In this document: piece by piece, positions 1 through 64,000 of the stretch
How positions within the stretch are numbered: the stretch's first letter is position 1
Layout: every line of letters begins with the position of its first letter
Assembly (NCBI GenBank): GCA_947184155.2
Contig: CAMXCT020002729.1
Location: 24,680-88,679, forward strand
Source of the DNA: Cladocopium goreaui
Lineage: Eukaryota; Sar; Dinophyceae; Suessiales; Symbiodiniaceae
Reading direction: 5' to 3'
Length of the DNA stretch: 64,000 bases
Program-made: the position numbers and the translations under genes
Notes under the pieces: generated by a model
The model's input: only the letters and a program-made list of their open reading frames with translations
Database searches by the model: none
What the model was told of the DNA's origin: nothing

Positions 1-1137
1 ATTTGGGAATGGTTTACACCACCTATTTATGGTGATTTGGGGGATGGTTTTATTTTATTGTTTTACCCACATGAATGCAACTGGTGAAAATTAATTTGAT
101 AGTTCCTGATGTACCATAACTGGTGTACACATACACATATTCTTGAGAAGATGAAGGTTTATCGTAAGGTGGGGTCCCAGAACGATAGCCAAGTTGGTTT
201 CTTTGCCTAGTTCAACTATGGTTTATGTTAGAATTATAGATATATCGCGAACTAGTCTTGGCCTCGCAAACTAGTTAGTTGGGTGTGTAAACCGACGAAC
301 ATCACTGGGCAGCACCATAGTGATCCTACAAATCCTACAAAGATGTTTTTTTAATGATTTTTCACGGGATATAATTGATGATGAAGATATAGTCCCACAT
401 AGATGGAGCTTTGAATGAGAAAATCATGGAACTAAAGTGGTGGATATTTCATTACCCATATGATCCATGTATGGTATATTTACCTACATTACTGGGTGCA
501 CCATGGTTCGCATTTGGGTTAGTATGTTTGATTGCCGGAGACCTTCAGTCCGAAGATCGAATGGGACATCCACCATTTGGGGAATCTATACTTGGTGGCT
601 CATCCCAGTAAGTAGGTTAGTTCACCCTATAGTTATATAATGTTATATATAAGTGGATGAATACCCTACTTATCCCAGTGAAATCACCAGGGATTAGGAT
701 TCGTGGGTAGTTCACCGCCAAATGACCCGTTCTTGCCAACCTTGGACTACACATGCGAGTCGCTTTGGAGTGGCTGGGCTGAATATTCTATCTGTGAGAT
801 TTTGCACAATACATATTATATATATACATATATAATGATTCAAGTAAGTGGGGTATGTAATTATCCATATAGTAATGGTGAACATGTAGTAGATTGCCAC
901 TGGCCACAGACCTCGGCCCCATTGCGCAGGCAAAGTCCCGAAGGTCTTCGCGCGCTTTGTTGATGCGGCCTCGAGTGGGGAGCCCTAGATGTAGCGAACG
1001 GCTATTGGGATAGTGGGGATATCCCTTGGGATAACCAAAGTAATAGGATATTAGGATTATAGTGGGTTTATAAATGCTTATAATATGTTATATTATATAT
1101 TATTATATGGCATTGTAACTATGCTCTGCGTCTACAG
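1..1137. other. AT-rich non-coding stretch
   Basis: No exon, RNA gene or repeat could be supported here. The short open frames on both strands are AT-rich and lack convincing splice borders. Most likely intron or intergenic DNA. Confidence 0.5.
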
Positions 1138-1345
1138 GAAGGGGCCAAGATTTCCAAGGAATCTTCTCCAACTGGGCGGCCGCCGGCCGCAAAAAGCAGA
1201 AACAGAAGAGTTTGCAAGACCCTTCTGCCCGGACGCTGTGGGCGGCTGCGTCTGGACCCCAGCCTCGTATCCGAACCTCAAATCGCGAGCTCCGGACGCT
1301 GTGGGCTGGGCTTGGACCCGAACAGAGAAAATGCCACAAGAGAAG
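1138..1345 (+). CDS. Probable internal exon, basic low-complexity protein
   Basis: A GC-rich island in AT-rich DNA, directly after a TACAG acceptor. All three frames stay open for more than 60 codons, so the frame is not fixed. The most protein-like frame begins with GQDFQGIFSNW, then a lysine/glutamine-rich stretch, and holds two copies of RTLWA. It runs into a TGTCAGAA-rich repeat near 1,345, where the 3' border is unclear. Function not recognised. Confidence 0.4.
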
Positions 1346-1433
1346 AATGTCAGAGAGAATCCCAGATTCCAGATAGAATGTGAGAATAGACGCCAGATAG
1401 AATGCCAGAATATATGCCAGAAAGAATGTCAGA

Positions 1434-1496
1434 ATATATATATATATATAATACATACATATGTATGTATGTATGTATGTATATATATATATATGC
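1434..1496. repeat. TA / GTAT microsatellite
   Basis: Runs of TA flank GTAT repeats. The preceding 90 bases carry degenerate copies of TGTCAGAA-like units. The same unit type, also next to an AGAGAAAATG motif, recurs near 11,757-11,890, so the two places share a repeat. Confidence 0.8.
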
Positions 1497-2288
1497 AATA
1501 AATACTTACAGATGGTGTGTCAGAAACTATGTCAGCATAGTTTGTGAGGGTGGGGATCACTCGAAGAAAGTAATTAGATGGGGTTATACACCAACTTCTA
1601 ACTAGGAGGCCCCTTCCTGTAGGATGAAAAAAAAGGTGTAGGGATATCCCCATTGTACCCCGATGATCCATTTTATATTTTTCTGATATTAGGATTTATA
1701 TAGATGTAGGATGATAATGGGATTTAGATGGTATTGATTAATGATACTGTAATGACTGTGTTTTGGTTTATACTTGGGATCATAATGCGATGTTTAATGG
1801 GCTTGTATTGGGATACGATAGGGTTTCCTTGGCATTATAGTGGTGAGTGTAAGCGAACAGTGTTCAAAACCTTGGTGTCGTCTCTTGATACTGGCTGTCA
1901 ATAGAGATGTCCATTGTTGATTGTGATAATCCCCGTATTTTGGACAGTATAACATCATAGAACACCCTCTAATCATCAACCAACAGGGGTGTTTAACATT
2001 GCTCACTTAAAATCAGGTACAAAAACTATATAATATCATGGGCCTATCATGGGATTATAATATAAATATGTGGTGGGGGGTGCTTGGGGGTGTTGGGGAT
2101 TGATTTGAATTGGTACATGATGGCCCATCAGTTAACCAAATATCTACACTTATTAGCTATCACATGATATAACATGTGTTTTTCCCGGTTATGGAGGGTA
2201 ATTATACCAACCATAGCATGATAGATATGAAAAAAACTGAACTTCCAAGTACAAGGTGCTGCTTACAGCACTGCTTTCATCTCCACAG
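1497..2288. other. No gene seen
   Basis: AT-rich, with short frames only on both strands. Nothing here could be supported as coding or as a structured element. Confidence 0.45.
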
Positions 2289-2397
2289 GTTGGGAGTTGG
2301 GGGCGCAGTCCAAAAGTGGCCCCATGGGTCGCCCAAGATTCGTTCAGAATCGCCACGTTGGACTCAAGGTGGTGCCCCCGAACAGTTATACCCTCTG
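2289..2397 (+). CDS. Probable internal exon ending in a family A element
   Basis: Starts after a CCACAG acceptor. The best frame reads WELGAQSKSGPM, then GRPRFVQNRHVGLKVVPPN. It stays open into the left inverted repeat of the element that begins at 2,389, where CTCTG|GT is a natural donor. A second frame is also open. Function not recognised; the KVVPP string recurs in the exon ending at 4,755, which may be chance. Confidence 0.45.
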
Positions 2398-2489
2398 GTT
2401 ATGACTAACATAGCCATGGTATAGATGGCCCATAGAAATAGATGGTTTACCTATTAATAGCATGGTGATTTTCCATGGCTATGTTAAAC
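2389..2489 (+). mobile_element. Family A TIR element, right end degraded
   Basis: Begins with the family A end TACCCTCTGG and the usual interior (AACATAGCCATGG ... CCATGGCTATGTTAAA), but the closing CCAGAGGGTA is missing. Nearly identical over its first 90 bases to the copies at 6,069 and 51,989. Non-autonomous, far too short to encode anything. Confidence 0.7.
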
Positions 2490-3632
2490 AGCCATATGAC
2501 CATTTGTCAAAAATAGTTGTTTAGAAGTTTAGTATTGGTTGTTGATAATTCATCTGGGTCTACTGTTTTTTCCTCTTCGTTATGAGGCGGCACGCAACTA
2601 AATTCAGCAATTCTGCAAAGCAGCGCTAGCAAACCCGCTAGGTTTGCGCTAGGTTTGATTGACAGCCATGGCCTCCATGTCGTGAATGTCTTGCCAGCTT
2701 TTCTTACAAGTCACTTCAGTTTCCACATATTCCCAAATTTTCGATTGTTTTACATATTTTACGCGCTAGATCCCCGCTAGCAGCGAGCTAGCGAAAATTG
2801 CAAATACATGCCCCGGTCCACCCACAGCCCATTCAGAGGCACAGCCATGTTCACGCTTTGGTAGCTTACAGTAAGGAAACAGCGTTGATCAGGAGGCATG
2901 TCAAGAAGCATATTGCATTCAGAGAGGCACACACACACAGAGACACACAGTTCAGGAGATAGCACCAGCGACAGCGAACGAAAACCGACGTGCGTTAGCC
3001 AATTTCTGTGGTTTTAGAAAGATTTCCAAAGGTAACGAAGAATTTCCACGTTTTCACGTCATCAAGGTAGGTCATGTTTTTTAAAGGCAAACATGAGGCG
3101 GCACGCATGGAATTGCGATTTATCAACAAAACCGGGAACAGACATTTTGACAAACCGTCATATGGTAAATCTCAAAGGAAAGCGGATGAAAATAGGGAGG
3201 GTGCCAGCAACCATGGATTTATGAAGAGACAAAACACTGGAAAACTCTGGAAAATGGCGGAAAAAAGTAGTGGTTGGCCCCCATGTTTGTATCCACTACA
3301 TATACAGCATAACTATCCATGAAACATCCCAATATATCCCAATACCAGTATGTTGGATGGTTAAATTGCCATTGTTGATGGTTAAATAATCAGTTTTTGA
3401 TGCTGGAATCGCCATGATGGTCAAATCATAATGTCATATCAGATCACCATGGTTTTTGCAGTTATTTTAACTGCGCCATTGGGGTTTGTCTGGTTATTTA
3501 CTAGAGGCTACTTATCACTTTCCCTATTACGGCATAAAATTGGTCCTAAATCCCGCCATTTTTTTGAGACCCATTTGATGTTCCCTCGCCCTTGGCAATG
3601 GGGAATTTCCGACGCGCTAAGGCTTTCCTAAG
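2490..3632. other. No supported gene
   Basis: Contains short GCGCTAGC-type palindromic words near 2,620-2,800 and CA-rich sequence near 2,925-2,945. Short open frames were not convincing because no paired splice borders could be found. Confidence 0.4.
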
Positions 3633-3897
3633 GCCATGGGAGTTCGGAATGGTTGGAAGAAGAAATTGCAGCAATAAGGAAACTGGTTGGTGGTTTGGAA
3701 CATTTGTTATTTTTCCATTCAGTTGGGAATCATCATCCCAACTGACTTTCACTCCATCATTTTTCAAGATGGCTAAAACCACCAACCAGAAGGGAATGTG
3801 GTTTTTAATTGGTGGGAAAATCTACGAAGACCATGGGTTTCACACCATCATCCCGATTCGGGAACGGAATTTTCCAGATTTTCCCTCCATTTTGTGA
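3633..3897 (+). CDS. Two exon pieces joined across a family B element
   Basis: Exon pieces 3,633-3,685 and 3,790-3,897. The first ends SSEWLEEEIAAIRKL. The second, in the same frame once the GT-AG interval 3,686-3,789 is removed, begins KGMWFLIGGKIYEDHGF and ends at TGA 3,895-3,897. The removed interval is the family B element minus its leading CTG. Another frame reads through the element, so the pairing is an inference. Function unknown; acidic helix followed by a mixed hydrophobic stretch. Confidence 0.5.
3683..3789 (+). mobile_element. Family B TIR element acting as an intron
   Basis: Ends are CTGGTTGGTGG and CCACCAACCAG, perfect inverted copies. The interior carries TTGGGAATCATCATCCCAA, itself a hairpin. 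The element supplies GT after its first CTG and AG as its last two bases. It matches copies at 7,099, 10,171, 47,096, 50,662 and 54,243. Confidence 0.8.
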
Positions 3898-4539
3898 GAT
3901 TTTCCAGCTTGAAACCAGCTTGCCACACTTGATGACCAGTGGGTACTTAGGGTGAAAATATAACCAATTATATACTATAATTAGTAGTAAGACGGATGGA
4001 GTATATCCAACCTAAGATGGGACTGGCAAATAGCCAGCATTTCCAGTTTAGGAGTGATACAGATATTTACTCGACCGCACATGGGAAATACAGATGGGAC
4101 ATCATCATGTTCAACAGACAGATGACGTGACAAGAATATTGTCCGTATCATGAATCACATGATTTCGATACTAATCCACTCAATTTCGGTATGAAACTTA
4201 CTACATTCGGGGTGTTTTTGGTCAAGTATAGGACGTCATTATACAGAACAAGACATGGGATATACCGTTGATATACCGAGTTTGCAAGCATATGATACAA
4301 AAACATGGCGAAGTGGGGTACCTTTCTGGACCCACAAAATGTTGCCAAAGGTGTCGTCTCTAGCCATCTATTTTTTGGGGTAGTTGGTGATGTCAATCAT
4401 ATGTTTCGGTTCATGAGCCCAACATGTCGTGGATTAAGCAGCAAAGACGTGGATCGTAGCCAACAATCATGGATCATATCTCCTGCCATCCAACAATTTT
4501 AAGGGCCGTTTGATCAACATGATCCAGATGTATGAGTCG
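3898..4539. other. No gene seen
   Basis: AT-rich. Short frames on both strands overlap and none has a good border. Possibly intron, since family A at 4,540 is followed by an exon. Confidence 0.4.
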
Positions 4540-4645
4540 TACCCTCTGGTAAACTAACATAACTATGGAAAATCACCATTTTCAATGGGCAAATCCACTA
4601 TAAATGGCCATTTCTAATAGCTATGTTAAATTACCAGGCCGGGTA
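4540..4645 (+). mobile_element. Family A TIR element
   Basis: Opens with TACCCTCTGGTAAAC and closes with TTACCAGGCCGGGTA, a diverged right end. The interior shows the family palindromes around AAATCACCAT and ATGGCCATTT. Its AG (4,636-4,637) is directly followed by an open coding segment. Confidence 0.75.
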
Positions 4646-4755
4646 AAACCTCTGATGTTCCGTGGGGCGATGATCCAAATGTGGTGGATTTTCCGAAGGG
4701 CTCACTCGGCCAACTTCCCAGGAACCAACAGCACGTTTTGAGCACCGATAGCAAG
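4638..4755 (+). CDS. Probable exon starting at a family A acceptor
   Basis: Runs from the AG inside the right end of the element at 4,540 to an AAG|GTGGTG donor. The 39-codon frame reads PGKTSDVPWGDDPNVVDFPK and then LGQLPRNQQHVLSTDSK. Composition is protein-like and the frame stays open to a TAA at 4,786. Function not recognised. Confidence 0.5.
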
Positions 4756-4779
4756 GTGGTGCCTCCCCCAGTTAAAAAT

Positions 4780-5003
4780 GGGTTATAAACCCATAAAAAC
4801 TATAGATATATCACCATTAATGGGTTGTAAATGGGTTATAGATGGGTTATAATCAATATAATAATGCCCATTAATGAAATCCTGTATAATTGGGAACATA
4901 CTGGGATGCCCATGAACACTATAAGCCTATGGGATTTTTGTTGGTGATACAGTAGCCCATGAAAACTATAGATGTATCACCAACAAAAATCCCATGGTGA
5001 AAT
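4780..5003 (+). repeat. Two family F hairpin repeats
   Basis: Two related modules carry CCAT(G/A)AAAACTATAGAT(G/A)TATCACC followed by an inverted ATGGG...CCCAT motif. Related copies lie near 6,809, 10,419 and 17,750. Ends are not sharp, so this is a looser family than A or B. Confidence 0.55.
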
Positions 5004-5035
5004 TGGAGTTATAAACGCATCAGTCCTGAACGCAG

Positions 5036-5169
5036 GGCTGGACTCTTTGGTGAGAAGAGCGACAAGCTGTCGAAGGCTTCCAGAGGATCTGCGGAGTGCC
5101 TCGACTCTGTCGCCCCTACCGGCGCCGTCGGGGCGGGGCGGGGGACGATTTGTAGAAGCGCCAGCGGTG
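5036..5169 (+). CDS. Probable internal exon, Ser/Gly/Ala-rich
   Basis: GC-rich island after ACGCAG and before G|GTTGAC. The frame reads AGLFGEKSDKLSKASRGSAE and then VAPTGAVGAGRG. A second + strand frame is also open. Low-complexity and probably not a folded domain. Confidence 0.45.
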
Positions 5170-5780
5170 GTTGACATTTGTCATGGTCCAAACCTAAGGG
5201 TTGGCTCTGGGATGCCATTGAATTGATTCTTAATCAAAGTTTCTATGATTTTCTTATATTTCACGCGTTTGGAAAAAAAGTGCAAGTTGAATTATGTTTG
5301 ATGTACTCAGACAGATTGCTGAAGGGCCAAAACATATTTCAGCAGCGTTTTTTTGGAAACATGGTTTATATATGTTTATATAATCTTTCTGAATTGAGAT
5401 TCATGTTCGAAAAAGGATGGAGAACAGACTCAGATCTTGTTTTTTGTAGGTATATAATATATATACAGATACGTATGATTATATATAATATTATATATGT
5501 AAATATATGTTTCTATAGGATTCGACAGGTATTTGCTAATCAACATTGTATTTTTCTATTCTTTGCTGGTTATTAGATTGTCTTCCTGGATTTGTGCTTA
5601 GTCAGTCAGGTTGTCTGTTGATATTTTTGTAGTCCACACCCTGAAAAACTCGTCCGTTCATCGGCAAATTCTCACGTTTCTCCGGAAACCAAGGTTTCGG
5701 TGAACAATAATTCCAGCCAAAAAGGGATGCTACTGTATGGATGTATTGGATGTTCAAGAATTGTATTCTTGAAGCAATTA

Positions 5781-6012
5781 GCCTTTGGTAAATTAACATT
5801 TGGACCCTGAAAATAACCAATGTTGAGTGGAAACTAAGCTTCCAACCTCCATCTGCCAGGGTCTATGTTAATTTACTGGAGGGTATGTAGTGTTTCAAAA
5901 ATACATAATTACTCATATTACTCTTCAGTAAATTAAACCATAAACACTCAAAATAGATAATGTTGAGTGGAAACGAATCTCCTAACCCCTAACTCATGGC
6001 AGGGTCTATGTA
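5781..6012 (+). repeat. Two copies of TIR family K
   Basis: Copy one (5,781-5,885) has inverted ends GTAAATTAACAT and ATGTTAATTTAC. Copy two (about 5,926-6,012) shares the middle AATGTTGAGTGGAAAC and the GGCAGGGTCTATGT end. A right half occurs again near 10,862-10,903. Same size class as the other elements. Confidence 0.55.
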
Positions 6013-6068
6013 TGCAAGTTGGTATTTATAACTCCAACATTTCCAATAGTAAGGTTTTATGGTAGATA

Positions 6069-6185
6069 TACCCTCTGGTTATGACTAACATAGCCATGGT
6101 ATAGATGGCCCATAGAAATAGATGGTTTACCTATTAATAGCCTGGTGATTTTCCATGGCGAACTGTTAGTCATAACCAGATGGTA
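6069..6185 (+). mobile_element. Family A TIR element (GGTTATGAC subfamily)
   Basis: Ends TACCCTCTGGTTATGACTAAC and GTTAGTCATAACCAGATGGTA form a 19-21 bp inverted repeat with one mismatch in the tip. Almost the same sequence as the copy at 51,989-52,113, which points to recent spread. Confidence 0.8.
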
Positions 6186-7098
6186 TCGAAGCGATGAATC
6201 AGGGTGAACCCCCAGTTTGTGATCCCCCCTGAGGCAGATCTACTCTCCTGAGGCGTTTGAAAATCTGATGATCTCTGTGATGTTTTTCGATGTGTTTCTT
6301 AAGTGTATACTGTTTTTGTTTTTTGTTGGTTGATTGGTTGATGAAATTTATGAAGTTTATGATTTGTTGCTGAAGTTTCCGTTTTTGCTTTGTTGGTGAA
6401 ATTATTTCAGCTGTGGCACGCCCACATCCCTAGCTATGTTTGTTGGTGAAATCGCCTAAAATCGTGGTGAAACATCCCCAGTTGTGTTGATCAAATCCTG
6501 AAAAAAACAGAGTGTTGGATGGCCTTGGGGTATGGTCCCAAGGTATGTAAAAAACTTATCTTGGAATCAATGGGTATACAATTTTGGGATGTTGGCTGGA
6601 TGTGTGTTTAATCTGGGATATTTCATGGGATATACTTGTCACTGGATGCATGGGTACGGTGTATTCCTCGACTTGCAAGAGCAACCCTTATATATCGTTT
6701 TCAGACAAAGCGTGACCAAGCCAAGTATCACATCAACTCAGACTGTTATAGCCATCATGGAAGAGAAATTCATCATCAAATTGCTATAAATTGGATATAA
6801 GATGTTATAAGCCCATGAAAACTATAGATGTATCACCCATAAATCCCATAGTGAAAATGGATTCACTGTTCTATTTGGGGATAACGATTCAACAAATCCT
6901 CCCATGAGTTTGACTTAAAAGTCCCTATGATTTTCCCCTTGATGAAATCAGTTGGGGGTTTAACATGAATGGCTAAAAGTTATATGGTAACATGTTGGCG
7001 AACCTCCAGGAATGTTGGGATTTTTTAGCACACTTCTTGGATGGGTAGAAACTAATCCTTGACGTTCATGGAAAATCACCAGCAAAAGATGATATTTT
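6186..7098. other. No supported gene; family F module at about 6,809-6,860
   Basis: AT-rich sequence with a TGTTGGTTGATTGG-like low-complexity patch near 6,320. A family F repeat is present. Frames are short and not protein-like. Confidence 0.4.
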
Positions 7099-7210
7099 CT
7101 GATTGGTGGTTTGGAGCATTAATTTTATTTTCCATTTTATATATGGGATGTCATCCCAACCCCATTGACGAACTCATATTGTTCAAGATGGTTTTTCAAC
7201 CACCAAGCAG
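7099..7210 (+). mobile_element. Family B element with altered left tip
   Basis: The left end reads CTGATTGGTGG in place of CTGGTTGGTGG, so the GT of the family is GA here. The right end is CCACCAAGCAG. If it is spliced, the donor would be GA, a type reported in dinoflagellates, or another site is used. Confidence 0.65.
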
Positions 7211-7222
7211 TTTTTCTTGTAG

Positions 7223-7557
7223 ACTTCCAGTCAGATTTTTCCCAGCTTACAGTAGTGGAACGTTTTCGCTTTTCCCGTTTTTTTTTCCCTCTGCCAGATT
7301 CCGGGAATCAATCAACTAGATCCAGAGGAGTTGCCAAACAGGTACCGGGTACCGGGTACCGGGGGGTAACGGTTAGCTCCAACCCGTGGCGTTTCAAGGA
7401 GCTCCTTGAGGGAACCATATTCCATGGGATAAATCATGATGAAGCTATTGAATTTTTGTTGAAGAATGTTCTAAAGCCATCGGAAACATTCAAAACAATG
7501 GGACTTCATGGGATTCTATTGGATAAAAATATAAAGGAACCTCTCAACCAACCGTAA
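7223..7557 (+). CDS. Coding segment, possibly a terminal exon
   Basis: Open from a TTGTAG acceptor to TAA 7,555-7,557. It begins DFQSDFSQLTVVERFRFSR and its most convincing part is NPWRFKELLEGTIFHG followed by EAIEFLLKNVLKPSETFK. A GTACCGG triple repeat at 7,339-7,361 lies inside and may mark an intron. Function not recognised. Confidence 0.5.
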
Positions 7558-7659
7558 AAATGCCTGAAACTGGGCTAAAAAACCATCAAACATCGGATTT
7601 AACCAACAAAAACATGGCAAGTAAGGAGGACCTGCAGCAAAATACACTTCGGAACTTGT

Positions 7660-7778
7660 TAGCCTCTGGTAAACATAGAAAAAGCTATGGAAAATCACCA
7701 TCTTTGAGTTCTGTAAATCAACTATTTCTATGGGCAATTTTCAAGTTCGCAAACTGTAACAGTCGTTACTAGAGGCTA
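7660..7778 (+). mobile_element. Family A TIR element, diverged tips
   Basis: Tips are TAGCCTCTGG and ACTAGAGGCTA. The interior matches other family A members (AAAGCTATGGAAAATCACCAT). The changed tips are complementary to each other, as if the hairpin ends had been corrected together. Confidence 0.65.
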
Positions 7779-10170
7779 TTGTTCAATATCAGATATCATT
7801 TTCCTCATGATTGATTGTCTTACTGGTGCTTAGTAGGGAATTTTCGGGAATGATCCACAATAACTATTAGTATCTATTAGTAATTAATCCCAGCAACCCC
7901 CAGCAACCCAACCCCCAGCAACCCATCCAGCAACCCTACGTAAAACGCACATGGAGCACGACATGTCCACCTTTGAAATGATCATCCCGTCGCGATGGAC
8001 AAGTCTTGCAGGGCCTGGAAGGACTGGAGCAATTTCTAGGTCGAGACGGATCTTCGCACAGCGGTCCTACAGTTATGGCCATTAGTTATAACTGGTGAAT
8101 TCTTTAAATGGGGAGAATCTCCCTTTAAACAAAAAAACTGTGGAAACATAAGAAATGTGGAGTTAATTGGACATTGATGCAGTTATGGCCATTTATTGGG
8201 TATATAAATGGTGATTTCTATTGGATGATACATTCTACAAATGGGGTTCATGTGGCTGAAAGAATGCCATAGCACCTATACCCCAGACACTGGGAATGGT
8301 GGTTTGGGGGGATGGTGCTAGTGGATTATCACCATATATCCAGGTGGAAAAAACACCTGGTTGGTGGTTTCAACAAACCCTAAACCACCATTGTTTTAAC
8401 ATGTTTTAAGCACATCATAAGTACTTAGTCACTGGTATGACTCGGGCCATAACTGTAGGACCTGCCACCATTTCACCGACTCCTTGCCCTCCATGCCTTG
8501 ACTCGAGGGAGCTGCGGAGCTACGGTTTGCGCGCTTTCAGCAACGGCAAAAGCTAGGCAGCTGTACATCTATGTCATTATATATATATATATATAAAAGT
8601 TGCATATCGTATGAGATGTATATCATATATATAATGATATACATATAAATACATAATATATATATTATATTATATTATATTATATTATATTATTGTATAT
8701 TATATATTATTTATATTATACATATAGATATTATATAGGAAATATACATATTATACACGATGTATACCCAACTTAAAATGGAATAGCTCCACTTCGTAGG
8801 CATCTCTTCTCCAGGCTTATGAACCAGTCAGACTCAGTGGTATGATCTGGGCGGATTTTTTTCCCAAAAAACATGCGAAAGTCATAGGAACAGATGGGAA
8901 AACCATAGGAAAATATGGGAAAACATAGGGAAATGATGGGATCATCATAGGGTGAAGAAATTCCCTAGTAACATGATGGGAACACATGTGAAATTCCGCA
9001 CCAAAAAGAGGTTTCGTTCGCTGGGAAATCATGGATGACACCGGAGGGAGTCAACTCTGAGAACCCATAAATACGTGAGAGATCGAGATATTTCACCACC
9101 AGTTGAAAGACACAAGCTATGTGACCCACTTGGATCGGAAAACCTGCTGAATCATAGTGGTGAATCATAGTGGTTCCAAACCACAACAGACCATGGGGTA
9201 TGGTTTACCAGCAACATTGGGCGATTATGTGCGATTGCATTGGCTAATTTAGGAGACTAAATGATGAAGGGTAACCAACTGTAACCACCATGATATGATA
9301 TGAAGATGCAAAGTTGTAGACTTGAACAAAGGAACATGATATTTCAATATGATTCACCAACAGAAAACATGGAGATGAAGATGACAAAGGAACATTGAAG
9401 AACAAACATGTGGATTTACTCAACGGGAAACGGATCGTGTAAACCAAAATGGCGAACGATGTGGAACCAAAAACATGTTGACAAGTGTCGCGGTGTCGCA
9501 GTGTTTGGGATTACAACACACTTGTAATTACTAATCCCTTTCCCCTGACATCAAATACTCTCCAATCAATAACATAGTTTAGTATTTGACCTATTCATAC
9601 CTATTCTGTATTTGGGCTCATTGAAAGGGGTGTTCAACATTCAATAGAGGGAACGGGATTGCCAAATTGTTAACCATAATTTCCAGACTCTGTCCTGCAG
9701 GGACACGTCCCAATGTGACGTGCCCAATATACTACTATCCGAGCATTCGCTGATCCTTGCAATTAAGATGACTATAGATTCACTACAGTATATTTGAGGT
9801 TGGTTGGTCACCGACCTGTTTTTGTTGTCTAAGCCCTTCAATAACGCAAAGACATTAGGAAATACCCTGCGGGAATCACATTGGCAATGGAACATTCCGA
9901 ATTTTTGGATAATGTGCCAATTAAAACCTCAATTTACAGGGGATCAAACCTAGCTAGCCATGTTTGATGAAGGGATATGAAGGGTAAGTAGCGACCCCAA
10001 GCCAATGAAACCACCAGGCTGATACACAGTAGTTGATTTCTGAAGTTGCCGTGCCTGGATGATGCCTGGGGTTATACAAGGTGGGCTCACGTTTTACGAC
10101 GGCGAAATCGTTTTACAACTAGAAAACTATTGGGTGTATGGTAGACATATCCTGAGTTAATGGAGTTAAT
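7779..10170. other. Gene-poor stretch
   Basis: No exon could be supported. It holds a partial family B left end near 8,357, a long AT microsatellite (8,578-8,755), and short inverted words such as ATTCACCACTATGATTCA near 9,145-9,180. Open frames on both strands are AT-rich. Confidence 0.4.
8578..8755. repeat. AT microsatellite
   Basis: TA, TATAT and ATTAT units over about 180 bases, nearly free of G and C. Confidence 0.9.
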
Positions 10171-10267
10171 CTGGTTGGTGGTTTCAAACATTTTTATTTT
10201 TCACAATATATGGGATAATCCTTCCCATTGACTAATATTTTTCAACATGGTTAAAACCACCAACCAG
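10171..10267 (+). mobile_element. Family B TIR element with TAAT duplication
   Basis: Perfect ends CTGGTTGGTGGTTT and AAACCACCAACCAG. It is flanked on both sides by TAAT (10,167-10,170 and 10,268-10,271), a clean 4-bp target-site duplication. No coding sequence touches it, so this copy may sit in non-coding DNA. Confidence 0.85.
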
Positions 10268-10530
10268 TAATGGTGTGAATATATACCAAGAAACAAACTC
10301 CCGGACACGACCTTGTGTAAGTTACATATAGTTACATGGTCTTTCAGTATTTCTCATGGAATAGCCCTCCAGTTATAGAAGGTGCTGCCTTTTCCAGTTA
10401 TCAATTGGTTTCTTTGCCCATGAAAACTAAAGATATATCACCTGTAAACCCTACAGTTATTGGAGTTATTTGCACCAACTGAACGCTATCGAACGGGGGC
10501 ACCACCTGGTAGAATGTTAGAATCTTGTAG

Positions 10531-10728
10531 AGGGCCCAGCATCCCAGCATCCCGAGCTTACACAAAAAACCGGTTGGGAAATGTTGGGATGAAACGTTGT
10601 TCCATCATCCACATCATCCGCTGGAAATCCCTTTCTGCAGGATTCCACTTTCGAACATTGATGAAGATCCCCAGGATGAGGTGCACCTCGGAATCGCCAA
10701 GTTGGGATCACCAGTCCCGCAATGCTAA
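10531..10728 (+). CDS. Probable terminal exon, 65 codons
   Basis: From a CTTGTAG acceptor to TAA 10,726-10,728. The frame contains KPVGKCWDETLFHH, then LEIPFCRIPLSNIDEDPQDE and HLGIAKLGSPVPQC. A longer overlapping + frame exists, but this one has the better composition. Function not recognised. Confidence 0.45.
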   Translation, partial: RAQHPSIPSLHKKPVGKCWDETLFHHPHHPLEIPFCRIPLSNIDEDPQDEVHLGIAKLGSPVPQC

Positions 10729-10959
10729 GTTTATAACTACAATAACTATAGGCTATTGTTTTTTCTTTTGCTATATGGTGATGTTTATCAATATACACTC
10801 TTGAATATCAATAAGCACTGTGATATTTTGGTTTGAAAAAGTATATATAAGAAAATCGAGGAAACCCTACGGCAGGGTCTATGTTAAAGTACTGGAAGGT
10901 ATCATTGCCTAAACATTGAATGGGATAATGGTGATTTTCCTTGGAGGTCAGTTGGCTGG

Positions 10960-11109
10960 CCAGTCATGCTGGATATGTTATTACGTACCCAGTGCGTGCA
11001 AGAATCGGTATTTCTGTCAGGAGGTGACTTGCCACTCACTCGGCGTTCAGGCACTGCCAACATGGCTGCCAAGGTCGCGTGTTTGACCACCAAACGGCTG
11101 CGAAGATAA
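10960..11109 (+). CDS. Coding segment ending in a basic tail
   Basis: Open to TAA 11,107-11,109. Reads MLLRTQCVQESVFLSGGDLP, then TRRSGTANMAAKVACLTTKR. ATG codons at 10,966 and 10,975 could be starts, but an internal exon is as likely. It follows a family K right half. Function unknown. Confidence 0.45.
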   Translation, partial: PVMLDMLLRTQCVQESVFLSGGDLPLTRRSGTANMAAKVACLTTKRLRR

Positions 11110-11341
11110 GTTGTTTTTTCCTTAACATGACCCCTTCCAGAGCACCCAATTTTCCTGCAAAATTTTCACCTACTTACACCTCAGATTCTTAACATACTTG
11201 CCCGAATCTTAACATACACCTCAAACAAAATTTGCTCATTTTTGAGGTGTACGTTAATATTCAGGAGAGTAGTTTTTTTTTTGGTGGATTTATGGTGAAA
11301 GTAGAGATATCCATGGTTACCAACCATGGTTACCGTTGCAG

Positions 11342-11470
11342 GGCCCTAATAAACTAACACACAAAAATCTGGGAAGCACCGCAACACCACCTTTTGGGTC
11401 GCGGCCGGGCAGCTCTTTGGAGCTGAAAGTGGAGAGGCTAAAGTTTGGAGCCTTCCATGGAGATGTCCTG
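11342..11470 (+). CDS. Probable internal exon, 43 codons
   Basis: Flanked by GTTGCAG and CTG|GTAGTA. Reads GPNKLTHKNLGSTATPPFGS, then SSLELKVERLKFGAFHGDVL. Both borders and the composition fit an exon. Function not recognised. Confidence 0.5.
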
Positions 11471-11505
11471 GTAGTATTTCTATATCAATATCATCTGAAT
11501 ATCTA

Positions 11506-11611
11506 TCATATATATATAATATGATATATACATAATAATTATATATATATGATATATACATAAATAAATATAACTATATGTATATTATGTATATATATAT
11601 ATATATATACC
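11506..11611. repeat. AT microsatellite
   Basis: TATATA/ATATGATA units inside what is probably the intron after the exon ending at 11,470. TGTCAGAA-type repeats follow at 11,757-11,890. Confidence 0.85.
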
Positions 11612-12167
11612 CACTTGCTAGTGTGTGCCAGTGCCAGCGTGTGCCAATCACAAACCAATCATGAAGATGCCTAAGTGATCATGGATGTCTAAGTTATCAC
11701 CACCGGAGAACAATGATTTTTCGCGAAAAACTATGTGTCTTTGAGGATGAAACGCCAGAGAAAATGGCACAAGATGATGTGTCACATTTTATGTATATAT
11801 GTCAGAATATCTATAATTATCTATATATCTATATATGTCAGATAAAATGTCAGAATGTCCGAATATGTGTCAGAATGTCAGAATAGTTGTGATTTTTTGG
11901 TGGTTAAATCTCCATAGTTTGGTAACGATGGGTAACTGCTTTCTGCAGATTAAGTTACCAAAGGGTAAACCAATTGTGCTTGGGTTAGATCCTCATTGCG
12001 TGATGGTTAAAGCGAAGCAATGACGGTTGATTTCCTGCCTCAATAAGATCCGCGGAAGCTATTGATGGCAAGTCTTTTGAAGTGAGCTGATCCCACTAAA
12101 AGGGCTCATAGACATACTTATGATCCGCGGATCCTAAAATGTCAATGGGAATTTCAGGATCCGAAAA

Positions 12168-12264
12168 TGGAGGTACGTTAGTACCATTTTTCAGGCAATA
12201 TTTTCTGGGGATATTCCCTGAAATTTAGGCCTAAAAAAGGCCTTATATATGATGGGTATCTCCA
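12168..12264 (+). mobile_element. Family C TIR element
   Basis: Ends TGGAGGTAC and GTATCTCCA. The interior shares ATATTCCCTGAAATTTAG and GGCCTTATATATG with the copy at 61,113-61,215. Downstream, a TTTAG acceptor at 12,270 opens an exon. Confidence 0.75.
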
Positions 12265-12270
12265 GTTTAG

Positions 12271-12409
12271 GTTCCTGAAATGGCCATTGAAAATGTTGGT
12301 GAGCCAAAAACAAACCAAAAACTTCCCAACCGGCTGGCACTTAGATGTACTTACTATCTACTTCTTTGTGGATGACACCATGACATTTTTGGAGGGGCTG
12401 AAAATCCAA
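12271..12409 (+). CDS. Probable internal exon with hydrophobic patch
   Basis: Runs from GTTTAG to a consensus CAA|GTGAGT donor. The frame contains FPTGWHLDVLTIYFFVDD and TMTFLEGLKIQ. A second frame is open at the 5' end. The DVLTIYFFVDD stretch could be a strand or short membrane segment. Function not recognised. Confidence 0.5.
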
Positions 12410-12723
12410 GTGAGTCAAAAAAATGGTTGAGCCCGAAAATCCCATGGTAACTGTTATCATGATGTTCACATATGTTTCCCCATTAGATGAAAAACATGGG
12501 GTCCATGGATGGGTCTTGTTGGGAAGATTTATGAACCGGTTGAAAAGCCCCATATGAAACATTGGTGAAAATCGGATTGGTTTCCGGTGTCGATTTTCCC
12601 AACGAAACCAATCCCAGATTAGCTCACCATGGTGCTGGCATATTTACCTACAAAGCTGGGTCATTTTTGGGGTAAATGTAGGTAAATATTACATACATGG
12701 AGCATCTGGGACTCCATTGATTC

Positions 12724-12833
12724 TGGGTAAATTATAACAACCTCACTGCGACCTCACTGGAAATCATCGTTAGTAAGGAGAATCATCCCAAAATGGCCTT
12801 AATTCAGGTTAGTGAATTATTATAATTTACCCA
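12724..12833 (+). mobile_element. Family E TIR element
   Basis: Ends TGGGTAAATTATAA and TTATAATTTACCCA are a perfect 14-bp inverted repeat. The interior has CCTCACTG and ATTCAGGTTAGTGA. The second copy is at 42,640-42,735. Confidence 0.75.
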
Positions 12834-12884
12834 GATTGATTGGGATATCCCCAAGTACCATGGCATGTTCCTTTCACGTGCCAG

Positions 12885-13007
12885 GTGCCAAGTGAAAGGA
12901 AGGGTCTCATCAGCAGCGCTGCGGGGATGTACCGCAAGGGTGTTGGGGAGCCCAGCCACGGGGCTTGCTGGATATTTCTTTATTTGGTTCAAGATTTTCC
13001 CGTTTAG
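12885..13007 (+). CDS. Probable exon, 40 codons
   Basis: Starts at GTG after a GTGCCAG acceptor and is open to TAG 13,005-13,007. Reads VPSERKGLISSAAGMYRKG, then GEPSHGACWIFLYLVQ. An AT microsatellite follows, so the true 3' end may be earlier. Function not recognised. Confidence 0.45.
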   Translation: MPSERKGLISSAAGMYRKGVGEPSHGACWIFLYLVQDFPV

Positions 13008-13029
13008 ATTTTGCAGCTCCATATGCAAT

Positions 13030-13140
13030 TATATATATATATACACGTAATTATATATATATATATATATGTAATATTATTTATGTAATTATATATATGT
13101 AATTATATATATATATATGTAATTACAGTATATACACATG
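13030..13140. repeat. AT microsatellite with TGTAATTA units
   Basis: Alternating TA runs and GTAATTA units right after an exon; probably intronic. Confidence 0.85.
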
Positions 13141-13261
13141 TTTGACTGCCGGAGGATATCTCCTGTATTCGTATCACCAAATTTCTTGCAGATTCTGACA
13201 TAATGAAAATCACCAACCAAGGAACAATAGGTATCCAACTTATGCTACCTACAAATCCATA

Positions 13262-13373
13262 TACCCTCTGGTAAACTTACAAAAAGCTATTGAAAATGGC
13301 CATAGAAATAGTTGATTTACCCGTTAATAGCATGGGGATTTTCCATAGTTGTTTGTATGTTTACCAGAGGGTA
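13262..13373 (+). mobile_element. Family A TIR element inside a longer palindrome
   Basis: Perfect tips TACCCTCTGGTAAAC and GTTTACCAGAGGGTA. The flanks add AAATCCATA on the left and TATGGATTT on the right, extending the inverted repeat beyond the family ends. Confidence 0.8.
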
Positions 13374-13728
13374 TATGGATTTTAGCCACAGAACATGCAG
13401 TTCACCAGTTCAAGTTCACCTTTTTGGGGGATTCACATACTTTTTTTGCGAGTCGCAACTCAATTCAGAACAGCAGAACGAAGAAATTAGCAAACCCAAA
13501 GTAGATGGACAAGTGGAAAAACTGGAAAACTAGGAAGGATATAAGATAACATAAAATAACATAAATACATATAATTCATAGCTGTAACATCCTGGAATCA
13601 CAACTCTCTATCTATAAATGGTCCCATTTCACTGCCAAGCAACCACCACTAAACGCTGTCAGATTAGCGAACTCAATGGACCATCGGACCATTTGAGCCA
13701 TGAAAGTTATACCCGGTAGTTGATTGGT

Positions 13729-13847
13729 TACCCGGCCTGGGAAACGTTTACAAAAAGCGAACTGGAAAATTACCATCTTTAAGTTCGGTAAATCAACTAT
13801 TTCTATGGGCCATGACTTCAATAGCTATGTTAAATTACCAGAGGGTA
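13729..13847 (+). mobile_element. Family A TIR element
   Basis: Left tip TACCCGGCCTGG diverged, right tip TTACCAGAGGGTA intact. The interior has GTAAATCAACTATTTCTATGG, also seen at 7,660. The CCCGGCCTGG tip recurs at 51,289 and, inverted, at 4,636, which marks a subfamily. Confidence 0.7.
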
Positions 13848-14307
13848 ATTTGTTGGGACTTCTACCACTGTACCTAATTGGGGATGATGACCCATGTTAG
13901 GGACACCTATTAACCAACTAGTATTTCATGAGATGGGATGGGGGTATTTTGATCTCACACTTGAGTTGGATCTGGGTAAGAAGATTGTCTTGGTTCATTT
14001 CAAAATAGGCTGCGCCGAATTCCATGGGTTAACCGGTTAACCATCATCATTGCTATTAAAATGGCCATAAAAGGGTGGCACTCAGAAGTCAGATACTGCG
14101 GCCATACACGAAGTCAAGGCACAGTACAGCGCAATCAGCCTGCGAACCCTCTTACTGTACATATGTTATATATATATATACACACATACATACATATGTC
14201 ATGTGTACTTTTTTGGGGGGGGAGGGGGGAGTATTGCAAAATCCTATTGTTTTTTTCAACAAAATTCTGGATTACAATATCGTACAAAACTCTTCCCACT
14301 GACATGA

Positions 14308-14446
14308 CATTTTCCATGGCTGGTGTGGGGCTTCGTCGCGAAGTTCACCGAGGTCTCTTTAGCGAGTAGTTTTGTCTGGGACAAGGCGGAAGAAGGCCTG
14401 GGCATGGTGGAGCCACTCCCGAGAAAGCTGGGATTTCACAACCACC
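14308..14446 (+). CDS. Probable exon, about 46 codons
   Basis: Open from just after TGA 14,305-14,307 to a C|GTAGGT donor. Reads HFPWLVWGFVAKFTEVSL, then DKAEEGLGMVEPLPRKLGF. The acceptor was not located. Function not recognised. Confidence 0.45.
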
Positions 14447-14953
14447 GTAGGTTAATAAGCTGAGAATAAGTTTCAATAAAGATGAATAAACTCAATAAAG
14501 GTCCAGAACCCGGGTTGATTCTATCAATAATAACCTCTCTAGTTTGAATTCAATAAACCTTATTTCTTATATTTCTTACTATTAGTCATTGATAAACCAG
14601 GTAGCTTATATAAGAATGAATCAGCCACGGTTTTCGGTTGCTCAGCTGTCCGATGTTTGACTGTAGTCTACCAACCACTGGGGCCTCAACTTGGCAAACC
14701 ATATTATGTTTTTGTTTGCTTAATCTCTCTGAATCAGCCTTACTTAAGCATTATTTGGACACACATACATACATATAACAGACATACATATGATCATACA
14801 TACATATAATCACATATCACTGTATATATATATACACAAGTGAATGTATAGGTATGACCATAACTATATAGTTATGATATATATATATACATGTGAGTAC
14901 ATACATTATATATATATAATACACAAATATACTGTATACACACGTGCGTTTGA

Positions 14954-15055
14954 TCCCTACTCTTCCTTACGGCTCAAAATAATGTATCCGCAAAGTTCGC
15001 CGGAATTGCTTCTGCCTACCAAGTGGACAATTTCTTCAGTGCCACCCAGATCAAT
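14954..15055 (+). CDS. Probable exon
   Basis: Reads SLLFLTAQNNVSAKFAGIAS, then YQVDNFFSATQIN, open between two stops. A second + frame starting with ATG at 14,980 is also open. It follows a TA/CA microsatellite. Borders unsure. Confidence 0.4.
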
Positions 15056-15407
15056 TGAGGTTCCCGGGTGGATAGCCATACACTTACCCTAGGGTTTTTA
15101 CATACGATGTGGAAAATCCCATTGGTACTATGTAAACCACCAGAATTCAAAGCTTTTAGCAGGGGCTCAACTTTCACAGCGTTTGATCCCGTTTCTGTGT
15201 GTGTTCTCTTTCCTCTTGAGAATTTTTCGCATTGCCTCATTGATTGGTTCCTTCCTGCTTTCCTGGTTGAGTTGTTACGTGCAACTGTGCAACGCATGTG
15301 ACGGGCTAAGAAAGATGGCTGGGTGGTAGATCAGTGGACAGTATAGTTTGGATTGCAAGGCCCTGGCCCAGGCCCATAGTCCAGAGCAGTCGGTGAGAGG
15401 GCCGTTT

Positions 15408-15620
15408 TCCATGAAATAAACCATCCAGCTATGGGTGTAGCCACATTTTAGGAAACCTCCATATTGAACTTTCATAACTTTCATTTGCTAGGATTTTCAC
15501 GCTTCAATATGTGGGATTTTCCATTATAAACCATAACTTTCTGGGATTTTCCATGAAATAAACCATAACTTTCTGGGATTTTCCATTATAAACCATACAT
15601 TCTTTAAGTTTCACGCTTCC
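15408..15620 (+). mobile_element. TCCATGAAATAAACCAT repeats (family L)
   Basis: 15,408-15,462 runs from TCCATGAAATAAACCATCC to TAGGAAACC. That is the inverse of the sequence truncated by the gap at 42,857 (GGTTTCCTACAATGG to TTTATTTCATGGA). Three further AAACCATAACTTTC / GGATTTTCCAT units follow to 15,600. Confidence 0.5.
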
Positions 15621-15836
15621 CCATTAACGACAGACAAGGCTTACGAGAAAAATGCGGTAGTCCAGGGGCTTCACCAATGTGAAATTGATCGTGAGTCCCC
15701 CAGAATGTGGTGCCCAGGTACGTTGATTGCTTCACGCCGGCTTGTTCTTGTAGCCTTTTTTCTTAAGCATTTTGGTGCTGTACGGTGCAGGTCCAATTGG
15801 CCGGAGGCCGGTGCTGATGTGTTTCCTTTTTCGCAG

Positions 15837-15900
15837 GCTGCTCAAATGTCTTCAATTCTTCATAGATCAATGAACCAATCAACCTCGTGGATTCATCAAG
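15837..15900 (+). CDS. Internal exon with clean splice sites
   Basis: TTTTTCGCAG acceptor and AAG|GTATGC donor enclose 64 bases with the frame AAQMSSILHRSMNQSTSWIHQ. Both borders are strong and the intron that follows is ATCT/TATC-rich. A tiny upstream exon (AATGTGGTGCCCAG, 15,702-15,715) is possible. Function not recognised. Confidence 0.55.
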
Positions 15901-16631
15901 GTATGCAAAAAAATCAATCTATTTTCATTTATCTATTTATCTGTCTCTCGAGCCATCTATGTATTGAGTTATCTATCTATTTAGCTACCTATCTAGTTGC
16001 CTGTTTATGTATCTTTCTATATAAAAAATATCTGTTTATCTATTCATCTAAGTGTATAAATAATATATAAATATATATGTAAATCTATGTATATGCAATT
16101 CTAAATATATAGATATTTTTTTGAAATATATTACTGAGCAAAAAAAGTCTTGCGATCTTTGAGAGGCAGCCTTCAAAGTTAAGGGCATAAGTCCTGTGAC
16201 CAGTCGTTTGCTCAGTTTCTTTTGTGATCATTGTTTTTTCTCAGGTCTTTGCTGTATAGCTGTTGTCTTTTTGTGCTTTGTCTGTGGTCGTGAATGATTC
16301 ATGTCTTGTAAGGATTTTGACGTTTTTCAAACGCTTCGGTCGTCGCGTCACGTTCTCAGTCTCTAGCGCTGCAGACTCTGTAATGGCAAAGTGCTTTGCT
16401 TACTTGTACCTCTTGTTGCGAAGGTTTTTTTCAGATGCATATCAGTTATCAGTGAATTGTTTGCAGGTCAGGTGCAGCTTCAGCGACGAAGAAGGTTCAC
16501 TTTTGCTGTTCCTCTTTCTTTGTAGGTCAACTGGAAAGAAGTGAGTTTCGGTGGTCCTGCAAATCTTTTTCTGTCTTTGTCGTTAGATGCATTGTTAGAT
16601 GCCTTTTACCCGATTTGGTCGCATGTCTCAG

Positions 16632-16668
16632 GTGCGCAGAGAATCCTTGGATGCTGCAGCGCAGCAGG
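16632..16668 (+). CDS. Micro-exon candidate
   Basis: TGTCTCAG acceptor followed by a frame VRRESLDAAAQQ and then GGTTAA. Similar short candidates lie at about 16,469-16,494 and 16,527-16,546 after TTTGCAG and TTGTAG. Together they suggest a run of very short exons in this 0.3-kb stretch. Confidence 0.35.
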
Positions 16669-17141
16669 GTTAAAAAAAGAATGCGAGGTAGCCAGCTTTG
16701 TTTTCAGTGAAGTTAAATGGGTGGTAGAATCTTTTTGAAGTATGGGCACCTTGAAACAACAGCAGGTGAATGTATAGACCCTGGATTAGGCTTCTGAAAA
16801 GGTTAGCAGAATTTTGAGGTGAAGGCAATATTGAGGTTAGAAGAAAGGTTACCATGTTATTTGAGGTTAGCCGAAAAAAACAATTTTCGGAAATTTCTGC
16901 AACAGTCCAGAATCCATTCATTGCCGAGCTGCAAGTCTCGGTTCAATCCGTATGACAGGCAACACGGACTTCATAGATTTTTCACGTGCTTTAGACAAGG
17001 GTTTTAGTTATCTCGTTCATTACCGTTTGGCAACGTTCCAGAAGCTATTTTGTACCAGTTCTCATGTCGGTTTAACCTCTCATATTAAACTTTGTGAAAA
17101 CCGATTCGCTAGGATATTCTTGCGGGTTCATTTCTGACATC

Positions 17142-17579
17142 ATGGTGGGAAGCGGGGGGCCAAAGTGCTTCTGCGGAAGATGGTTGACTTCGCTGCGGTC
17201 CCAAGAGCTCGGAAATGCCTGGAAGGATCGGATGGGAAACCATCTTTTCATAGTGGTATGCTAATTTGTTAACTAACAAAACCATGATGCCAATTTGCAT
17301 TTTTATTGGTCTTGCAGCTTTGTTCCTCGCTTCAGTCGTCTGTGTCAGGAGGAAGAAGGCTTCAAGTGGCGTCTTCACGGCGCCTTGAAGTACTGGAACC
17401 ACTGTCTTGAATGCCATTACAAGGCATTTGGAGTGGATGGGCGCACGCGGAACCGCTGGTGCGTTCCGCGGTCCTTGCCTTGCCCAAGGCTTCCAGTAGG
17501 AGAGTTGTTTCTTCGTCAGCCTCCTCCCGAGCTTGTCTCTTGGCACATGCAGTTATTTTTGCTATACCACATGATATAG
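17142..17579 (+). CDS. Two-exon coding segment
   Basis: Pieces about 17,125-17,255 (ends before GTATGC) and 17,318-17,579 (after GTCTTGCAG). The second is open 87 codons to TAG: FVPRFSRLCQEEEGFKWRL, GALKYWNHCLECHYKAFGVD, then a proline-rich part. Two frames of the first piece are open, and the phase-consistent pair gives a different second frame, so the model is unresolved. A long - strand frame (17,109-17,546) overlaps, but the splice-site context favours +. Function not recognised. Confidence 0.5.
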
Positions 17580-17886
17580 TTTTTTTTGATACCCGATTTA
17601 AAAAAAAATGCAGTAAATATCTATGTAATATATTATTTGGGCTGGTTTACAAAAAAAATGGTGGCGTATTTGATCTAAAATCATTATAAAATAACGTCAA
17701 GAAATCCAGTTATACGGGCACGTGGGCAACTTCATCGGGGGCGGTACTACTGGTAAACCACATAAGTATAGATATATCAATCATCAACCATAGTTATTGG
17801 AGTTAAAAACAAACTTAGCCAACTATGGGGTACCACTTTGTAGGTGTTTGGCTTCATGTTTACTACGCTCGGTTGCTCTTTCACAG

Positions 17887-18001
17887 CCCTGAGGAAGCGC
17901 CGGCGCCGGCGCCGCCTCCAGCACCGGCGCGGCGGGCTTCTAGGAAGCGCCCTCAACAGGCAGCGCGCTACATTTCTTATTTCTTGGGAGGGACCTGTTG
18001 A
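17887..18001 (+). CDS. Ala/Pro-rich exon
   Basis: After TTTCACAG. Reads PEEAPAPAPPPAPARRAS, then KRPQQAARYISYFLGGTC to TGA 17,999-18,001. The Ala-Pro run comes from a GCGCCG repeat. It looks like a linker. A + frame rich in arginine also exists over the same bases. Confidence 0.45.
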
Positions 18002-18404
18002 GCATTGGTCAGCGTACATCTTCTGATTTTATAAGCGTAAACTGTTTGTGTCCGAAGATGATGAACAGTAGACTCCAGACCCATTCTGTAAATCTTTTTT
18101 TTTGTGGCTCTGTAGCTTTTCCGGGTTCAGTGATGTGAGTAATCTTAGAGTATCCGACATGAAACATACCAGTCAGACGGACATGAATATGCTTTGAGCA
18201 AGCGGAAGTTTTAGCGTGGCAGTCTGGCTTTTGTTGAACCATGATCTGAATATTGCCAACACGAAATTCATCAGCCGGCTGGCTTTTCGATGGGTTTTGT
18301 GGGTCGATCGGTTTTAGATTGGGCGGATGTATTGCTGTTCTTTCTTAGACATTGCATGCTGCACTGCTTTGTTCTTTCTTTTGATCGAATTTTGTGCCTT
18401 TCAG

Positions 18405-18619
18405 AGACAAGCTGTACAGAATGCAGGTTCTTTCCTTTGGGTAAATTTATGCCAAAACTGGGTGCCAGGAGCTGGTAGCCGCTGGTCCTGTGGTAGTGCG
18501 ACGAGAAGACCCCGACCAGGTTCCATCAGCGTTTCCTAATCAGAACCAGGCCCCAGGGCCAAGCCTTCTTCGAAGGCAGCAGAGGAATCTGACGGGGCTT
18601 TTGGCTTGGGAGACCTGTG
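18405..18619 (+). CDS. Two exon pieces, phase-consistent
   Basis: 18,405-18,426 (DKLYRMQ) and 18,469-18,619, after CTTTCAG and GTGCCAG. The 42-base intron between them is very short but keeps frame. The second piece reads ELVAAGPVVVRREDPDQVPS, then QAPGPSLLRRQQRNLTGLLA. The donor is probably G|GTTTAT. Function not recognised. Confidence 0.5.
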
Positions 18620-18659
18620 GTTTATCTGTTTTTTTCGGATTAATCACGTATGGCCAGAG

Positions 18660-18770
18660 AGAGAGATATATATATATATATAGTATTTCCATATATGTGT
18701 ACATGTATTTTAGGTTTTTATATCTATATATGTATATGCATGTATGCATGCATGTATGTATATTTGTCAA
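18660..18770. repeat. TATA / GTAT microsatellite
   Basis: (TA)n, then TATATGTATATGCATGTATG. A similar, cleaner GTAT/GCAT array is at 19,256-19,350. Confidence 0.85.
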
Positions 18771-19255
18771 AGGAATTTTCATAGAAGAAACTCCGAGTTG
18801 TGGTGCTTTGGCAGCAGATTTGTTCGATGCAGGTTCGCAAAAAGAGCAGCTGCAATCGCCTGCTTGAAGGTTGAATCTTTAAGTACTCCTTTAATACCTT
18901 CAATGCTTGGACATGACACGAAGATGATAACCGAAAGAAAAAATAAGCAATTCATTTGAAGAAGAAAGTTTGCAACTGAGTCACTTCGACTGGGTTGAGA
19001 AATTTGCACAGGTGCGAGTGATGCTAATTCGTTCAACACCAGTGGACAAGACTTGAAATGAGAAGAAACAGATGACAGGAACGCGGAAGAATGGTCACAA
19101 AATCTGAAACAAGAATTCAGAAGTTTCGGAACGATGATGGAAGCCTTTCATAGCTCCTATAGGAAAAACATTTTTTTGGAATCCTATAGCAGTATGTTTC
19201 TTACTTACAACTGGAAACTACCGCCGACCGGCTTGCTGGGGATCTATTTGCATCT

Positions 19256-19350
19256 ATGTATGTATGGATGTATGTATGTATGTATCTATGTATGTCTGGA
19301 TGTATGTATGTATGTATGTATGTATGCATGCATGCATGCATGCATGCATG
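19256..19350. repeat. GTAT then GCAT tetranucleotide array
   Basis: ATGT units pass gradually into six perfect ATGC units; one base change has spread locally through the array. Confidence 0.9.
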
Positions 19351-19439
19351 TAAATATATGATTGTATATTTTTATCTATGTATATATGCGTACATAATCC
19401 TGACACTCTTTTATCTAATTGGATATCTGCTTTTCCTTC

Positions 19440-19712
19440 ATGATTTGCAATGCGTCATGGAACTCTATGTCACGCCTGCCTCTGGAGGCCTGCGGCTCTT
19501 TCGGTTGTCTTCGTCGAGCCACCAGCGGTGGTCCCGGTTGCAAGTCAGAAAGGTTTGTGGCGCTGCTCGCCGCCGGCTTGGAATGTTTGCGACCTTCGGC
19601 CGCGACAAGGAGTTTGCTGCTGCTGTAGGAGTGCCGAGCTGCTTCGCAATGTTTACGTGCAGCGTATTATGGTGCCCTACCGGCTGAAGGACAAGTTTCT
19701 GCACCATCATGG
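19440..19712 (+). CDS. Coding-like GC-rich segment, frame unresolved
   Basis: All three + frames are open for 60-90 codons. One ends SAELLRNVYVQRIMVPYRLK. GC and codon composition differ sharply from the flanks. Splice borders are not clear, so this is an exon region, not a model. Confidence 0.3.
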
Positions 19713-19714
19713 TT

Positions 19715-20245
19715 TCATTGCATTTGGCTTGTAAAACACACGATTTTGTGAACTTGAGATTTGGAAGGGAATAGATCAAAAAAACGATTACAAAACAAAT
19801 CCTTTTCCGACAGGAAGCCACCTGGGTCTGTGGGAGCTGTTTGCAGCACCTCGCCACGGGCAACGCTGGTTGGCTGCAAGACTTGGACGCTTATGTCCGG
19901 TTGTGGCACTTCGTCGCTGCTTGAAGGCACTTCCCGGGGAGGGTCCGGGTTAACATAGGGGGCCGCAGAGTTGGACACTGTGGCAGCATCCTTTTCACAT
20001 GCAAGTGCAATGGTGAGGGGGGCTGATCGTCCCGGCGTCACGCCAAAGATCGGGAGAGCCGTTGGGATTTGAAGGATGAGCTGCTCTGGCCCAAAAGGTT
20101 TCAGGAGCAAAGTGAAGGAAGGACGGGTGGGTTGGCACTGGCTCTGAAGGAAAATTCGTAGATACTGCGCCTTGTTCGGGTGTTCGCTCCAGTGGTAAAT
20201 TTGGAGGTCTGTCTTGGTTCGAAGGACATGGATCTCTAGGAGCAA
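19715..20245 (-). CDS. Possible - strand ORF, 176 aa
   Basis: Open from an ATG near 20,245 to 19,715 on the minus strand. It contains LLLKPFGPEQLILQIPTALP, then a Pro/Ser/Glu-rich part (EVPSSSDEVPQPDIS). Composition is convincing. It competes with a + strand exon 19,813-19,922 (EATWVCGSCLQHLATGN...), preceded by TTTTCCGACAG. It would be the only - strand gene in the window. A GTTCGAAGGACATGGATCTC sequence at its 5' end is repeated at 20,309. Confidence 0.4.
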   Translation of the reverse strand: MLLEIHVLRTKTDLQIYHWSEHPNKAQYLRIFLQSQCQPTRPSFTLLLKPFGPEQLILQIPTALPIFGVTPGRSAPLTIALACEKDAATVSNSAAPYVNPDPPREVPSSSDEVPQPDISVQVLQPTSVARGEVLQTAPTDPGGFLSEKDLFCNRFFDLFPSKSQVHKIVCFTSQMQ

Positions 20246-20329
20246 TGCTTTGTTTTTTTGGTCAAATGTTTGTAAGGGAAGAATCTGTGGAGACCGAAGT
20301 GAAGACTAGTTCGAAGGACATGGATCTCT

Positions 20330-21960
20330 AGAAGCAGGGCGGTTTTGCAGACAGTGCGCTGTGAAAGGGTGTTTTTGGCTTATGTTGGGGTTACATTTGG
20401 CCACGTGGACGGGCCGTCATGTGCCAAGAGGGTTGCATTTCTAGACACCGTGCTCGGTCTGGTGGCCATTTTGGAAGGCATGTTGAAGGGCAGGTTTGCA
20501 GACAGTGTGCCCTGATAGGGTCTTTTTGGCTTACGTTGGGTTGCATTGGGCCAAGAGGGTAGCATTTCTAGACACCGCGCCCGGTTTTGATGCCATTTTG
20601 GAGGTATGTTGGCGGGCAAATTTGCAAACGATGCGCCCTGATAGGGTGTTCTTGGCTTACGGTGGGGTTGCATTGGGCTAAAAGGGTTGCATTTCCAGAC
20701 ACCGCGCCCGGTTTTGAGGTCATTTTGGAAATATGTTGGCTGGCAATTTTGCAAACGATGCGCCCTGATAGGGTGTTCCTGGCTTACGTTGGGGTTGCAT
20801 TGGGCTAAAGGGGTTGCATTTCTAGACACCGCGCCCGGTTTTGAGGTGATTTTGGAGGTATGTTGGCGGGCAATTTTGCAAACAATGCGCCCTGATAGGG
20901 TGTTCTTGGCTTACGGTGGGGTTGCATTGGGCTAAAAGGGTTGCATTTCTAGACACCGCGCCCGGTTTTGAGGCCATTTTGGAGGTATGTTGGAAAGCAA
21001 TTTTGCAGACAGTGCGCCCTGATAGGGTGTTCTTGGCTTATGTTGGGGTTACATTGTGCTAAAAGGGTTGCATTTCAAGACACCACGCCCGGCTTTGAAG
21101 CAATTTTGGAGGTATGTTGGCGGGCAATTTTACAAACAATGTGCCCTGATAAGGTGTTCTTGTCTTACGCTGGGGTTACATTGGGCTAAAAGGGTCGCAT
21201 TTCTAGGGACAGCGCTCGGTCTGGTGGCCATTTTGGAAGGATGTTGAAGGGCAGGTTTGCAGACAGTGCGCCCTGATAAGGTGTTCTTGGCTTACGTTGG
21301 GGTTTAAATTGGGCTAAAGGGTTGCATTTCTAGACACCGCGCCCGGTTTGGAGGCCATTTTGGAAGTATGTTGGCTGGCAATTTTGCAAACAATGCGCCC
21401 TGATAGGGTGTTCTTGGCTTACGGTGGGGTTACATTGTGCTAAAAGGGTTGCGTTTCTAGACACCGCGCCCGGTTTTGAGGCCATTTAAAAGGTATGCTG
21501 GCGGGCAATTTTGCAAACAATGTGCCTTGATAGGGTGTTCTTGGCTTACGGTGGGGTTACATTGGGCTAAAAGGGTTGCATTTCTAGACACCGCGCCCGG
21601 TTTTGAGGCCATTTTGGAGGTATGTTGGCGGGCAATTTTGCAGACAATGCGGCATGATAGGGTGTTCTTGGCCTACGTTGGGGTTACATTTGGCCACATG
21701 GACGGGCTGTCATGTGCCAAGAGGGTAGCATTTCTAGACACCGCGCCCGGTTTGGTGTCCATTTTGGAGGTATGTTGTCGGGCAGTTTTGCTGACAGTGT
21801 TTCTTGATAGGGTGTTCTGGGTTTACGGTGGGGTTACATGGGGCCACAAGGGTTGCATTTTTAGACACCGTGCTCGGTCTGGCGACCATTTTGGAGGCAT
21901 GTTGAAGGGCAGGTTTACAGACAGTGCACCTTGATAGGGTTTTCTTGGCTTAGGTTGGGG
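20330..21960. repeat. 127-bp tandem satellite, about 13 copies
   Basis: The GATAGGGTGTTCTTGGC word recurs at 20,514, 20,640, 20,767, 20,894, 21,021, 21,148, 21,275, 21,402, 21,529 and 21,656, a spacing of 126-127. Two spacings, at each end, are about 150 because of an inserted CACATGGACGGGC-type block. 127 is not a multiple of three, so the long frames through it (such as - strand 20,380-20,829) are not protein repeats. Confidence 0.92.
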
Positions 21961-22025
21961 CTGCATTGGGTCAAGATTCTTAGCATGTCATAAAGCAGGA
22001 GCTCATGTAGACTTGTAGAAGCTCC

Positions 22026-22220
22026 TTGCTTTATTTGCTTTGGATACAAATGTTCAGTACAACTAGATTCACCTTTGCTGTGATGATGTGCAAGTGCTGC
22101 GTTCGAGGCGGTTCTTGGTGGAGGTTTCCTGTATACAAGCGTCTGATCCGCAAAATGTTGCAGTCGAGCAATGCGCAGTCCACAACGCTGTCTGCTGCGA
22201 GCCATAGTGGCTACTTTTGA
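22026..22220 (+). CDS. Weak exon candidate
   Basis: Frame contains CCVRGGSWWRFPVYKRLIR, then KMLQSSNAQSTTLSAASH. An overlapping - strand frame is also open. No strong borders. Confidence 0.25.
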   Translation: MLYLLWIQMFSTTRFTFAVMMCKCCVRGGSWWRFPVYKRLIRKMLQSSNAQSTTLSAASHSGYF

Positions 22221-23179
22221 GGAAACTTTGCATGTGACTGGGAGAACGATCTTGCAAAGAAATGGCAACAGCGGGCTTTGGTAATTGTAAACCTGGTAAA
22301 TTGTAAACTTTGCTTGTTTGAACTTTGGACAAATTCAACCGTATTGGGAGGGTTAGCTGTCAAAGTGAGTATGTAGTCCTAGCAACGGGTTATCAGCTTG
22401 CTAGCTTTGTCGCGTTCTGGTTCTGAAATCAAAATTCAATGATATTGGGCGTTCTTCTTTTGTGCCGCTGCTTTCTGTATTTAGCTGCTCAAGTCTTAGC
22501 TGCCAACTTTGTTTTTTCACGGCTTAGTGAGTGGACTTTGTTTCTGGCTTTGTTTCAGCAGCTTGTTTCTATTTTTGGGCTTTTGCTTGTGCTGTTTTTG
22601 CTCTTCTTAGGGTGATAGAAGACCTTATGGAGCAATCTTGAAGGCTACTAGACCATAGGCGGGCTCTGATGCCTTTTCTCGAACAGTCGGCGGCAGGCCC
22701 GCTCTGATGCTATTTATGGGACAGTGGGTGCGGCGACCGCGTGTACAGGGTTGCCTCCTGTAGCAGGCAGGTGAGAAGCAATGCGATGTGGGCAATAAAA
22801 ATGCGTTCTTTTTCCTTTATGATGGGTTGGTTTTTGTTGAAGATGCATGTGTATCGCTGTTTGGTGCAAGCTTGTGATTTTCACAGGTGTGGAGGATATG
22901 CAATCTTTCAATGCATTGATGTTAACTTAGCTAGGATGAATTTTGTTGGTGTGATGCATTCGTCGTGGATTGTGCTGAATGATCAATTCAATCTTTTCGT
23001 TCTGGAAAGGTTTTCTGTTTCCGCATTGATGGCTGTTGCTGTGACGTTTTTCCTTATCAGGCGGGGACAAGTGAACAGCAAACACGTTCTGTATCTACCA
23101 TCTGTTTGGGACGCATATGAGTTTGGGATTATCTTGACCTTTGGCGGTTGAATTATCATTGGATATATCCTTGCCCGCG
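22221..23179. other. Spacer before the F-box-like gene
   Basis: T-rich DNA with CTTTGTTT-type runs. A weak + frame at 22,741-23,151 contains possible CAG acceptors (22,887; 23,061), but no exon could be fixed. Could hold the promoter or 5' exons of the gene at 23,180. Confidence 0.35.
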
Positions 23180-23740
23180 ATGAACACTTTGGACCAACTG
23201 CCTCATGCGCCTTTGTCGCTTGTCGTAGAATATCTTGGATGGCCCCTCGGGCTTCGTCTGCAGTGCAACCAGAGCTTGCGAGCGTTTCTGATTATCATTT
23301 TGTTGGCTGCCTGTCAGCGAGAGCACGTGCCAGCTTCTTTTATTCGAAGTCCAGGTGGCTTGCTGCGTCAGCTTTGGTTTTTTGAGGGCTTCGCAGAGAT
23401 AGTGCTGCTGCAAGAGCTTCGCATGTCGCGGGCTCGGCGCCTCTTGGGGCGGGAGGTCAACGTGCGTCACCTTCGCGGAAATTGGCGTGAGATGCCACCT
23501 GCTGCAAGAGTTTTCTCCGAAGACTGGGAACGGCTGGAAGCCGTCGGCTTTCCAGTTCCGCTTTTCCAAGAGCGCGCAGCGCAGGTGGAGTTTTTCATAG
23601 AAATTTGGCACGACCGGGTGATTGCAAGACAAATCGTTCGCACCAAAAGGACGACCTGCAGAATGGTGCTGGCTGGCTTCGAGCTTGAAGTGTCTTACAC
23701 GAAAGAAACAATTTACCGGGAGGAGAGCTCACCAGAATAA
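23180..23740 (+). CDS. F-box-like small protein 1 (186 aa)
   Basis: Uninterrupted frame from ATG 23,180 to TAA 23,738-23,740. The N-terminus MNTLDQLPHAPLSLVVEYLG has the spacing of an F-box first helix, followed by an L.L..NQSLRAF helix. The rest is helical and Arg/Glu-rich (RARRLLGREVNVRHLRGNWR). F-box proteins usually carry a target-binding domain after the F-box; none is recognisable here. The gene at 24,668 starts the same way, so they may be tandem paralogues. Role as a ubiquitin-ligase adaptor is an inference only. Confidence 0.55.
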   Translation: MNTLDQLPHAPLSLVVEYLGWPLGLRLQCNQSLRAFLIIILLAACQREHVPASFIRSPGGLLRQLWFFEGFAEIVLLQELRMSRARRLLGREVNVRHLRGNWREMPPAARVFSEDWERLEAVGFPVPLFQERAAQVEFFIEIWHDRVIARQIVRTKRTTCRMVLAGFELEVSYTKETIYREESSPE

Positions 23741-24227
23741 GAATGGTCCAGTAGCAAGAAACGCTGTGCGCATGGGCTTTGTGACTTTTGCAACCCTTCT
23801 GGCAGCAGGCGCTCACTGAGGCCCATGCGCATTTGCACACTAGGCGCGCTTGGACAGATGGCCTCGGAACAGCACACGGCAGGAAAAGAGCCATTGTGCT
23901 GTGCAAGTGCTTGCTGCTTGAGGTAAGTTGGCAACGTCGTTGTCCTTTGTGTGCAGATGATGGCGGTAAACATCCATTGGGTACATTATTATTATTAGGT
24001 CATACTTAACTGCGAGACCCTCTGAAAGATGTGGGTTGCTTCAGACGTTTCTATAATTTCATATGAAAATCTTTAATTTTTAAGCCTTCAAGTCATGGAG
24101 TCATTCCTGCTAGCGATCTGCATTTTGCATGTGAAAACGAGATTCTACAGTGATCGTGTGCCAACTTTGTTTCAGGGCGCTACAAGCACCTGCTAGCAAA
24201 GACAATGTAAGATGGGCAAAGAGGAGG

Positions 24228-24470
24228 AAAGAAAGTAGGAGAGAGAGGGGAGATGGAGAGAAGAGAGCGAGAGGGAGAGGGAGAGAGAGAGCCCCCCCAC
24301 CCCAAAAAAGAGAGTGGGAGAGAGACAAAGAGAGGGGAGAAGAGCAAGACGAGAAAGAAGCGTAAGAAAGGAGGACGAGAGAGGAGAGACACAAAGAGAG
24401 AGACAAAGAGAGTGAGAGAGAGCAAGAGAAAGCGAAATAGAGAGTCCGGAAAGAGGGAGAGGGAGAAAAA
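24228..24470. repeat. GA-rich purine tract
   Basis: About 240 bases of AGAGAGAGGG-type sequence, nearly all purine on the + strand and pyrimidine on the other. It lies between the two F-box-like genes. Such mirror-like tracts can adopt triplex DNA. Confidence 0.85.
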
Positions 24471-24667
24471 CAATCATTCTGAGTTTATTGCTGAAGCATA
24501 TAGCCAAAGAATCGGACAGGTGCAAAAAGCGCACGCATTAAAAGATGTTAAACTTTTACTCCTTGTGTAATTGACCCGTTGACATGACATATCTGGCTTT
24601 CAGGAGTTTGCTGTTTGAATCGTTGAACACGGATTGGGGACCTCCCACTGATTCGGGCGCGTGAGCC

Positions 24668-25267
24668 ATGCCAACATTGCTGGATATTCATGTTGTCTAC
24701 GTGATCATTGAAGAGTACCTTGGATGGCTGCCTTGCTTGGCTTTGCGGGCAACGCGCGCGTCGGCCTTGCATCCTTCTGTGCTCCTACGCATGCGGGAAA
24801 TTCTGCGACTTTTTCCTGGCCGAATGAATCCACCTTTCCCATCCCTGACCTTCAGGTCCCAAGGGTCGGCACTTTGGCGCGTCATCATAGAACCATTGCG
24901 TCGTTCTGAAACGCCAGCACGCATTGGAGGTTACCAGCTCCCGGCACTGTTCGGAAGGCGGTTGGCTGAACGTCGGGTCATCGTCCGATACGACAGGCGC
25001 CGGGAAGTTTGGTATCATGGTCCCGGGCAACTTCTTCAGCGGGAAGATATCGCACAGGCGTTTCCAGATGCCAGCTTCAATGAGGCCCTTGCGATGGTGC
25101 AGGAGCATGGAAACTATTTCGTGGCGCGGCAAGCGTCGGCTTTTCGAGATGTCCGTGAAGGTGATGTCTTGCTGACCGAAGTTTTCGCGCTGGACTGTAC
25201 ATATCTCGGCTTTGAAATCTCTCTCAGGATGAGTTTTCGAAGCATTATTCCCTATGCGCAGGGCTGA
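24668..25267 (+). CDS. F-box-like small protein 2 (199 aa)
   Basis: Single frame, ATG 24,668 to TGA 25,265-25,267. MPTLLDIHVVYVIIEEYLGW aligns with the start of the gene at 23,180 (shared EYLGW at the same position, and L.L spacing after it). The C-terminal two thirds (REDIAQAFPDASFNEALAMV, then EVFALDCTYLGFEISL) are hardly alignable. Length is similar. Overlapping frames, including a long - strand one, are shadows. Function not established. Confidence 0.55.
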   Translation: MPTLLDIHVVYVIIEEYLGWLPCLALRATRASALHPSVLLRMREILRLFPGRMNPPFPSLTFRSQGSALWRVIIEPLRRSETPARIGGYQLPALFGRRLAERRVIVRYDRRREVWYHGPGQLLQREDIAQAFPDASFNEALAMVQEHGNYFVARQASAFRDVREGDVLLTEVFALDCTYLGFEISLRMSFRSIIPYAQG

Positions 25268-26108
25268 GACCTTGGAACCCAATGGTTTTCCCCGATAGCG
25301 TTTTGTGCGGTGGGAGGTTGCTAGTATGGACAGTTGAAATTTTCCCGAGCGCGGAGAAACGCTCTGTACAGAACGTTTGCAGGTCTTGCTATGATGTTGC
25401 ATCAGCTCGTGAACAAAGAGCTAGAATTTATGTTGTTGCCATTCTGTTGCATTGTATCATGTCACTTAGGTGATTCAAAATACGATTGTTGCTTCCATGT
25501 GCCAGCAGGTTGCATCTTCATATGCACAGTGTACAGGTGAAGCCCCGGTATAGGAAGACAGTCCTAGTAATCGTGGGCGTACAGCCAAATGCCTGTCTGT
25601 CGACGGCAGATATAGGGCGTTGGATTAACCCAGAATGTCATGCCGTTTCTTGCCTGCGTGTACCTTGTCTGTTTGGAGACTGAAAGAAAAAAATTGCGCA
25701 GTGCTGCCTCTTTTGGAGGAGCGGGCACGGCGGCATCAGTGTAGCATAGGCCGGAGGCGTAGACTGAACAGAACTGGCTTTGTCTATCATTACGCAAGTC
25801 GTCTTGGTAATCATCCTATAGTTGCTAGGTTTATTTTCTTTGGGGTTCCAGATGATTGTTGCAATATGTAGGATATGCTGTCTTTTTTCGTGTAGAAAAT
25901 GCTAGCTGACTGTTGTGCAGCTATTTCATTGCTCAATTTTGGCTGCGTCTACTTTTTAGCATGTTCCAAGTCAATGACTCTTTGGTCTTTGGGGAAAAAC
26001 ACGGTAGCAATTGGATGATGCTTTTTTCATTCACTTTTTTCTCAACCTTGTGGGATGCTGAAAGAGTAAGTCGATTGTATTGCAATGATGTTTCGGTGGA
26101 GCGATGCG
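25268..26108. other. Spacer, no gene fixed
   Basis: Short frames on both strands; T-rich with a few possible CAG acceptors. Likely 3' region of the F-box-like gene and 5' region of the next. Confidence 0.35.
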
Positions 26109-26518
26109 ATGACCAGTTCCGACGAGGGCAGTGACATTCGCAGGCGTGATGCCGCAGAGGAAGGTTCTCCAATGGTTGTTCGCTTGTGGGAAATCGAAAC
26201 AGAGGATGCGGACCCCCCGCCAGTTTTAAAGCCAAGAAGGCGAAGGATCTTGCAATCTCCGGGAAATAAAGACATAGCGAATGCGTTTTTTTTTTCGGGA
26301 GTGTTCATTCTGTTCATGGATTGTCTCAAATGTCTTGTTCATGCCACTTGCTTCTTCAAAGGCCTTGATTCATTGATTCTTTTTTTTTGGTTCCGTTTCG
26401 GCATCCACGGCTGCAGGTGGAAAGCTTGAAGGCCGACACTAACAGAGGCATGCATTGCTGCAGGAGTACAGTGATGCTTTGTACCTCTTTGATGCTTTGT
26501 TTGCCATGTGCATGGGAA
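26109..26518 (+). CDS. Probable gene start: acidic N-terminal exon plus exon 2
   Basis: ATG 26,109 opens MTSSDEGSDIRRRDAAEEGS, then VVRLWEIETEDADPPPVLKP and a RRRR motif, ending near 26,270. A second exon candidate, 26,446-26,518, follows CACTAACAG (a branch-point-like CTAAC) and reads RHALLQEYSDALYLFDALFA. The acidic Ser-rich start followed by a basic cluster suggests a disordered, perhaps nuclear, N-terminus. Product unknown; downstream exons may be those at 28.2-29.2 kb. Confidence 0.5.
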
Positions 26519-26559
26519 GTCCGGTTTTCTTTTTGGGCAGTACGCCAAATCGAAAAAAA

Positions 26560-26935
26560 AAACAAGAAACGACAAACGACAAACGACAAACAACAAACGA
26601 CAGACGACAAACAACAACAACAACAAGAACAAGAACAAGAACAACAACAACAACAAGAACGACAACGACAACGAAAACGACAACCACAACAACAACAACG
26701 ACAACGACAACAACAACAACAACGACAACAACAACAACAACACCAACAAACAAACACACAAACAAACACACAAACAAACACACAAACAATCACACAAACT
26801 ATCGCACAAACAATCACACAAACAAACACACAAACAATCGCACAAACAAACAAACGAACGAACAAACAAACGAACGAACGAATCAACGAATGAGTGAACG
26901 AACAAACGAACAAACCATCAAACAAACAAATCACG
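26560..26935. repeat. C/A-rich microsatellite, evolving units
   Basis: Grades from ACGACAA through ACAACA/ACGACA triplets to CACAAACAAA and GAACGAACAAA. The + strand lacks T almost completely. The Cys/Val-rich and Asn/Thr-rich frames across it are artefacts. Confidence 0.92.
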
Positions 26936-27049
26936 GTAAACACAATCGGGGCTTTCGGGCCTTCGCGCGCCTATGTCAGCTTGCTGTCTTTAGGGTGGTC
27001 GATGGATAACCACGGTAAACACCATCAGGGCTGTCGAGCTTTCGCACGT

Positions 27050-27310
27050 TGACACACAGACACAAACAAACACACAAACAAACACACAAACAAACACACA
27101 AACAAACACACAAACAAACACACAAACAAACACACAAACAAACACACAAACAAACACACAAACAAACACACAAACAAACACACAAACAAACACACAAACA
27201 AACACACAAACAAACACACAAACCAACACACAAACAAACACACAAACAAACAAACAAACAAACCAACCAACCGACCGACCGACCGACCAACAAACAAACA
27301 AACAAACAAA
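27050..27310. repeat. 12-bp minisatellite CACACAAACAAA
   Basis: About 17 near-perfect units, then (CAAA)n, (CCAA)n and (CGAC)n tails. Copies are almost identical, so the array is young. Confidence 0.93.
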
Positions 27311-27336
27311 CCTACAAAAGGGGTTTTGATTGTTTA

Positions 27337-28165
27337 TGGGACCACCAACAACGTTGGACATGACCACCCATCAAGAATCATTTGAAAGGAGGTGAATGAT
27401 TTAGTGACTTGGGATTTCCTGTGTTTCAAATGGTTGACGTTTGAATTTTCTTTGAACTTGTTATCCTTGTAACGGTTCGGGTATCCTCTGAAAAGAAATT
27501 TCTCAATGGGTTTTGACTGTTGAACAGGGTTTTGTTCTGTTTCCTCCAGTTTCCCAAGTTTGGTCCGATCCAGTGGGTTCACATGACACGAGGGTTCAGA
27601 ATGGGTTTTGTTTTTAAAATAAGGTTACCAACAACATTGGACATGATCACCCAGTAAGAATCATTTGAAAGGGGGTGAATGATTTAGTGACTTGGGATTT
27701 CCTGTGTTTCAAATGGTTGACGTTTGAATTTTCTTAAGACTTGTTATCCTTGTAACGGTTCGGGTATCCTCTGAAAAGAAATATTTTTCAATGGGTTTTG
27801 ACTGTTGAACAGGGTTTTGTTCTGTTTCCTCCAGTTTCCCGGGTTTGGTCCGATCCAGTGGGTTCACATGACACGAGGGTTCAGAATGGGTTTTGTTTTT
27901 TTTTAGTAAGGTTACCAACAACATTGGACATGATCACCCAGTTTGAATCATTTGAAAGGGGGTGTATGATTTAATGACTTGGGATTTTCTGTGTCTCAGA
28001 TGGTTGACGTTTGTATCTTCTTTGAACTTGTTACCCTTGTAATGGTTCGGGTACCCTCTGAAAACCACGGTTTCAAAGGGATTTGTACGGTGGAATAGGG
28101 TTTTGTTGTGTTTCCTCCAGTTTCCCGGGTTTGGTCCGATCCAGTGGGTTCACATGACACGACAT
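27337..28165. repeat. Three tandem copies of a 285-bp unit
   Basis: The TTAGTGACTTGGGATTTCCTG word starts at 27,401, 27,683 and (with changes) 27,971, spacing 282 and 288. Copies one and two are the most alike and copy three is more diverged. Each unit ends with GATCCAGTGGGTTCACATGACACG; the third copy runs straight into the sequence before the exon at 28,235. Confidence 0.9.
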
Positions 28166-28234
28166 GAATCACACCGCAGCTTTTGGCTGAATCGGTCTCT
28201 CGTTTTTTTTTTGGCTTCCTCTCTGTATCTCGCA

Positions 28235-28939
28235 ATGATGCGCATCCTTCGTGACGTGGCGGCGCGCGTAGTGTTTCGCATGAATTGCCTTCTGCAGTTT
28301 TTCACTCCGGAGGAACTCCATCGTCTGGAGGTTAGATGGGACACAACGGTTTTTAAGTTAGTCAGTTTACGGGAACGATTTTGAGACCAAAGTTTTAAAG
28401 CTGGTTTAAGTAGCGTTTGGGTGTTTTGGTTGTATCTCCAACCCTGTTTCAGGTGGCCCTGGCTTTTGTTCTTCCTCAGCCGTTCCACTTTGTTGCGAGT
28501 CTTGGTTTTTTTCAATTGCCTTCCTCCGCTGTGCCTAGGCGTTTTTGGGAATGTTTTGTGGTTTGTGTTTGCGGCTGGGTTCTTTTTGTGACCCCCAACA
28601 AAGGTAGACAAGTGAAATATATCCTTTTACCCCTCTGAAAATATATCTCGGGTATAATTATGTGGGGATGATAACATTTGTTCCTGTTTTTTTTTGGTGT
28701 TGGGTTGCTTCTTGCCTTTCAGGTGGGTGTCTTGCACCACTACGGCGGGGAATGGCTACCAAGATCATCGCGGTGGACGGTCTTGAGCGCGGAAGCCATT
28801 TTGGGACACGGCGCAGCAGAAGCTGCGTTCCGAGCAGCCACGGAGTGGCCGGAACGCTATCAGGTACAGATCCCAGCCATAAGAGCTGGGACGGTGCGCC
28901 AGCGCCAAATTTTAAGGGCCTGGCTTCGCACCGATAGAG
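28235..28939 (+). CDS. Three exons, phase-consistent
   Basis: Exons 28,235-28,330 (MMRILRDVAARVVFRMNCLL, FFTPEELHRLE, donor GAG|GTTAGA), 28,453-about 28,504 (VALAFVLPQPFHFVASL after TTTCAG) and 28,723-28,939 (after CTTTCAG). The last reads VGVLHHYGGEWLPRSSRW, then helical SAEAILGHGAAEAAFRAATE and RQRQILRAWLRTDR. An overlapping frame of the third exon is also open. Could be internal exons of the gene begun at 26,109. Product unknown. Confidence 0.5.
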
Positions 28940-29005
28940 GAATTTTTTTTGTCGAATTAATTTTTTTCCGCGAGAGACCTTTATCAGTTTAATTCGTTTT
29001 TTTCT

Positions 29006-29188
29006 TTGCATGGCACCCCCCAAAAGAGGGGGTTTTTAAGATCGGTGGGGGACCGATGGAACAACCCCCCCACCATAAGCGGGGCATTTTTCCAGCACTC
29101 GGCGTCCGACGCCCTCGACAAAAAGCGCTGGAGTGAGGAGGATGGTCTCGGGTGTAGGACCTGGAGGGGATTGGGTGTTAACGGTTGA
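29006..29188 (+). CDS. Probable terminal or internal exon
   Basis: Best part is after TTTTTCCAG at 29,095: HSASDALDKKRWSEEDGLG, then CRTWRGLGVNG to TGA 29,186-29,188. The preceding 90 bases are open in the same frame (RSVGDRWNNPPTISG). Function unknown. Confidence 0.45.
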   Translation: MHGTPQKRGFLRSVGDRWNNPPTISGAFFQHSASDALDKKRWSEEDGLGCRTWRGLGVNG

Positions 29189-29299
29189 CCTGTGTTTCTA
29201 ACTTGTAAGTTCAGGGACCACCAACTGAAGAAAGAACACAGTTAATGACAGACAGTTTTGTTTTTACCAAGTTTTGTGTTCCAAGAAGAACCGGGGTGG

Positions 29300-29545
29300 T
29301 TACGGGGTTGTACTTGTTTCAAGTTTTCAACCAAAAGGGGAAGTGAGTAGAGAGAGGGTTCCACCAAGGGGTTTTCAGAAAGACTTTTCAAATCAGTTTT
29401 CCACCAAAAGGGGAAGTGAGTAGAGAGAGGGTTCCACCAAGGGGTTTTCAGAAAGACCTTTCAAATCAGGTTTCCACCAAAAGGGGAAGTGAGTAGAGAG
29501 AGGGTTCCACCAAGGGGTTTTCAAAAAGACTTTTCAAATCAAAGT
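29300..29545. repeat. 73-bp tandem repeat, three copies
   Basis: AAGTGAGTAGAGAGAGGGTT starts at 29,341, 29,414 and 29,487. Units are almost identical. Confidence 0.92.
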
Positions 29546-29604
29546 TTAGTTTAGTTGCTTCTCGTTTCAAAAGTGCACACACATCGCAGAGATTGCAAGA
29601 CATG

Positions 29605-30025
29605 GAAACAAACAAACAAAGAAACAACCACACACACAAACAAAAGCAAACAAAAGCAAACAAACAAACAAGCAAACAAACAAACAAGCAAACAAACAAA
29701 CAAACAAACAAACAAACACACCAACAAACAAACAAACAAACAAACAAACAAACAAAAGCAAACAACCAAACAACCAAACAACCAAACAAACAAACAGACA
29801 AAGAGACAAACAAACAAACAAAAAAACAAACAAAAACAAAAACAATTACACAACCAAACAAGCAAACAAACAAACACACAACCAAACAAGCAAACAAACA
29901 AACACACAAGCAAACACACAAGCAAACAGACAAGCAATCACAAAAGCAAAGACAAAAGCAAACACACAAGCAAACACAAAAGCAAACACAAAAGCAAACG
30001 AACAAACAAACAAACAAACAAACAA
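29605..30025. repeat. (CAAA)n array with variants
   Basis: CAAA units mixed with CAAAAGCAAA, CACACAAG and CCAAACAA. T is almost absent on the + strand, as at 26.6 and 27.1 kb. Followed by AT-rich sequence to 30,260. Confidence 0.93.
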
Positions 30026-30456
30026 TTTCATGAATATATGCAATATATGCGTATATGGCATATATATATATATATAAATAGAGGTATTTGTAAAAAATGA
30101 AGGTATACATAGATATATTTGCATTTTTATATATAAATATATATATATATATATTCATAAAATGTGTGTATGTGAGAAAATAAATAGATTTATTATCCAA
30201 GAAAACATGAATATACATAAATACTGTGTTAAGATATGTGCGTAGGGTATTATATATGTATATACGCAGACGTTGATCCAGGACTAGTGTTCAGTGACAA
30301 ATTTATATCAAGAGTTTGCCCCTTGGGAAAGTTACAGGTAAATGTAGCTCAGGACATTGTCCTTGGAATGATATATACATATGTAGATTTGCACATATAG
30401 TCCAGGACTTTGTTCTTGGAGTTAAAAACATATACATATATAAATACATACATATA

Positions 30457-31306
30457 AATTTCTTTGGCAGGCTTTTGCTGAGAATGTGCATTGATATATT
30501 ACAGATGTGGTTGCTTGTATCTAGCATTCACTTTCTAGTTAATCATGTCGTGATCTCGCAATTAATCAATTTATCAAACTATCTATATATCTAACTAGTC
30601 TATCTATCTATCTCTTTATCTATCTATGTAAATATCTATTTATTTATCTTTCTATCTAGTTATCTATCTATCTATCTATGTATCTATCTATCTATCTACC
30701 TACCTATCTATCTATCTATCTATGTATCTCTGTATGTATCCATCCATCTATCTATCTATCTTTCTGTCTATCTATCTACCTATCTACCTATCTACCTATC
30801 TGCATCTTCAGGAATTTATTTTTCTCTCTATTTACCTATGTATATATTTATGTATCTATCTATCTATCTATCTATCCATGCATCTATTTATCTATCTATC
30901 TATCTTTCTATCAATCAATCAATCAATCTATTCAGATTTATTACCCATGTATTTAGTTGTGTTGATTTGTCAGTATGTCTATAAATACAAATATATATTT
31001 ATTTTTTATTTGTATATGTCTAAAAAAAAAGTCTCTTCGCTTTTGGGAGGCAGCTTTCAAAAGAAAAGCTGTAAGGCCTGAAGTATGTCTGCAACTTTGG
31101 TTGTTTGTTTGTTGTTGTTTTTGTGTTTTAGGATGCTGGATTTGTGCAGGTGCAGCTTTGCTTTATGTATTGAAGTTTCTTGTCAGCAACCATATGTTTT
31201 TTTTCCATTGCCAGGAGATAGCCTATGTCAAATCGCTTTTGTCGCGCAGCTGGGTTCTCAGTTTTATATGTTTTGATGCTTTGGTGCACATATGAAATGT
31301 TTTTTC
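30457..31306 (+). repeat. Duplicated exon/intron block, copy 1 (part 1)
   Basis: From TTTCTTTGGCAGGCTT to about CATATGAAATGTTTT this matches 36,922-37,700 closely outside the ATCT array. Shared exon-like pieces include AAFKRKAVRPE, DAGFVQ and EIAYVKSLLSRS. Similarity stops near 31,306 and resumes at 34,311, after a 3-kb block absent from copy 2. Copy 1 starts in the middle of what is a full exon in copy 2, so copy 1 looks like the derived, truncated one. Confidence 0.85.
30590..30935. repeat. (ATCT)n array
   Basis: ATCT with CTAC and TTCT variants, ending in AATC units. Sits at the same place in the duplicated block as the array at 37,020-37,330, but differs in length and variant order. Confidence 0.93.
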
Positions 31307-31382
31307 CCCACATTGACGTGTGGGGTTTTTGTTTTTAGTTCTGTATCCGCTCCTCCGTCCTTCGCTCCCTCCCGCCCTTCCC

Positions 31383-31479
31383 TCCCTCCATCAGTCACTC
31401 TCACTCACTCACTCACTCACTCACTCACTCACACTCACTCACTCACTCACACACACACACTCACACACACACACACTCA
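31383..31479. repeat. CACT array at left gap edge
   Basis: Pure CACT then CACA/CTCA units running into the gap at 31,480. The same CACT type resumes at 32,897 beyond the 79-bp satellite. Confidence 0.9.
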
Positions 31480-31579
31480 NNNNNNNNNNNNNNNNNNNNN
31501 NNNNNNNNNNNNNNNNNNNNNNNNNNNNNNNNNNNNNNNNNNNNNNNNNNNNNNNNNNNNNNNNNNNNNNNNNNNNNNN
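31480..31579. other. Assembly gap, 100 N
   Basis: Exactly 100 N, the usual placeholder for a gap of unknown size. Its left edge is CACT repeat and its right edge is 79-bp satellite, so the true missing length could be large. Confidence 0.98.
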
Positions 31580-32896
31580 CGCCTGGCGTCCCTTGGTCTC
31601 CGCCCCTTTTGCGTGGCAGGCGTGGGACAATGTGCACTGCCAAGGGGTCGGATGTACGCCCTGGCGTCCCTTGGGTCTCCGCCTCGTTTGCGTGGCAGGC
31701 GTGGCACAGTGTGCACTGCCAAAGGGTCGGATGTACGCCCTGGCGTCCCTTGGGTCTCCGCCTCTTTTGCGTGGCAGGCGTGGCACAATGCGCACTGCCA
31801 AGGGGTCGGATGTACGCCCTGGCGTCCCTTGGGTCTCCGCCTCCTTTTGCGTGGCAGGCGTGGCACAATGTGCACTGCCAAGGGGTCGGATGTACGCCCT
31901 GGCGTCCCTTGGGTCTCCGCCTCTTTTGCGTGGCAGGCGTGGCACAATGTGCACTGCCAAGGGGTCGGATGTACGCCCTGGCGTCCCTTGGGTCTCCGCC
32001 TCTTTTGCGTGGCAGGCGTGGGACCATGTGCACTGCCAAGGGGTCGGATGTACTCCCTGGCGTCCCTTGGGTCTCCGCCGCTTTTGCGTGGCAGGCGTGG
32101 GACAATGTGCACTGCCAAGGGGTCGGATGTACGCCCTGGCGTCCCTCGGGCTCCGCGTCTTTTGCGTGGCAGGCGTGGGACAATGTGCACTGCCACGGGG
32201 TCGGATGTACGCCCTGGCGTCCCTCGGGCTCCGCGTCTTTTTGCGTGGCAGGCGTGGGACAATGTGAGCAGCCAAGGGGTCGGATGTACGCCCTGGCGTC
32301 CCTTGGTCTCCGCCTCTTTTGCGTGGCAGGCGTGGGACAATGTGAGCAGCCAAGGGGTCGGATGTACGCCCTGGCGTCCCTTGGTCTCCGCCTCGTTTGC
32401 GTGGCAGGCGTGGGACAATCTGCACCGCCAAGGGGTCGGATGTACGCCCTGGCGTCCCTTGGTCTCCGCCTCTTTTGCGTGGCAGGCGTGGGACAATGTG
32501 CACCGCCAAGGGGTCGGATGTACGCCCTGGCGTCCCTTGGTCTCCGCCTCGTTTGCGTAGCAGGCGTGGGACAATGTGCACCGCCAAGGGGTCGGATGTA
32601 CGCCCTGGCGTCCCTTGGTCTCCGCCTCGTTTGCGTGGCAGGCGTGGGACAATGTGCACTGCCAAGGGGTCGGATGTACGCCCTGGCGTCCCTTGGTCTC
32701 CGCCTCGTTTGCGTGGCAGGCGTGGGACAATGTGCACCGCCATCGGGTACGCCCTGGCGTCCCTTGGTCTCCGCGTCTTTTGCGTGGCAGGCGTGGGACA
32801 ATGTGCACTGCCAAGGGGTCGGATGCACGCCCTGGCGTCCCTTGGTCTCCGCCTCTTTTGCTTGGCAGGCGTGGGACAATGTGCACTGCCAAGGGG
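31580..32896. repeat. 79-bp satellite, about 17 copies
   Basis: Unit starts repeat every 78-80 bases (GATGTACGCCC at 31,651, 31,730, 31,809, 31,889, 31,968). GC-rich with CGTGGCAGGCGTGG. The + strand is open in several frames through the array, but the unit length is not a multiple of three, so the repeated peptides are not evidence of a gene. Copies differ in GGTCTCC versus GGGTCTCC and CACTGCC versus GAGCAGCC, which defines subarrays. Confidence 0.95.
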
Positions 32897-34145
32897 TTGG
32901 ACTCACTCACTCACTCACTCACTCACTCTCTCACTCACTCTCACTCTCTCTCTCACTCACTCACTCACTCTCACTCTCTCTCTCACTCTCTCACTCACTC
33001 TCTCACTCACTCTCTCACTCTCTCTCTCACTCACACTCACTCTCACTCTCTCACTCACTCTCTCACTCACTCTCACACTCACTCTCACTCACTCTCACAC
33101 TCACTCTCACACACTCTCACTCACTCTCACTCACTCTCACTCACTCTCACTCACTCTCACTCACTCTCACTCACTCTCACTCACTCTCACTCACTCTCAC
33201 TCACTCTCACTCACTCCCACTCACTCTCACTCACTCTCACTCACTCTCACTCACTCTCACTCACTCTCACTCACTCTCACTCACTCTCACTCACTCTCAC
33301 TCTCACTCACTCACTCACTCACTCTCTCACTCACTCTCACACTCACTCTCTCACTCACTCTCTCACTCACTCTCTCACTCACTCTCACACTCACTCTCAC
33401 ACTCACTCTCACACTCACTCACACTCACTCACACTCACTCACGCTCACTCACACTCACTCACACTCACTCACACTCACTCACACTCACTCACACTCACTC
33501 ACGCTCACTCACACTCACTCACGCTCACTCACACTCACTCACACTCACTCACACTCACTCACACTCACTCACACTCACTCACACTCACTCACACTCACTC
33601 ACACTCACTCACACTCACTCACACTCACTCACTCACACTCACACTCACTCACACTCACTCACACTCACTCACACTCACTCACACTCACTCACACTCACTC
33701 ACACTCACTCACACTCACTCACTCTCACTCACTCTCACTCACACTCACTCACACTCACTCACACTCACTCACTCACACTCACTCACACTCACTCACACTC
33801 ACTCACACTCACTCACACTCACTCACACTCACTCACACTCACTCACACTCACTCACACTCACTCACACTCACTCACACTCACTCACACTCACTCACACTC
33901 ACTCACACTCACTCACTCTCACTCACTCACTCACTCACTCACTCACTCACTCACTCACTCACTCACTCACTCACTCACTCACTCACTCACTCACTCACAC
34001 ACTCACTCACTCACACACACACACAACTCACACAACTCACACAACTCACACAACTCACACAACTCACACAACTCACACAACTCACACAATCCATCTACTC
34101 ACTCCCTCACTCACTCCCTCCCTCCCTCACTCACTCACTCACTGT
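32897..34145. repeat. CACT/CTCT array with higher-order order
   Basis: About 1.25 kb of pyrimidine-biased CACT, CTCT and CACA units in blocks: CTCACTCACT (33,120-33,300), CACTCACTCA (33,410-33,910), then pure CACT. It ends with an AACTCACAC block at 34,022-34,090. Frames rich in Ser, Leu, Thr and His across it are artefacts. Confidence 0.95.
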
Positions 34146-34310
34146 ACTTGAACATACATACACACACACACAAACCTACCTACATACATACCTACATACA
34201 TACCACCATCGTCCCTCCATCACTCTCATACTTCCTCTTCCCTTCTCGCTTTCTCTGCTCAGTCTAAGTCTAAAGAAGTTGGTAACATGTGGGGTTATCC
34301 GGTCCTTTAA

Positions 34311-34392
34311 TTTTTTGTGTCGTTGTTTCAGTGTTTGACGGTTTTAGCCCTGGCCGTGGTCTTTCTTTGTAGCGTCGTGCCAGGTGCAGTTA
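34311..34392 (+). repeat. Duplicated block, copy 1 (part 2)
   Basis: TTTTTTGTGTCGTTGTTTCA through CCAGGTGCAGT matches 37,701-37,782. It shows the block was once continuous with 30,457-31,306. Confidence 0.85.
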
Positions 34393-35843
34393 GCGAGCAA
34401 GGAGACCGGGGCTGTGGCAGTGTCTTCTCCTCGGAGGGAAGGTTTGCAGTTTAATGCCAGTGGAGTATCCTTTTTTCATAAACTGAACGGGTTCGGATTC
34501 TAGTTTCGATCTGTTGCATATGGAATGTAGGTGAATTTTCTGTTTTGCACTATTTGCGATCTTGCGCGTAGATATGCGCATTGAGGTTAGCTTCGAGCGC
34601 GCCGATTTTGAATGAACAACCTGGTAAAAAGAAAATTGCTGACCCTTTGCAGCAGTTGATGTGCTTCATTCTTGTAGAATATCTAAGGGATGCATTCATT
34701 GTGACGTTAAAATTGTTCTAATTGTGGCAACATCTGGTAAAGCACAGTATCTTTATATATGTTTTCCTTATTACTATGTAGCATCAACCTCCAAGATGAT
34801 TAGTCATTCGATTTCAGCAAACATGACTTGTTGGACTTGGCTAGGATCAGTAATCGAATGAAGCAATATGATGATGTGCGTTTTTTTTTTGTAACGTGTT
34901 GTTTGTCAAAAAGCTTCATGAGCATATCTTTCAGGATTGGACTTGCAACAATGTGCAGTGTGAAGGTACAAAAGATAAAGCTGGACTTTCAACCCCTTGA
35001 ACTATAACAGAACTTAACATAACTTTACGTTAGCTTCCCTAAGGTCTTTCGTAAAGCTCCTAAGTTTCTCTCAACTCAAGGTACATTTATGGAAGCTTAC
35101 ATTTTTGGAGTCTGGTTTGTTTGGAACTTATATGAAAGCCTCTAGGTATTTTGCGATGTTTTGCAATATTGTGTGTTGCTTATCCGCAGTGTGTTTCTTC
35201 AAGCGCTTTGAAAGGGTGTTTTTGGATCTCTCTTTGCTCCGCATTTCGCAGTGGCCTCAGCAGAGTGTTTTTTTTTTCCGCGTGTTTGCTTCTGATGTTT
35301 TGGTGTCTCGAGCAGTTGTCGATTGCCTCTAAAGTTCTAGCAGTCAAGTTTTACATTGTATTTTTTGATGTGCGTTTCTTTGTTTCGATCTTGTGCTTGA
35401 TGTGCAAGTGTAGTGTACGGTGTGTTTTCTCAGGTCGAGGAAGATGTCTTCTGAGGCGGGACATGATCTCTTGCTTGTTGTGTTTTTTAATTTATTTTTT
35501 TGTTTTGCGTTGTTGTTTTTCGTTATTGTTGCAGTCTTTTTTTTGGCCACGTGGTGTGAGGCTGTTGCTGTTCCTGAGGCTGGTTATGGGCGGACAGACA
35601 TATGTTGTTGTCGCTGTAGCTTGAAGAAGTTTGCTTTTTTCTTTAACGCATAGCATGTTGCATTGTTGTGAAATCTTGGTGTCTTGGAAGGTTGGTGCCT
35701 ATCCTGCGGGTGGGCGTACTTTTGGTCGCCTCTATCCTCCAGGCTGGATTGTTGTTGTTCGTTTGGCTTTTTTCGTGTGTGCTTTCTGTGTGTGTGCGTT
35801 TTTTTTTTTCTCCTTCCTCTGTTTCTTGTTTTGCTTGACTCAG
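34393..35843. other. Mostly intron-like; exons not fixed
   Basis: T-rich introns with several possible TTTCAG/CTCAG acceptors (for example before GTCGAGGAAGATG at about 35,434). Candidate exons are under 40 bases and too weak to list. Confidence 0.35.
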
Positions 35844-35953
35844 GTCCTCTGTTTCGCGGCGCGGCGTGCTTGGATTTCTGCGTGAAACCCAAGGGCGCCC
35901 GTCCGACGCACGTTTGGGAGCATGTGGCGCTAAACCCTCGGGCTTTGCTCTTA
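35844..35953 (+). CDS. Probable exon, frame unresolved
   Basis: GC-rich island after GACTCAG. Two frames are open: one reads LDFCVKPKGARPTHVWEHVA, the other GVLGFLRETQGRPSDARLG. No stops in about 36 codons. Confidence 0.4.
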
Positions 35954-36034
35954 GGCTGTGTTTTGTTGTGTTGGTGATTCTGTTTCTTGTCGCTTTTTTT
36001 TCTCCTCTCTCCTCCCTCTCTTGGTTTTGCTTAG

Positions 36035-36796
36035 GATTCGCCCTGGCTTTCGTGGTCTAAGAGCGTTGAAGTTGCATTTTGGTTTGCGGTGGCGCAGGCC
36101 AATGCAGGCGGGTGTTTTTTTTTTGGTACGGGGGCCTTGCCTTGCAGTTCTGTTCTTTTTTTCCATACTTTTTCCTTGCGAAGGTGACCGCCGTGTCCTG
36201 GCTGTTCTTCGGCCCGGGGTTCATCTTTGGAACCTTGCTCAGGTGCTCGTTTTTCATGATAAGAAATTTCTTCATCTTTGCATTGTTTGCGAGTAATTTT
36301 TGCTTTGGTGTGTTATTTTTCCTTGGTTAAAGGACTGGTGGGTCGATCAACATGGAAGTTCCACTTGGCATGTACCAGCAAAGCTCTGGTACAAGGCCAA
36401 GAGGTACACCGACTGGGCGCAGGAGTCTCTTTCCGGCCCAGTCGGTGTTGAGGATCTTCTTTGCCATGTTGCTACTTGCTGGCATTATATATTTTGTTTG
36501 CTTGGGGTCGGTTTGATACTTTTGGTCGCTGTAGCATTTTTTTTTTGATGGTCTTTTCTTCTTGCTTGTTGCTGCTCAGGACTTTGAGGTGACCGCCGAG
36601 GACGTGGTGTGGGCCAACAAGGTGAGATCTCACGATGTGCTGTTCCCAGTTGTTTGTTTGCTTTTTTTTGAGGGTTGCTTTGTTTTTGCTGGGCTTTTGA
36701 TTGTGTTGTTTTTGGCATCCATCTGTTTCTGAGGTCCTTGAGCCACCGCCGCACCGTAAGGGTTTGTTGCAACAGGCGGCAGCGTATTTTGGAAAT
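36035..36796 (+). CDS. Five-exon chain, phase-consistent
   Basis: Exons 36,035-36,107, 36,184-36,242, 36,333-36,467, 36,580-36,621 and 36,734-36,796. Phases join without a break; the first donor is G|GC, the others GT. The protein reads DSPWLSWSKSVEVAFWFAVA, DRRVLAVLRPGVHLWNLAQ, DWWVDQHGSSTWHVPAKLWY, KAKRYTDWAQESLSGPVGVE, DFEVTAEDVVWANK, VLEPPPHRKGLLQQAAAYF. Tryptophan-rich, soluble-looking; no family recognised. The 36,184 exon has a second open frame that could be a membrane segment. Confidence 0.6.
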
Positions 36797-36882
36797 GTTT
36801 GTTTGTTTGTTTGTTTGTTCGTTCGTTCGTTCGTTTGTTTGTGTGTGTGCGCGTGTGTATGCATGTGTTTGTGTGTGCTCAG

Positions 36883-36949
36883 CATTTTTGAAGGCGCTGT
36901 CATTGCCGCGATGAAGCGGCGATTTCTTTGGCAGGCTTCTGCTGAGAAT
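36883..36949 (+). CDS. Probable exon split by the duplication border
   Basis: After GTGCTCAG: IFEGAVIAAMKRRFLWQASA, then GAGAAT|GTGCAT. Its phase does not fit the exon ending at 36,796, so one border is wrong. The 3' half is what copy 1 retains at 30,461. Confidence 0.45.
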
Positions 36950-37019
36950 GTGCATTGATATATTACAGATGTGGTTGCTTGTATCTAGCATTCACTTTCT
37001 AGTTAATCATGTCGTGATC

Positions 37020-37280
37020 CTTCTAGCAATCAATCAATCAAACAATCAAACTAACTATTTATCTATTTATCTTTCGACCTGTCTATCTATCTCTCTATCA
37101 ATGCATTTATCTATCTATCAATGTATTTATCTATCTATCTATCTATCTATCTAAATCTATCTATCTATGAATCCATCTATCTATCTATCTATCCATCTAT
37201 CTATCAATCAATCAATCAATCTATCTACCTACCTATCTATCTATCTATCTATCTGTCTATCCATCTATGTATCTATCAAT

Positions 37281-37314
<34 letters not shown>

Positions 37315-37330
37315 GTCTATTCAGATCTAT
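37020..37330. repeat. (ATCT)n / (AATC)n array
   Basis: Tetranucleotide array inside the block, parallel to 30,590-30,935. Confidence 0.93.
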
Positions 37331-37443
37331 TACTCATGTATTTACTTGTGTTGATTTGTCTGTATGTCTACAAATATATATACATATAAATTTATATTTA
37401 TATTTGTATATGTCCAGTAAAGAAGTTTCTACGCTTTTGGGAG

Positions 37444-37653
37444 GCAGCTTTCAAAAGAAAAGCTGTAAGGCCTGAAGTATGTCTGCAACTTAGGCTGTTT
37501 GTTGTTGTTTTGTGTTTTAGGATGCTGTATTTGTGCAGGTGCAGTTTTGCTTTATATATTGAAGTTTCTTGTCAGCAACCATATGTGTTTTTTTTTCCAT
37601 TGCCAGGAGACAGCCTATGTCAAGTCGCCTTTGTCGCGGAGCGGGGTTCTCAG
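37444..37653 (+). CDS. Three short exons in the duplicated block
   Basis: 37,444-37,476 (AAFKRKAVRPE, then GTATGT), 37,521-37,538 (DAVFVQ, then GTGCAG) and 37,607-about 37,653 (ETAYVKSPLSRSG). Each follows an AG after a T-rich tract. Copy 1 has the same pieces with few coding changes, as expected of real exons. Confidence 0.45.
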
Positions 37654-37762
37654 TTTTATCTGTTTTGATGCTTTGGTGTACATATGAAACGTTTTGTTTT
37701 TTTTTTGTGTCGTTGTTTCACTGTTTGGCGGTTTTAGCTTTGGCCATGGTTTTTCTTTCTAG

Positions 37763-38111
37763 CGTCCCCGCCAGGTGCAGTTTCACTGGTTATGATGGAC
37801 CGTGGTGCCATAAGAAGAAATGGTACTCGGTGGCAGCTGACGCTCCAGTTGCTGCGCATCTGACATGGGGTGCTCGCGTCAAATGGTTCTTGCTGCTTTG
37901 GAAATCATACCTCAAAGGGAACAAAGTCACCATACCACAAAAGGTGGCACGCCCATGTTCGGCCTCGGTGGCCAAGTGGTTGGTATGCTACCGATTGCGT
38001 TGGACAAAGCCACAGGTCGACGAGGTGGACGCAATAGTGTTCGCCCAATTGCGGCGCCAAGTGGTCACTGCCAAAGATGTGGCCCTTCTGACTGCCGCAA
38101 AGACGGTCTGA
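37763..38111 (+). CDS. Long exon, about 116 codons
   Basis: After TTTTTCTTTCTAG, open to TGA 38,109-38,111. Reads VPARCSFTGYDGPWCHKKKW, YSVAADAPVAAHLTWGARVK, WFLLLWKSYLKGNKVTIP, SVAKWLVCYRLRWTKPQVDE, AIVFAQLRRQVVTAKDVALL. Aromatic and basic, helical. No family recognised. It may continue past the TGA by splicing into the next exon. Confidence 0.55.
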
Positions 38112-38242
38112 GCCCGAACAAAGAGCGGGTCGCGAGGTCGTTCGGCAGCCTCGTGGCCCCCCAAATAACGTGAAATAACGTGTAATATTTTTCAGAGGGC
38201 TTGAAACCACCCACCAGTATAAGCTGATTGTTTTCGAGGTTG

Positions 38243-38616
38243 ATGCCAATTTCAATCAATGAGCCGAACGCATCTTCGGCCTTGGCTACCGCGCAGGTGT
38301 ACCAACTCTTGCGCAACCGCTGGGTTGCAGTGGTGCCACTGCCTCCAGTTGCGGAGTCGGATCCTGAAGCTGCCGATGGGATCGAAGCTCCGACAGCGTT
38401 CTGTGGAATCCAAACCAGGTTGAAACTCTGGCAGGACCTGATCGGGAGATACTTGGAGGATCCCAGCAACTGAGTAACTGGGATACAGTAACCACCATTT
38501 ATACATGGTATAACATGGTATAGCCCAGTGATTGGGGACCATTTACTAAGTGGAAGGATCCTCCAAGTACTTCAAGTTGCTTACGTCGAAATCCACGAGT
38601 GGTAGAGACATATAGT
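38243..38616 (+). CDS. Two pieces joined across family I element
   Basis: First piece 38,243-38,449 reads NEPNASSALATAQVYQLLRN, RWVAVVPLPPVAESDPEAAD, IQTRLKLWQDLIGR. Without the element (38,450-38,572) the frame goes on YFKLLTSKSTSGRDI to TAG at about 38,616. If not spliced, it stops at TGA 38,471. An internal CGCGCAG at 38,288-38,294 may be the real 5' border. Confidence 0.5.
38450..38572 (+). mobile_element. Family I TIR element with TACTT duplication
   Basis: TACTTGGAGGATCC and GGATCCTCCAAGTA are a perfect 14-bp inverted repeat, with TACTT at both outer ends. There is no GT at the left border; the bases after TACTTG are GA and the right inner end is AAG. Confidence 0.65.
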
Positions 38617-38734
38617 CAAGGATTCGCTTCATGAAACGCTTGTGGCTTCTCTAGGCTGTTTTTTGGGCCCAAACGCAGTTCGGATGGCTTAGATGAAAGT
38701 GTGATGCAACATGATTGAATCATATATTTCCATC

Positions 38735-38834
38735 TACTCTCTGGTAAAGGTTGACATAGCTATGGAAGCCATGGTCCATAGACCTACGAAAAATGGTGAT
38801 TTTCTATAGCTATGTAACAAATCACCAGAGGGTA
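38735..38834 (+). mobile_element. Family A TIR element
   Basis: TACTCTCTGGTAAAG and TCACCAGAGGGTA tips, interior CATAGCTATGGAAGCCATGG. Short for the family (100 bp). Confidence 0.7.
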
Positions 38835-39292
38835 AGTTTCCTGATTCTTGAAGGGATTCTACCACTTTTAAACAGTCGATTTGTTTTTAGCGAACCAGAC
38901 TGTTTGAGCATACTGAAAAGCGTCGGCTCCTTCCCGATGTCCGAAGGAGCTTGGGAACCTGTTGCTGGACCTTCCACTGCTCCCACTGCTTCTGTACCTT
39001 TGCAGTGCCCAAGTCCCTGTTTGTTTCTTAAACAATATATCTCAACACATTTTTTGTCTCAATTCTGGCACGAGCACGTGCATTTTACAGCAATCCAAAC
39101 GCATGATGTAAGGATGTTAAACTCTTTTCCTCAATTTGACTCAACGAACCTGTTTTTGTTCTGTTTTTTTTGCTGGTCAAACTTTCAACATCGCCAGTGT
39201 TTGCGACGTTTTCTGTTACATATTGAACCAACACATCCAAATCTTTAAGGATTGTGATCTTCAGCCTCTGGCGGGCAGATCTGGTTTTGCAG

Positions 39293-39633
39293 CAATGCTG
39301 GAGCGCTGAAGACAACTGCCAACGACCCTCGGCATTTTGTGGCGTGTAGCACGCCACGCACTGCGTTCCTGTCGGACACCGGAAAGTGTCCGTTGATCAA
39401 CCTCTGTGTTTACACCTTTCATGCATTTTCAGGGCTGCTTTTTTCGCATGGTTGGCGTATTGTTTTTCTTGCTGGTAGTACTAATACTGCGGCAGCCAGA
39501 CCTCCAGTCATCCTCAATTTGTGATTGGGCAAAGCGAGTCAATCGAGTCACTGGGCACCTCCATTGCGCAACCTTTCCACCTTTCCATTGCTGGGATCCA
39601 TGCGAGAAGCAACCAGTGTATATATATACATAT

Positions 39634-39665
<32 letters not shown>

Positions 39666-40120
39666 ATACATGTATACATAATATAAGTTTCGCAGTGGAT
39701 TGAGGACGGAAAGCGGTGATCCTGCAATTCCTGGAATTGCTGCGAGACGTGCTGGGATTCTTGGCACTGCTGGTGGTGTGTATCACATTGCTACGAATGC
39801 CGAAGGTGCCTGGGAGAAAAGTCCGTGTCTAGATGTGTCTAGGTTCTTTTTGGGAGTCCTCTAGGAGGCCGGAGTTTTAGTAGTGCACCGGACGTTTTCT
39901 TGGATTTTTTGTATAGGCACAGCTTTAAGAAGATATGGAAAGCAGGCTGGCTTTCATGGGGACCCGAACTCACCCGAAAGAGACAGATGACCTTAACTTG
40001 TGGCTCTTTGAATTTTGAAGCACGCAAGGTACAACGAAATGGCAAGGTCTGTGACAACCGGTTTCATGATAATCAGCAAACCATACCAGCTTGTCATAGC
40101 TTGTCTAGATCAGCCGTCAG
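39293..40120 (+). CDS. Four-exon chain, one membrane segment
   Basis: Exons 39,293-39,407, 39,433-39,617, 39,696-39,842 and 39,917-40,120 join with matching phases (0, 2, 2) and GT donors; the last donor is the consensus AG|GTAAGC. The protein (about 217 residues) starts NAGALKTTANDPRHFVACST. It has a hydrophobic helix VGVLFFLLVVLILRQPDLQ, a Cys-rich stretch CATFPPFHCWDPCEKQP, RTESGDPAIPGIAARRAGIL, then IWKAGWLSWGPELTRKRQM. The first intron is only 25 bases, so exons 1-2 may be joined differently. Likely a membrane protein; family unknown. Confidence 0.55.
39618..39680. repeat. AT microsatellite within an intron
   Basis: TATATATACATATGATATAT; fills most of the intron 39,618-39,695. Confidence 0.85.
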
Positions 40121-40218
40121 GTAAGCTCGGGAATGATGTCAGTCCATCGAAGTCAAAATGTCTCCCAATAATCCATGGTCTCAGTATGTCTCTGTTCACC
40201 TGACTCAACGATGGTCAG

Positions 40219-40346
40219 GTGCTTCTGGACATCTATTCTCAACGTGCTCGTGCCTTGGATCCAAGACCCGCACTGCTATATTTCAGGCGTCCAGACATGG
40301 GGACGATCATTGCGAAGAAAACGGTCCTTTTTTTAGGCTCTTGAAG
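40219..40346 (+). CDS. Exon open in all three frames
   Basis: After ATGGTCAG. One frame reads VLLDIYSQRARALDPRPALL, YFRRPDMGTIIAKKTVLFL; a second reads CFWTSILNVLVPWIQDPHCY; a third is Ser/Arg-rich. The phase from the exon ending at 40,120 favours the second. Coding status is likely, frame not. Confidence 0.45.
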
Positions 40347-40668
40347 TGACCCGCGAATTGCCGACCGGGGTGATTTGCACCAGTTACGTCCAGTTACTAT
40401 GCAGGTGACCAAAATGGGCCAAGTTGATTCAACGATGGCAGGGTCAGTCGTCATAGGTCCAGCATCGAGGGCGAACACGACTGGCATGGAGCATGGCAAG
40501 CAGTAAATATTACACACATCATTTGAGAACGATCCATGGGATCATGATGGTTCCATCATGATCCCACATAAAAATACATAAAACAGCACCATAAAACAGT
40601 ACTTTTCTTCATTTTTCTTGGGGACACCACAGACTGAGATCATTACATATATTACATCCGCGTCTCAG

Positions 40669-41130
40669 GTCGAACAACTGGAGATCCGCGCTTCACCCTG
40701 CAAGGAGTGTCACTGCGCTCGGGCGGGGATGGCGACCAGCGCCTCGCGGTGCAGGCTGAAGGACTACAGCTTGAAGCGAGAGACCTCAAGGACGCCAGCT
40801 CGTTGATTTGGACCGTCATGTTTGAGGCATAGCCCATAATCTGATACTTAAATGGTACCCCCCCAATTAAACAGCCGTAAACGGGGTTTATTAATCCAGG
40901 GTTGACATTAGCCACATTCCCTATCACTACCTTGTTTTCCCCCGAAACGTCCCCGAAAAAGATCGCTATGGCCATGCTGTGCTGAAGGGGCTGGGCCATT
41001 TCCTGTTGACTTTGCCAATCGAGCTGTTTATTGTAGAGCTCCGCACACCGGCGATGCCACAAGATGTTGTTGTTGTTGTTGTCGTCGTCGTCGTCGTCGT
41101 CGTCATCGTTGTCGAAGAGTGTAGCATCAA
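40669..41130 (+). CDS. Two exons around a family D element, poly-Val tract
   Basis: 40,669-40,826 after CGTCTCAG reads RTTGDPRFTLQGVSLRSGGD, QRLAVQAEGLQLEARDLKD, SSLIWTVMFE. 40,912-41,130 reads HIPYHYLVFPRNVPEKDRYG, AVLKGLGHFLLTLPIELFIV, then Val x12 from a GTT/GTC repeat and VVEEC, ending before GTACGT. To join these frames the intron must begin at AT or be shifted, as GAG|GC gives another frame. Family unknown. Confidence 0.55.
40828..40910 (+). mobile_element. Family D element, left part altered
   Basis: The right end GGGTTTATTAATCCAGGGTTGACATT is shared with 51,535-51,668; the left end differs (CATAGCCCATAATCTGATAC), also seen as TACTTAAATGGTACC in the middle of the other copy. Lies exactly between two exons. 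Confidence 0.6.
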
Positions 41131-41473
41131 GTACGTGCGAAAGTGGAAAACAAGATGTAAGGGCGTAGCGTCAGGTATGTGAGAAAGTAGAAGAGAAGAT
41201 GTTGGAGCGTATCATTAACCGGGACCGGCAGATACCAAAAAGTATTCCCAGTGTACTATAAATCCATGATACGTGATAATTTGTTTCTCTATGCCCCATG
41301 GACCGATACGGTGGTTTATTGCTCTGTGTGTGATTAAGCCATGAGAGCCGCGCAAACATGTCCACCATGGAATCTGTTTGGGATGCTGACAATCTTGGGA
41401 GGACATAAAGTTTGTATTAAGCGGTGCAGCTTATTTCCATTTTTCCAATGTCATTCCGCTTTGTGTATTCCAG

Positions 41474-41578
41474 AGTCTGATAAAACCTCATGAGGAAGCA
41501 AGACGTCATGAGAAAGCAGGTGTTGTATACTCAGCAACTTGTTCAAAAACAATTGACGACGTGACGACGTCAATTCAG
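41474..41578 (+). CDS. Internal exon, 35 codons
   Basis: TATTCCAG acceptor and CAG|GTGGGC donor. Frame: SLIKPHEEARRHEKAGVVYS, then ATCSKTIDDVTTSIQ. Phase 0 on both sides. Composition and borders are good. Function not recognised. Confidence 0.6.
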
Positions 41579-41729
41579 GTGGGCCAGACAAGGGCACATT
41601 GAATCATGGTTGATAGATGTTGATAGTGCCAACGTGTCCAAGCCAATCCTGAAAGAAACGTGAAACGACTTTTGAAGCGACATGGGAATCAATGGGAATG
41701 CGAAACATGGACCTTGGCAAGATTTGCAG

Positions 41730-41817
41730 GACAGTTGCCATCACCAGACTAGTCACATGGGTGGCAACCCCACATAGCATTTTCCGAGACAAAAGAACTA
41801 GGAACAAAAAACGCCTG
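41730..41817 (+). CDS. Probable exon with basic tail
   Basis: After ATTTGCAG: TVAITRLVTWVATPHSIFRD, KRTRNKKRL, TGA 41,818-41,820. Followed by a triple GGAGAAAACCT and a family A element. Confidence 0.45.
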
Positions 41818-41877
41818 TGATTGACACATTGCTGGGGCTCTTGGAGAAACCTGGAGAAAACCTGGAGAAAACCTGGG

Positions 41878-41991
41878 TACCCTCTGGTAAACGTTTACAA
41901 AAAACTATGGAAAGATCCACCATTTTCTAGCTGGGTAAATCCACTATAAATCACCATTTTCAATAGCAAACTGTTAGTTTACCAGAGGGTA
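41878..41991 (+). mobile_element. Family A TIR element between exons
   Basis: TACCCTCTGGTAAACG and TTTACCAGAGGGTA tips. Exons lie at 41,730-41,817 and 42,006-42,149. Confidence 0.75.
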
Positions 41992-42005
41992 TTTCCCCTT
42001 GAAAG

Positions 42006-42149
42006 GACATCGGAACCATTCGCATTAACGTCGTCTCAAAGAGCTTCTGGGAAGAGATCTCGCGCGTGTTTGGCGCATCGGTGGCGAGTTTGGGGAAAGC
42101 CCTGCTTCCATTCACCTTGAAGGACAGTGTCGACAGGGCCTTGAAGTGA
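42006..42149 (+). CDS. Probable terminal exon, 47 codons
   Basis: Fifteen bases after the family A element: DIGTIRINVVSKSFWEEISR, VFGASVASLGKALLPFTLKD, SVDRALK, TGA 42,147-42,149. Helical, amphipathic. Function not recognised. Confidence 0.5.
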   Translation, partial: DIGTIRINVVSKSFWEEISRVFGASVASLGKALLPFTLKDSVDRALK

Positions 42150-42323
42150 TTTCCAGCCTATCCGGATGGCCTAAGTAAGAAGAGGTGCTGGATGATGCTG
42201 GATGATGCTGGATGATGTTGCAGGATTTGACATTTTGAACATGGTTTGGTCATGTTTGGTCCCAATGTCGAGCCTCTTCTCCGCTTTTTTTTTTCTCCAG
42301 GATGGAAAACATGTGAAATACAG

Positions 42324-42544
42324 CGACTTTTACCCCCAGCAGGCGGGATCACGCTCAAATTTCTTCGAAAATGGGTGGGAATCCATCCCTTCGCCAGGCC
42401 AGCATCGAATTGCGTCTGGGCGGCCGAGAGTTGAAATCGAAGCTGCTTCAGCTGGAAGGCCCAGAACATGTCAACTGGGATCCACGGGTCAGATCTCGAA
42501 AAAATGGGGGCGTTTCAAAATGGGGGATCCTCAATAGCTGGTAG
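42324..42544 (+). CDS. Exon or gene start (MGGN... from 42,371)
   Basis: After AAATACAG; an in-frame ATG at 42,371 gives MGGNPSLRQASIELRLGGRE, LKSKLLQLEGPEHVNWDPRV, TAG 42,542-42,544. MGGN at a true N-terminus would fit N-myristoylation, but an internal exon is as likely. Two other + frames are open over part of it. Confidence 0.45.
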
Positions 42545-42639
42545 CTTATTTCATGGAAAATCCTCTTAAAATGGATGATTTAGGGGTACCACCATGTCCG
42601 GAAACATCCATACATACGTATGTATGTTACATATATATC

Positions 42640-42735
42640 TGAGTAAATTTTAACGACCTCACTGTTCCCTCGAACCCTGGAATCATGGTCAATAAGGGAA
42701 ATCATTCAGGTTAGTGAAATATCATAATTTACCCG
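42640..42735 (+). mobile_element. Family E TIR element, copy 2
   Basis: TGAGTAAATTTTAA and ATAATTTACCCG ends, interior CCTCACTG, CATTCAGGTTAGTGAAAT as at 12,724. Confidence 0.7.
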
Positions 42736-42856
42736 TATATATATATATATCCCATGCAAAACTGGGAATCAACAGCCCAATGCTCTGTTCATCTTCAATT
42801 TGATTGATCATATTTGAAGGTTTCCTACAATGGGGGTGGATGGTTTATTTCATGGA

Positions 42857-42956
42857 NNNNNNNNNNNNNNNNNNNNNNNNNNNNNNNNNNNNNNNNNNNN
42901 NNNNNNNNNNNNNNNNNNNNNNNNNNNNNNNNNNNNNNNNNNNNNNNNNNNNNNNN
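42857..42956. other. Assembly gap, 100 N
   Basis: Exactly 100 N. The left edge is a truncated family L repeat (ends TTTATTTCATGGA) and the right edge is coding. The gap may hide the end of the element and an exon 5' part. Confidence 0.98.
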
Positions 42957-43082
42957 ATGGTCAGCTCAGGCGAGTTTTGGCAGTTGCTCCTGGACGTGGC
43001 GCATTTGCTCCTCTTCCTATGTCTAGCACTGGCCCCATGGCGCTTACTACAGTGCGTCTACTTTGCGTGCCGCCCTTCGCAG
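42957..43082 (+). CDS. Membrane-segment exon at gap edge
   Basis: Reads SGEFWQLLLDVAHLLLFLCL, ALAPWRLLQCVYFACRPSQ to CAG|GTGCCA. One strong hydrophobic helix. The 5' end is cut by the gap. Confidence 0.55.
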
Positions 43083-43201
43083 GTGCCATGACATGGGGTT
43101 CCCTGTAGATCAAGGGGTACCCCATGACATTATCATCCAGCTATTAGATGGGGGTTCTCCATTTATGGAAGCCTCCATTTGATGAAGTTTAGCTTTGAAA
43201 A

Positions 43202-43390
43202 ATGCTTCAACCTAGTCTCCTGCAACACTTCGTAGACGTAGACCTGTCTTCCAAGGTGTGGCGTGGCACCTTAGCACGTCAGCTGTCAAGCTTGCTGCTT
43301 GTGAAAGAGGCTGAGTTGATCCGAGGGGCTGGGAAAGTCGGAAGACATGTTTCTTGGGAACTTTGCAATCTCGATGATGGAAAACATGCC
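43202..43390 (+). CDS. Probable exon, soluble helical
   Basis: Frame LQHFVDVDLSSKVWRGTLAR, QLSSLLLVKEAELIRGAGKV, GRHVSWELCNLDDGKHA, then GTGCAG. A second frame overlaps the 3' part. 5' border unsure. Confidence 0.5.
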
Positions 43391-43487
43391 GTGCAGAATT
43401 CCGGACTTTCTGTCTTGCGTGTATTGTATGATATTGTATGATATTGTATGTATTGTGGCCTCCCACCCTGCGATTTCTTTCGCGCAG

Positions 43488-43562
43488 AAGCAGATACAAT
43501 TTTCGAGACTTGCAAATTATGCGTTCCTATTTAAGGCTGGTGACTTGCAGTGTAAACTTGCT

Positions 43563-43606
<44 letters not shown>

Positions 43607-43631
43607 CTGGAGTCCAGAACATTTGACTTGA
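43488..43631 (+). CDS. Exon with poly-Ala/poly-Asp tract
   Basis: After TTTCTTTCGCGCAG: KQIQFSRLANYAFLFKAGDL, QCKL, then five Ala and eleven Asp from a GCT/GAT microsatellite, WSPEHLT, TGA. The in-frame triplet tract supports coding use of this frame. Confidence 0.5.
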
Positions 43632-43755
43632 ATCGAAGACGAAGGCATAAAAAATGAATTGTATATGATTGATGATGAATTCTACACTAAATTGAATTTA
43701 GATACAGATCTAGACATCGTTTTTTCCATGTCGTGGGTGGTGCCCCTTTCGCCAG

Positions 43756-43869
43756 GCCATGTTAAAAATCTACCGTCGAGAACTGGAACCGTTGCTGAAT
43801 GCTGCCGCTAAGGATCCACCTTTCAGGATCTGGAACCGAAATCAGCTGGGGGAATTTCGCTGCGATTAG
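43756..43869 (+). CDS. Probable exon, 37 codons
   Basis: After TTTCGCCAG: AMLKIYRRELEPLLNAAAKD, PPFRIWNRNQLGEFRCD, TAG. Followed by an AT microsatellite. Function not recognised. Confidence 0.5.
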   Translation, partial: AMLKIYRRELEPLLNAAAKDPPFRIWNRNQLGEFRCD

Positions 43870-43884
43870 GCGGTATTTTTCATG

Positions 43885-44062
43885 TATATGTTTATACATA
43901 ATATGTACTGTATATATATATGTATATATATATTATTATGTATATATATATTATGTATATATGAATACATATATATATACATGTATACATGTATACATGT
44001 ATGTATGTACATACATATACATATATATATATACTTATATATATTATAATATGTACATATTC
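43885..44062. repeat. AT / GTAC microsatellite
   Basis: TATATATG, TACATGTA and ATTATG units. Confidence 0.9.
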
Positions 44063-44417
44063 AAACATTTTTGGAACATGTTCCGGCAAGACGTGTAAAA
44101 GGATTGGTCTACATGGTAAATGCCTTTCTTGGGAGGGTGAAGACGGGGGTAAGGGTTCGACCTATCTCCATTTCCAGCCAACCAATTGTGGTACGTGGAC
44201 ATTTGGCTTGATATGCATACACTTTCTCTCAACCGAAAATGAGGTCACCAACTAATGGAGGATGTGTATATATATATACACAAACATATATACACACATA
44301 AATACATGAATAATTCTAGGTGTGCACTAGTGTACTATCTCCTTTTTTTCCAGGCCAAGAAGGCAAGCTCTTAAAGTCCAAAAAATGAAGGCCTCGTTTC
44401 ATCCACGTCATCAGCAG

Positions 44418-44553
44418 GACTTCGGAAAAGCTTCGAGAGGTGGCCGCCAAGCTGCTTGGCCGGCTGCCCATGCCGGGCAAAAACGGTGAGATGGGACTGC
44501 TGTCAGAGCTACAAGCCTCAAACGATGAAGTGGCTATGGCTTTTGTGGAGAAA
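44418..44553 (+). CDS. Internal exon, 45 codons
   Basis: After CATCAGCAG, to a consensus AAA|GTGAGA donor. Reads TSEKLREVAAKLLGRLPMPG, KNGEMGLLSELQASNDEVAM, AFVEK. Amphipathic helices. Function not recognised. Confidence 0.55.
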
Positions 44554-44577
44554 GTGAGACCTGGCTGATGCGGAAAT

Positions 44578-44712
44578 TTTTGGATCATATATACATAATA
44601 ATATATATATGATATATATATATATATCATATATTACTGATATATATCATATATATATATGTATATATATATATATATGATATATTACTGATATATATAT
44701 ATATATATGATT
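44578..44712. repeat. AT microsatellite with ATATGATATAT hairpins
   Basis: Repeated (TA)n, GATATATAT and TTACTGATATAT units; self-complementary. Confidence 0.88.
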
Positions 44713-44795
44713 CCCTTTTTTCCCATGTTTTTTTTTGGGGATCCGGCATGTCCAAGAAGTGGACTCATTTCTCAGCGATCCAGAGTGACCCAAAG

Positions 44796-45069
44796 ACGTT
44801 TTTTGCCTTTCCGAAAGCGACGTCAATCAGATCCGTCCATCGGAATCATGGCCTTTTCCTGGCCCGCTTGGCCAGGAAAAATTACTCCTTCTTGCAGAAC
44901 GCTGTGTCCAGTTACTGGCCTGGCTTGACACTGGGTGCAAACCTACTATTGCTCAAGAAGTCCTTCAACCCACAGGAGCATGCCCCTTGTCAAAAAAAAA
45001 CACGACCTTTGGCAGCTGTTGCAGAAACTGGCCCAAAACGATGAATCAGATTTGGAGTTCCAAATTTGA
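44796..45069 (+). CDS. Exon broken by a one-base shift at an A9 run
   Basis: Upstream frame: VFCLSESDVNQIRPSESWPF, GQEKLLLLAERCVQLLAWLD, CKPTIAQEVLQPTGACPL. Downstream of the A run at 44,992-45,000 a different frame is clearly coding: HDLWQLLQKLAQNDESDLEF, TGA 45,067-45,069. The two differ by one base, so the run is one A short (read error), or the gene is damaged, or an unseen intron lies there. Helical protein, family unknown. Confidence 0.5.
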
Positions 45070-45196
45070 GAGGGAGACCGCATGAAGAAGGATTTGTGCG
45101 TATTAATGGGGGGATAGCTCAAGAATGCTCAAAGTTGCCATTTGGGGCAAAAAAAGCTGGGAACATCGGAACATCATTTTTTTTACCAACACAAAT

Positions 45197-45286
45197 ATGT
45201 GGGGCCTCCGATCCTTTCGCCCCGAGCTTGAAATGATTCGTTTGGCACCGGAGAAAACCATGAAGAGCCATCATTACCTGAAAAGG
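45197..45286 (+). CDS. Probable exon
   Basis: Reads MWGLRSFRPELEMIRLAPEK, TMKSHHYLKR, then GGGTTTAC. Borders unsure. Near it a GGGGTTACCCC / GGGGGTACCACC repeat (45,325-45,425) resembles 42,550-42,597. Confidence 0.4.
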
Positions 45287-45656
45287 GGTTTACAACATTT
45301 TACAAATGGGTGTTTCCATATATGGGGTTACCCCAAAAATGATAGTTTTTTTTTTAATGGAAAATCCCCATCTTAAATGGATGATTTGGGGGTACCACCA
45401 TTTATGGAAACCCCATTTATGGTATTTCCATGTCTTTACGGAGTCGAAATCCTGAGTATCTTACCCTTTAGTCTCCATGACGAGCGTTTGCTTTGGGTTT
45501 GTGCCACACCAAGACTTTCTATAAAATATGTGTCCAAGAATGTAAAGTATAAATGTTTGCACAGATATGCAATTATCCAAACATCCATGTTTATAGTGCT
45601 TATCTTCCGCCATTTTTTTTGCAATGTCCCCTGTTGCAACTTAAGCACGTGTGAAG

Positions 45657-45737
45657 TACGTAGATGAGCTACGACCAGGTGGAATTTTTCACGATGCAAC
45701 GGACTGGCCAGACAGGATGGGATTGGAATCAGACTGA
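45657..45737 (+). CDS. Weak exon
   Basis: After GTGTGAAG: YVDELRPGGIFHDATDWPDR, MGLESD, TGA. A second frame starting with ATG (45,664) is open as well. Confidence 0.35.
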   Translation, partial: YVDELRPGGIFHDATDWPDRMGLESD

Positions 45738-45894
45738 TGCAGAACCGTTTATTTTATCAATACAACTGATATCAACTGATTCCATTTTTTTCCAGATTCA
45801 CATATTTTTAGATACAACTATAGGAAATACCAGAGCATCCAGTAACAGACCAACCATGGCAGCTAAGCATCGAGTCTGACTTTTTTGCGAATCT

Positions 45895-45996
45895 GAGGCG
45901 CTGTCTTTGGAAAAGATCGCCAGTGCTCAAAGCCGCGCTGACGACTTGTTATTGACCTTGGCAGCAGAAGTGCAGGCGCGGTTCTGCAGAAAATGA
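45895..45996 (+). CDS. Probable exon
   Basis: EALSLEKIASAQSRADDLLL, TLAAEVQARFCRK, TGA 45,994-45,996. Strongly helical. Acceptor may be ATCTGAG|GCG. Confidence 0.45.
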   Translation, partial: EALSLEKIASAQSRADDLLLTLAAEVQARFCRK

Positions 45997-46556
45997 CGCT
46001 GTGTCACATCGGACATCACCTGGTGCCGGAAAAAAAAACCCAAGCAGCGCTTAGAACCACCTAAACCATAGTACTTATCTGTGGGGGTGTTTAATATCAT
46101 TAGCATTTGAAACTGGTCAAGATGCGTTTCCATCTGGAAGTTGAAAAGAGCTCGTTGATGCCTTTTCAAAACTTTCAACACTTTAATTGTGAGTCCAAAA
46201 GGCACACACAGAGCAGACAATCAATATACAGTTAATAGTTAATATACATCAATTAAAACATAACAGCACAGCAACTTTCAAACAAATAAACAATAGTAGA
46301 AAAGACACATCAGAAAAAAAGCTAACAAAAACAATTGGGTTGGGGAAACAGGTGGCGGGGAGGAAGGCGGAGGCTCAAAAAACGCAAAACGTGCCCCCCC
46401 CCACCAATGCAACAAACATATTAAGCAAACAAAAGAAGAACATAATCAGAACACTAGAAGACAGGTAAACAAAAGCAAACTAACAAATCACAAGAAACAA
46501 TCACAGATCAGAAACATGATTGGTTTGTTTGTATTTTGAGCAGTTCTTTTTTGCAG
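45997..46556. other. No gene seen; A-rich
   Basis: A-rich on the + strand with AAACAAAC-like words. Weak - strand frames only. Likely intron. Confidence 0.4.
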
Positions 46557-46964
46557 CCAACTGAGATCCCAGGCTGCCAGCGTTGAATTCCACAGCCCCA
46601 ACGATGCCGGTCTTCTGAGCAGTGCATGTCGAAAGCCGTTGTCCGAACATAGGCAGCCGAGTGAAGCTTTTGCACAGAGTCTGGGATGGTGTTTCAACAA
46701 GAATCTAGTTGAAACATCAGTTTCCCATCAGAAAAGATCAGTGGAAATGACTAGACCACTGTTTCCACTGGAAACTCTCGACACGATGGGTGCGGGAATC
46801 TATTTTTTAGGGCTACCTCCTTGGGTTCCCTATGAAGTGAGCGATTTCTTCGGAACCCATTGTTTTGGGCGTTTTTCACATGAGAGGCGATTGGTGCAGA
46901 TCTTTGCTTGTGAAGTTTTGAAGGAGACCTGTGGATCCTGTTGGGTTCTCACTGCTGATCCCGG
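46557..46964 (+). CDS. Longest exon of the region, about 136 codons
   Basis: After TTTTTTGCAG, to CCGG|GTAATT. Reads QLRSQAASVEFHSPNDAGLL, SEHRQPSEAFAQSLGWCFNK, SVEMTRPLFPLETLDTMGAG, IYFLGLPPWVPYEVSDFFGT, RRLVQIFACEVLKETCGSCW. Soluble-looking with a possible Cys-rich end. Family not recognised. Confidence 0.55.
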
Positions 46965-47095
46965 GTAATTCTTGTTGGTCACAAACGTACCGGTCCTTAT
47001 GAAAACCGATCTCCGGTATCTACGTTTTGTACCGCAACCTTTACAAGTCGTCTGTGTACCTCCAAAACTTCATGAAACTTCATGAATTATGATTA

Positions 47096-47214
47096 CTGGT
47101 TGGTGGTTTGGAACATGAATTTTATGACTTTCCAGAAACAGTTGGGAATGTCATCATCCCAACTGACTTTCACTCCATCATTTTTCAGAGGGGTAGGGCT
47201 CAACCACCAACCAG
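47096..47214 (+). mobile_element. Family B TIR element
   Basis: CTGGTTGGTGGTTT and AACCACCAACCAG ends; longer right arm (CAGAGGGGTAGGGCT) as at 50,662. An exon follows at 47,289. Confidence 0.8.
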
Positions 47215-47288
47215 ACTATCATTTCCCGAAGTTGTGGTCTCTTTGGGTATCCTGGTATCATTGTTGAACCCATCGAAGACAAGTGCAG

Positions 47289-47435
47289 GACTATGGAACT
47301 TTGCTGCTGGGCTTCCTGCTGCTGATCTCCGTCTACCGCTTGCCCGCCGTTGTTGAAGGTCTACGCCAGGAACGACAAGCAGATTTCGTGCAGCGGATGA
47401 GGATCGTGCTGGGCTGTCAGGCCACTGCCAACTGA
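47289..47435 (+). CDS. Membrane-anchor exon, 48 codons
   Basis: After AAGTGCAG: DYGTLLLGFLLLISVYRLPA, VVEGLRQERQADFVQRMRIV, LGCQATAN, TGA 47,433-47,435. One clear membrane helix followed by a basic/acidic helix. A family A element begins 14 bases later, so the TGA may lie in an intron. Confidence 0.55.
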   Translation, partial: DYGTLLLGFLLLISVYRLPAVVEGLRQERQADFVQRMRIVLGCQATAN

Positions 47436-47448
47436 GCAAGAAAATAAC

Positions 47449-47558
47449 TTATGGGTAAAATAGCATAACTATGGAAAGATCCACCATTTTTTATGGCTCA
47501 TAAATCAACTATTTCGACTGGGCCATTTTCAATAGCTATGTTAGTTTACCAGAGGGTA
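47449..47558 (+). mobile_element. Family A TIR element, left tip lost
   Basis: Right tip TTTACCAGAGGGTA intact; left side reads TATGGGTAAAATAGC. Interior CATAACTATGGAAAGATCCACCAT. Confidence 0.65.
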
Positions 47559-47699
47559 AGGTTGATGGGTTATAGATGGTTATAGGTAATTATACTGGCT
47601 TATTGGGGGTTATTCAAAGTTTTTTTTTAAAGCCATAGTAGGGAAAACATGGGAAAGCTATCAAGCAAGTAGTATTTTTTTATGGCTCAACTAGCTTGA

Positions 47700-47805
47700 C
47701 ATAGGGCGGGGGTTCGCTTCGGGCGTAAATTTTGGCTCGCTTCGGGCGTAAATTTGGTCTCGCTCCAGGCGTAAATTTGGTCTCGCTTCGGGCTTAAAGT
47801 TGTTC
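47700..47805. repeat. Short repeats CGCTTCGGGCGTAAATTT
   Basis: Four units of about 25 bp (CTTCGGGCGTAAATTTTGG, etc.) with small changes. Confidence 0.8.
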
Positions 47806-48199
47806 CATAGGCACTGTGGCAGGCGCAGCCCAAGAGCGAGCAAGTAATACCAGATGCCAAAGGGCAAGTCAGCATATAGCGTCTCGTTCAATTCATGCTG
47901 TGATGCCTTAACGTTTCTGTGCTCCTCGTGTCTGATTACTTGAGCGGATATAAGGCGCATGTAAATGCAACGCAGCTGGGTCTGCTTGGGTGCCCGGATG
48001 TTATGTTTCGTTCACTTAATACGGCGCACATGAAATGCAACTACACATAAAGGTCAGTCGCTCGCTTAGGCGTGCGTGTTTTCTCGCATAGGACTACGTT
48101 TTTCATATATGGCTACAGTATCAATAGAAACATAGATCGATGTATTTGAACATGTCTTCAAAAGGCTTGTACATGTGTGACAGAGATGATCATCAGGAC

Positions 48200-48720
48200 A
48201 GTATCATTGAATCATATGCCGAAGAAGACGTTACAACGTATCAGGAACGTATTTCAAGTGACTTGACGAACATGTTAGAACGTAGCAGGATCACTTTGCA
48301 ATTGACTTGAAGAAGATGTGACAACGTGCCAGGAACGTGTTGCAAGTCACTTGAAGAACATGTTACAACATATGAGGAACATCTGGCAAGTCACTCGAAT
48401 AAGAGCTTACAACGTATCAGGAACGTCTTGCAAGTTACTGACAAGTAGGAAGGTGTTGCAACGTATCAGGAACGTCTGCCAAGTTATTTGACGAAGAGGT
48501 TACAACATACCAGGAACATCATTCAATTTACTTGAACAAGATGTGATAAGTGTTAACGTGCCAGGACCGTCTTGCAAGGTACTTGCAGAAGATTTTTACA
48601 ACGTCTAAGGAAGGTGTTGCAAGTCACTTGAAGAAGGTGTGTCAACGTATCAGGAACATCTGACAAATCACTGCAAGAAGAATTAACAACGTATCAGGAA
48701 CGTCTTGCAAGTTACTTAGA
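48200..48720. repeat. About 45-bp tandem repeat, about 11 copies
   Basis: Units of the form AAGAxGTTACAACGTATCAGG then AACGTCTTGCAAGTCACTTG. Copies are quite diverged, so the array is old. Confidence 0.85.
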
Positions 48721-48884
48721 AGTAAAGAAAAACAAGATATATCGATGTATGTGAACATGACCTCAAGAGGCTTGTGCATGTGCATGTGCATTGTCATTGA
48801 ATCACAGGCTGAGCATGCATTTCCTGTTTGCTGAGCATGCATTTCTTGTTGAATCAGACCGCATGTCCCAGCCCCGAGTCCCCA

Positions 48885-49030
48885 AGTGTTATTCTAAAGG
48901 TCTCATTCCAGGATGCTGCTCCCCTAAACCCACCCCATGTCCCAGGTCTCATTCCAGGATGCTGCTCCCCTAAACCCACCCTATGTCCCAGCCCCGTAAC
49001 CCCATGTCCCCTCAACCCACCCCATGTCCT
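48885..49030. repeat. Two-copy repeat GTCTCATTCCAGGATGCTGC
   Basis: A 55-bp unit repeated with AACCCACCCCATGTCCC tails just before the 49-bp array. Confidence 0.8.
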
Positions 49031-49034
49031 CTTC

Positions 49035-50115
49035 TTACATCAACTGCAACAACATATAAACCCTAAAGGGGTCGTGGCCCTTCTTAGCTTAAGTGCAAGA
49101 ACATATAAATCCTAAAGGGGTCGTGGCCCTTCTTACATTAAGTGCAACAACAAATAAACCCTAAAGGGGTCGTGCCTCTTCTAAGATTAAGTGCAACAAC
49201 ATATAAACCCTAAAGGTGTCGGGGCTCTTCTTACATTGAGTGCAACAAGATATAAACCCTAAAGGTGTCGTGGCTCTTCTTAGATTAAGTGCAACAACGT
49301 ATAAACCATAAAGGTGTCGTGGCCCTTCTTAGATTAAGTGCAACAACCTATAAACCCTAAAGGGGTCGTGGCCCTTCTTACATTAAGTGCAACAACATAT
49401 ACACCCTAAAGGGGTCGTGGCTCTTCTTAGATTAAGTGCAACAACATATAAACCCTAAAGGTGTCGTGGCCCTTCTTACATTAAGTGCAACAACATATAC
49501 ACCCTAAAGGGGTCGTGGCTCTTCTTAGATTAAGTGCAACAACATATAAACCCTAAAGGTGTCGTGGCCCTTCTTAGATTAAGTGCAACAACATATAAAC
49601 CCTAAAGGGGTCGTGGCTCTTCTTAGATTAAGTGCAACAACATAAAAACCCTAAAGGTGTCGTGGCCCTTCTCACATTAAGTGCAACAACATATACACCC
49701 TAAAGGTGTCGTGGCCCTTCTAAGATTAAGTGCAACAACATATACACCCTAAAGGTGTCGTGGCCCTTCTAAGATTAAGTGTCAAAAACATATACAGCCC
49801 AAAAGGGGTCCGGTGATCTCTTCTTAGATATAGCAGTGCAAACAACATGTCAACACCCTAAGCAGGTGAGTGGCCCTTCATCTCCATTAAAGTGCACACA
49901 ACCATATATAAACACCCTAACAGGTGTCGTGGGCTCTTTTACATTTGAGTGCATACACACATATAGAACGCCCAGTACGAAAGGAATGGTGCGTAGGACT
50001 CTTCTAAGCAGTTAACGTAGTTGCAAACCAGAAGCACGCATAAAAACCTTAAAGGTGTCGTGGCTCTTCTTAGATGAAGTGCAACAACATAGAAACCCTA
50101 AAGGTGTCGAGCCCT
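49035..50115. repeat. 49-bp tandem array, about 22 copies
   Basis: AAACCCTAAAGG(G/T)GTCGTGG recurs every 49 bases (for example 49,061 and 49,110). Alternation of GGGGTC and GGTGTC types suggests a higher-order unit. From about 49,780 to 50,040 the copies carry many one-base insertions, unlike both sides. Confidence 0.93.
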
Positions 50116-50119
50116 TTTT

Positions 50120-50310
50120 TTGCTGAAAGTGAGTCCATTTATGCCTGAAGTGAGCCCGGATATGCCTGAAGTGAGCCCAGATATGCCCAAAGTGAGCCCA
50201 GATATGCCCAAAGTGAGCCAGATATGCCCAAAGTGAGCCCATTTTATGCCCAAAGTGAGCCTCGAAAATTTATGCCCAAAGTGAGCCCGAATTTATGCCC
50301 AAAGTGAGCC
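50120..50310. repeat. 20-21-bp tandem repeat TATGCCCAAAGTGAGCCCAGA
   Basis: About nine units with CCTGAAG/CCCAAAG variants. Directly follows the 49-bp array. Confidence 0.92.
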
Positions 50311-50346
50311 CCTCGCCCTTGACATAGACCATGGCACAGAAAGATA

Positions 50347-50545
50347 TACGCTCCGGTAAACTAACAGTTTGCTATTGAAAAATGGCTCATTTATAGTTGA
50401 TTGACCCATTAAAAATGGTGATTTTCCATAGTTTTTTGTAAACGTTTACCAGAGGGTAACATTTTTTTTCATAATCACCATTTTTAATGGGAAAACTCAC
50501 TATAAATGGTGATTTTCAATAGCTATGTTAAATTACCAGAGGGTA
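50347..50545 (+). mobile_element. Family A element plus an adjoining half copy
   Basis: A complete copy 50,347-50,458 (right tip TTTACCAGAGGGTA) is followed by the right two thirds of another (50,470-50,545, tip TTACCAGAGGGTA). Either one inserted into the other, or a second copy lost its left end. Confidence 0.75.
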
Positions 50546-50664
50546 GTGAGTTCGATGAGTTTCCCAGCTTGAAAATTCCTCGTCGAGTTAGTTCGGACAC
50601 TAAAAATCCTGCCTACGCTGGATTACCGAAGGGTAGCTGCAGAATTTCTTCAAGACAAGAACTG
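50540..50664 (+). CDS. Exon framed by two elements (A then B)
   Basis: Begins at the AG of the family A tip and ends at CTG|GT of family B. The 41-codon frame reads GSEFDEFPSLKIPRRVSSDT, KNPAYAGLPKGSCRISSRQE L. Both splice sites would be supplied by TIRs. Function not recognised. Confidence 0.5.
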
Positions 50665-50798
50665 GTTGGTGGTGACTGGAACCATGGAATTTTGAATGAC
50701 TTTCCAGAAACAGTTGGGAATTTCATCATCCCAACTGACTTTCACTCACTAATTCCATCATTTTTCAGAGGGGTAGGGCGAGCTCAGCCACCAACCAG
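50662..50798 (+). mobile_element. Family B TIR element with AGAA duplication
   Basis: CTGGTTGGTGG and CCACCAACCAG ends, flanked by AGAA on both sides (50,658-50,661; 50,799-50,802). The interior is longer by a duplicated CACTCACTAATTCC region. Confidence 0.85.
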
Positions 50799-50840
50799 AG
50801 AATGTTGCCGTCTTCGTGTCACGTGTGTTCTCGTTTTCAG

Positions 50841-50960
50841 GTGAGACTCTTTATGTGGGATTTGTGGATGCTCTTCACGGCGATTTTAGCGGCCAAGCTG
50901 CATCACATTCAGTACGAAGCTGTTGGGCCTTGTAAACTTGAGAGGAGGAAACCTAAGTGA
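50841..50960 (+). CDS. Probable exon, two open frames
   Basis: After TCTCGTTTTCAG. One frame: VRLFMWDLWMLFTAILAAKL, HHIQYEAVGPCKLERRKPK, TGA 50,958-50,960, with a hydrophobic helix. Another: ETLYVGFVDALHGDFSGQAA. The first follows in frame from the exon at 50,540 if GT-AG is used. Confidence 0.45.
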   Translation: MRLFMWDLWMLFTAILAAKLHHIQYEAVGPCKLERRKPK

Positions 50961-51014
50961 CAGCACTACCCTACCCGGGAAATCATGCTAAAATGATTCC
51001 TTCTAAATTTTCAG

Positions 51015-51142
51015 CATCCAGCTGGGCCAACTCTTCCCTACCAGAGGTTTTTCGCTTACGTTCCCGAGGCAAGTCTCTTAGCCATCGTCACATTGGTTCG
51101 CGCCCTGGAGTCACTGAGCAAACAAATATCTCCAGAATTTTG
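51015..51142 (+). CDS. Internal exon
   Basis: After AATTTTCAG, to TTTTG|GTGAAA. Best frame HPAGPTLPYQRFFAYVPEAS, LLAIVTLVRALESLSKQISP. A Ser/Arg-rich second frame is open. Function unknown. Confidence 0.5.
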
Positions 51143-51288
51143 GTGAAAATTTTGGGGCCGGGGCAAACATCACCAGCAAATTTCATGGCGAATCATCGCC
51201 GGCACCTTTTTTTTTCCCCACATGGAAGACACACTTTTGAAGATGGGCCCCATGGGCCATTGACAAAGCCACCTGTTTTGCAAAAACA

Positions 51289-51417
51289 TACCCGGCCTGG
51301 TAAACGTTTACCAAAAAACGATGGAACATCACTATGCTATTAATGGGGATTCATCCACTATAAATCGACTGGGCCATGGCTTCAATAGCAAACTGTAACA
51401 GTCATTACCAGAGGGTA
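51289..51417 (+). mobile_element. Family A TIR element (CCCGGCCTGG tip)
   Basis: TACCCGGCCTGGTAAACG left and ATTACCAGAGGGTA right. Same left-tip type as 13,729. Confidence 0.72.
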
Positions 51418-51534
51418 AGTTAAATTCAGGATCAAGTCGAAGTCGTCCATTGAGACATCATGCTGCAATTGGATGCAATTGGCTGGACATGCTGGACTTG
51501 TTGTTGGGCTTTTTTGGATGTGTATATACTCTGT

Positions 51535-51668
51535 AATGTCAACCCTGGATTAATAAACCCCAAACGCCTGTTTAATTGGGAAGGTACCATTTAAGTATTG
51601 GATTATGACTATTGGAGGGGTACCCCCCTAATTAATAAACCATGGTTTATTAATCCGGGGTTGACATT
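51535..51668 (+). mobile_element. Family D TIR element
   Basis: AATGTCAACCCTGGATTAATAAACC and GGTTTATTAATCCGGGGTTGACATT form a 25-bp inverted repeat with one mismatch. The middle has TAATTGGGAAGGTACC and GGGGTACCCCCCTAATTA, a second hairpin. Confidence 0.78.
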
Positions 51669-51833
51669 ATACCTGATTGGTGCCGTTTTTGTGACTGACA
51701 GACAGTTTGAACATTGTTTGAACATTTTGAAGGAAGAACACCTATAAGAGAGCGGGGCCGATTGATTCCAAAGTCTTGATTTGGCCATGAAAAAAAAAGT
51801 GCCACTTTCGAAGTTATCCGAAAATCTCTTAAG

Positions 51834-52308
51834 TGGCGTCCGTTATGCTGTTTGATCCACGATATTCATCTCTAGATTCGAAGGAGATTACTTGGGTCTG
51901 GTCAAAGTTAAATTCTGCCATCCAAAGAGCTGTGTTTTTCCAGCAAGTTCGAAATCTAGAAGCCCACAGAATTTCCATGTCAGTTTTCTACCCTCTGGTT
52001 ATGACTAACATAGCCATGGTATAGATGGTCCATAGAAATAGATGGTTTACCTATTGATAGCATGGTGATTTTCAATGGCGAACTGTGAATCTGTTAGTCA
52101 TAACCAGATGGTAATGGCTTTGTTGTTGGCTCATGACATCAGCACATCCGTGGATTTTTGGAACGCGGACAGGTTCCTGCGGACAGCGTTCCTTCATTGC
52201 GAAAGCCTCGAGGATTTAAGGAGAGAGGCATGGGATGCAACCAAGGATGCCCTCAACAGCCGCCTGGCGGGGAAAATACTGGGTGCAGTTGAGGTTAATG
52301 GGGCTCTG
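51834..52308 (+). CDS. Two exons joined across a family A element
   Basis: 51,834-51,997 reads VMLFDPRYSSLDSKEITWVW, SKLNSAIQRAVFFQQVRNLE, HRISMSVFYPL. 52,108-52,308 (67 codons) reads MVMALLLAHDISTSVDFWNA, DRFLRTAFLHCESLEDLRRE, WDATKDALNSRLAGKILGAV, then GTGGAT. Frame holds with GT at 51,998 and AG at 52,107, both in the TIRs. Exact excision would need another frame of exon 1, which is also open. Helical; family unknown. Confidence 0.55.
51989..52113 (+). mobile_element. Family A TIR element used as an intron
   Basis: TACCCTCTGGTTATGACTAAC and GTTAGTCATAACCAGATGGTA tips. Near-identical to 6,069-6,185. Contains a small insertion TGAATCTG relative to it. Confidence 0.82.
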
Positions 52309-53779
52309 GTGGATTTGTGGTGGGTTTCTGGTGGAATTTTTGAAGGTTGGCGTGGATTTTGCGCATGTGTTTCCTGTTGTTTAGAGAAGAACACAACGGT
52401 TTTGCGCATGTGTTTCTAGGTCTTATACTTTCAGAACAAGTAAATTCGTATGTGTTCCCACACAAAGACCAAAAAAGTGATTGTAAACATGTATGCGTTA
52501 AACATGTGTTTCCACATCTGCACACATGGTGCTCAAAAATCTCGACATTCGGGATGTGCTTCCACAAAAACATGGGAACGCGCATGTGTATACTCATGAA
52601 AACACCAAAATGGCAAGGGAACGCGGTTGTGTTTCCAGCTCTCATCACCATCGTGCTTGGAAACGCGTATGTGTGAAAAATGTGTTTTTTGTGTTTCCTC
52701 AAGACTGAAATCCATAGCTGTTTTTCTCGCTCAAGCTCATCCAAACCGCTGTTTTTGCCAGAAACTCTTCACATGTCGAGATCAAAAGCTAAGGAATTAC
52801 ATGCAACGCGAAAAACGGAACCTGCCAGAATCACATGACAAATTGCGGATTACACTACAAAAATTAGCGCAAAAAACACACAAGATATAACTTAACTTAC
52901 AAAACCTATAACCAAACTTAACATAACTACAACTTAACTTCCCTAAGTCCATTTATAAAGCCCCTAAGTCCATCTTAACTCCAGGCACAACATTGTATAT
53001 CATATATATATAAGGTTCTATCCCAACTTATGGATTTTTACAACCAGAGTTACATATACCGATATAGTGATGAAAGCTGCACCCCAAAGTGCTGATGCTA
53101 GATGGGAGCCAATGCCTTCCTGAGGCATTGGAGAGCTGTTTATCCTCTTGACTTTCTGGGACAGCTACAAGACGTTCCGAAGCTGTAATTTTTGTGACTC
53201 CCAGGTGGCCGGGGTGATGAGGACAGGAATTCTGGTCAGATCAAGGCGTTGTTTCCACACAACTCCGGAGTTTTTTAAAACTTCGAGACGCGCCATGACA
53301 TCATTAAAATCACCATGGAATCAGCGCTATGACTCGTGTCGTGTCCGAGGCTTGTGTATGCGAGCATCTTCGCTGTGTTGCTGCCTGCGTGGGGCCTAAC
53401 CCTGCTGCCACTCGACCGATGATTCGCAAGCTGTTCCTAGATGATCTGCGATGATTCGCTCCGTTTGGCATTAAAAATAACATCATAGAACTAGATCCAG
53501 ATAGCAAGCTGGTGCCCAAAGGCATGCACATGGGGAGGAGATGTGACACATACAGGTAAGCTAAAAAGGATGCTTCAGCACATGTCATGAAACCAAGGAT
53601 CAGTGTACTGTATCACTATTTACAAATTTGTGAGACAGACAGGACATACTTGCAAACAGGTGCCTTACTTTTTTGGTAAGGCCCTGCTGTATTTGTTTTC
53701 GTTTCACTAAAATGATGTTTTCACTCAAATGGTGTTCCCAACGAGTTGGCGATCCGCAATCAGGGGATTGATGCCCCAG
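52309..53779. other. Long intron or spacer
   Basis: 52,340-52,700 is full of degenerate ATGTGTTTCC(A) words on the + strand, an old short-unit repeat. 52,880-52,990 repeats a TAACTTAAC/CTAAGTCC motif that also occurs at 34,990-35,060. No exon could be supported. Confidence 0.45.
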
Positions 53780-55011
53780 GCCGATTTGGATGCGTATTGT
53801 GCTGTGGTTAGCTTTGTGTTTCTTGCCTTTCCTTCTACCTTCGGCTTCGTACGCATTGTGGACCTTCGCAGTGGTGGTGGCCATGTTTTTTCTCATCGCC
53901 CTCGTGACTTGGCAGGATGCCAAAATCCAATTGGTACTGGCATTGTGCAGTTTCAGTGTGTGAAAGGTCTGAGAAGCTCCAAAAAGGATCAAAAAGGTAG
54001 AATACGGTAGAATCCTGGAAGGTTGTGATTTTCTTCTGCTAGAACACTTCTTTTCGCAAGCCTCAGGTTTGTCGGAGAGTCCATTTGAAAAGAAGTTTTT
54101 TTTTTCACCTGCCAGGTGAAAAAGGGTTCGGGGAGTGGTGGTGTACCTGCACACTTGAAAACAATGCGAGTTTCAGGTGCCTGGAAACTGGTCAAGTTTT
54201 CTGCTGGGGTTTGGCTGTTGGCTCATTTTGGCTCAACATTTTCTGGTTGGTGGTTTGGAACATTTTTTATTTTTCCATATATTGGGAATAATCATCCCAA
54301 CTGACGAACTCATATTTTTCAGAGGGGTAGGTATACCACCAACCAGTTTTGGGCGCGGGTTTTGGAAGATATCGAGGGAGTGCCTCAGATTTTGATGAAC
54401 ATTTGATCCATTTCTACAGTGTTGACCATTTTGGCGAAGTTGCGCAGAACTTCTTTTCCAAGACAACGGCAGGCACTGGACTGATAGATTATTTCTAATG
54501 GAGATTTAATAGGGTTTAATCAGGTTTAATTGGACCTACTGGATAGATCTAGTGGGAGCCAGTGCCCTTGCAATATCTTGCAATCATTACCATTCTTGTT
54601 CACGAGTCTTCTCGGTTGGTTGCAGCCTGCACAGCACGGGATACAGCAATGTGATGGGCGAAAACTATTGGTGGTCAAAATCCACCACGAATGTCCCTGT
54701 ACAATGTGAGGCCCCCAAGATAGCTAAGTTGGTGAACATAACTCCAATGTCACTATGGTTTATGGTACTTATAACTATAGTTACTGGGGCGAGTCTAAAC
54801 CAACTTAGCTATCTTGGGGGCATCATGTCCCTGTAGGCATGAATGTTTTGGTGCTCCTTTCCATCTTTGCGGATGCAGCGCTATTGTCCTCATTGACGTA
54901 CCTGGAACCAGTCCTGCAGATGGAGCTATGCTTCTACATAGCGACAGGCATCACTATTGCTTGGTTGGTGGTCATGTCGATGCCTCATGCGATGTCTTCA
55001 GATCAAAACTG
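53780..55011 (+). CDS. Multi-pass membrane protein gene, partial
   Basis: Exons: 53,780-53,955 (PIWMRIVLWLALCFLPFLLP, SYALWTFAVVVAMFFLIALV, TWQDAKIQLVLALCSF), 54,116-about 54,242, about 54,347-54,482, 54,626-54,705 and 54,837-about 55,011 (MNVLVLLSIFADAALLSSLT, LEPVLQMELCFYIATGITIA, WLVVMSMPHAM). Middle exons give GEWWCTCTLENNASFRCLET, GAGFGRYRGSASDFDEHLIH, FYSVDHFGEVAQNFFSKTTA, LHSTGYSNVMGENYWWSKST. The hydrophobic stretches in the first and last exons suggest about four membrane helices around a Cys/Trp-rich loop. Intron 54,706-54,836 (GTGAGG...TAG) contains family G; the intron near 54,243 is family B. Both ends continue beyond what I could trace. No family recognised. Confidence 0.6.
54243..54346 (+). 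mobile_element. Family B TIR element with TTTT duplication
   Basis: CTGGTTGGTGGTTTGGAACA left and CCACCAACCAG right, TTTT on both sides (54,239-54,242; 54,347-54,350). It interrupts coding sequence on both sides. Confidence 0.87.
54711..54821 (+). mobile_element. Family G TIR element, 23-bp perfect ends
   Basis: GCCCCCAAGATAGCTAAGTT GGT at the left is perfectly inverted at 54,799-54,821. ATGTCCCTGTA occurs just outside on both sides (54,691-54,701; 54,825-54,835). A related, weaker hairpin lies at about 59,712-59,795. Confidence 0.85.
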
Positions 55012-55221
55012 TTTAAAGCCTCTGGTTTGCAGATCTGGATCCAACAAATCTCGGGAAGTATCGGATGGGAAGTTTCGGGTGGGATTCTGGATGGGAAGTT
55101 AAAAAATGGGCCATCGGATGGGAGCTTTTTTAAGTCATTCCTGTGTTGTGACCTGTGATGGAAGAATAGCTCTGCAAAGTAGAGTAATAGCTCTGGTAGA
55201 GTAGCCATCCATTTTTTACAG

Positions 55222-55309
55222 TGACGGAATCACCACAGATGAAGTACGTATGCCAAAGATATCACAACCATGTCTGGACGAAACTGCAAAATCTGGAATG
55301 TTTCAGTAA
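55222..55309 (+). CDS. Probable exon, two open frames
   Basis: After TTTTTTACAG. One frame: DGITTDEVRMPKISQPCLDE, TAKSGMFQ, TAA. Another: TESPQMKYVCQRYHNHVWTK. Confidence 0.4.
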
Positions 55310-55583
55310 ACCTGTCTTCCGGGAAGATTTTGCTTCTCGAGTCGGTGTTTTCTGTGCATTATCACAACCTTAGCTATCCAATGGCTGCTTTGATAGCAAT
55401 AGTTGGAAGGGACCATTGAAGTCGATGTGGAACTTGCGATTTTTTGCTCCGAGGTCAGGGAAATTTCATGTGGCACTGCAACTCTTGCGGCGATGTTTGT
55501 TACCTGCAGCCGTGGTCTTATTGATGCAGATGGATGGTGAATTTTCTCGTGTGGCCTGCCTTCTGTTGCTGGCTGCAAATTAG

Positions 55584-55656
55584 TTGTCTCGCACATGGTG
55601 GCCGGAAGAATAAAACCCCTGCGGGACGATCCCGAATTGGCTTGGAAAAACCATAC
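55584..55656 (+). CDS. Internal exon with consensus donor
   Basis: After GCAAATTAG: VSHMVAGRIKPLRDDPELAW, KNHT, then AC|GTAAGA. Good borders. Confidence 0.5.
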
Positions 55657-55745
55657 GTAAGAAAAGCCTGGCCTGTTGCTGGCAGAGGTCTAGCGGTTCA
55701 TCATCGTTCATCCATGTTTATCCGGTGGAAACATGAAACACAACC

Positions 55746-55916
55746 ATGCCAAGCTTTTTGTCTATCTTTGTCCAACACCTTGACTCTCTGGGACTGGACT
55801 TGGGACACTGGCACCCGAAAAACTTCGCTGGAGGTTGGCGTTTCTGTCCTTCACATCTGTGCTGGGGTTGGACCTGCTTTCGCAAGACCATCTACCTGAT
55901 GCGCGCCTCTGCATGA
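55746..55916 (+). CDS. Coding segment, 56 codons
   Basis: ATG 55,746: MPSFLSIFVQHLDSLGLDLG, HWHPKNFAGGWRFCPSHLCW, GWTCFRKTIYLMRASA, TGA. A second frame (FIRWKHETQPCQAFCLSL) is open too. Trp/Cys-rich. Confidence 0.4.
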   Translation: MPSFLSIFVQHLDSLGLDLGHWHPKNFAGGWRFCPSHLCWGWTCFRKTIYLMRASA

Positions 55917-56113
55917 CAGGATGCAGAAGTGGTTTTTTTCGAATCAAACTCAACAGACACCAGAAGTGCTCGGACGGTGATTTGGTGAATATCTCACAAC
56001 CTACAGGGTGAATGTCATAGGGGTCCTGTGAAAAATGTGAAAAGCATCTGCCTTTCAGGACATTTTTAGCGGCCTCATCCGGCCTCGCTTGCCTCATGCG
56101 GCCTCGCTTCTAG

Positions 56114-57421
56114 GCTCAAGCGGAGCGGACACTCCTTGGACGCTCCTGCGACGGCCGACCGTTATGCTGTGTGGATGGCCCACCTCTGCCGCGACGAAAG
56201 GTGGACGGCCGCCGTCGTCTACGGTGCAATCTGCTCAGGTCATCCAGGCACGTCGCCCTTAAATTCGGGGGGTGTAGTAGCGCGTGTTGGAGAACAGTGT
56301 TTGCTTATGATTCTTTATCCATGGCATGAGCTAGTTGGAGACTTAGATGACTTAGGACTTAGCAGGTCAAGAAGGCTGTGACACTGTGACGTTTGTCCTG
56401 CGACTAACAGTTTTTTCTAACAGCAATCCTCAGCAGATCAGCGTGGAATACCAATGCACTCATTGACGACTCGCAGCAGCCTTTACCGCATGACCCAGTG
56501 GCGGTGGAATTCCCAGGTGTGTCGAGAAGCCACATTTTGTTAGTCCCAGGTGTGTCGGCAGGTATTTGCAGATGAATGGCATAGGCAGTTTTGAAAAAAA
56601 AAATTACAGTATAACTGATTCTGAATGGGCTTTCCATGGGTTTCCTGCCCTTCTGGATTCGTTTGGTTCGCGATGACTTTGTTTTGGTCTACTGTTTGTG
56701 AGTGTTCTTGAAATATCTTCAAATCAGGTTCTCGATGTCTTTAGTATTCTTGGTCCTTCAGTTTTTTGCTTCATTCTCTGAGGGGTTCTTTGCATTGGGT
56801 GTGTTCATCAAGCAATTGGCAGTTTTGGCTGGAAATGTTGGGCTGGGAATCACATAGAACAACCTGAAGTGCAGCATTGAACAACGTACGTGTCGTACAG
56901 TGTCTTTCCCCCAGTCACCAGCAAGCGCAAGAGCCTTGTCTTGTCCGACAATGAGAAAGCAGCACAGCAGAATTTTCATGCCGAACTGGTAGAAGGCATT
57001 CGTGGAACTAGTTTGCAAGATCCAAACAAGATCTGGGTTGCAAGGTTGAAAAAAGCCTGGCTGCTTTTCCTAACCATATGTTCTATGTTGGGCCTTTGCA
57101 GGGCGCATGTTGGGAGTATGTTGGGCCCATGTTGAGGCATGTTGGACCATCTTGGGCCAATGTTGGGCTTATCTTGGGCCTATGTTGGGCCTATCTTGGG
57201 CCTATGTTGGGCCATGTTGAGCCCAGGCTTGGCAACTTAGCCGATTTTACGACATTTTGAAACCGTGGAAAACACAGGATTCTAGAACAAAAATAGCCCC
57301 CCCGCCACTCAAGCTTAATAGCTACACCCCATTTGGAAACCCAATGCGTTCACTTGAATTGTTGCGTTTAGTTGGGGAAAGATTTCTGGAAGTCGGTGCG
57401 TGCCACGCGTGCTGCGTCCAG
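56114..57421 (+). CDS. Four-exon chain, phases agree throughout
   Basis: Exons 56,114-56,238, 56,424-56,516, 56,915-57,044 and 57,241-57,421; phases 1, 1, 2; GT donors and CTAG/ACAG/CCAG/TTAG acceptors. The protein (about 176 residues) reads LKRSGHSLDAPATADRYAVW, MAHLCRDERWTAAVVYGAIC, ILSRSAWNTNALIDDSQQPL, TSKRKSLVLSDNEKAAQQNF, HAELVEGIRGTSLQDPNKIW, RFYDILKPWKTQDSRTKIAP, SYTPFGNPMRSLELLRLVGE, RFLEVGACHACCVQ. Soluble and mixed charge, with a proline-rich linker. No TIR element is present; these introns look ordinary. Family not recognised. Exons at 58,344 and 58,649 probably belong to the same gene. Confidence 0.65.
57070..57235. repeat. TTGGGCCTATG mini-repeat in an intron
   Basis: About eleven degenerate TGTTGGGCC(T/A)A units inside the intron 57,045-57,240. 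Confidence 0.85.
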
Positions 57422-57676
57422 GTGGTGTTTGGGAAGACATGTTTTGGAACATTGATATTTTTACCTGCGTTCTTGTAGGTTCGGAATTTCCCTAATGTGT
57501 CAGTTCCATTGGGGATTGGATTGTGTTGGGTTTTCCCCTTTTGAAATTTGGAGATGTGGTTGTGTTGAAATGAGGGGGATTGGTGGCGAGGGGTTCCTTT
57601 TTTCCATTTTTTTCCATTTTAGGGTATCGCCGGGGTATCGCCAGAGTATCGCCGGAAATGCGTTCGTGAGTTGTCT

Positions 57677-57765
57677 TGTCTTGTCTTGTCGCTGCTGCTG
57701 CTACTGAAGCTACTGCTGCTGGTTCTGCTGGTCCTGCTGCTGCTGTTGCTGCTGCTTACCTTCCC
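57677..57765. repeat. CTG/CTA triplet tract
   Basis: Imperfect GCTGCTGCTACTG units following a TTGTC triple. A frame rich in Ala crosses it, and a - strand frame rich in Ser; coding use is not shown. Confidence 0.75.
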
Positions 57766-58343
57766 ACTACCGAGCTGCGCGCGCCACAAGGGGTTGCACC
57801 TGTATCTTTGGTTGGTCGCTTCACTTTGACTGTAGTTACTGTAGTTGTGGTGAAACTTGCGTCCCATTGCGTTTTTCAACAGAATCATTCAAAATAGCCT
57901 AAAACAATGACTGCATAGATGCAGCGTCCACAATATGATTCCTAATTTTAGAGCCATAAAAACACCGAACATTAAACCAAATAGATGATTGCTGGCGCAC
58001 AGCGTCCCATGCTGATTTGCATAATTTTGCACTGACTTCTGTGACTTCCTGAATGCGGAGCGTCCCATTGTGATTTGTTTTCGAACAGACGGTGCACTGA
58101 CTTTCCCGACTGGGTGTATTGCAATCGTTTAATGCGTGCACAGAAAAAAGCACCTCAGCACCTTTGGCGCGGGCGGGTTGTGGCTATCAGTTTTTGATAG
58201 TTTTTGCATTGAAACTGTTTTTAGGGGTCGTGTTCGTGCTTTCTTTTGCTCCGCTGGCGGAGCTTGCGTAGAGAAAATCTAGTCCGTGCGGATTGACTAG
58301 CACATTCCACTTTGACAGATTTGGCTTCAGCCATTTTCCGCAG

Positions 58344-58440
58344 CTTAATATAGAGATTGGTAGAGTGGAAGAGCCAGTGCTTCATTTCAGAACTGACCCC
58401 AGCTCCAAGCTTCATCAAATGCAAAAGCACAGCTTTTCAG
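58344..58440 (+). CDS. Internal exon, 32 codons
   Basis: After ATTTTCCGCAG: LNIEIGRVEEPVLHFRTDPS, SKLHQMQKHSFS, then G|GTCAAG. The frame also remains open further (RPSVRIRRIQKRLPSQSH). Phase 0 start fits the exon ending at 57,421. Confidence 0.5.
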
Positions 58441-58648
58441 GTCAAGGCCGTCCAAGCGTGCGCATCCGGCGCATCCAGAAGAGATTGCCATCCCAAAGTC
58501 ATTTGTTCAAAGCGGAATTCTGTGATAATTGTGTGATATTGTACAAAGTTTGGATTTGTTTAGTGTTTTTGCTGCAACATGTCTCTAAATTTTAGACTGT
58601 GGTGTCTCGAAATGTGTGTTTCGAGCCTTTTTTTTTGCCGTTTTCGAG

Positions 58649-58843
58649 GTATCTCCAATGGGCCCAGATTCCAGAGAAAGACCAGAAGCTCCCAATGGCC
58701 TGACTCATTACCATTGGACAGAACGCTTTGAGCTATTCAGATCCATGGTAGAGGCGCATCACTTGGGCTTCAAGGAATTTGTTGAGCGGCGCCGGCGCAA
58801 GGGCCAGTCTGGCTATGGCAGCTCTTACAGTGATCGAAGATGA
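58649..58843 (+). CDS. Terminal exon, 64 codons
   Basis: After TTTTCGAG: VSPMGPDSRERPEAPNGLTH, YHWTERFELFRSMVEAHHLG, FKEFVERRRRKGQSGYGSSY, SDRR, TGA 58,841-58,843. A basic RRRR motif and a Gly/Ser/Tyr tail close the protein. No further coding for 500 bases, so a gene end is likely. Confidence 0.6.
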   Translation, partial: VSPMGPDSRERPEAPNGLTHYHWTERFELFRSMVEAHHLGFKEFVERRRRKGQSGYGSSYSDRR

Positions 58844-59404
58844 GTAGAATCCGTCAGGAGAGTCCAGGAAAAACCAGCTGCGACTTTGGTGATGTGCATC
58901 CACAGATGATCGATTTCAGACACCAATCCTGGTGTTTCTTACCTTGCATGGCTTGGTATCAGTCATCATTGGTGATGACATGCTTGTGATGGGAAGGGGA
59001 TGATTTCCCTATTTTTTTCCTGTCATGTCTTGTAATGTTTGTGAGCTTCTCAGTGCATTTTTTTGGCTTTGTCGGTGACGACGTCTGACATTTTCCCAGC
59101 GAATCATTTCCCGAGAAATCCCGTGGACGTGTTTTGCTTTTTCGCAGAGCGTTTGCCACAGATAGCCACCTTGATCGATCCATCCCCGTGTGGAAAAAGC
59201 CTTTGCAGTTTGAGCGCAGCTGCCGACCCTCAAAATGATGTCTTGATTTGAGTGCTGGTTTTGGCGACCTTGCATCGAGGCAAAGATTCTCCACATCTAG
59301 ACCCGTTTGGGAGCTGAATTTTTGCAGGCACGATGAGTTGAAGTGGCATAATCCCATTCCCTTGAAAATTACATGGCCCGGCGACGCTCCCCCCGGGGAG
59401 CTTT

Positions 59405-59581
59405 ATGGCCACTAAAATTGGGCGCCATCAGCGACGGATTGAGGCAGCTCAAGGCAACATGAACCCCACCAACCTGTCTGTCATAAGGGGATTTCGAAAG
59501 AGGACGAAAAAGAAGTTTCTGGGGGTGTACAAAAAAAGCATCTTTCATAGCACCCCCCGAAAAGAGAAAAACACGTCATAA
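59405..59581 (+). CDS. Small basic ORF or first exon, 58 codons
   Basis: ATG 59,405: MATKIGRHQRRIEAAQGNMN, PTNLSVIRGFRKRTKKKFLG, VYKKSIFHSTPRKEKNTS, TAA. Very basic. Two other + frames cover the first part (one ends GDAPPGELYGH). If spliced within, it could start the gene at 59,826. Confidence 0.4.
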   Translation: MATKIGRHQRRIEAAQGNMNPTNLSVIRGFRKRTKKKFLGVYKKSIFHSTPRKEKNTS

Positions 59582-59608
59582 GTATTTCGTGGGAGTTGAC
59601 CGGCTGAA

Positions 59609-59726
59609 CTATCTTTTTGGGGGTTAAATTCACCCAGGATTTCGTTTTTTTTTCAGCGCGAGCAAGCAATCACAGTGGTGACGACACAAAAAAGGCTGCG
59701 AATTCAGTTAACTCCCCAAAAGATAG
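59609..59726 (+). mobile_element. Family H TIR element
   Basis: CTATCTTTTTGGGGGTTAA and TTAACTCCCCAAAAGATAG are inverted copies with small changes. The interior has an A/C-rich stretch after TTTTTTTTTCAG. It overlaps a G-like hairpin that starts at 59,712. Confidence 0.65.
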
Positions 59727-59825
59727 AAGTTGGATGAAGTTGGTAAAGTCCCACTAAATAGCTATGATTTACTTTTCTATCTTGTTTGGGGGCACCACAA
59801 GTTGCATAAGTTGATCTGTTCCAAG

Positions 59826-61985
59826 GATTGGGCTGGACCTCGTTCAACCTCCTGCCTTCTTAGCGGGTCTCATTTTCGTGCAGATGGTCTTTACCGCAGC
59901 CCAGAATATGACCAGTATGTGGCCACAATGCGCTGCTGCAGTCTTGATGCCTGCATGGGTGATGGTCTTTCAATGTCTCGGTGCCTTGTCGGCCTTGTCT
60001 CGGTTTGAATTTCATTGTCATTGAATAATTTGTATATAGATAATGATAGATATATTTCCAGAAAATTTAGATATCACATATTGTCATTTGTCATATCTTT
60101 GACGTGACTTGAAGCTATTCGGGCGGCCTTCTGACATCAGCCCCGATTGGGAGCCACGATTTGGCAAGGTGGTATTGGCGGGCCACTTTGGGTGCTGCCA
60201 CTTCAATTGGGGACAAGCCACTGAGCGAGAACGAAAGCGCCGTAAAGTGATGACTGGAAGCCTAGATTCTTTGGAAGGGAACTCAGAAGATATTCCTTTG
60301 ATACATGAGAGATTTGTCAGAAATATTAATATAAGAAATATGCCTGCCTCTATTATGCTCGAATTTTACTTGGTGCTTCCGTATCCTCGTGCTGTGCATT
60401 CCTTTTTGCACATATTGCACATATCATTATGACATATTATGATTGTCATATCATACTCATTAGAGGGATTGGTTGCAAGAGAGGCATTGCGATTGTTGTC
60501 GGAGCAACATGGATGGAGCCAAGTGGTGAAAGTGGTGAAAGTGGTGAGCGGGGAAGATGATTCTTATTGGATTCTTCTGAATATTCTTACCATTCTTCAC
60601 GTGATGCAATGATGCCTTTGGAGCATTCCAGGTTCATAAAGTTTATGATGAACAAGCTGAGCAGGATATTTTGGGATTACCCTCTGGTTATTTAACATAG
60701 CCATGGAAAATAGCCCATAGAAATAGATGATTTTCCCAGCTATAAACCTCCATTTATGGTTGGGATTTTCCATGGCTATGTTAAATAACCAGATGGTAGT
60801 TGCAGTATTCCTTTGGGCGACCCAGGTACAGTGGTCCTTTGGTCGGCCTTGGTTCGAGCCATGCCGGCAATGTCCGCAGTAGGAGGCCTGAGGATTGGTT
60901 GACGGGGAAAAAACATACAGTGAAAAACCAGGGTTTCCTGTAGTTTTTCCCAGAAAAACCAATCCTTTCTGAATTTCTCCATTTATTTTTGTTCGTTTCT
61001 GGCTTTTTTTTGATCACGGACCAACATTTTGAGGATCATTTTGGTACCAAGCAGTTGGGTATTTATGTCAATTTGCTATGGTATCAATGGGAGATCTCCA
61101 GGATCCAACTTATGGAGGTACGTCGGTACCATTTTTTTAGGCCATATTTTGGAGGGATATCCCCTGAAATTTAGCCCTTACAGTATATAGGCCTTATATA
61201 TGGTAGGTACCTCCAATCAATCGCTTCCTGAAATTCCCATTGATGGTGTCGGACTTGTTTGGCCGATGGGATCTGTGGGGTCCCGTGGGGTCGTCGAAGA
61301 AGGCGCTGCAGTGGTGACACTATGCGCAGTCATTGCGATGCTCCTCAGCGAGTGTCTGGCACAAAGAAGACGACGTGAAGCGATGGAAAAGGCTGGCGTT
61401 GCCAAGGCATCGATTGGTGGTCGATTGGTTCACCTTTTCTGACGGTGGAGTGAGGGGTGGAGGGGTCATAGTTGTGGAGCTACTGTGATTTTCTTCACAG
61501 GAAAGAAACCTGTCCGTCTCGCCCGAGAGGTCTTGCGCCAAATCCTAGACAAGCTCACCAAGAAGGGTATGCAGCTGGAAAATCACCACACACCGCAAAT
61601 CTGCGATACGCTGAGTCCGCAGTCAGTGGCGAAGGACTTGGAAAAACAACTTCGAATAACATAGAATGACAGTTTCGCTTGATTTCCCCTGTGTTACCCT
61701 CTGGTAAACGTTTACATAGCTATAGAAAATCACCATTTTGAGCCATTTTCCATAGCTATGTAAACGTTTACCAGAGGGTATTGAACAATTCCTCTATGTT
61801 CCAGTTCGATTCCGAAACAGATTTGGCAGGAACTCCAGGCCTTCGAGGAATCCACACGGATGGAAGGACTTAGCGTTTCCTTTCTGCAGAACCGAAAGGA
61901 ATGGCTGGCCACCTTGCGCAGAGGCCGGAACGACTACGAAGCTCGAAAAAAATCATGGGAAATGTTGGACTCGATCTTAAGATGA
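59826..61985 (+). CDS. Nine-exon multi-pass membrane protein gene
   Basis: Exons 59,826-60,002, 60,115-60,246, 60,480-60,600, 60,632-60,686, 60,793-60,897, 61,034-61,117, 61,207-61,416, 61,501-about 61,621 and 61,805-61,985 (TGA 61,983-61,985). Codon phases agree at the first seven junctions; the last donor is uncertain. About 395 residues, N-terminus not found. Hydrophobic helices: FLAGLIFVQMVFTAAQNM, CAAAVLMPAWVMVFQCLGAL, YWILLNILTILH, TVVLWSALVRAMPAMSAVGG, AAVVTLCAVIAMLLSECLAQ. Between them: YSGGLLTSAPIGSHDLARWY, EALRLLSEQHGWSQVVKVVK, VHKVYDEQAEQDILGLPS. The C-terminal part is a soluble helical tail (REVLRQILDKLTKKGMQLEN, PKQIWQELQAFEESTRMEGL, NRKEWLATLRRGRNDYEARK). Introns 60,687-60,792 and 61,118-61,206 are elements A and C. 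Likely integral membrane protein; family not recognised. Confidence 0.7.
60678..60798 (+). mobile_element. Family A TIR element forming a whole intron
   Basis: TACCCTCTGGTTATTTAACA and TGTTAAATAACCAGATGGTA: 20-bp inverted repeat with one mismatch in the tip. GT at 60,687 and AG at 60,792 are inside the arms. Confidence 0.85.
61113..61215 (+). mobile_element. Family C TIR element forming a whole intron
   Basis: TGGAGGTAC and GTACCTCCA tips. GT at 61,118 and AG at 61,206 lie within the tips; interior as at 12,168. Confidence 0.82.
61695..61780 (+). mobile_element. Family A TIR element, shortest copy
   Basis: 86 bp: TACCCTCTGGTAAACG, CATAGCTAT, AAAATCACCATTTTG and their inverses; almost one perfect hairpin. 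Lies within the intron before the last exon at 61,805. Confidence 0.82.
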
Positions 61986-62027
61986 ATGATGGGGGTCCTA
62001 TACCCCTAATTTTACATTTTTTTGACA

Positions 62028-62090
62028 ACCGGCAACCGGCAACCCGCCAACGGGCAACCGGCAACCCGCCAACCGGCAACCACAACGGTT
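62028..62090. repeat. CAACCGGCAACC(C)GCCAAC repeat
   Basis: Short GC-rich tandem units right after the end of the membrane gene. Confidence 0.85.
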
Positions 62091-62094
62091 TGTT

Positions 62095-62960
62095 ATGTTT
62101 TCTTTGGGGTTGCTTTTGAATTTTACGCTTCGTTTGTGGCTTCTTTATGGTTGGCTTTGGGCTTTCTAGGGTTGGCGTAGGCTTTATTCCCAGTGGTTTG
62201 CTCAGGGTCAGCTTGTGGTTTCTTAAGAGTTTGTTTTGCGGTAGCTTTTGGTCAGTTTTCGATGCATTTAGGGTTGGTTTAGGGATTATTCTCGGGTGGG
62301 TCCAGGCTTTACTTTGGGTTTGGTGAAGGGTTGGTTTAGGGTTTCCTGGGGATGTATCTATTGGCTTCTTCGGGTTTATTGAAGGTATGTTTATAATCTT
62401 TACCTTTGGCGAGTTTATGGTTTAATTAGTCTGGAATGGTTTAGGTTTGTTTTCGGGTTGGTTTCAGGTTTGTTTCAAGTTTCATTAGATTGCTGTGGGT
62501 ACGTTTCGGGCTTGTTTTGAAGTTATGGTTACTTTGGCTTATTGTATAGGATTGGGTTAGCGATTCTCTCGGGTGGGTTTAGGGTTTGTTGTAGGCTTGG
62601 CTTGATTAACTTATTTCGACTGGGTTTAGAGTTTCTTTCGGGTTGGTTTGGGGTTTTGTAGGCTTGGTTTAGGGTTGGTTGCAGTGGGGGTTCTCTCCTA
62701 TTTAGGGTTAGTTTAAAGTCTATTGAGGGTTGGTAAACATTGGTAAACTATTTACATTCGTTTTTGGTGTAGATTTGTGTTTATTTAGGGTTGCCCTGCG
62801 GTTTATTTCGGTTGGTATTTCTTTCGAGTTGATGGCTAGGTGCCCTTTGGGATTGATTTAGGATATATTTAGGGTTGGTTTAGGGTTTGTTGAGAATTGT
62901 TTTTTGGATTTGCGTGTTCAGATAGGGTTGGTTTAGGGTTCATGTAGGGTTAGCGTGTTT
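62095..62960. repeat. Degenerate TTTAGGGTT-rich tract
   Basis: Dozens of TTTAGGGTTGGTT / GGTTTAGGGTTTGTT units of about 17-20 bp with many changes; the + strand is G/T-rich. TTTAGGG is the dinoflagellate and plant telomere repeat, but here it is embedded in longer units. Confidence 0.7.
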
Positions 62961-63685
62961 ATAGAATGGGCTAGCGCCCTGGTGCCGCCGACCCCTCTAT
63001 TGGGGGTGGTCTGGTAGAGAGAGAGAGCAGAAACCCATGCAGAGGAACCAAATAAGTTTAGGTGCCAAAAGATATATTTTGTCGGAGTATTTGTTTGGGT
63101 TGATGTTGAAATCACCATTCTTTTCTGGGACGGTGTCGCAATGGAGACTCGACATTTTTATGAAACAGATGGAAGGAAACACAATAAGTTAATAAGATTT
63201 TTCCAAAAAATGTATCATCATTAGCAACTCTTACACGCATATATGGTGAATGTCCACGATAGTTTTGAGAACTTGATCAAGATCAGGTAGCAGAGCACGG
63301 AAATCCCCCAGTGATCTCCCCATGTCACCTGCGAGTTCGTGGAGTTCCCAAAATCGCTCCGTTTCTGATGGATTTCTCCGATTTCTGGCCACGAAATGCA
63401 CCGGTTTGTTTGGTGATCTGCCCCAAACTTCCATGGTTTATCCTTATAATTCCCATACAATGGCTGGTTGATGGGTATAAATCATGTTCACAGATATCCA
63501 CGTGAAGTAATGGGAAGATGAGTTGTACCATTGATCGTCGGCGATGTCCCAAGTACACCATGGTACACCAACTTAGCTGCTGACACTGGTGACCAGGGAA
63601 TATCCGAGGCTGAGATGTCAAGGGCAATCCGAATACTCCAAGTCACAGCGTATGCCACCCTCGTTTTTCAGGCTACAGTGAAGAT
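62961..63685. other. No gene fixed
   Basis: Weak frames on both strands (for example + 63,311-63,505 and - 63,325-63,627). Borders not found. The stretch 63,270-63,470 could be exonic, but strand is undecided. Confidence 0.35.
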
Positions 63686-64000
63686 TACCCTCTGGCAAAC
63701 CAACAGTTTGGCAAGCTTGGACGCCCATAAAAAGCCATGGGTGTGGGCTTTTGCTTGCGATGGAAGCCCATAAGAAGCCATTGAAGTGGCCTTTTAGGGG
63801 TTTTAGGGGTTTGGAGGGTTTGGAGGGTTTTAGGCCTGGCAAACGGCAAGCTTGGACGCCCATAAAAAGCCATGGATGTGGGCTTTTGCCTGCGATGGAA
63901 GCCCAGAAGAAGCCATTGAAGTGGCCTTGTAGGGGTTTTAGGGGTTTGGAGGGTGTTAGGCCTGGCAAAGGCAGCTTGGACGCCCATTAAAAAGCCATGG
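63686..64000. repeat. 125-135-bp tandem repeat, cut by window end
   Basis: GCAAGCTTGGACGCCCAT occurs at 63,711 and 63,846 and as GCAGCTTGGACGCCCAT at 63,971. Units contain TTTAGGGGTTT and GGAGGGTTT blocks that vary in number. The first unit is fused to a family A left end (TACCCTCTGGCAAAC, from 63,686). Confidence 0.88.

Follow-up and report, generated by a model that had tools for sequence, protein, structure and literature searches.

MITEs of the Tc1/mariner (Stowaway-like) type have inverted ends with TA on both sides, occur in many copies, and carry no gene. The dinoflagellate literature contains descriptions of introners that have inverted ends and target duplications (PMC9860276, PMC7789003), and the hosts compared are Symbiodinium microadriaticum, Polarella glacialis, and Amoebophrya (PMC9860276, PMC7789003, PMC11453091). 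For P. glacialis, a review that cites Roy et al. 2023 gives 15 introner families, each of 100 introns or more (PMC11453091). Because many introner families per dinoflagellate genome have already been published, a multiplicity of this kind would be of little novelty here.

The DNA analysed in this study is a stretch of 64 kb, referred to as the window, which is contig C2729, positions 24680-88679, of a genome of 1,165,616,438 bases in 6,202 contigs. Arrays of peridinin-chlorophyll protein genes are a marker of peridinin dinoflagellates, and in this genome there were 150 PF02429 matches in tandem arrays compared to none in 14 control genomes. The host is, from these arrays, a dinoflagellate, which agrees with the setting proposed in a preliminary description of the window. 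The short elements in the window are very probably several unrelated MITE families of the dinoflagellate nuclear genome.

Masked self-BLAST of the window sorted the short dispersed repeats into families, and 31 elements of 76-160 bp with inverted ends were delimited in seven families, with 16 copies of A, 6 of B, 1 of F, and 2 each of C, G, H, and I. The letters A-I are those of this analysis and have no one-to-one match to the letters used earlier. When the window was scanned for inverted repeats at score 14, 18 places were found compared to 0, 1, 0, 0, and 0 in five shuffles, in which single bases were shuffled within 100-bp blocks, and the short dispersed repeats with inverted ends that had been reported are therefore real. 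None of them has coding capacity, since at this length they are too short for a transposase. The elements are the following:

2389..2490, plus strand, A, degenerate right end
3683..3789, plus strand, B, flanks GAAA/AAGG, duplication gone
4540..4645, plus strand, A, TA at both ends
5779..5885, plus strand, A subfamily, A-type ends with an interior of its own
6069..6185, plus strand, A, delimited copy
7099..7210, plus strand, B, flanks TTTT/TTTT
7660..7778, plus strand, A, delimited copy
10171..10267, plus strand, B, flanks TAAT/TAAT
12142..12290, plus strand, C, flanks AAATG/AAATG
12722..12835, plus strand, G, empty site in the 93%-identical C301 copy, TTGAT/ATTGAT duplication
13262..13373, plus strand, A, within a longer palindrome (13253-13382)
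13729..13847, plus strand, A, delimited copy
38735..38834, plus strand, A, delimited copy
40835..40910, minus strand, H, left end cut, preceding exon-like segment terminates in a stop (WTVMFEA and stop)
41878..41991, plus strand, A, delimited copy
42502..42605, plus strand, I, delimited copy
42638..42737, plus strand, G, diverged
45304..45418, plus strand, I, delimited copy
47096..47214, plus strand, B, flanks ATTA/ACTA
47450..47558, plus strand, A, degenerate left end
50347..50458, plus strand, A, adjoins the next copy
50457..50545, plus strand, A, without left end, adjoins the previous copy
50662..50798, plus strand, B, flanks AGAA/AGAA
51289..51417, plus strand, A, delimited copy
51534..51669, plus strand, H, flanked by TA
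51989..52113, plus strand, A, coding-like DNA on the right side only
54243..54346, plus strand, B, flanks TTTT/TTTT
54702..54824, plus strand, F, altered right end, possible intron 54706-54836, empty site plus one codon
60678..60798, plus strand, A, possible intron 60687-60799, empty site plus two codons
61083..61242, plus strand, C, possible intron 61081-61206
61695..61780, plus strand, A, near-perfect palindrome

The claim of ten or more families was not confirmed, seven being delimited here. The element at 5,779-5,885 ('E') has A-type ends and is counted as A. Among the candidates searched for in 193,254 bases from 62 other loci, D had four partial and no full-length places, J (12,665-12,720) had one full-length place, and L, M, and the 10,794 insert had no match. 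This insert is a 476-bp stretch of the window (10794-11270) that is missing from the copy on contig C301, and it matches no identified element. The A copies at 6,069 and 51,989 had been presented as nearly identical, but their alignment of 125 columns contains 4 substitutions and a gap of 8 bases, which is 90.4% identity when the gap is counted; close pairs do exist, as the copies at 2,389 and 6,069 are 98.9% identical over 91. In the F copy at 54702-54835 the right end departs from the usual F end and is a repeat of the left flank (ATGTCCCTGTA), and it looks as if it had been repaired from that flank.

Of the 31 elements, 12 are found between 1 and 16 kb and the other 19 between 37.8 and 62 kb, which leaves 16-37.8 kb empty. 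That 0 of 31 elements are in the 21.8 kb from 16000 to 37800 has a p of about 2.5e-6 under uniform placement, and this element-free stretch contains tandem arrays and two intronless genes. The large tandem arrays of the window are at 20429-21970 (unit of about 127), 31582-34143 (78/20), and 48898-49965 (49 bases). The two genes, at 23180-23740 and 24668-25267, are adjacent on the plus strand, have similar starts (..EYLGW..), are without a Pfam match, and are perhaps paralogues. Pfam searches with stops as X, which covered the plus strand of 22.7-25.3 kb, five of the six frames of 38-48 kb, and six frames of 52-61.9 kb, had two weak matches, to zf-PARP (E 0.032) and to SUZ-C (E 0.29), and no others; the two fell far short of the cut-off.

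A count of copies in the genome, which had been proposed in the preliminary description, showed that all seven families recur outside the window in the same 1.17-Gb genome. A loose first look gave 338 and 1737 candidates with two A probes, 1790 with F, 2126 with C, 2352 with H, and 952 with B. The best 40 candidates of each probe were scored, with matches listed at E <= 0.001, and among these the best match apart from the window and its allele ranged from 88% (C) to 99% (B) with probes that favour young copies. In the 62 other loci the full-length places were 62 for A, 34 for F, 20 for B, 7 for G, 3 for I, 2 for C, and 1 for H, where 32 of the A places and 29 of the F places are the probe site itself and two of the three I places are probably alleles. 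The element densities in these loci are only indicative, since A and F copies guided their selection and some of them are probably pairs of alleles. Exact element patterns had no matches in viral contigs, and one match among genome contigs, in a Woesearchaeota record, was rejected as chance, the alignment being confined to the 24-base pattern at 83%.

When the flanks were examined, exact 4-bp duplications were found in 14 of 74 pattern-defined B copies (window included) compared to a shuffled mean of 0.8; in the window 4 of the 6 B copies have them. Contig C301 has a 93%-identical version of the region without the G copy at 12,722 and with a single ATTGAT at the site, and exact 5-bp duplications were found in 3 of 10 G copies compared to 0.3 in shuffled sequence. 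The ends of F read TA-CAATGTGAGG...CCTCACATTG-TA and those of A read TACCCTCTGG...CCAGAGGGTA, each in 23 of 30 loci with at most two mismatches per end, where the TA of A and F is part of the searched pattern and is thus consistent with a target duplication without being proved by an empty site. In one F copy both flanks read CA in place of TA, which fits a target duplication. In F, a C precedes TA in 10 of 23 and a G follows TA in 10 of 23, and H is flanked by TA. An 11-bp repeat at the F copy at 54,702 was considered as a target duplication and dropped, as the family has TA ends in 23 of 30 loci. Contig C2504 is an allele of 34.1-64 kb that is 99.8-99.9% identical, and no element differences were found between it and the window in 34,135-42,856, 42,957-49,000, and 50,120-64,000, with 3.3 kb of C2504 across a gap left out. 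The copies in the genome and the empty site of G bear out the earlier view that these are mobile elements with inverted ends, and their spread was probably fairly recent.

A probable explanation of how these elements came to be here is that, as MITEs without a gene of their own, they are moved by cut and paste by transposases presumably encoded elsewhere. From their ends, A, F, and H resemble Tc1/mariner elements that target TA, and together with the 4-bp duplications of B and the duplications of about 5 bp of G this suggests that there are probably three insertion chemistries. The majority of the copies are in intergenic or intronic DNA, and the abundance of the families throughout the genome accounts for so many of them meeting within 64 kb. 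The genome has eight matches to DDE_3 transposase domains, seven of them outside contig C1. The single DDE_3 locus examined (L090) has a 397-codon open frame carrying the domain; within 2.5 kb it has no exact inverted repeat of at least 11 bases around the gene, none of the 31 elements matches it by BLAST, and no autonomous partner was found there. Contig C1, with coordinates to about 7.28 Mb, has dozens of single-frame kinase domains as well as a DDE_3 gene, and it is probably a bacterial genome assembled along with the dinoflagellate.

That the inverted repeats instead arose by chance, or are artefacts of simple sequence in AT-rich DNA, is hardly credible. There are many tandem repeats in the window, and the palindromes at 11190-11275 and 8063-8462 have no copy in the 62 other loci, but A, B, C, F, and H have copies at 88-99% on other contigs (best 40 per probe) with almost none in shuffles, so that this explanation is refuted by the genome searches for these five families and by full-length copies elsewhere for G and I. 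A more serious question is whether the elements are introners, that is, elements that enter exons, carry or recruit splice sites, and turn into introns, as was concluded in the preliminary description from many copies lying directly between open coding segments. Introners of similar anatomy are known in dinoflagellates (PMC9860276, PMC11453091). The coding context of the elements was scored with a codon model from eight kinase exons of the genome and the two window genes, a small set of 2,240 codons, which passed 81% of training bins (real exons), a sensitivity measured on its own training data, and 16% of window bins. There were 59 exon-like segments in the whole window compared to 29 in a reversed-sequence null, so about half may be noise; in 37.8-62 kb there were 24 on the plus strand compared to 5 on the minus strand. 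Coding-like flanks were found on both sides of none of the 31 elements and on one side of seven, whereas random positions were coding-like on both sides in 5.5% and on one side in 29% of cases in the whole window, and in 2.3% and 30%, respectively, within 37.8-62 kb. All seven one-sided copies are within 37.8-62 kb, which is 7 of the 19 there (37%) compared to 30% at random. The elements thus sit between coding segments no more than expected by chance. Elsewhere, A and F copies are mostly in non-coding DNA: bins 15-105 bp from 28 F loci were 4% and 7% coding-like on the two sides, those beside 34 A loci were 9% and 18%, of which the 18% exceeds the 10% background, and off-probe A copies had 5% of 111 bins coding-like compared to 10% of 992 background bins. 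For B copies (window included) it was 5% of 147 bins, and for G (26% of 19), C (6% of 18), and H (17% of 6) the bins are too few to judge. Six-frame ORFs over the joined flanks of 27 sites were no longer than those at random sites (lowest p 0.05, for F), frames of 80-100 codons being frequent at random, and a first, smaller codon model, trained on the two window genes and then self-extended, gave a weak result on the joined flanks of 28 sites (lowest p 0.04).

The ends read CTG/GT...ACCAG/ in A and B and TCTGG/GT...CCCAG/ in G, and these splice-like GT...AG pairs are there because the ends are symmetrical. With removal at the built-in pair, 13 bases would remain for seven of the eight A copies tested and 15 for the other (a ninth copy is without the motif), 7 bases for all six B copies (one of which has AT for GT), and 11 bases for the one G copy tested, so the frame would be shifted in 14 of the 15 copies. 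In favour of introners are these splice-like ends and the copies at 54,702 (F), 60,678 (A), and 61,083 (C), which are in a plus-strand gene region with coding-like DNA to the right and where each empty site has an open frame that is kept by GT-AG removal. Removal of the predicted intron 54706-54836 gives ...STTNVPVQCMNVLVLL..., the empty site and one residue, removal of 60687-60799 gives ...DILGLPSVAVFLW..., the empty site and two codons, and the frame is open after predicted removal of 61081-61206. From the sequence, these three copies may be in-frame interruptions of exons in a plus-strand gene, and if they are spliced they would give a direct view of the conversion of a MITE to an intron. 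However, they were hand-picked, the longest open frame in the 27-site ORF test differed at all three, and the empty site of F has two open frames. We regard it as unlikely that the elements are introners. It is equally doubtful that at least three unrelated families, A, B, and G, have converged on CTGG(G)T...ACC(C)AG ends, splice-like in either orientation, with the minority that lands in genes tolerated through splicing and the frame restored by a G that follows the TA target (+6 in A, +3 in F); if that were true, the families with convergent ends would be splice-tolerated transposons becoming introners.

As MITE families in non-coding DNA that are real but have little support for an intron role, what was found in the window is mostly ordinary, and the result corrects an attractive introner claim. 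In a dinoflagellate, the proximity of short inverted-end repeats to open frames does not in itself make them introners, because such repeats are common in non-coding DNA here. The seven families are provisionally taken as new families of a known kind, as judged on a narrow search of the MITE and Symbiodiniaceae literature. With dinoflagellate introners (PMC9860276, PMC7789003, PMC11453091) they share inverted ends, target duplications, and many families per genome, but in contrast to introners no exon placement was found for them here, and A, B, and G have splice-like ends that would break the frame. The ends of A, F, and H are not tied to a named family of Tc1/mariner (Stowaway-like) MITEs and no autonomous partner was found, but like these MITEs the three families have inverted ends, are flanked by TA, are multicopy, and are gene-free. 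Finally, B, with its 4-bp duplications, and G, with duplications of 5-6 bp and an empty site, are like MITEs with target duplications of 4-5 bp.
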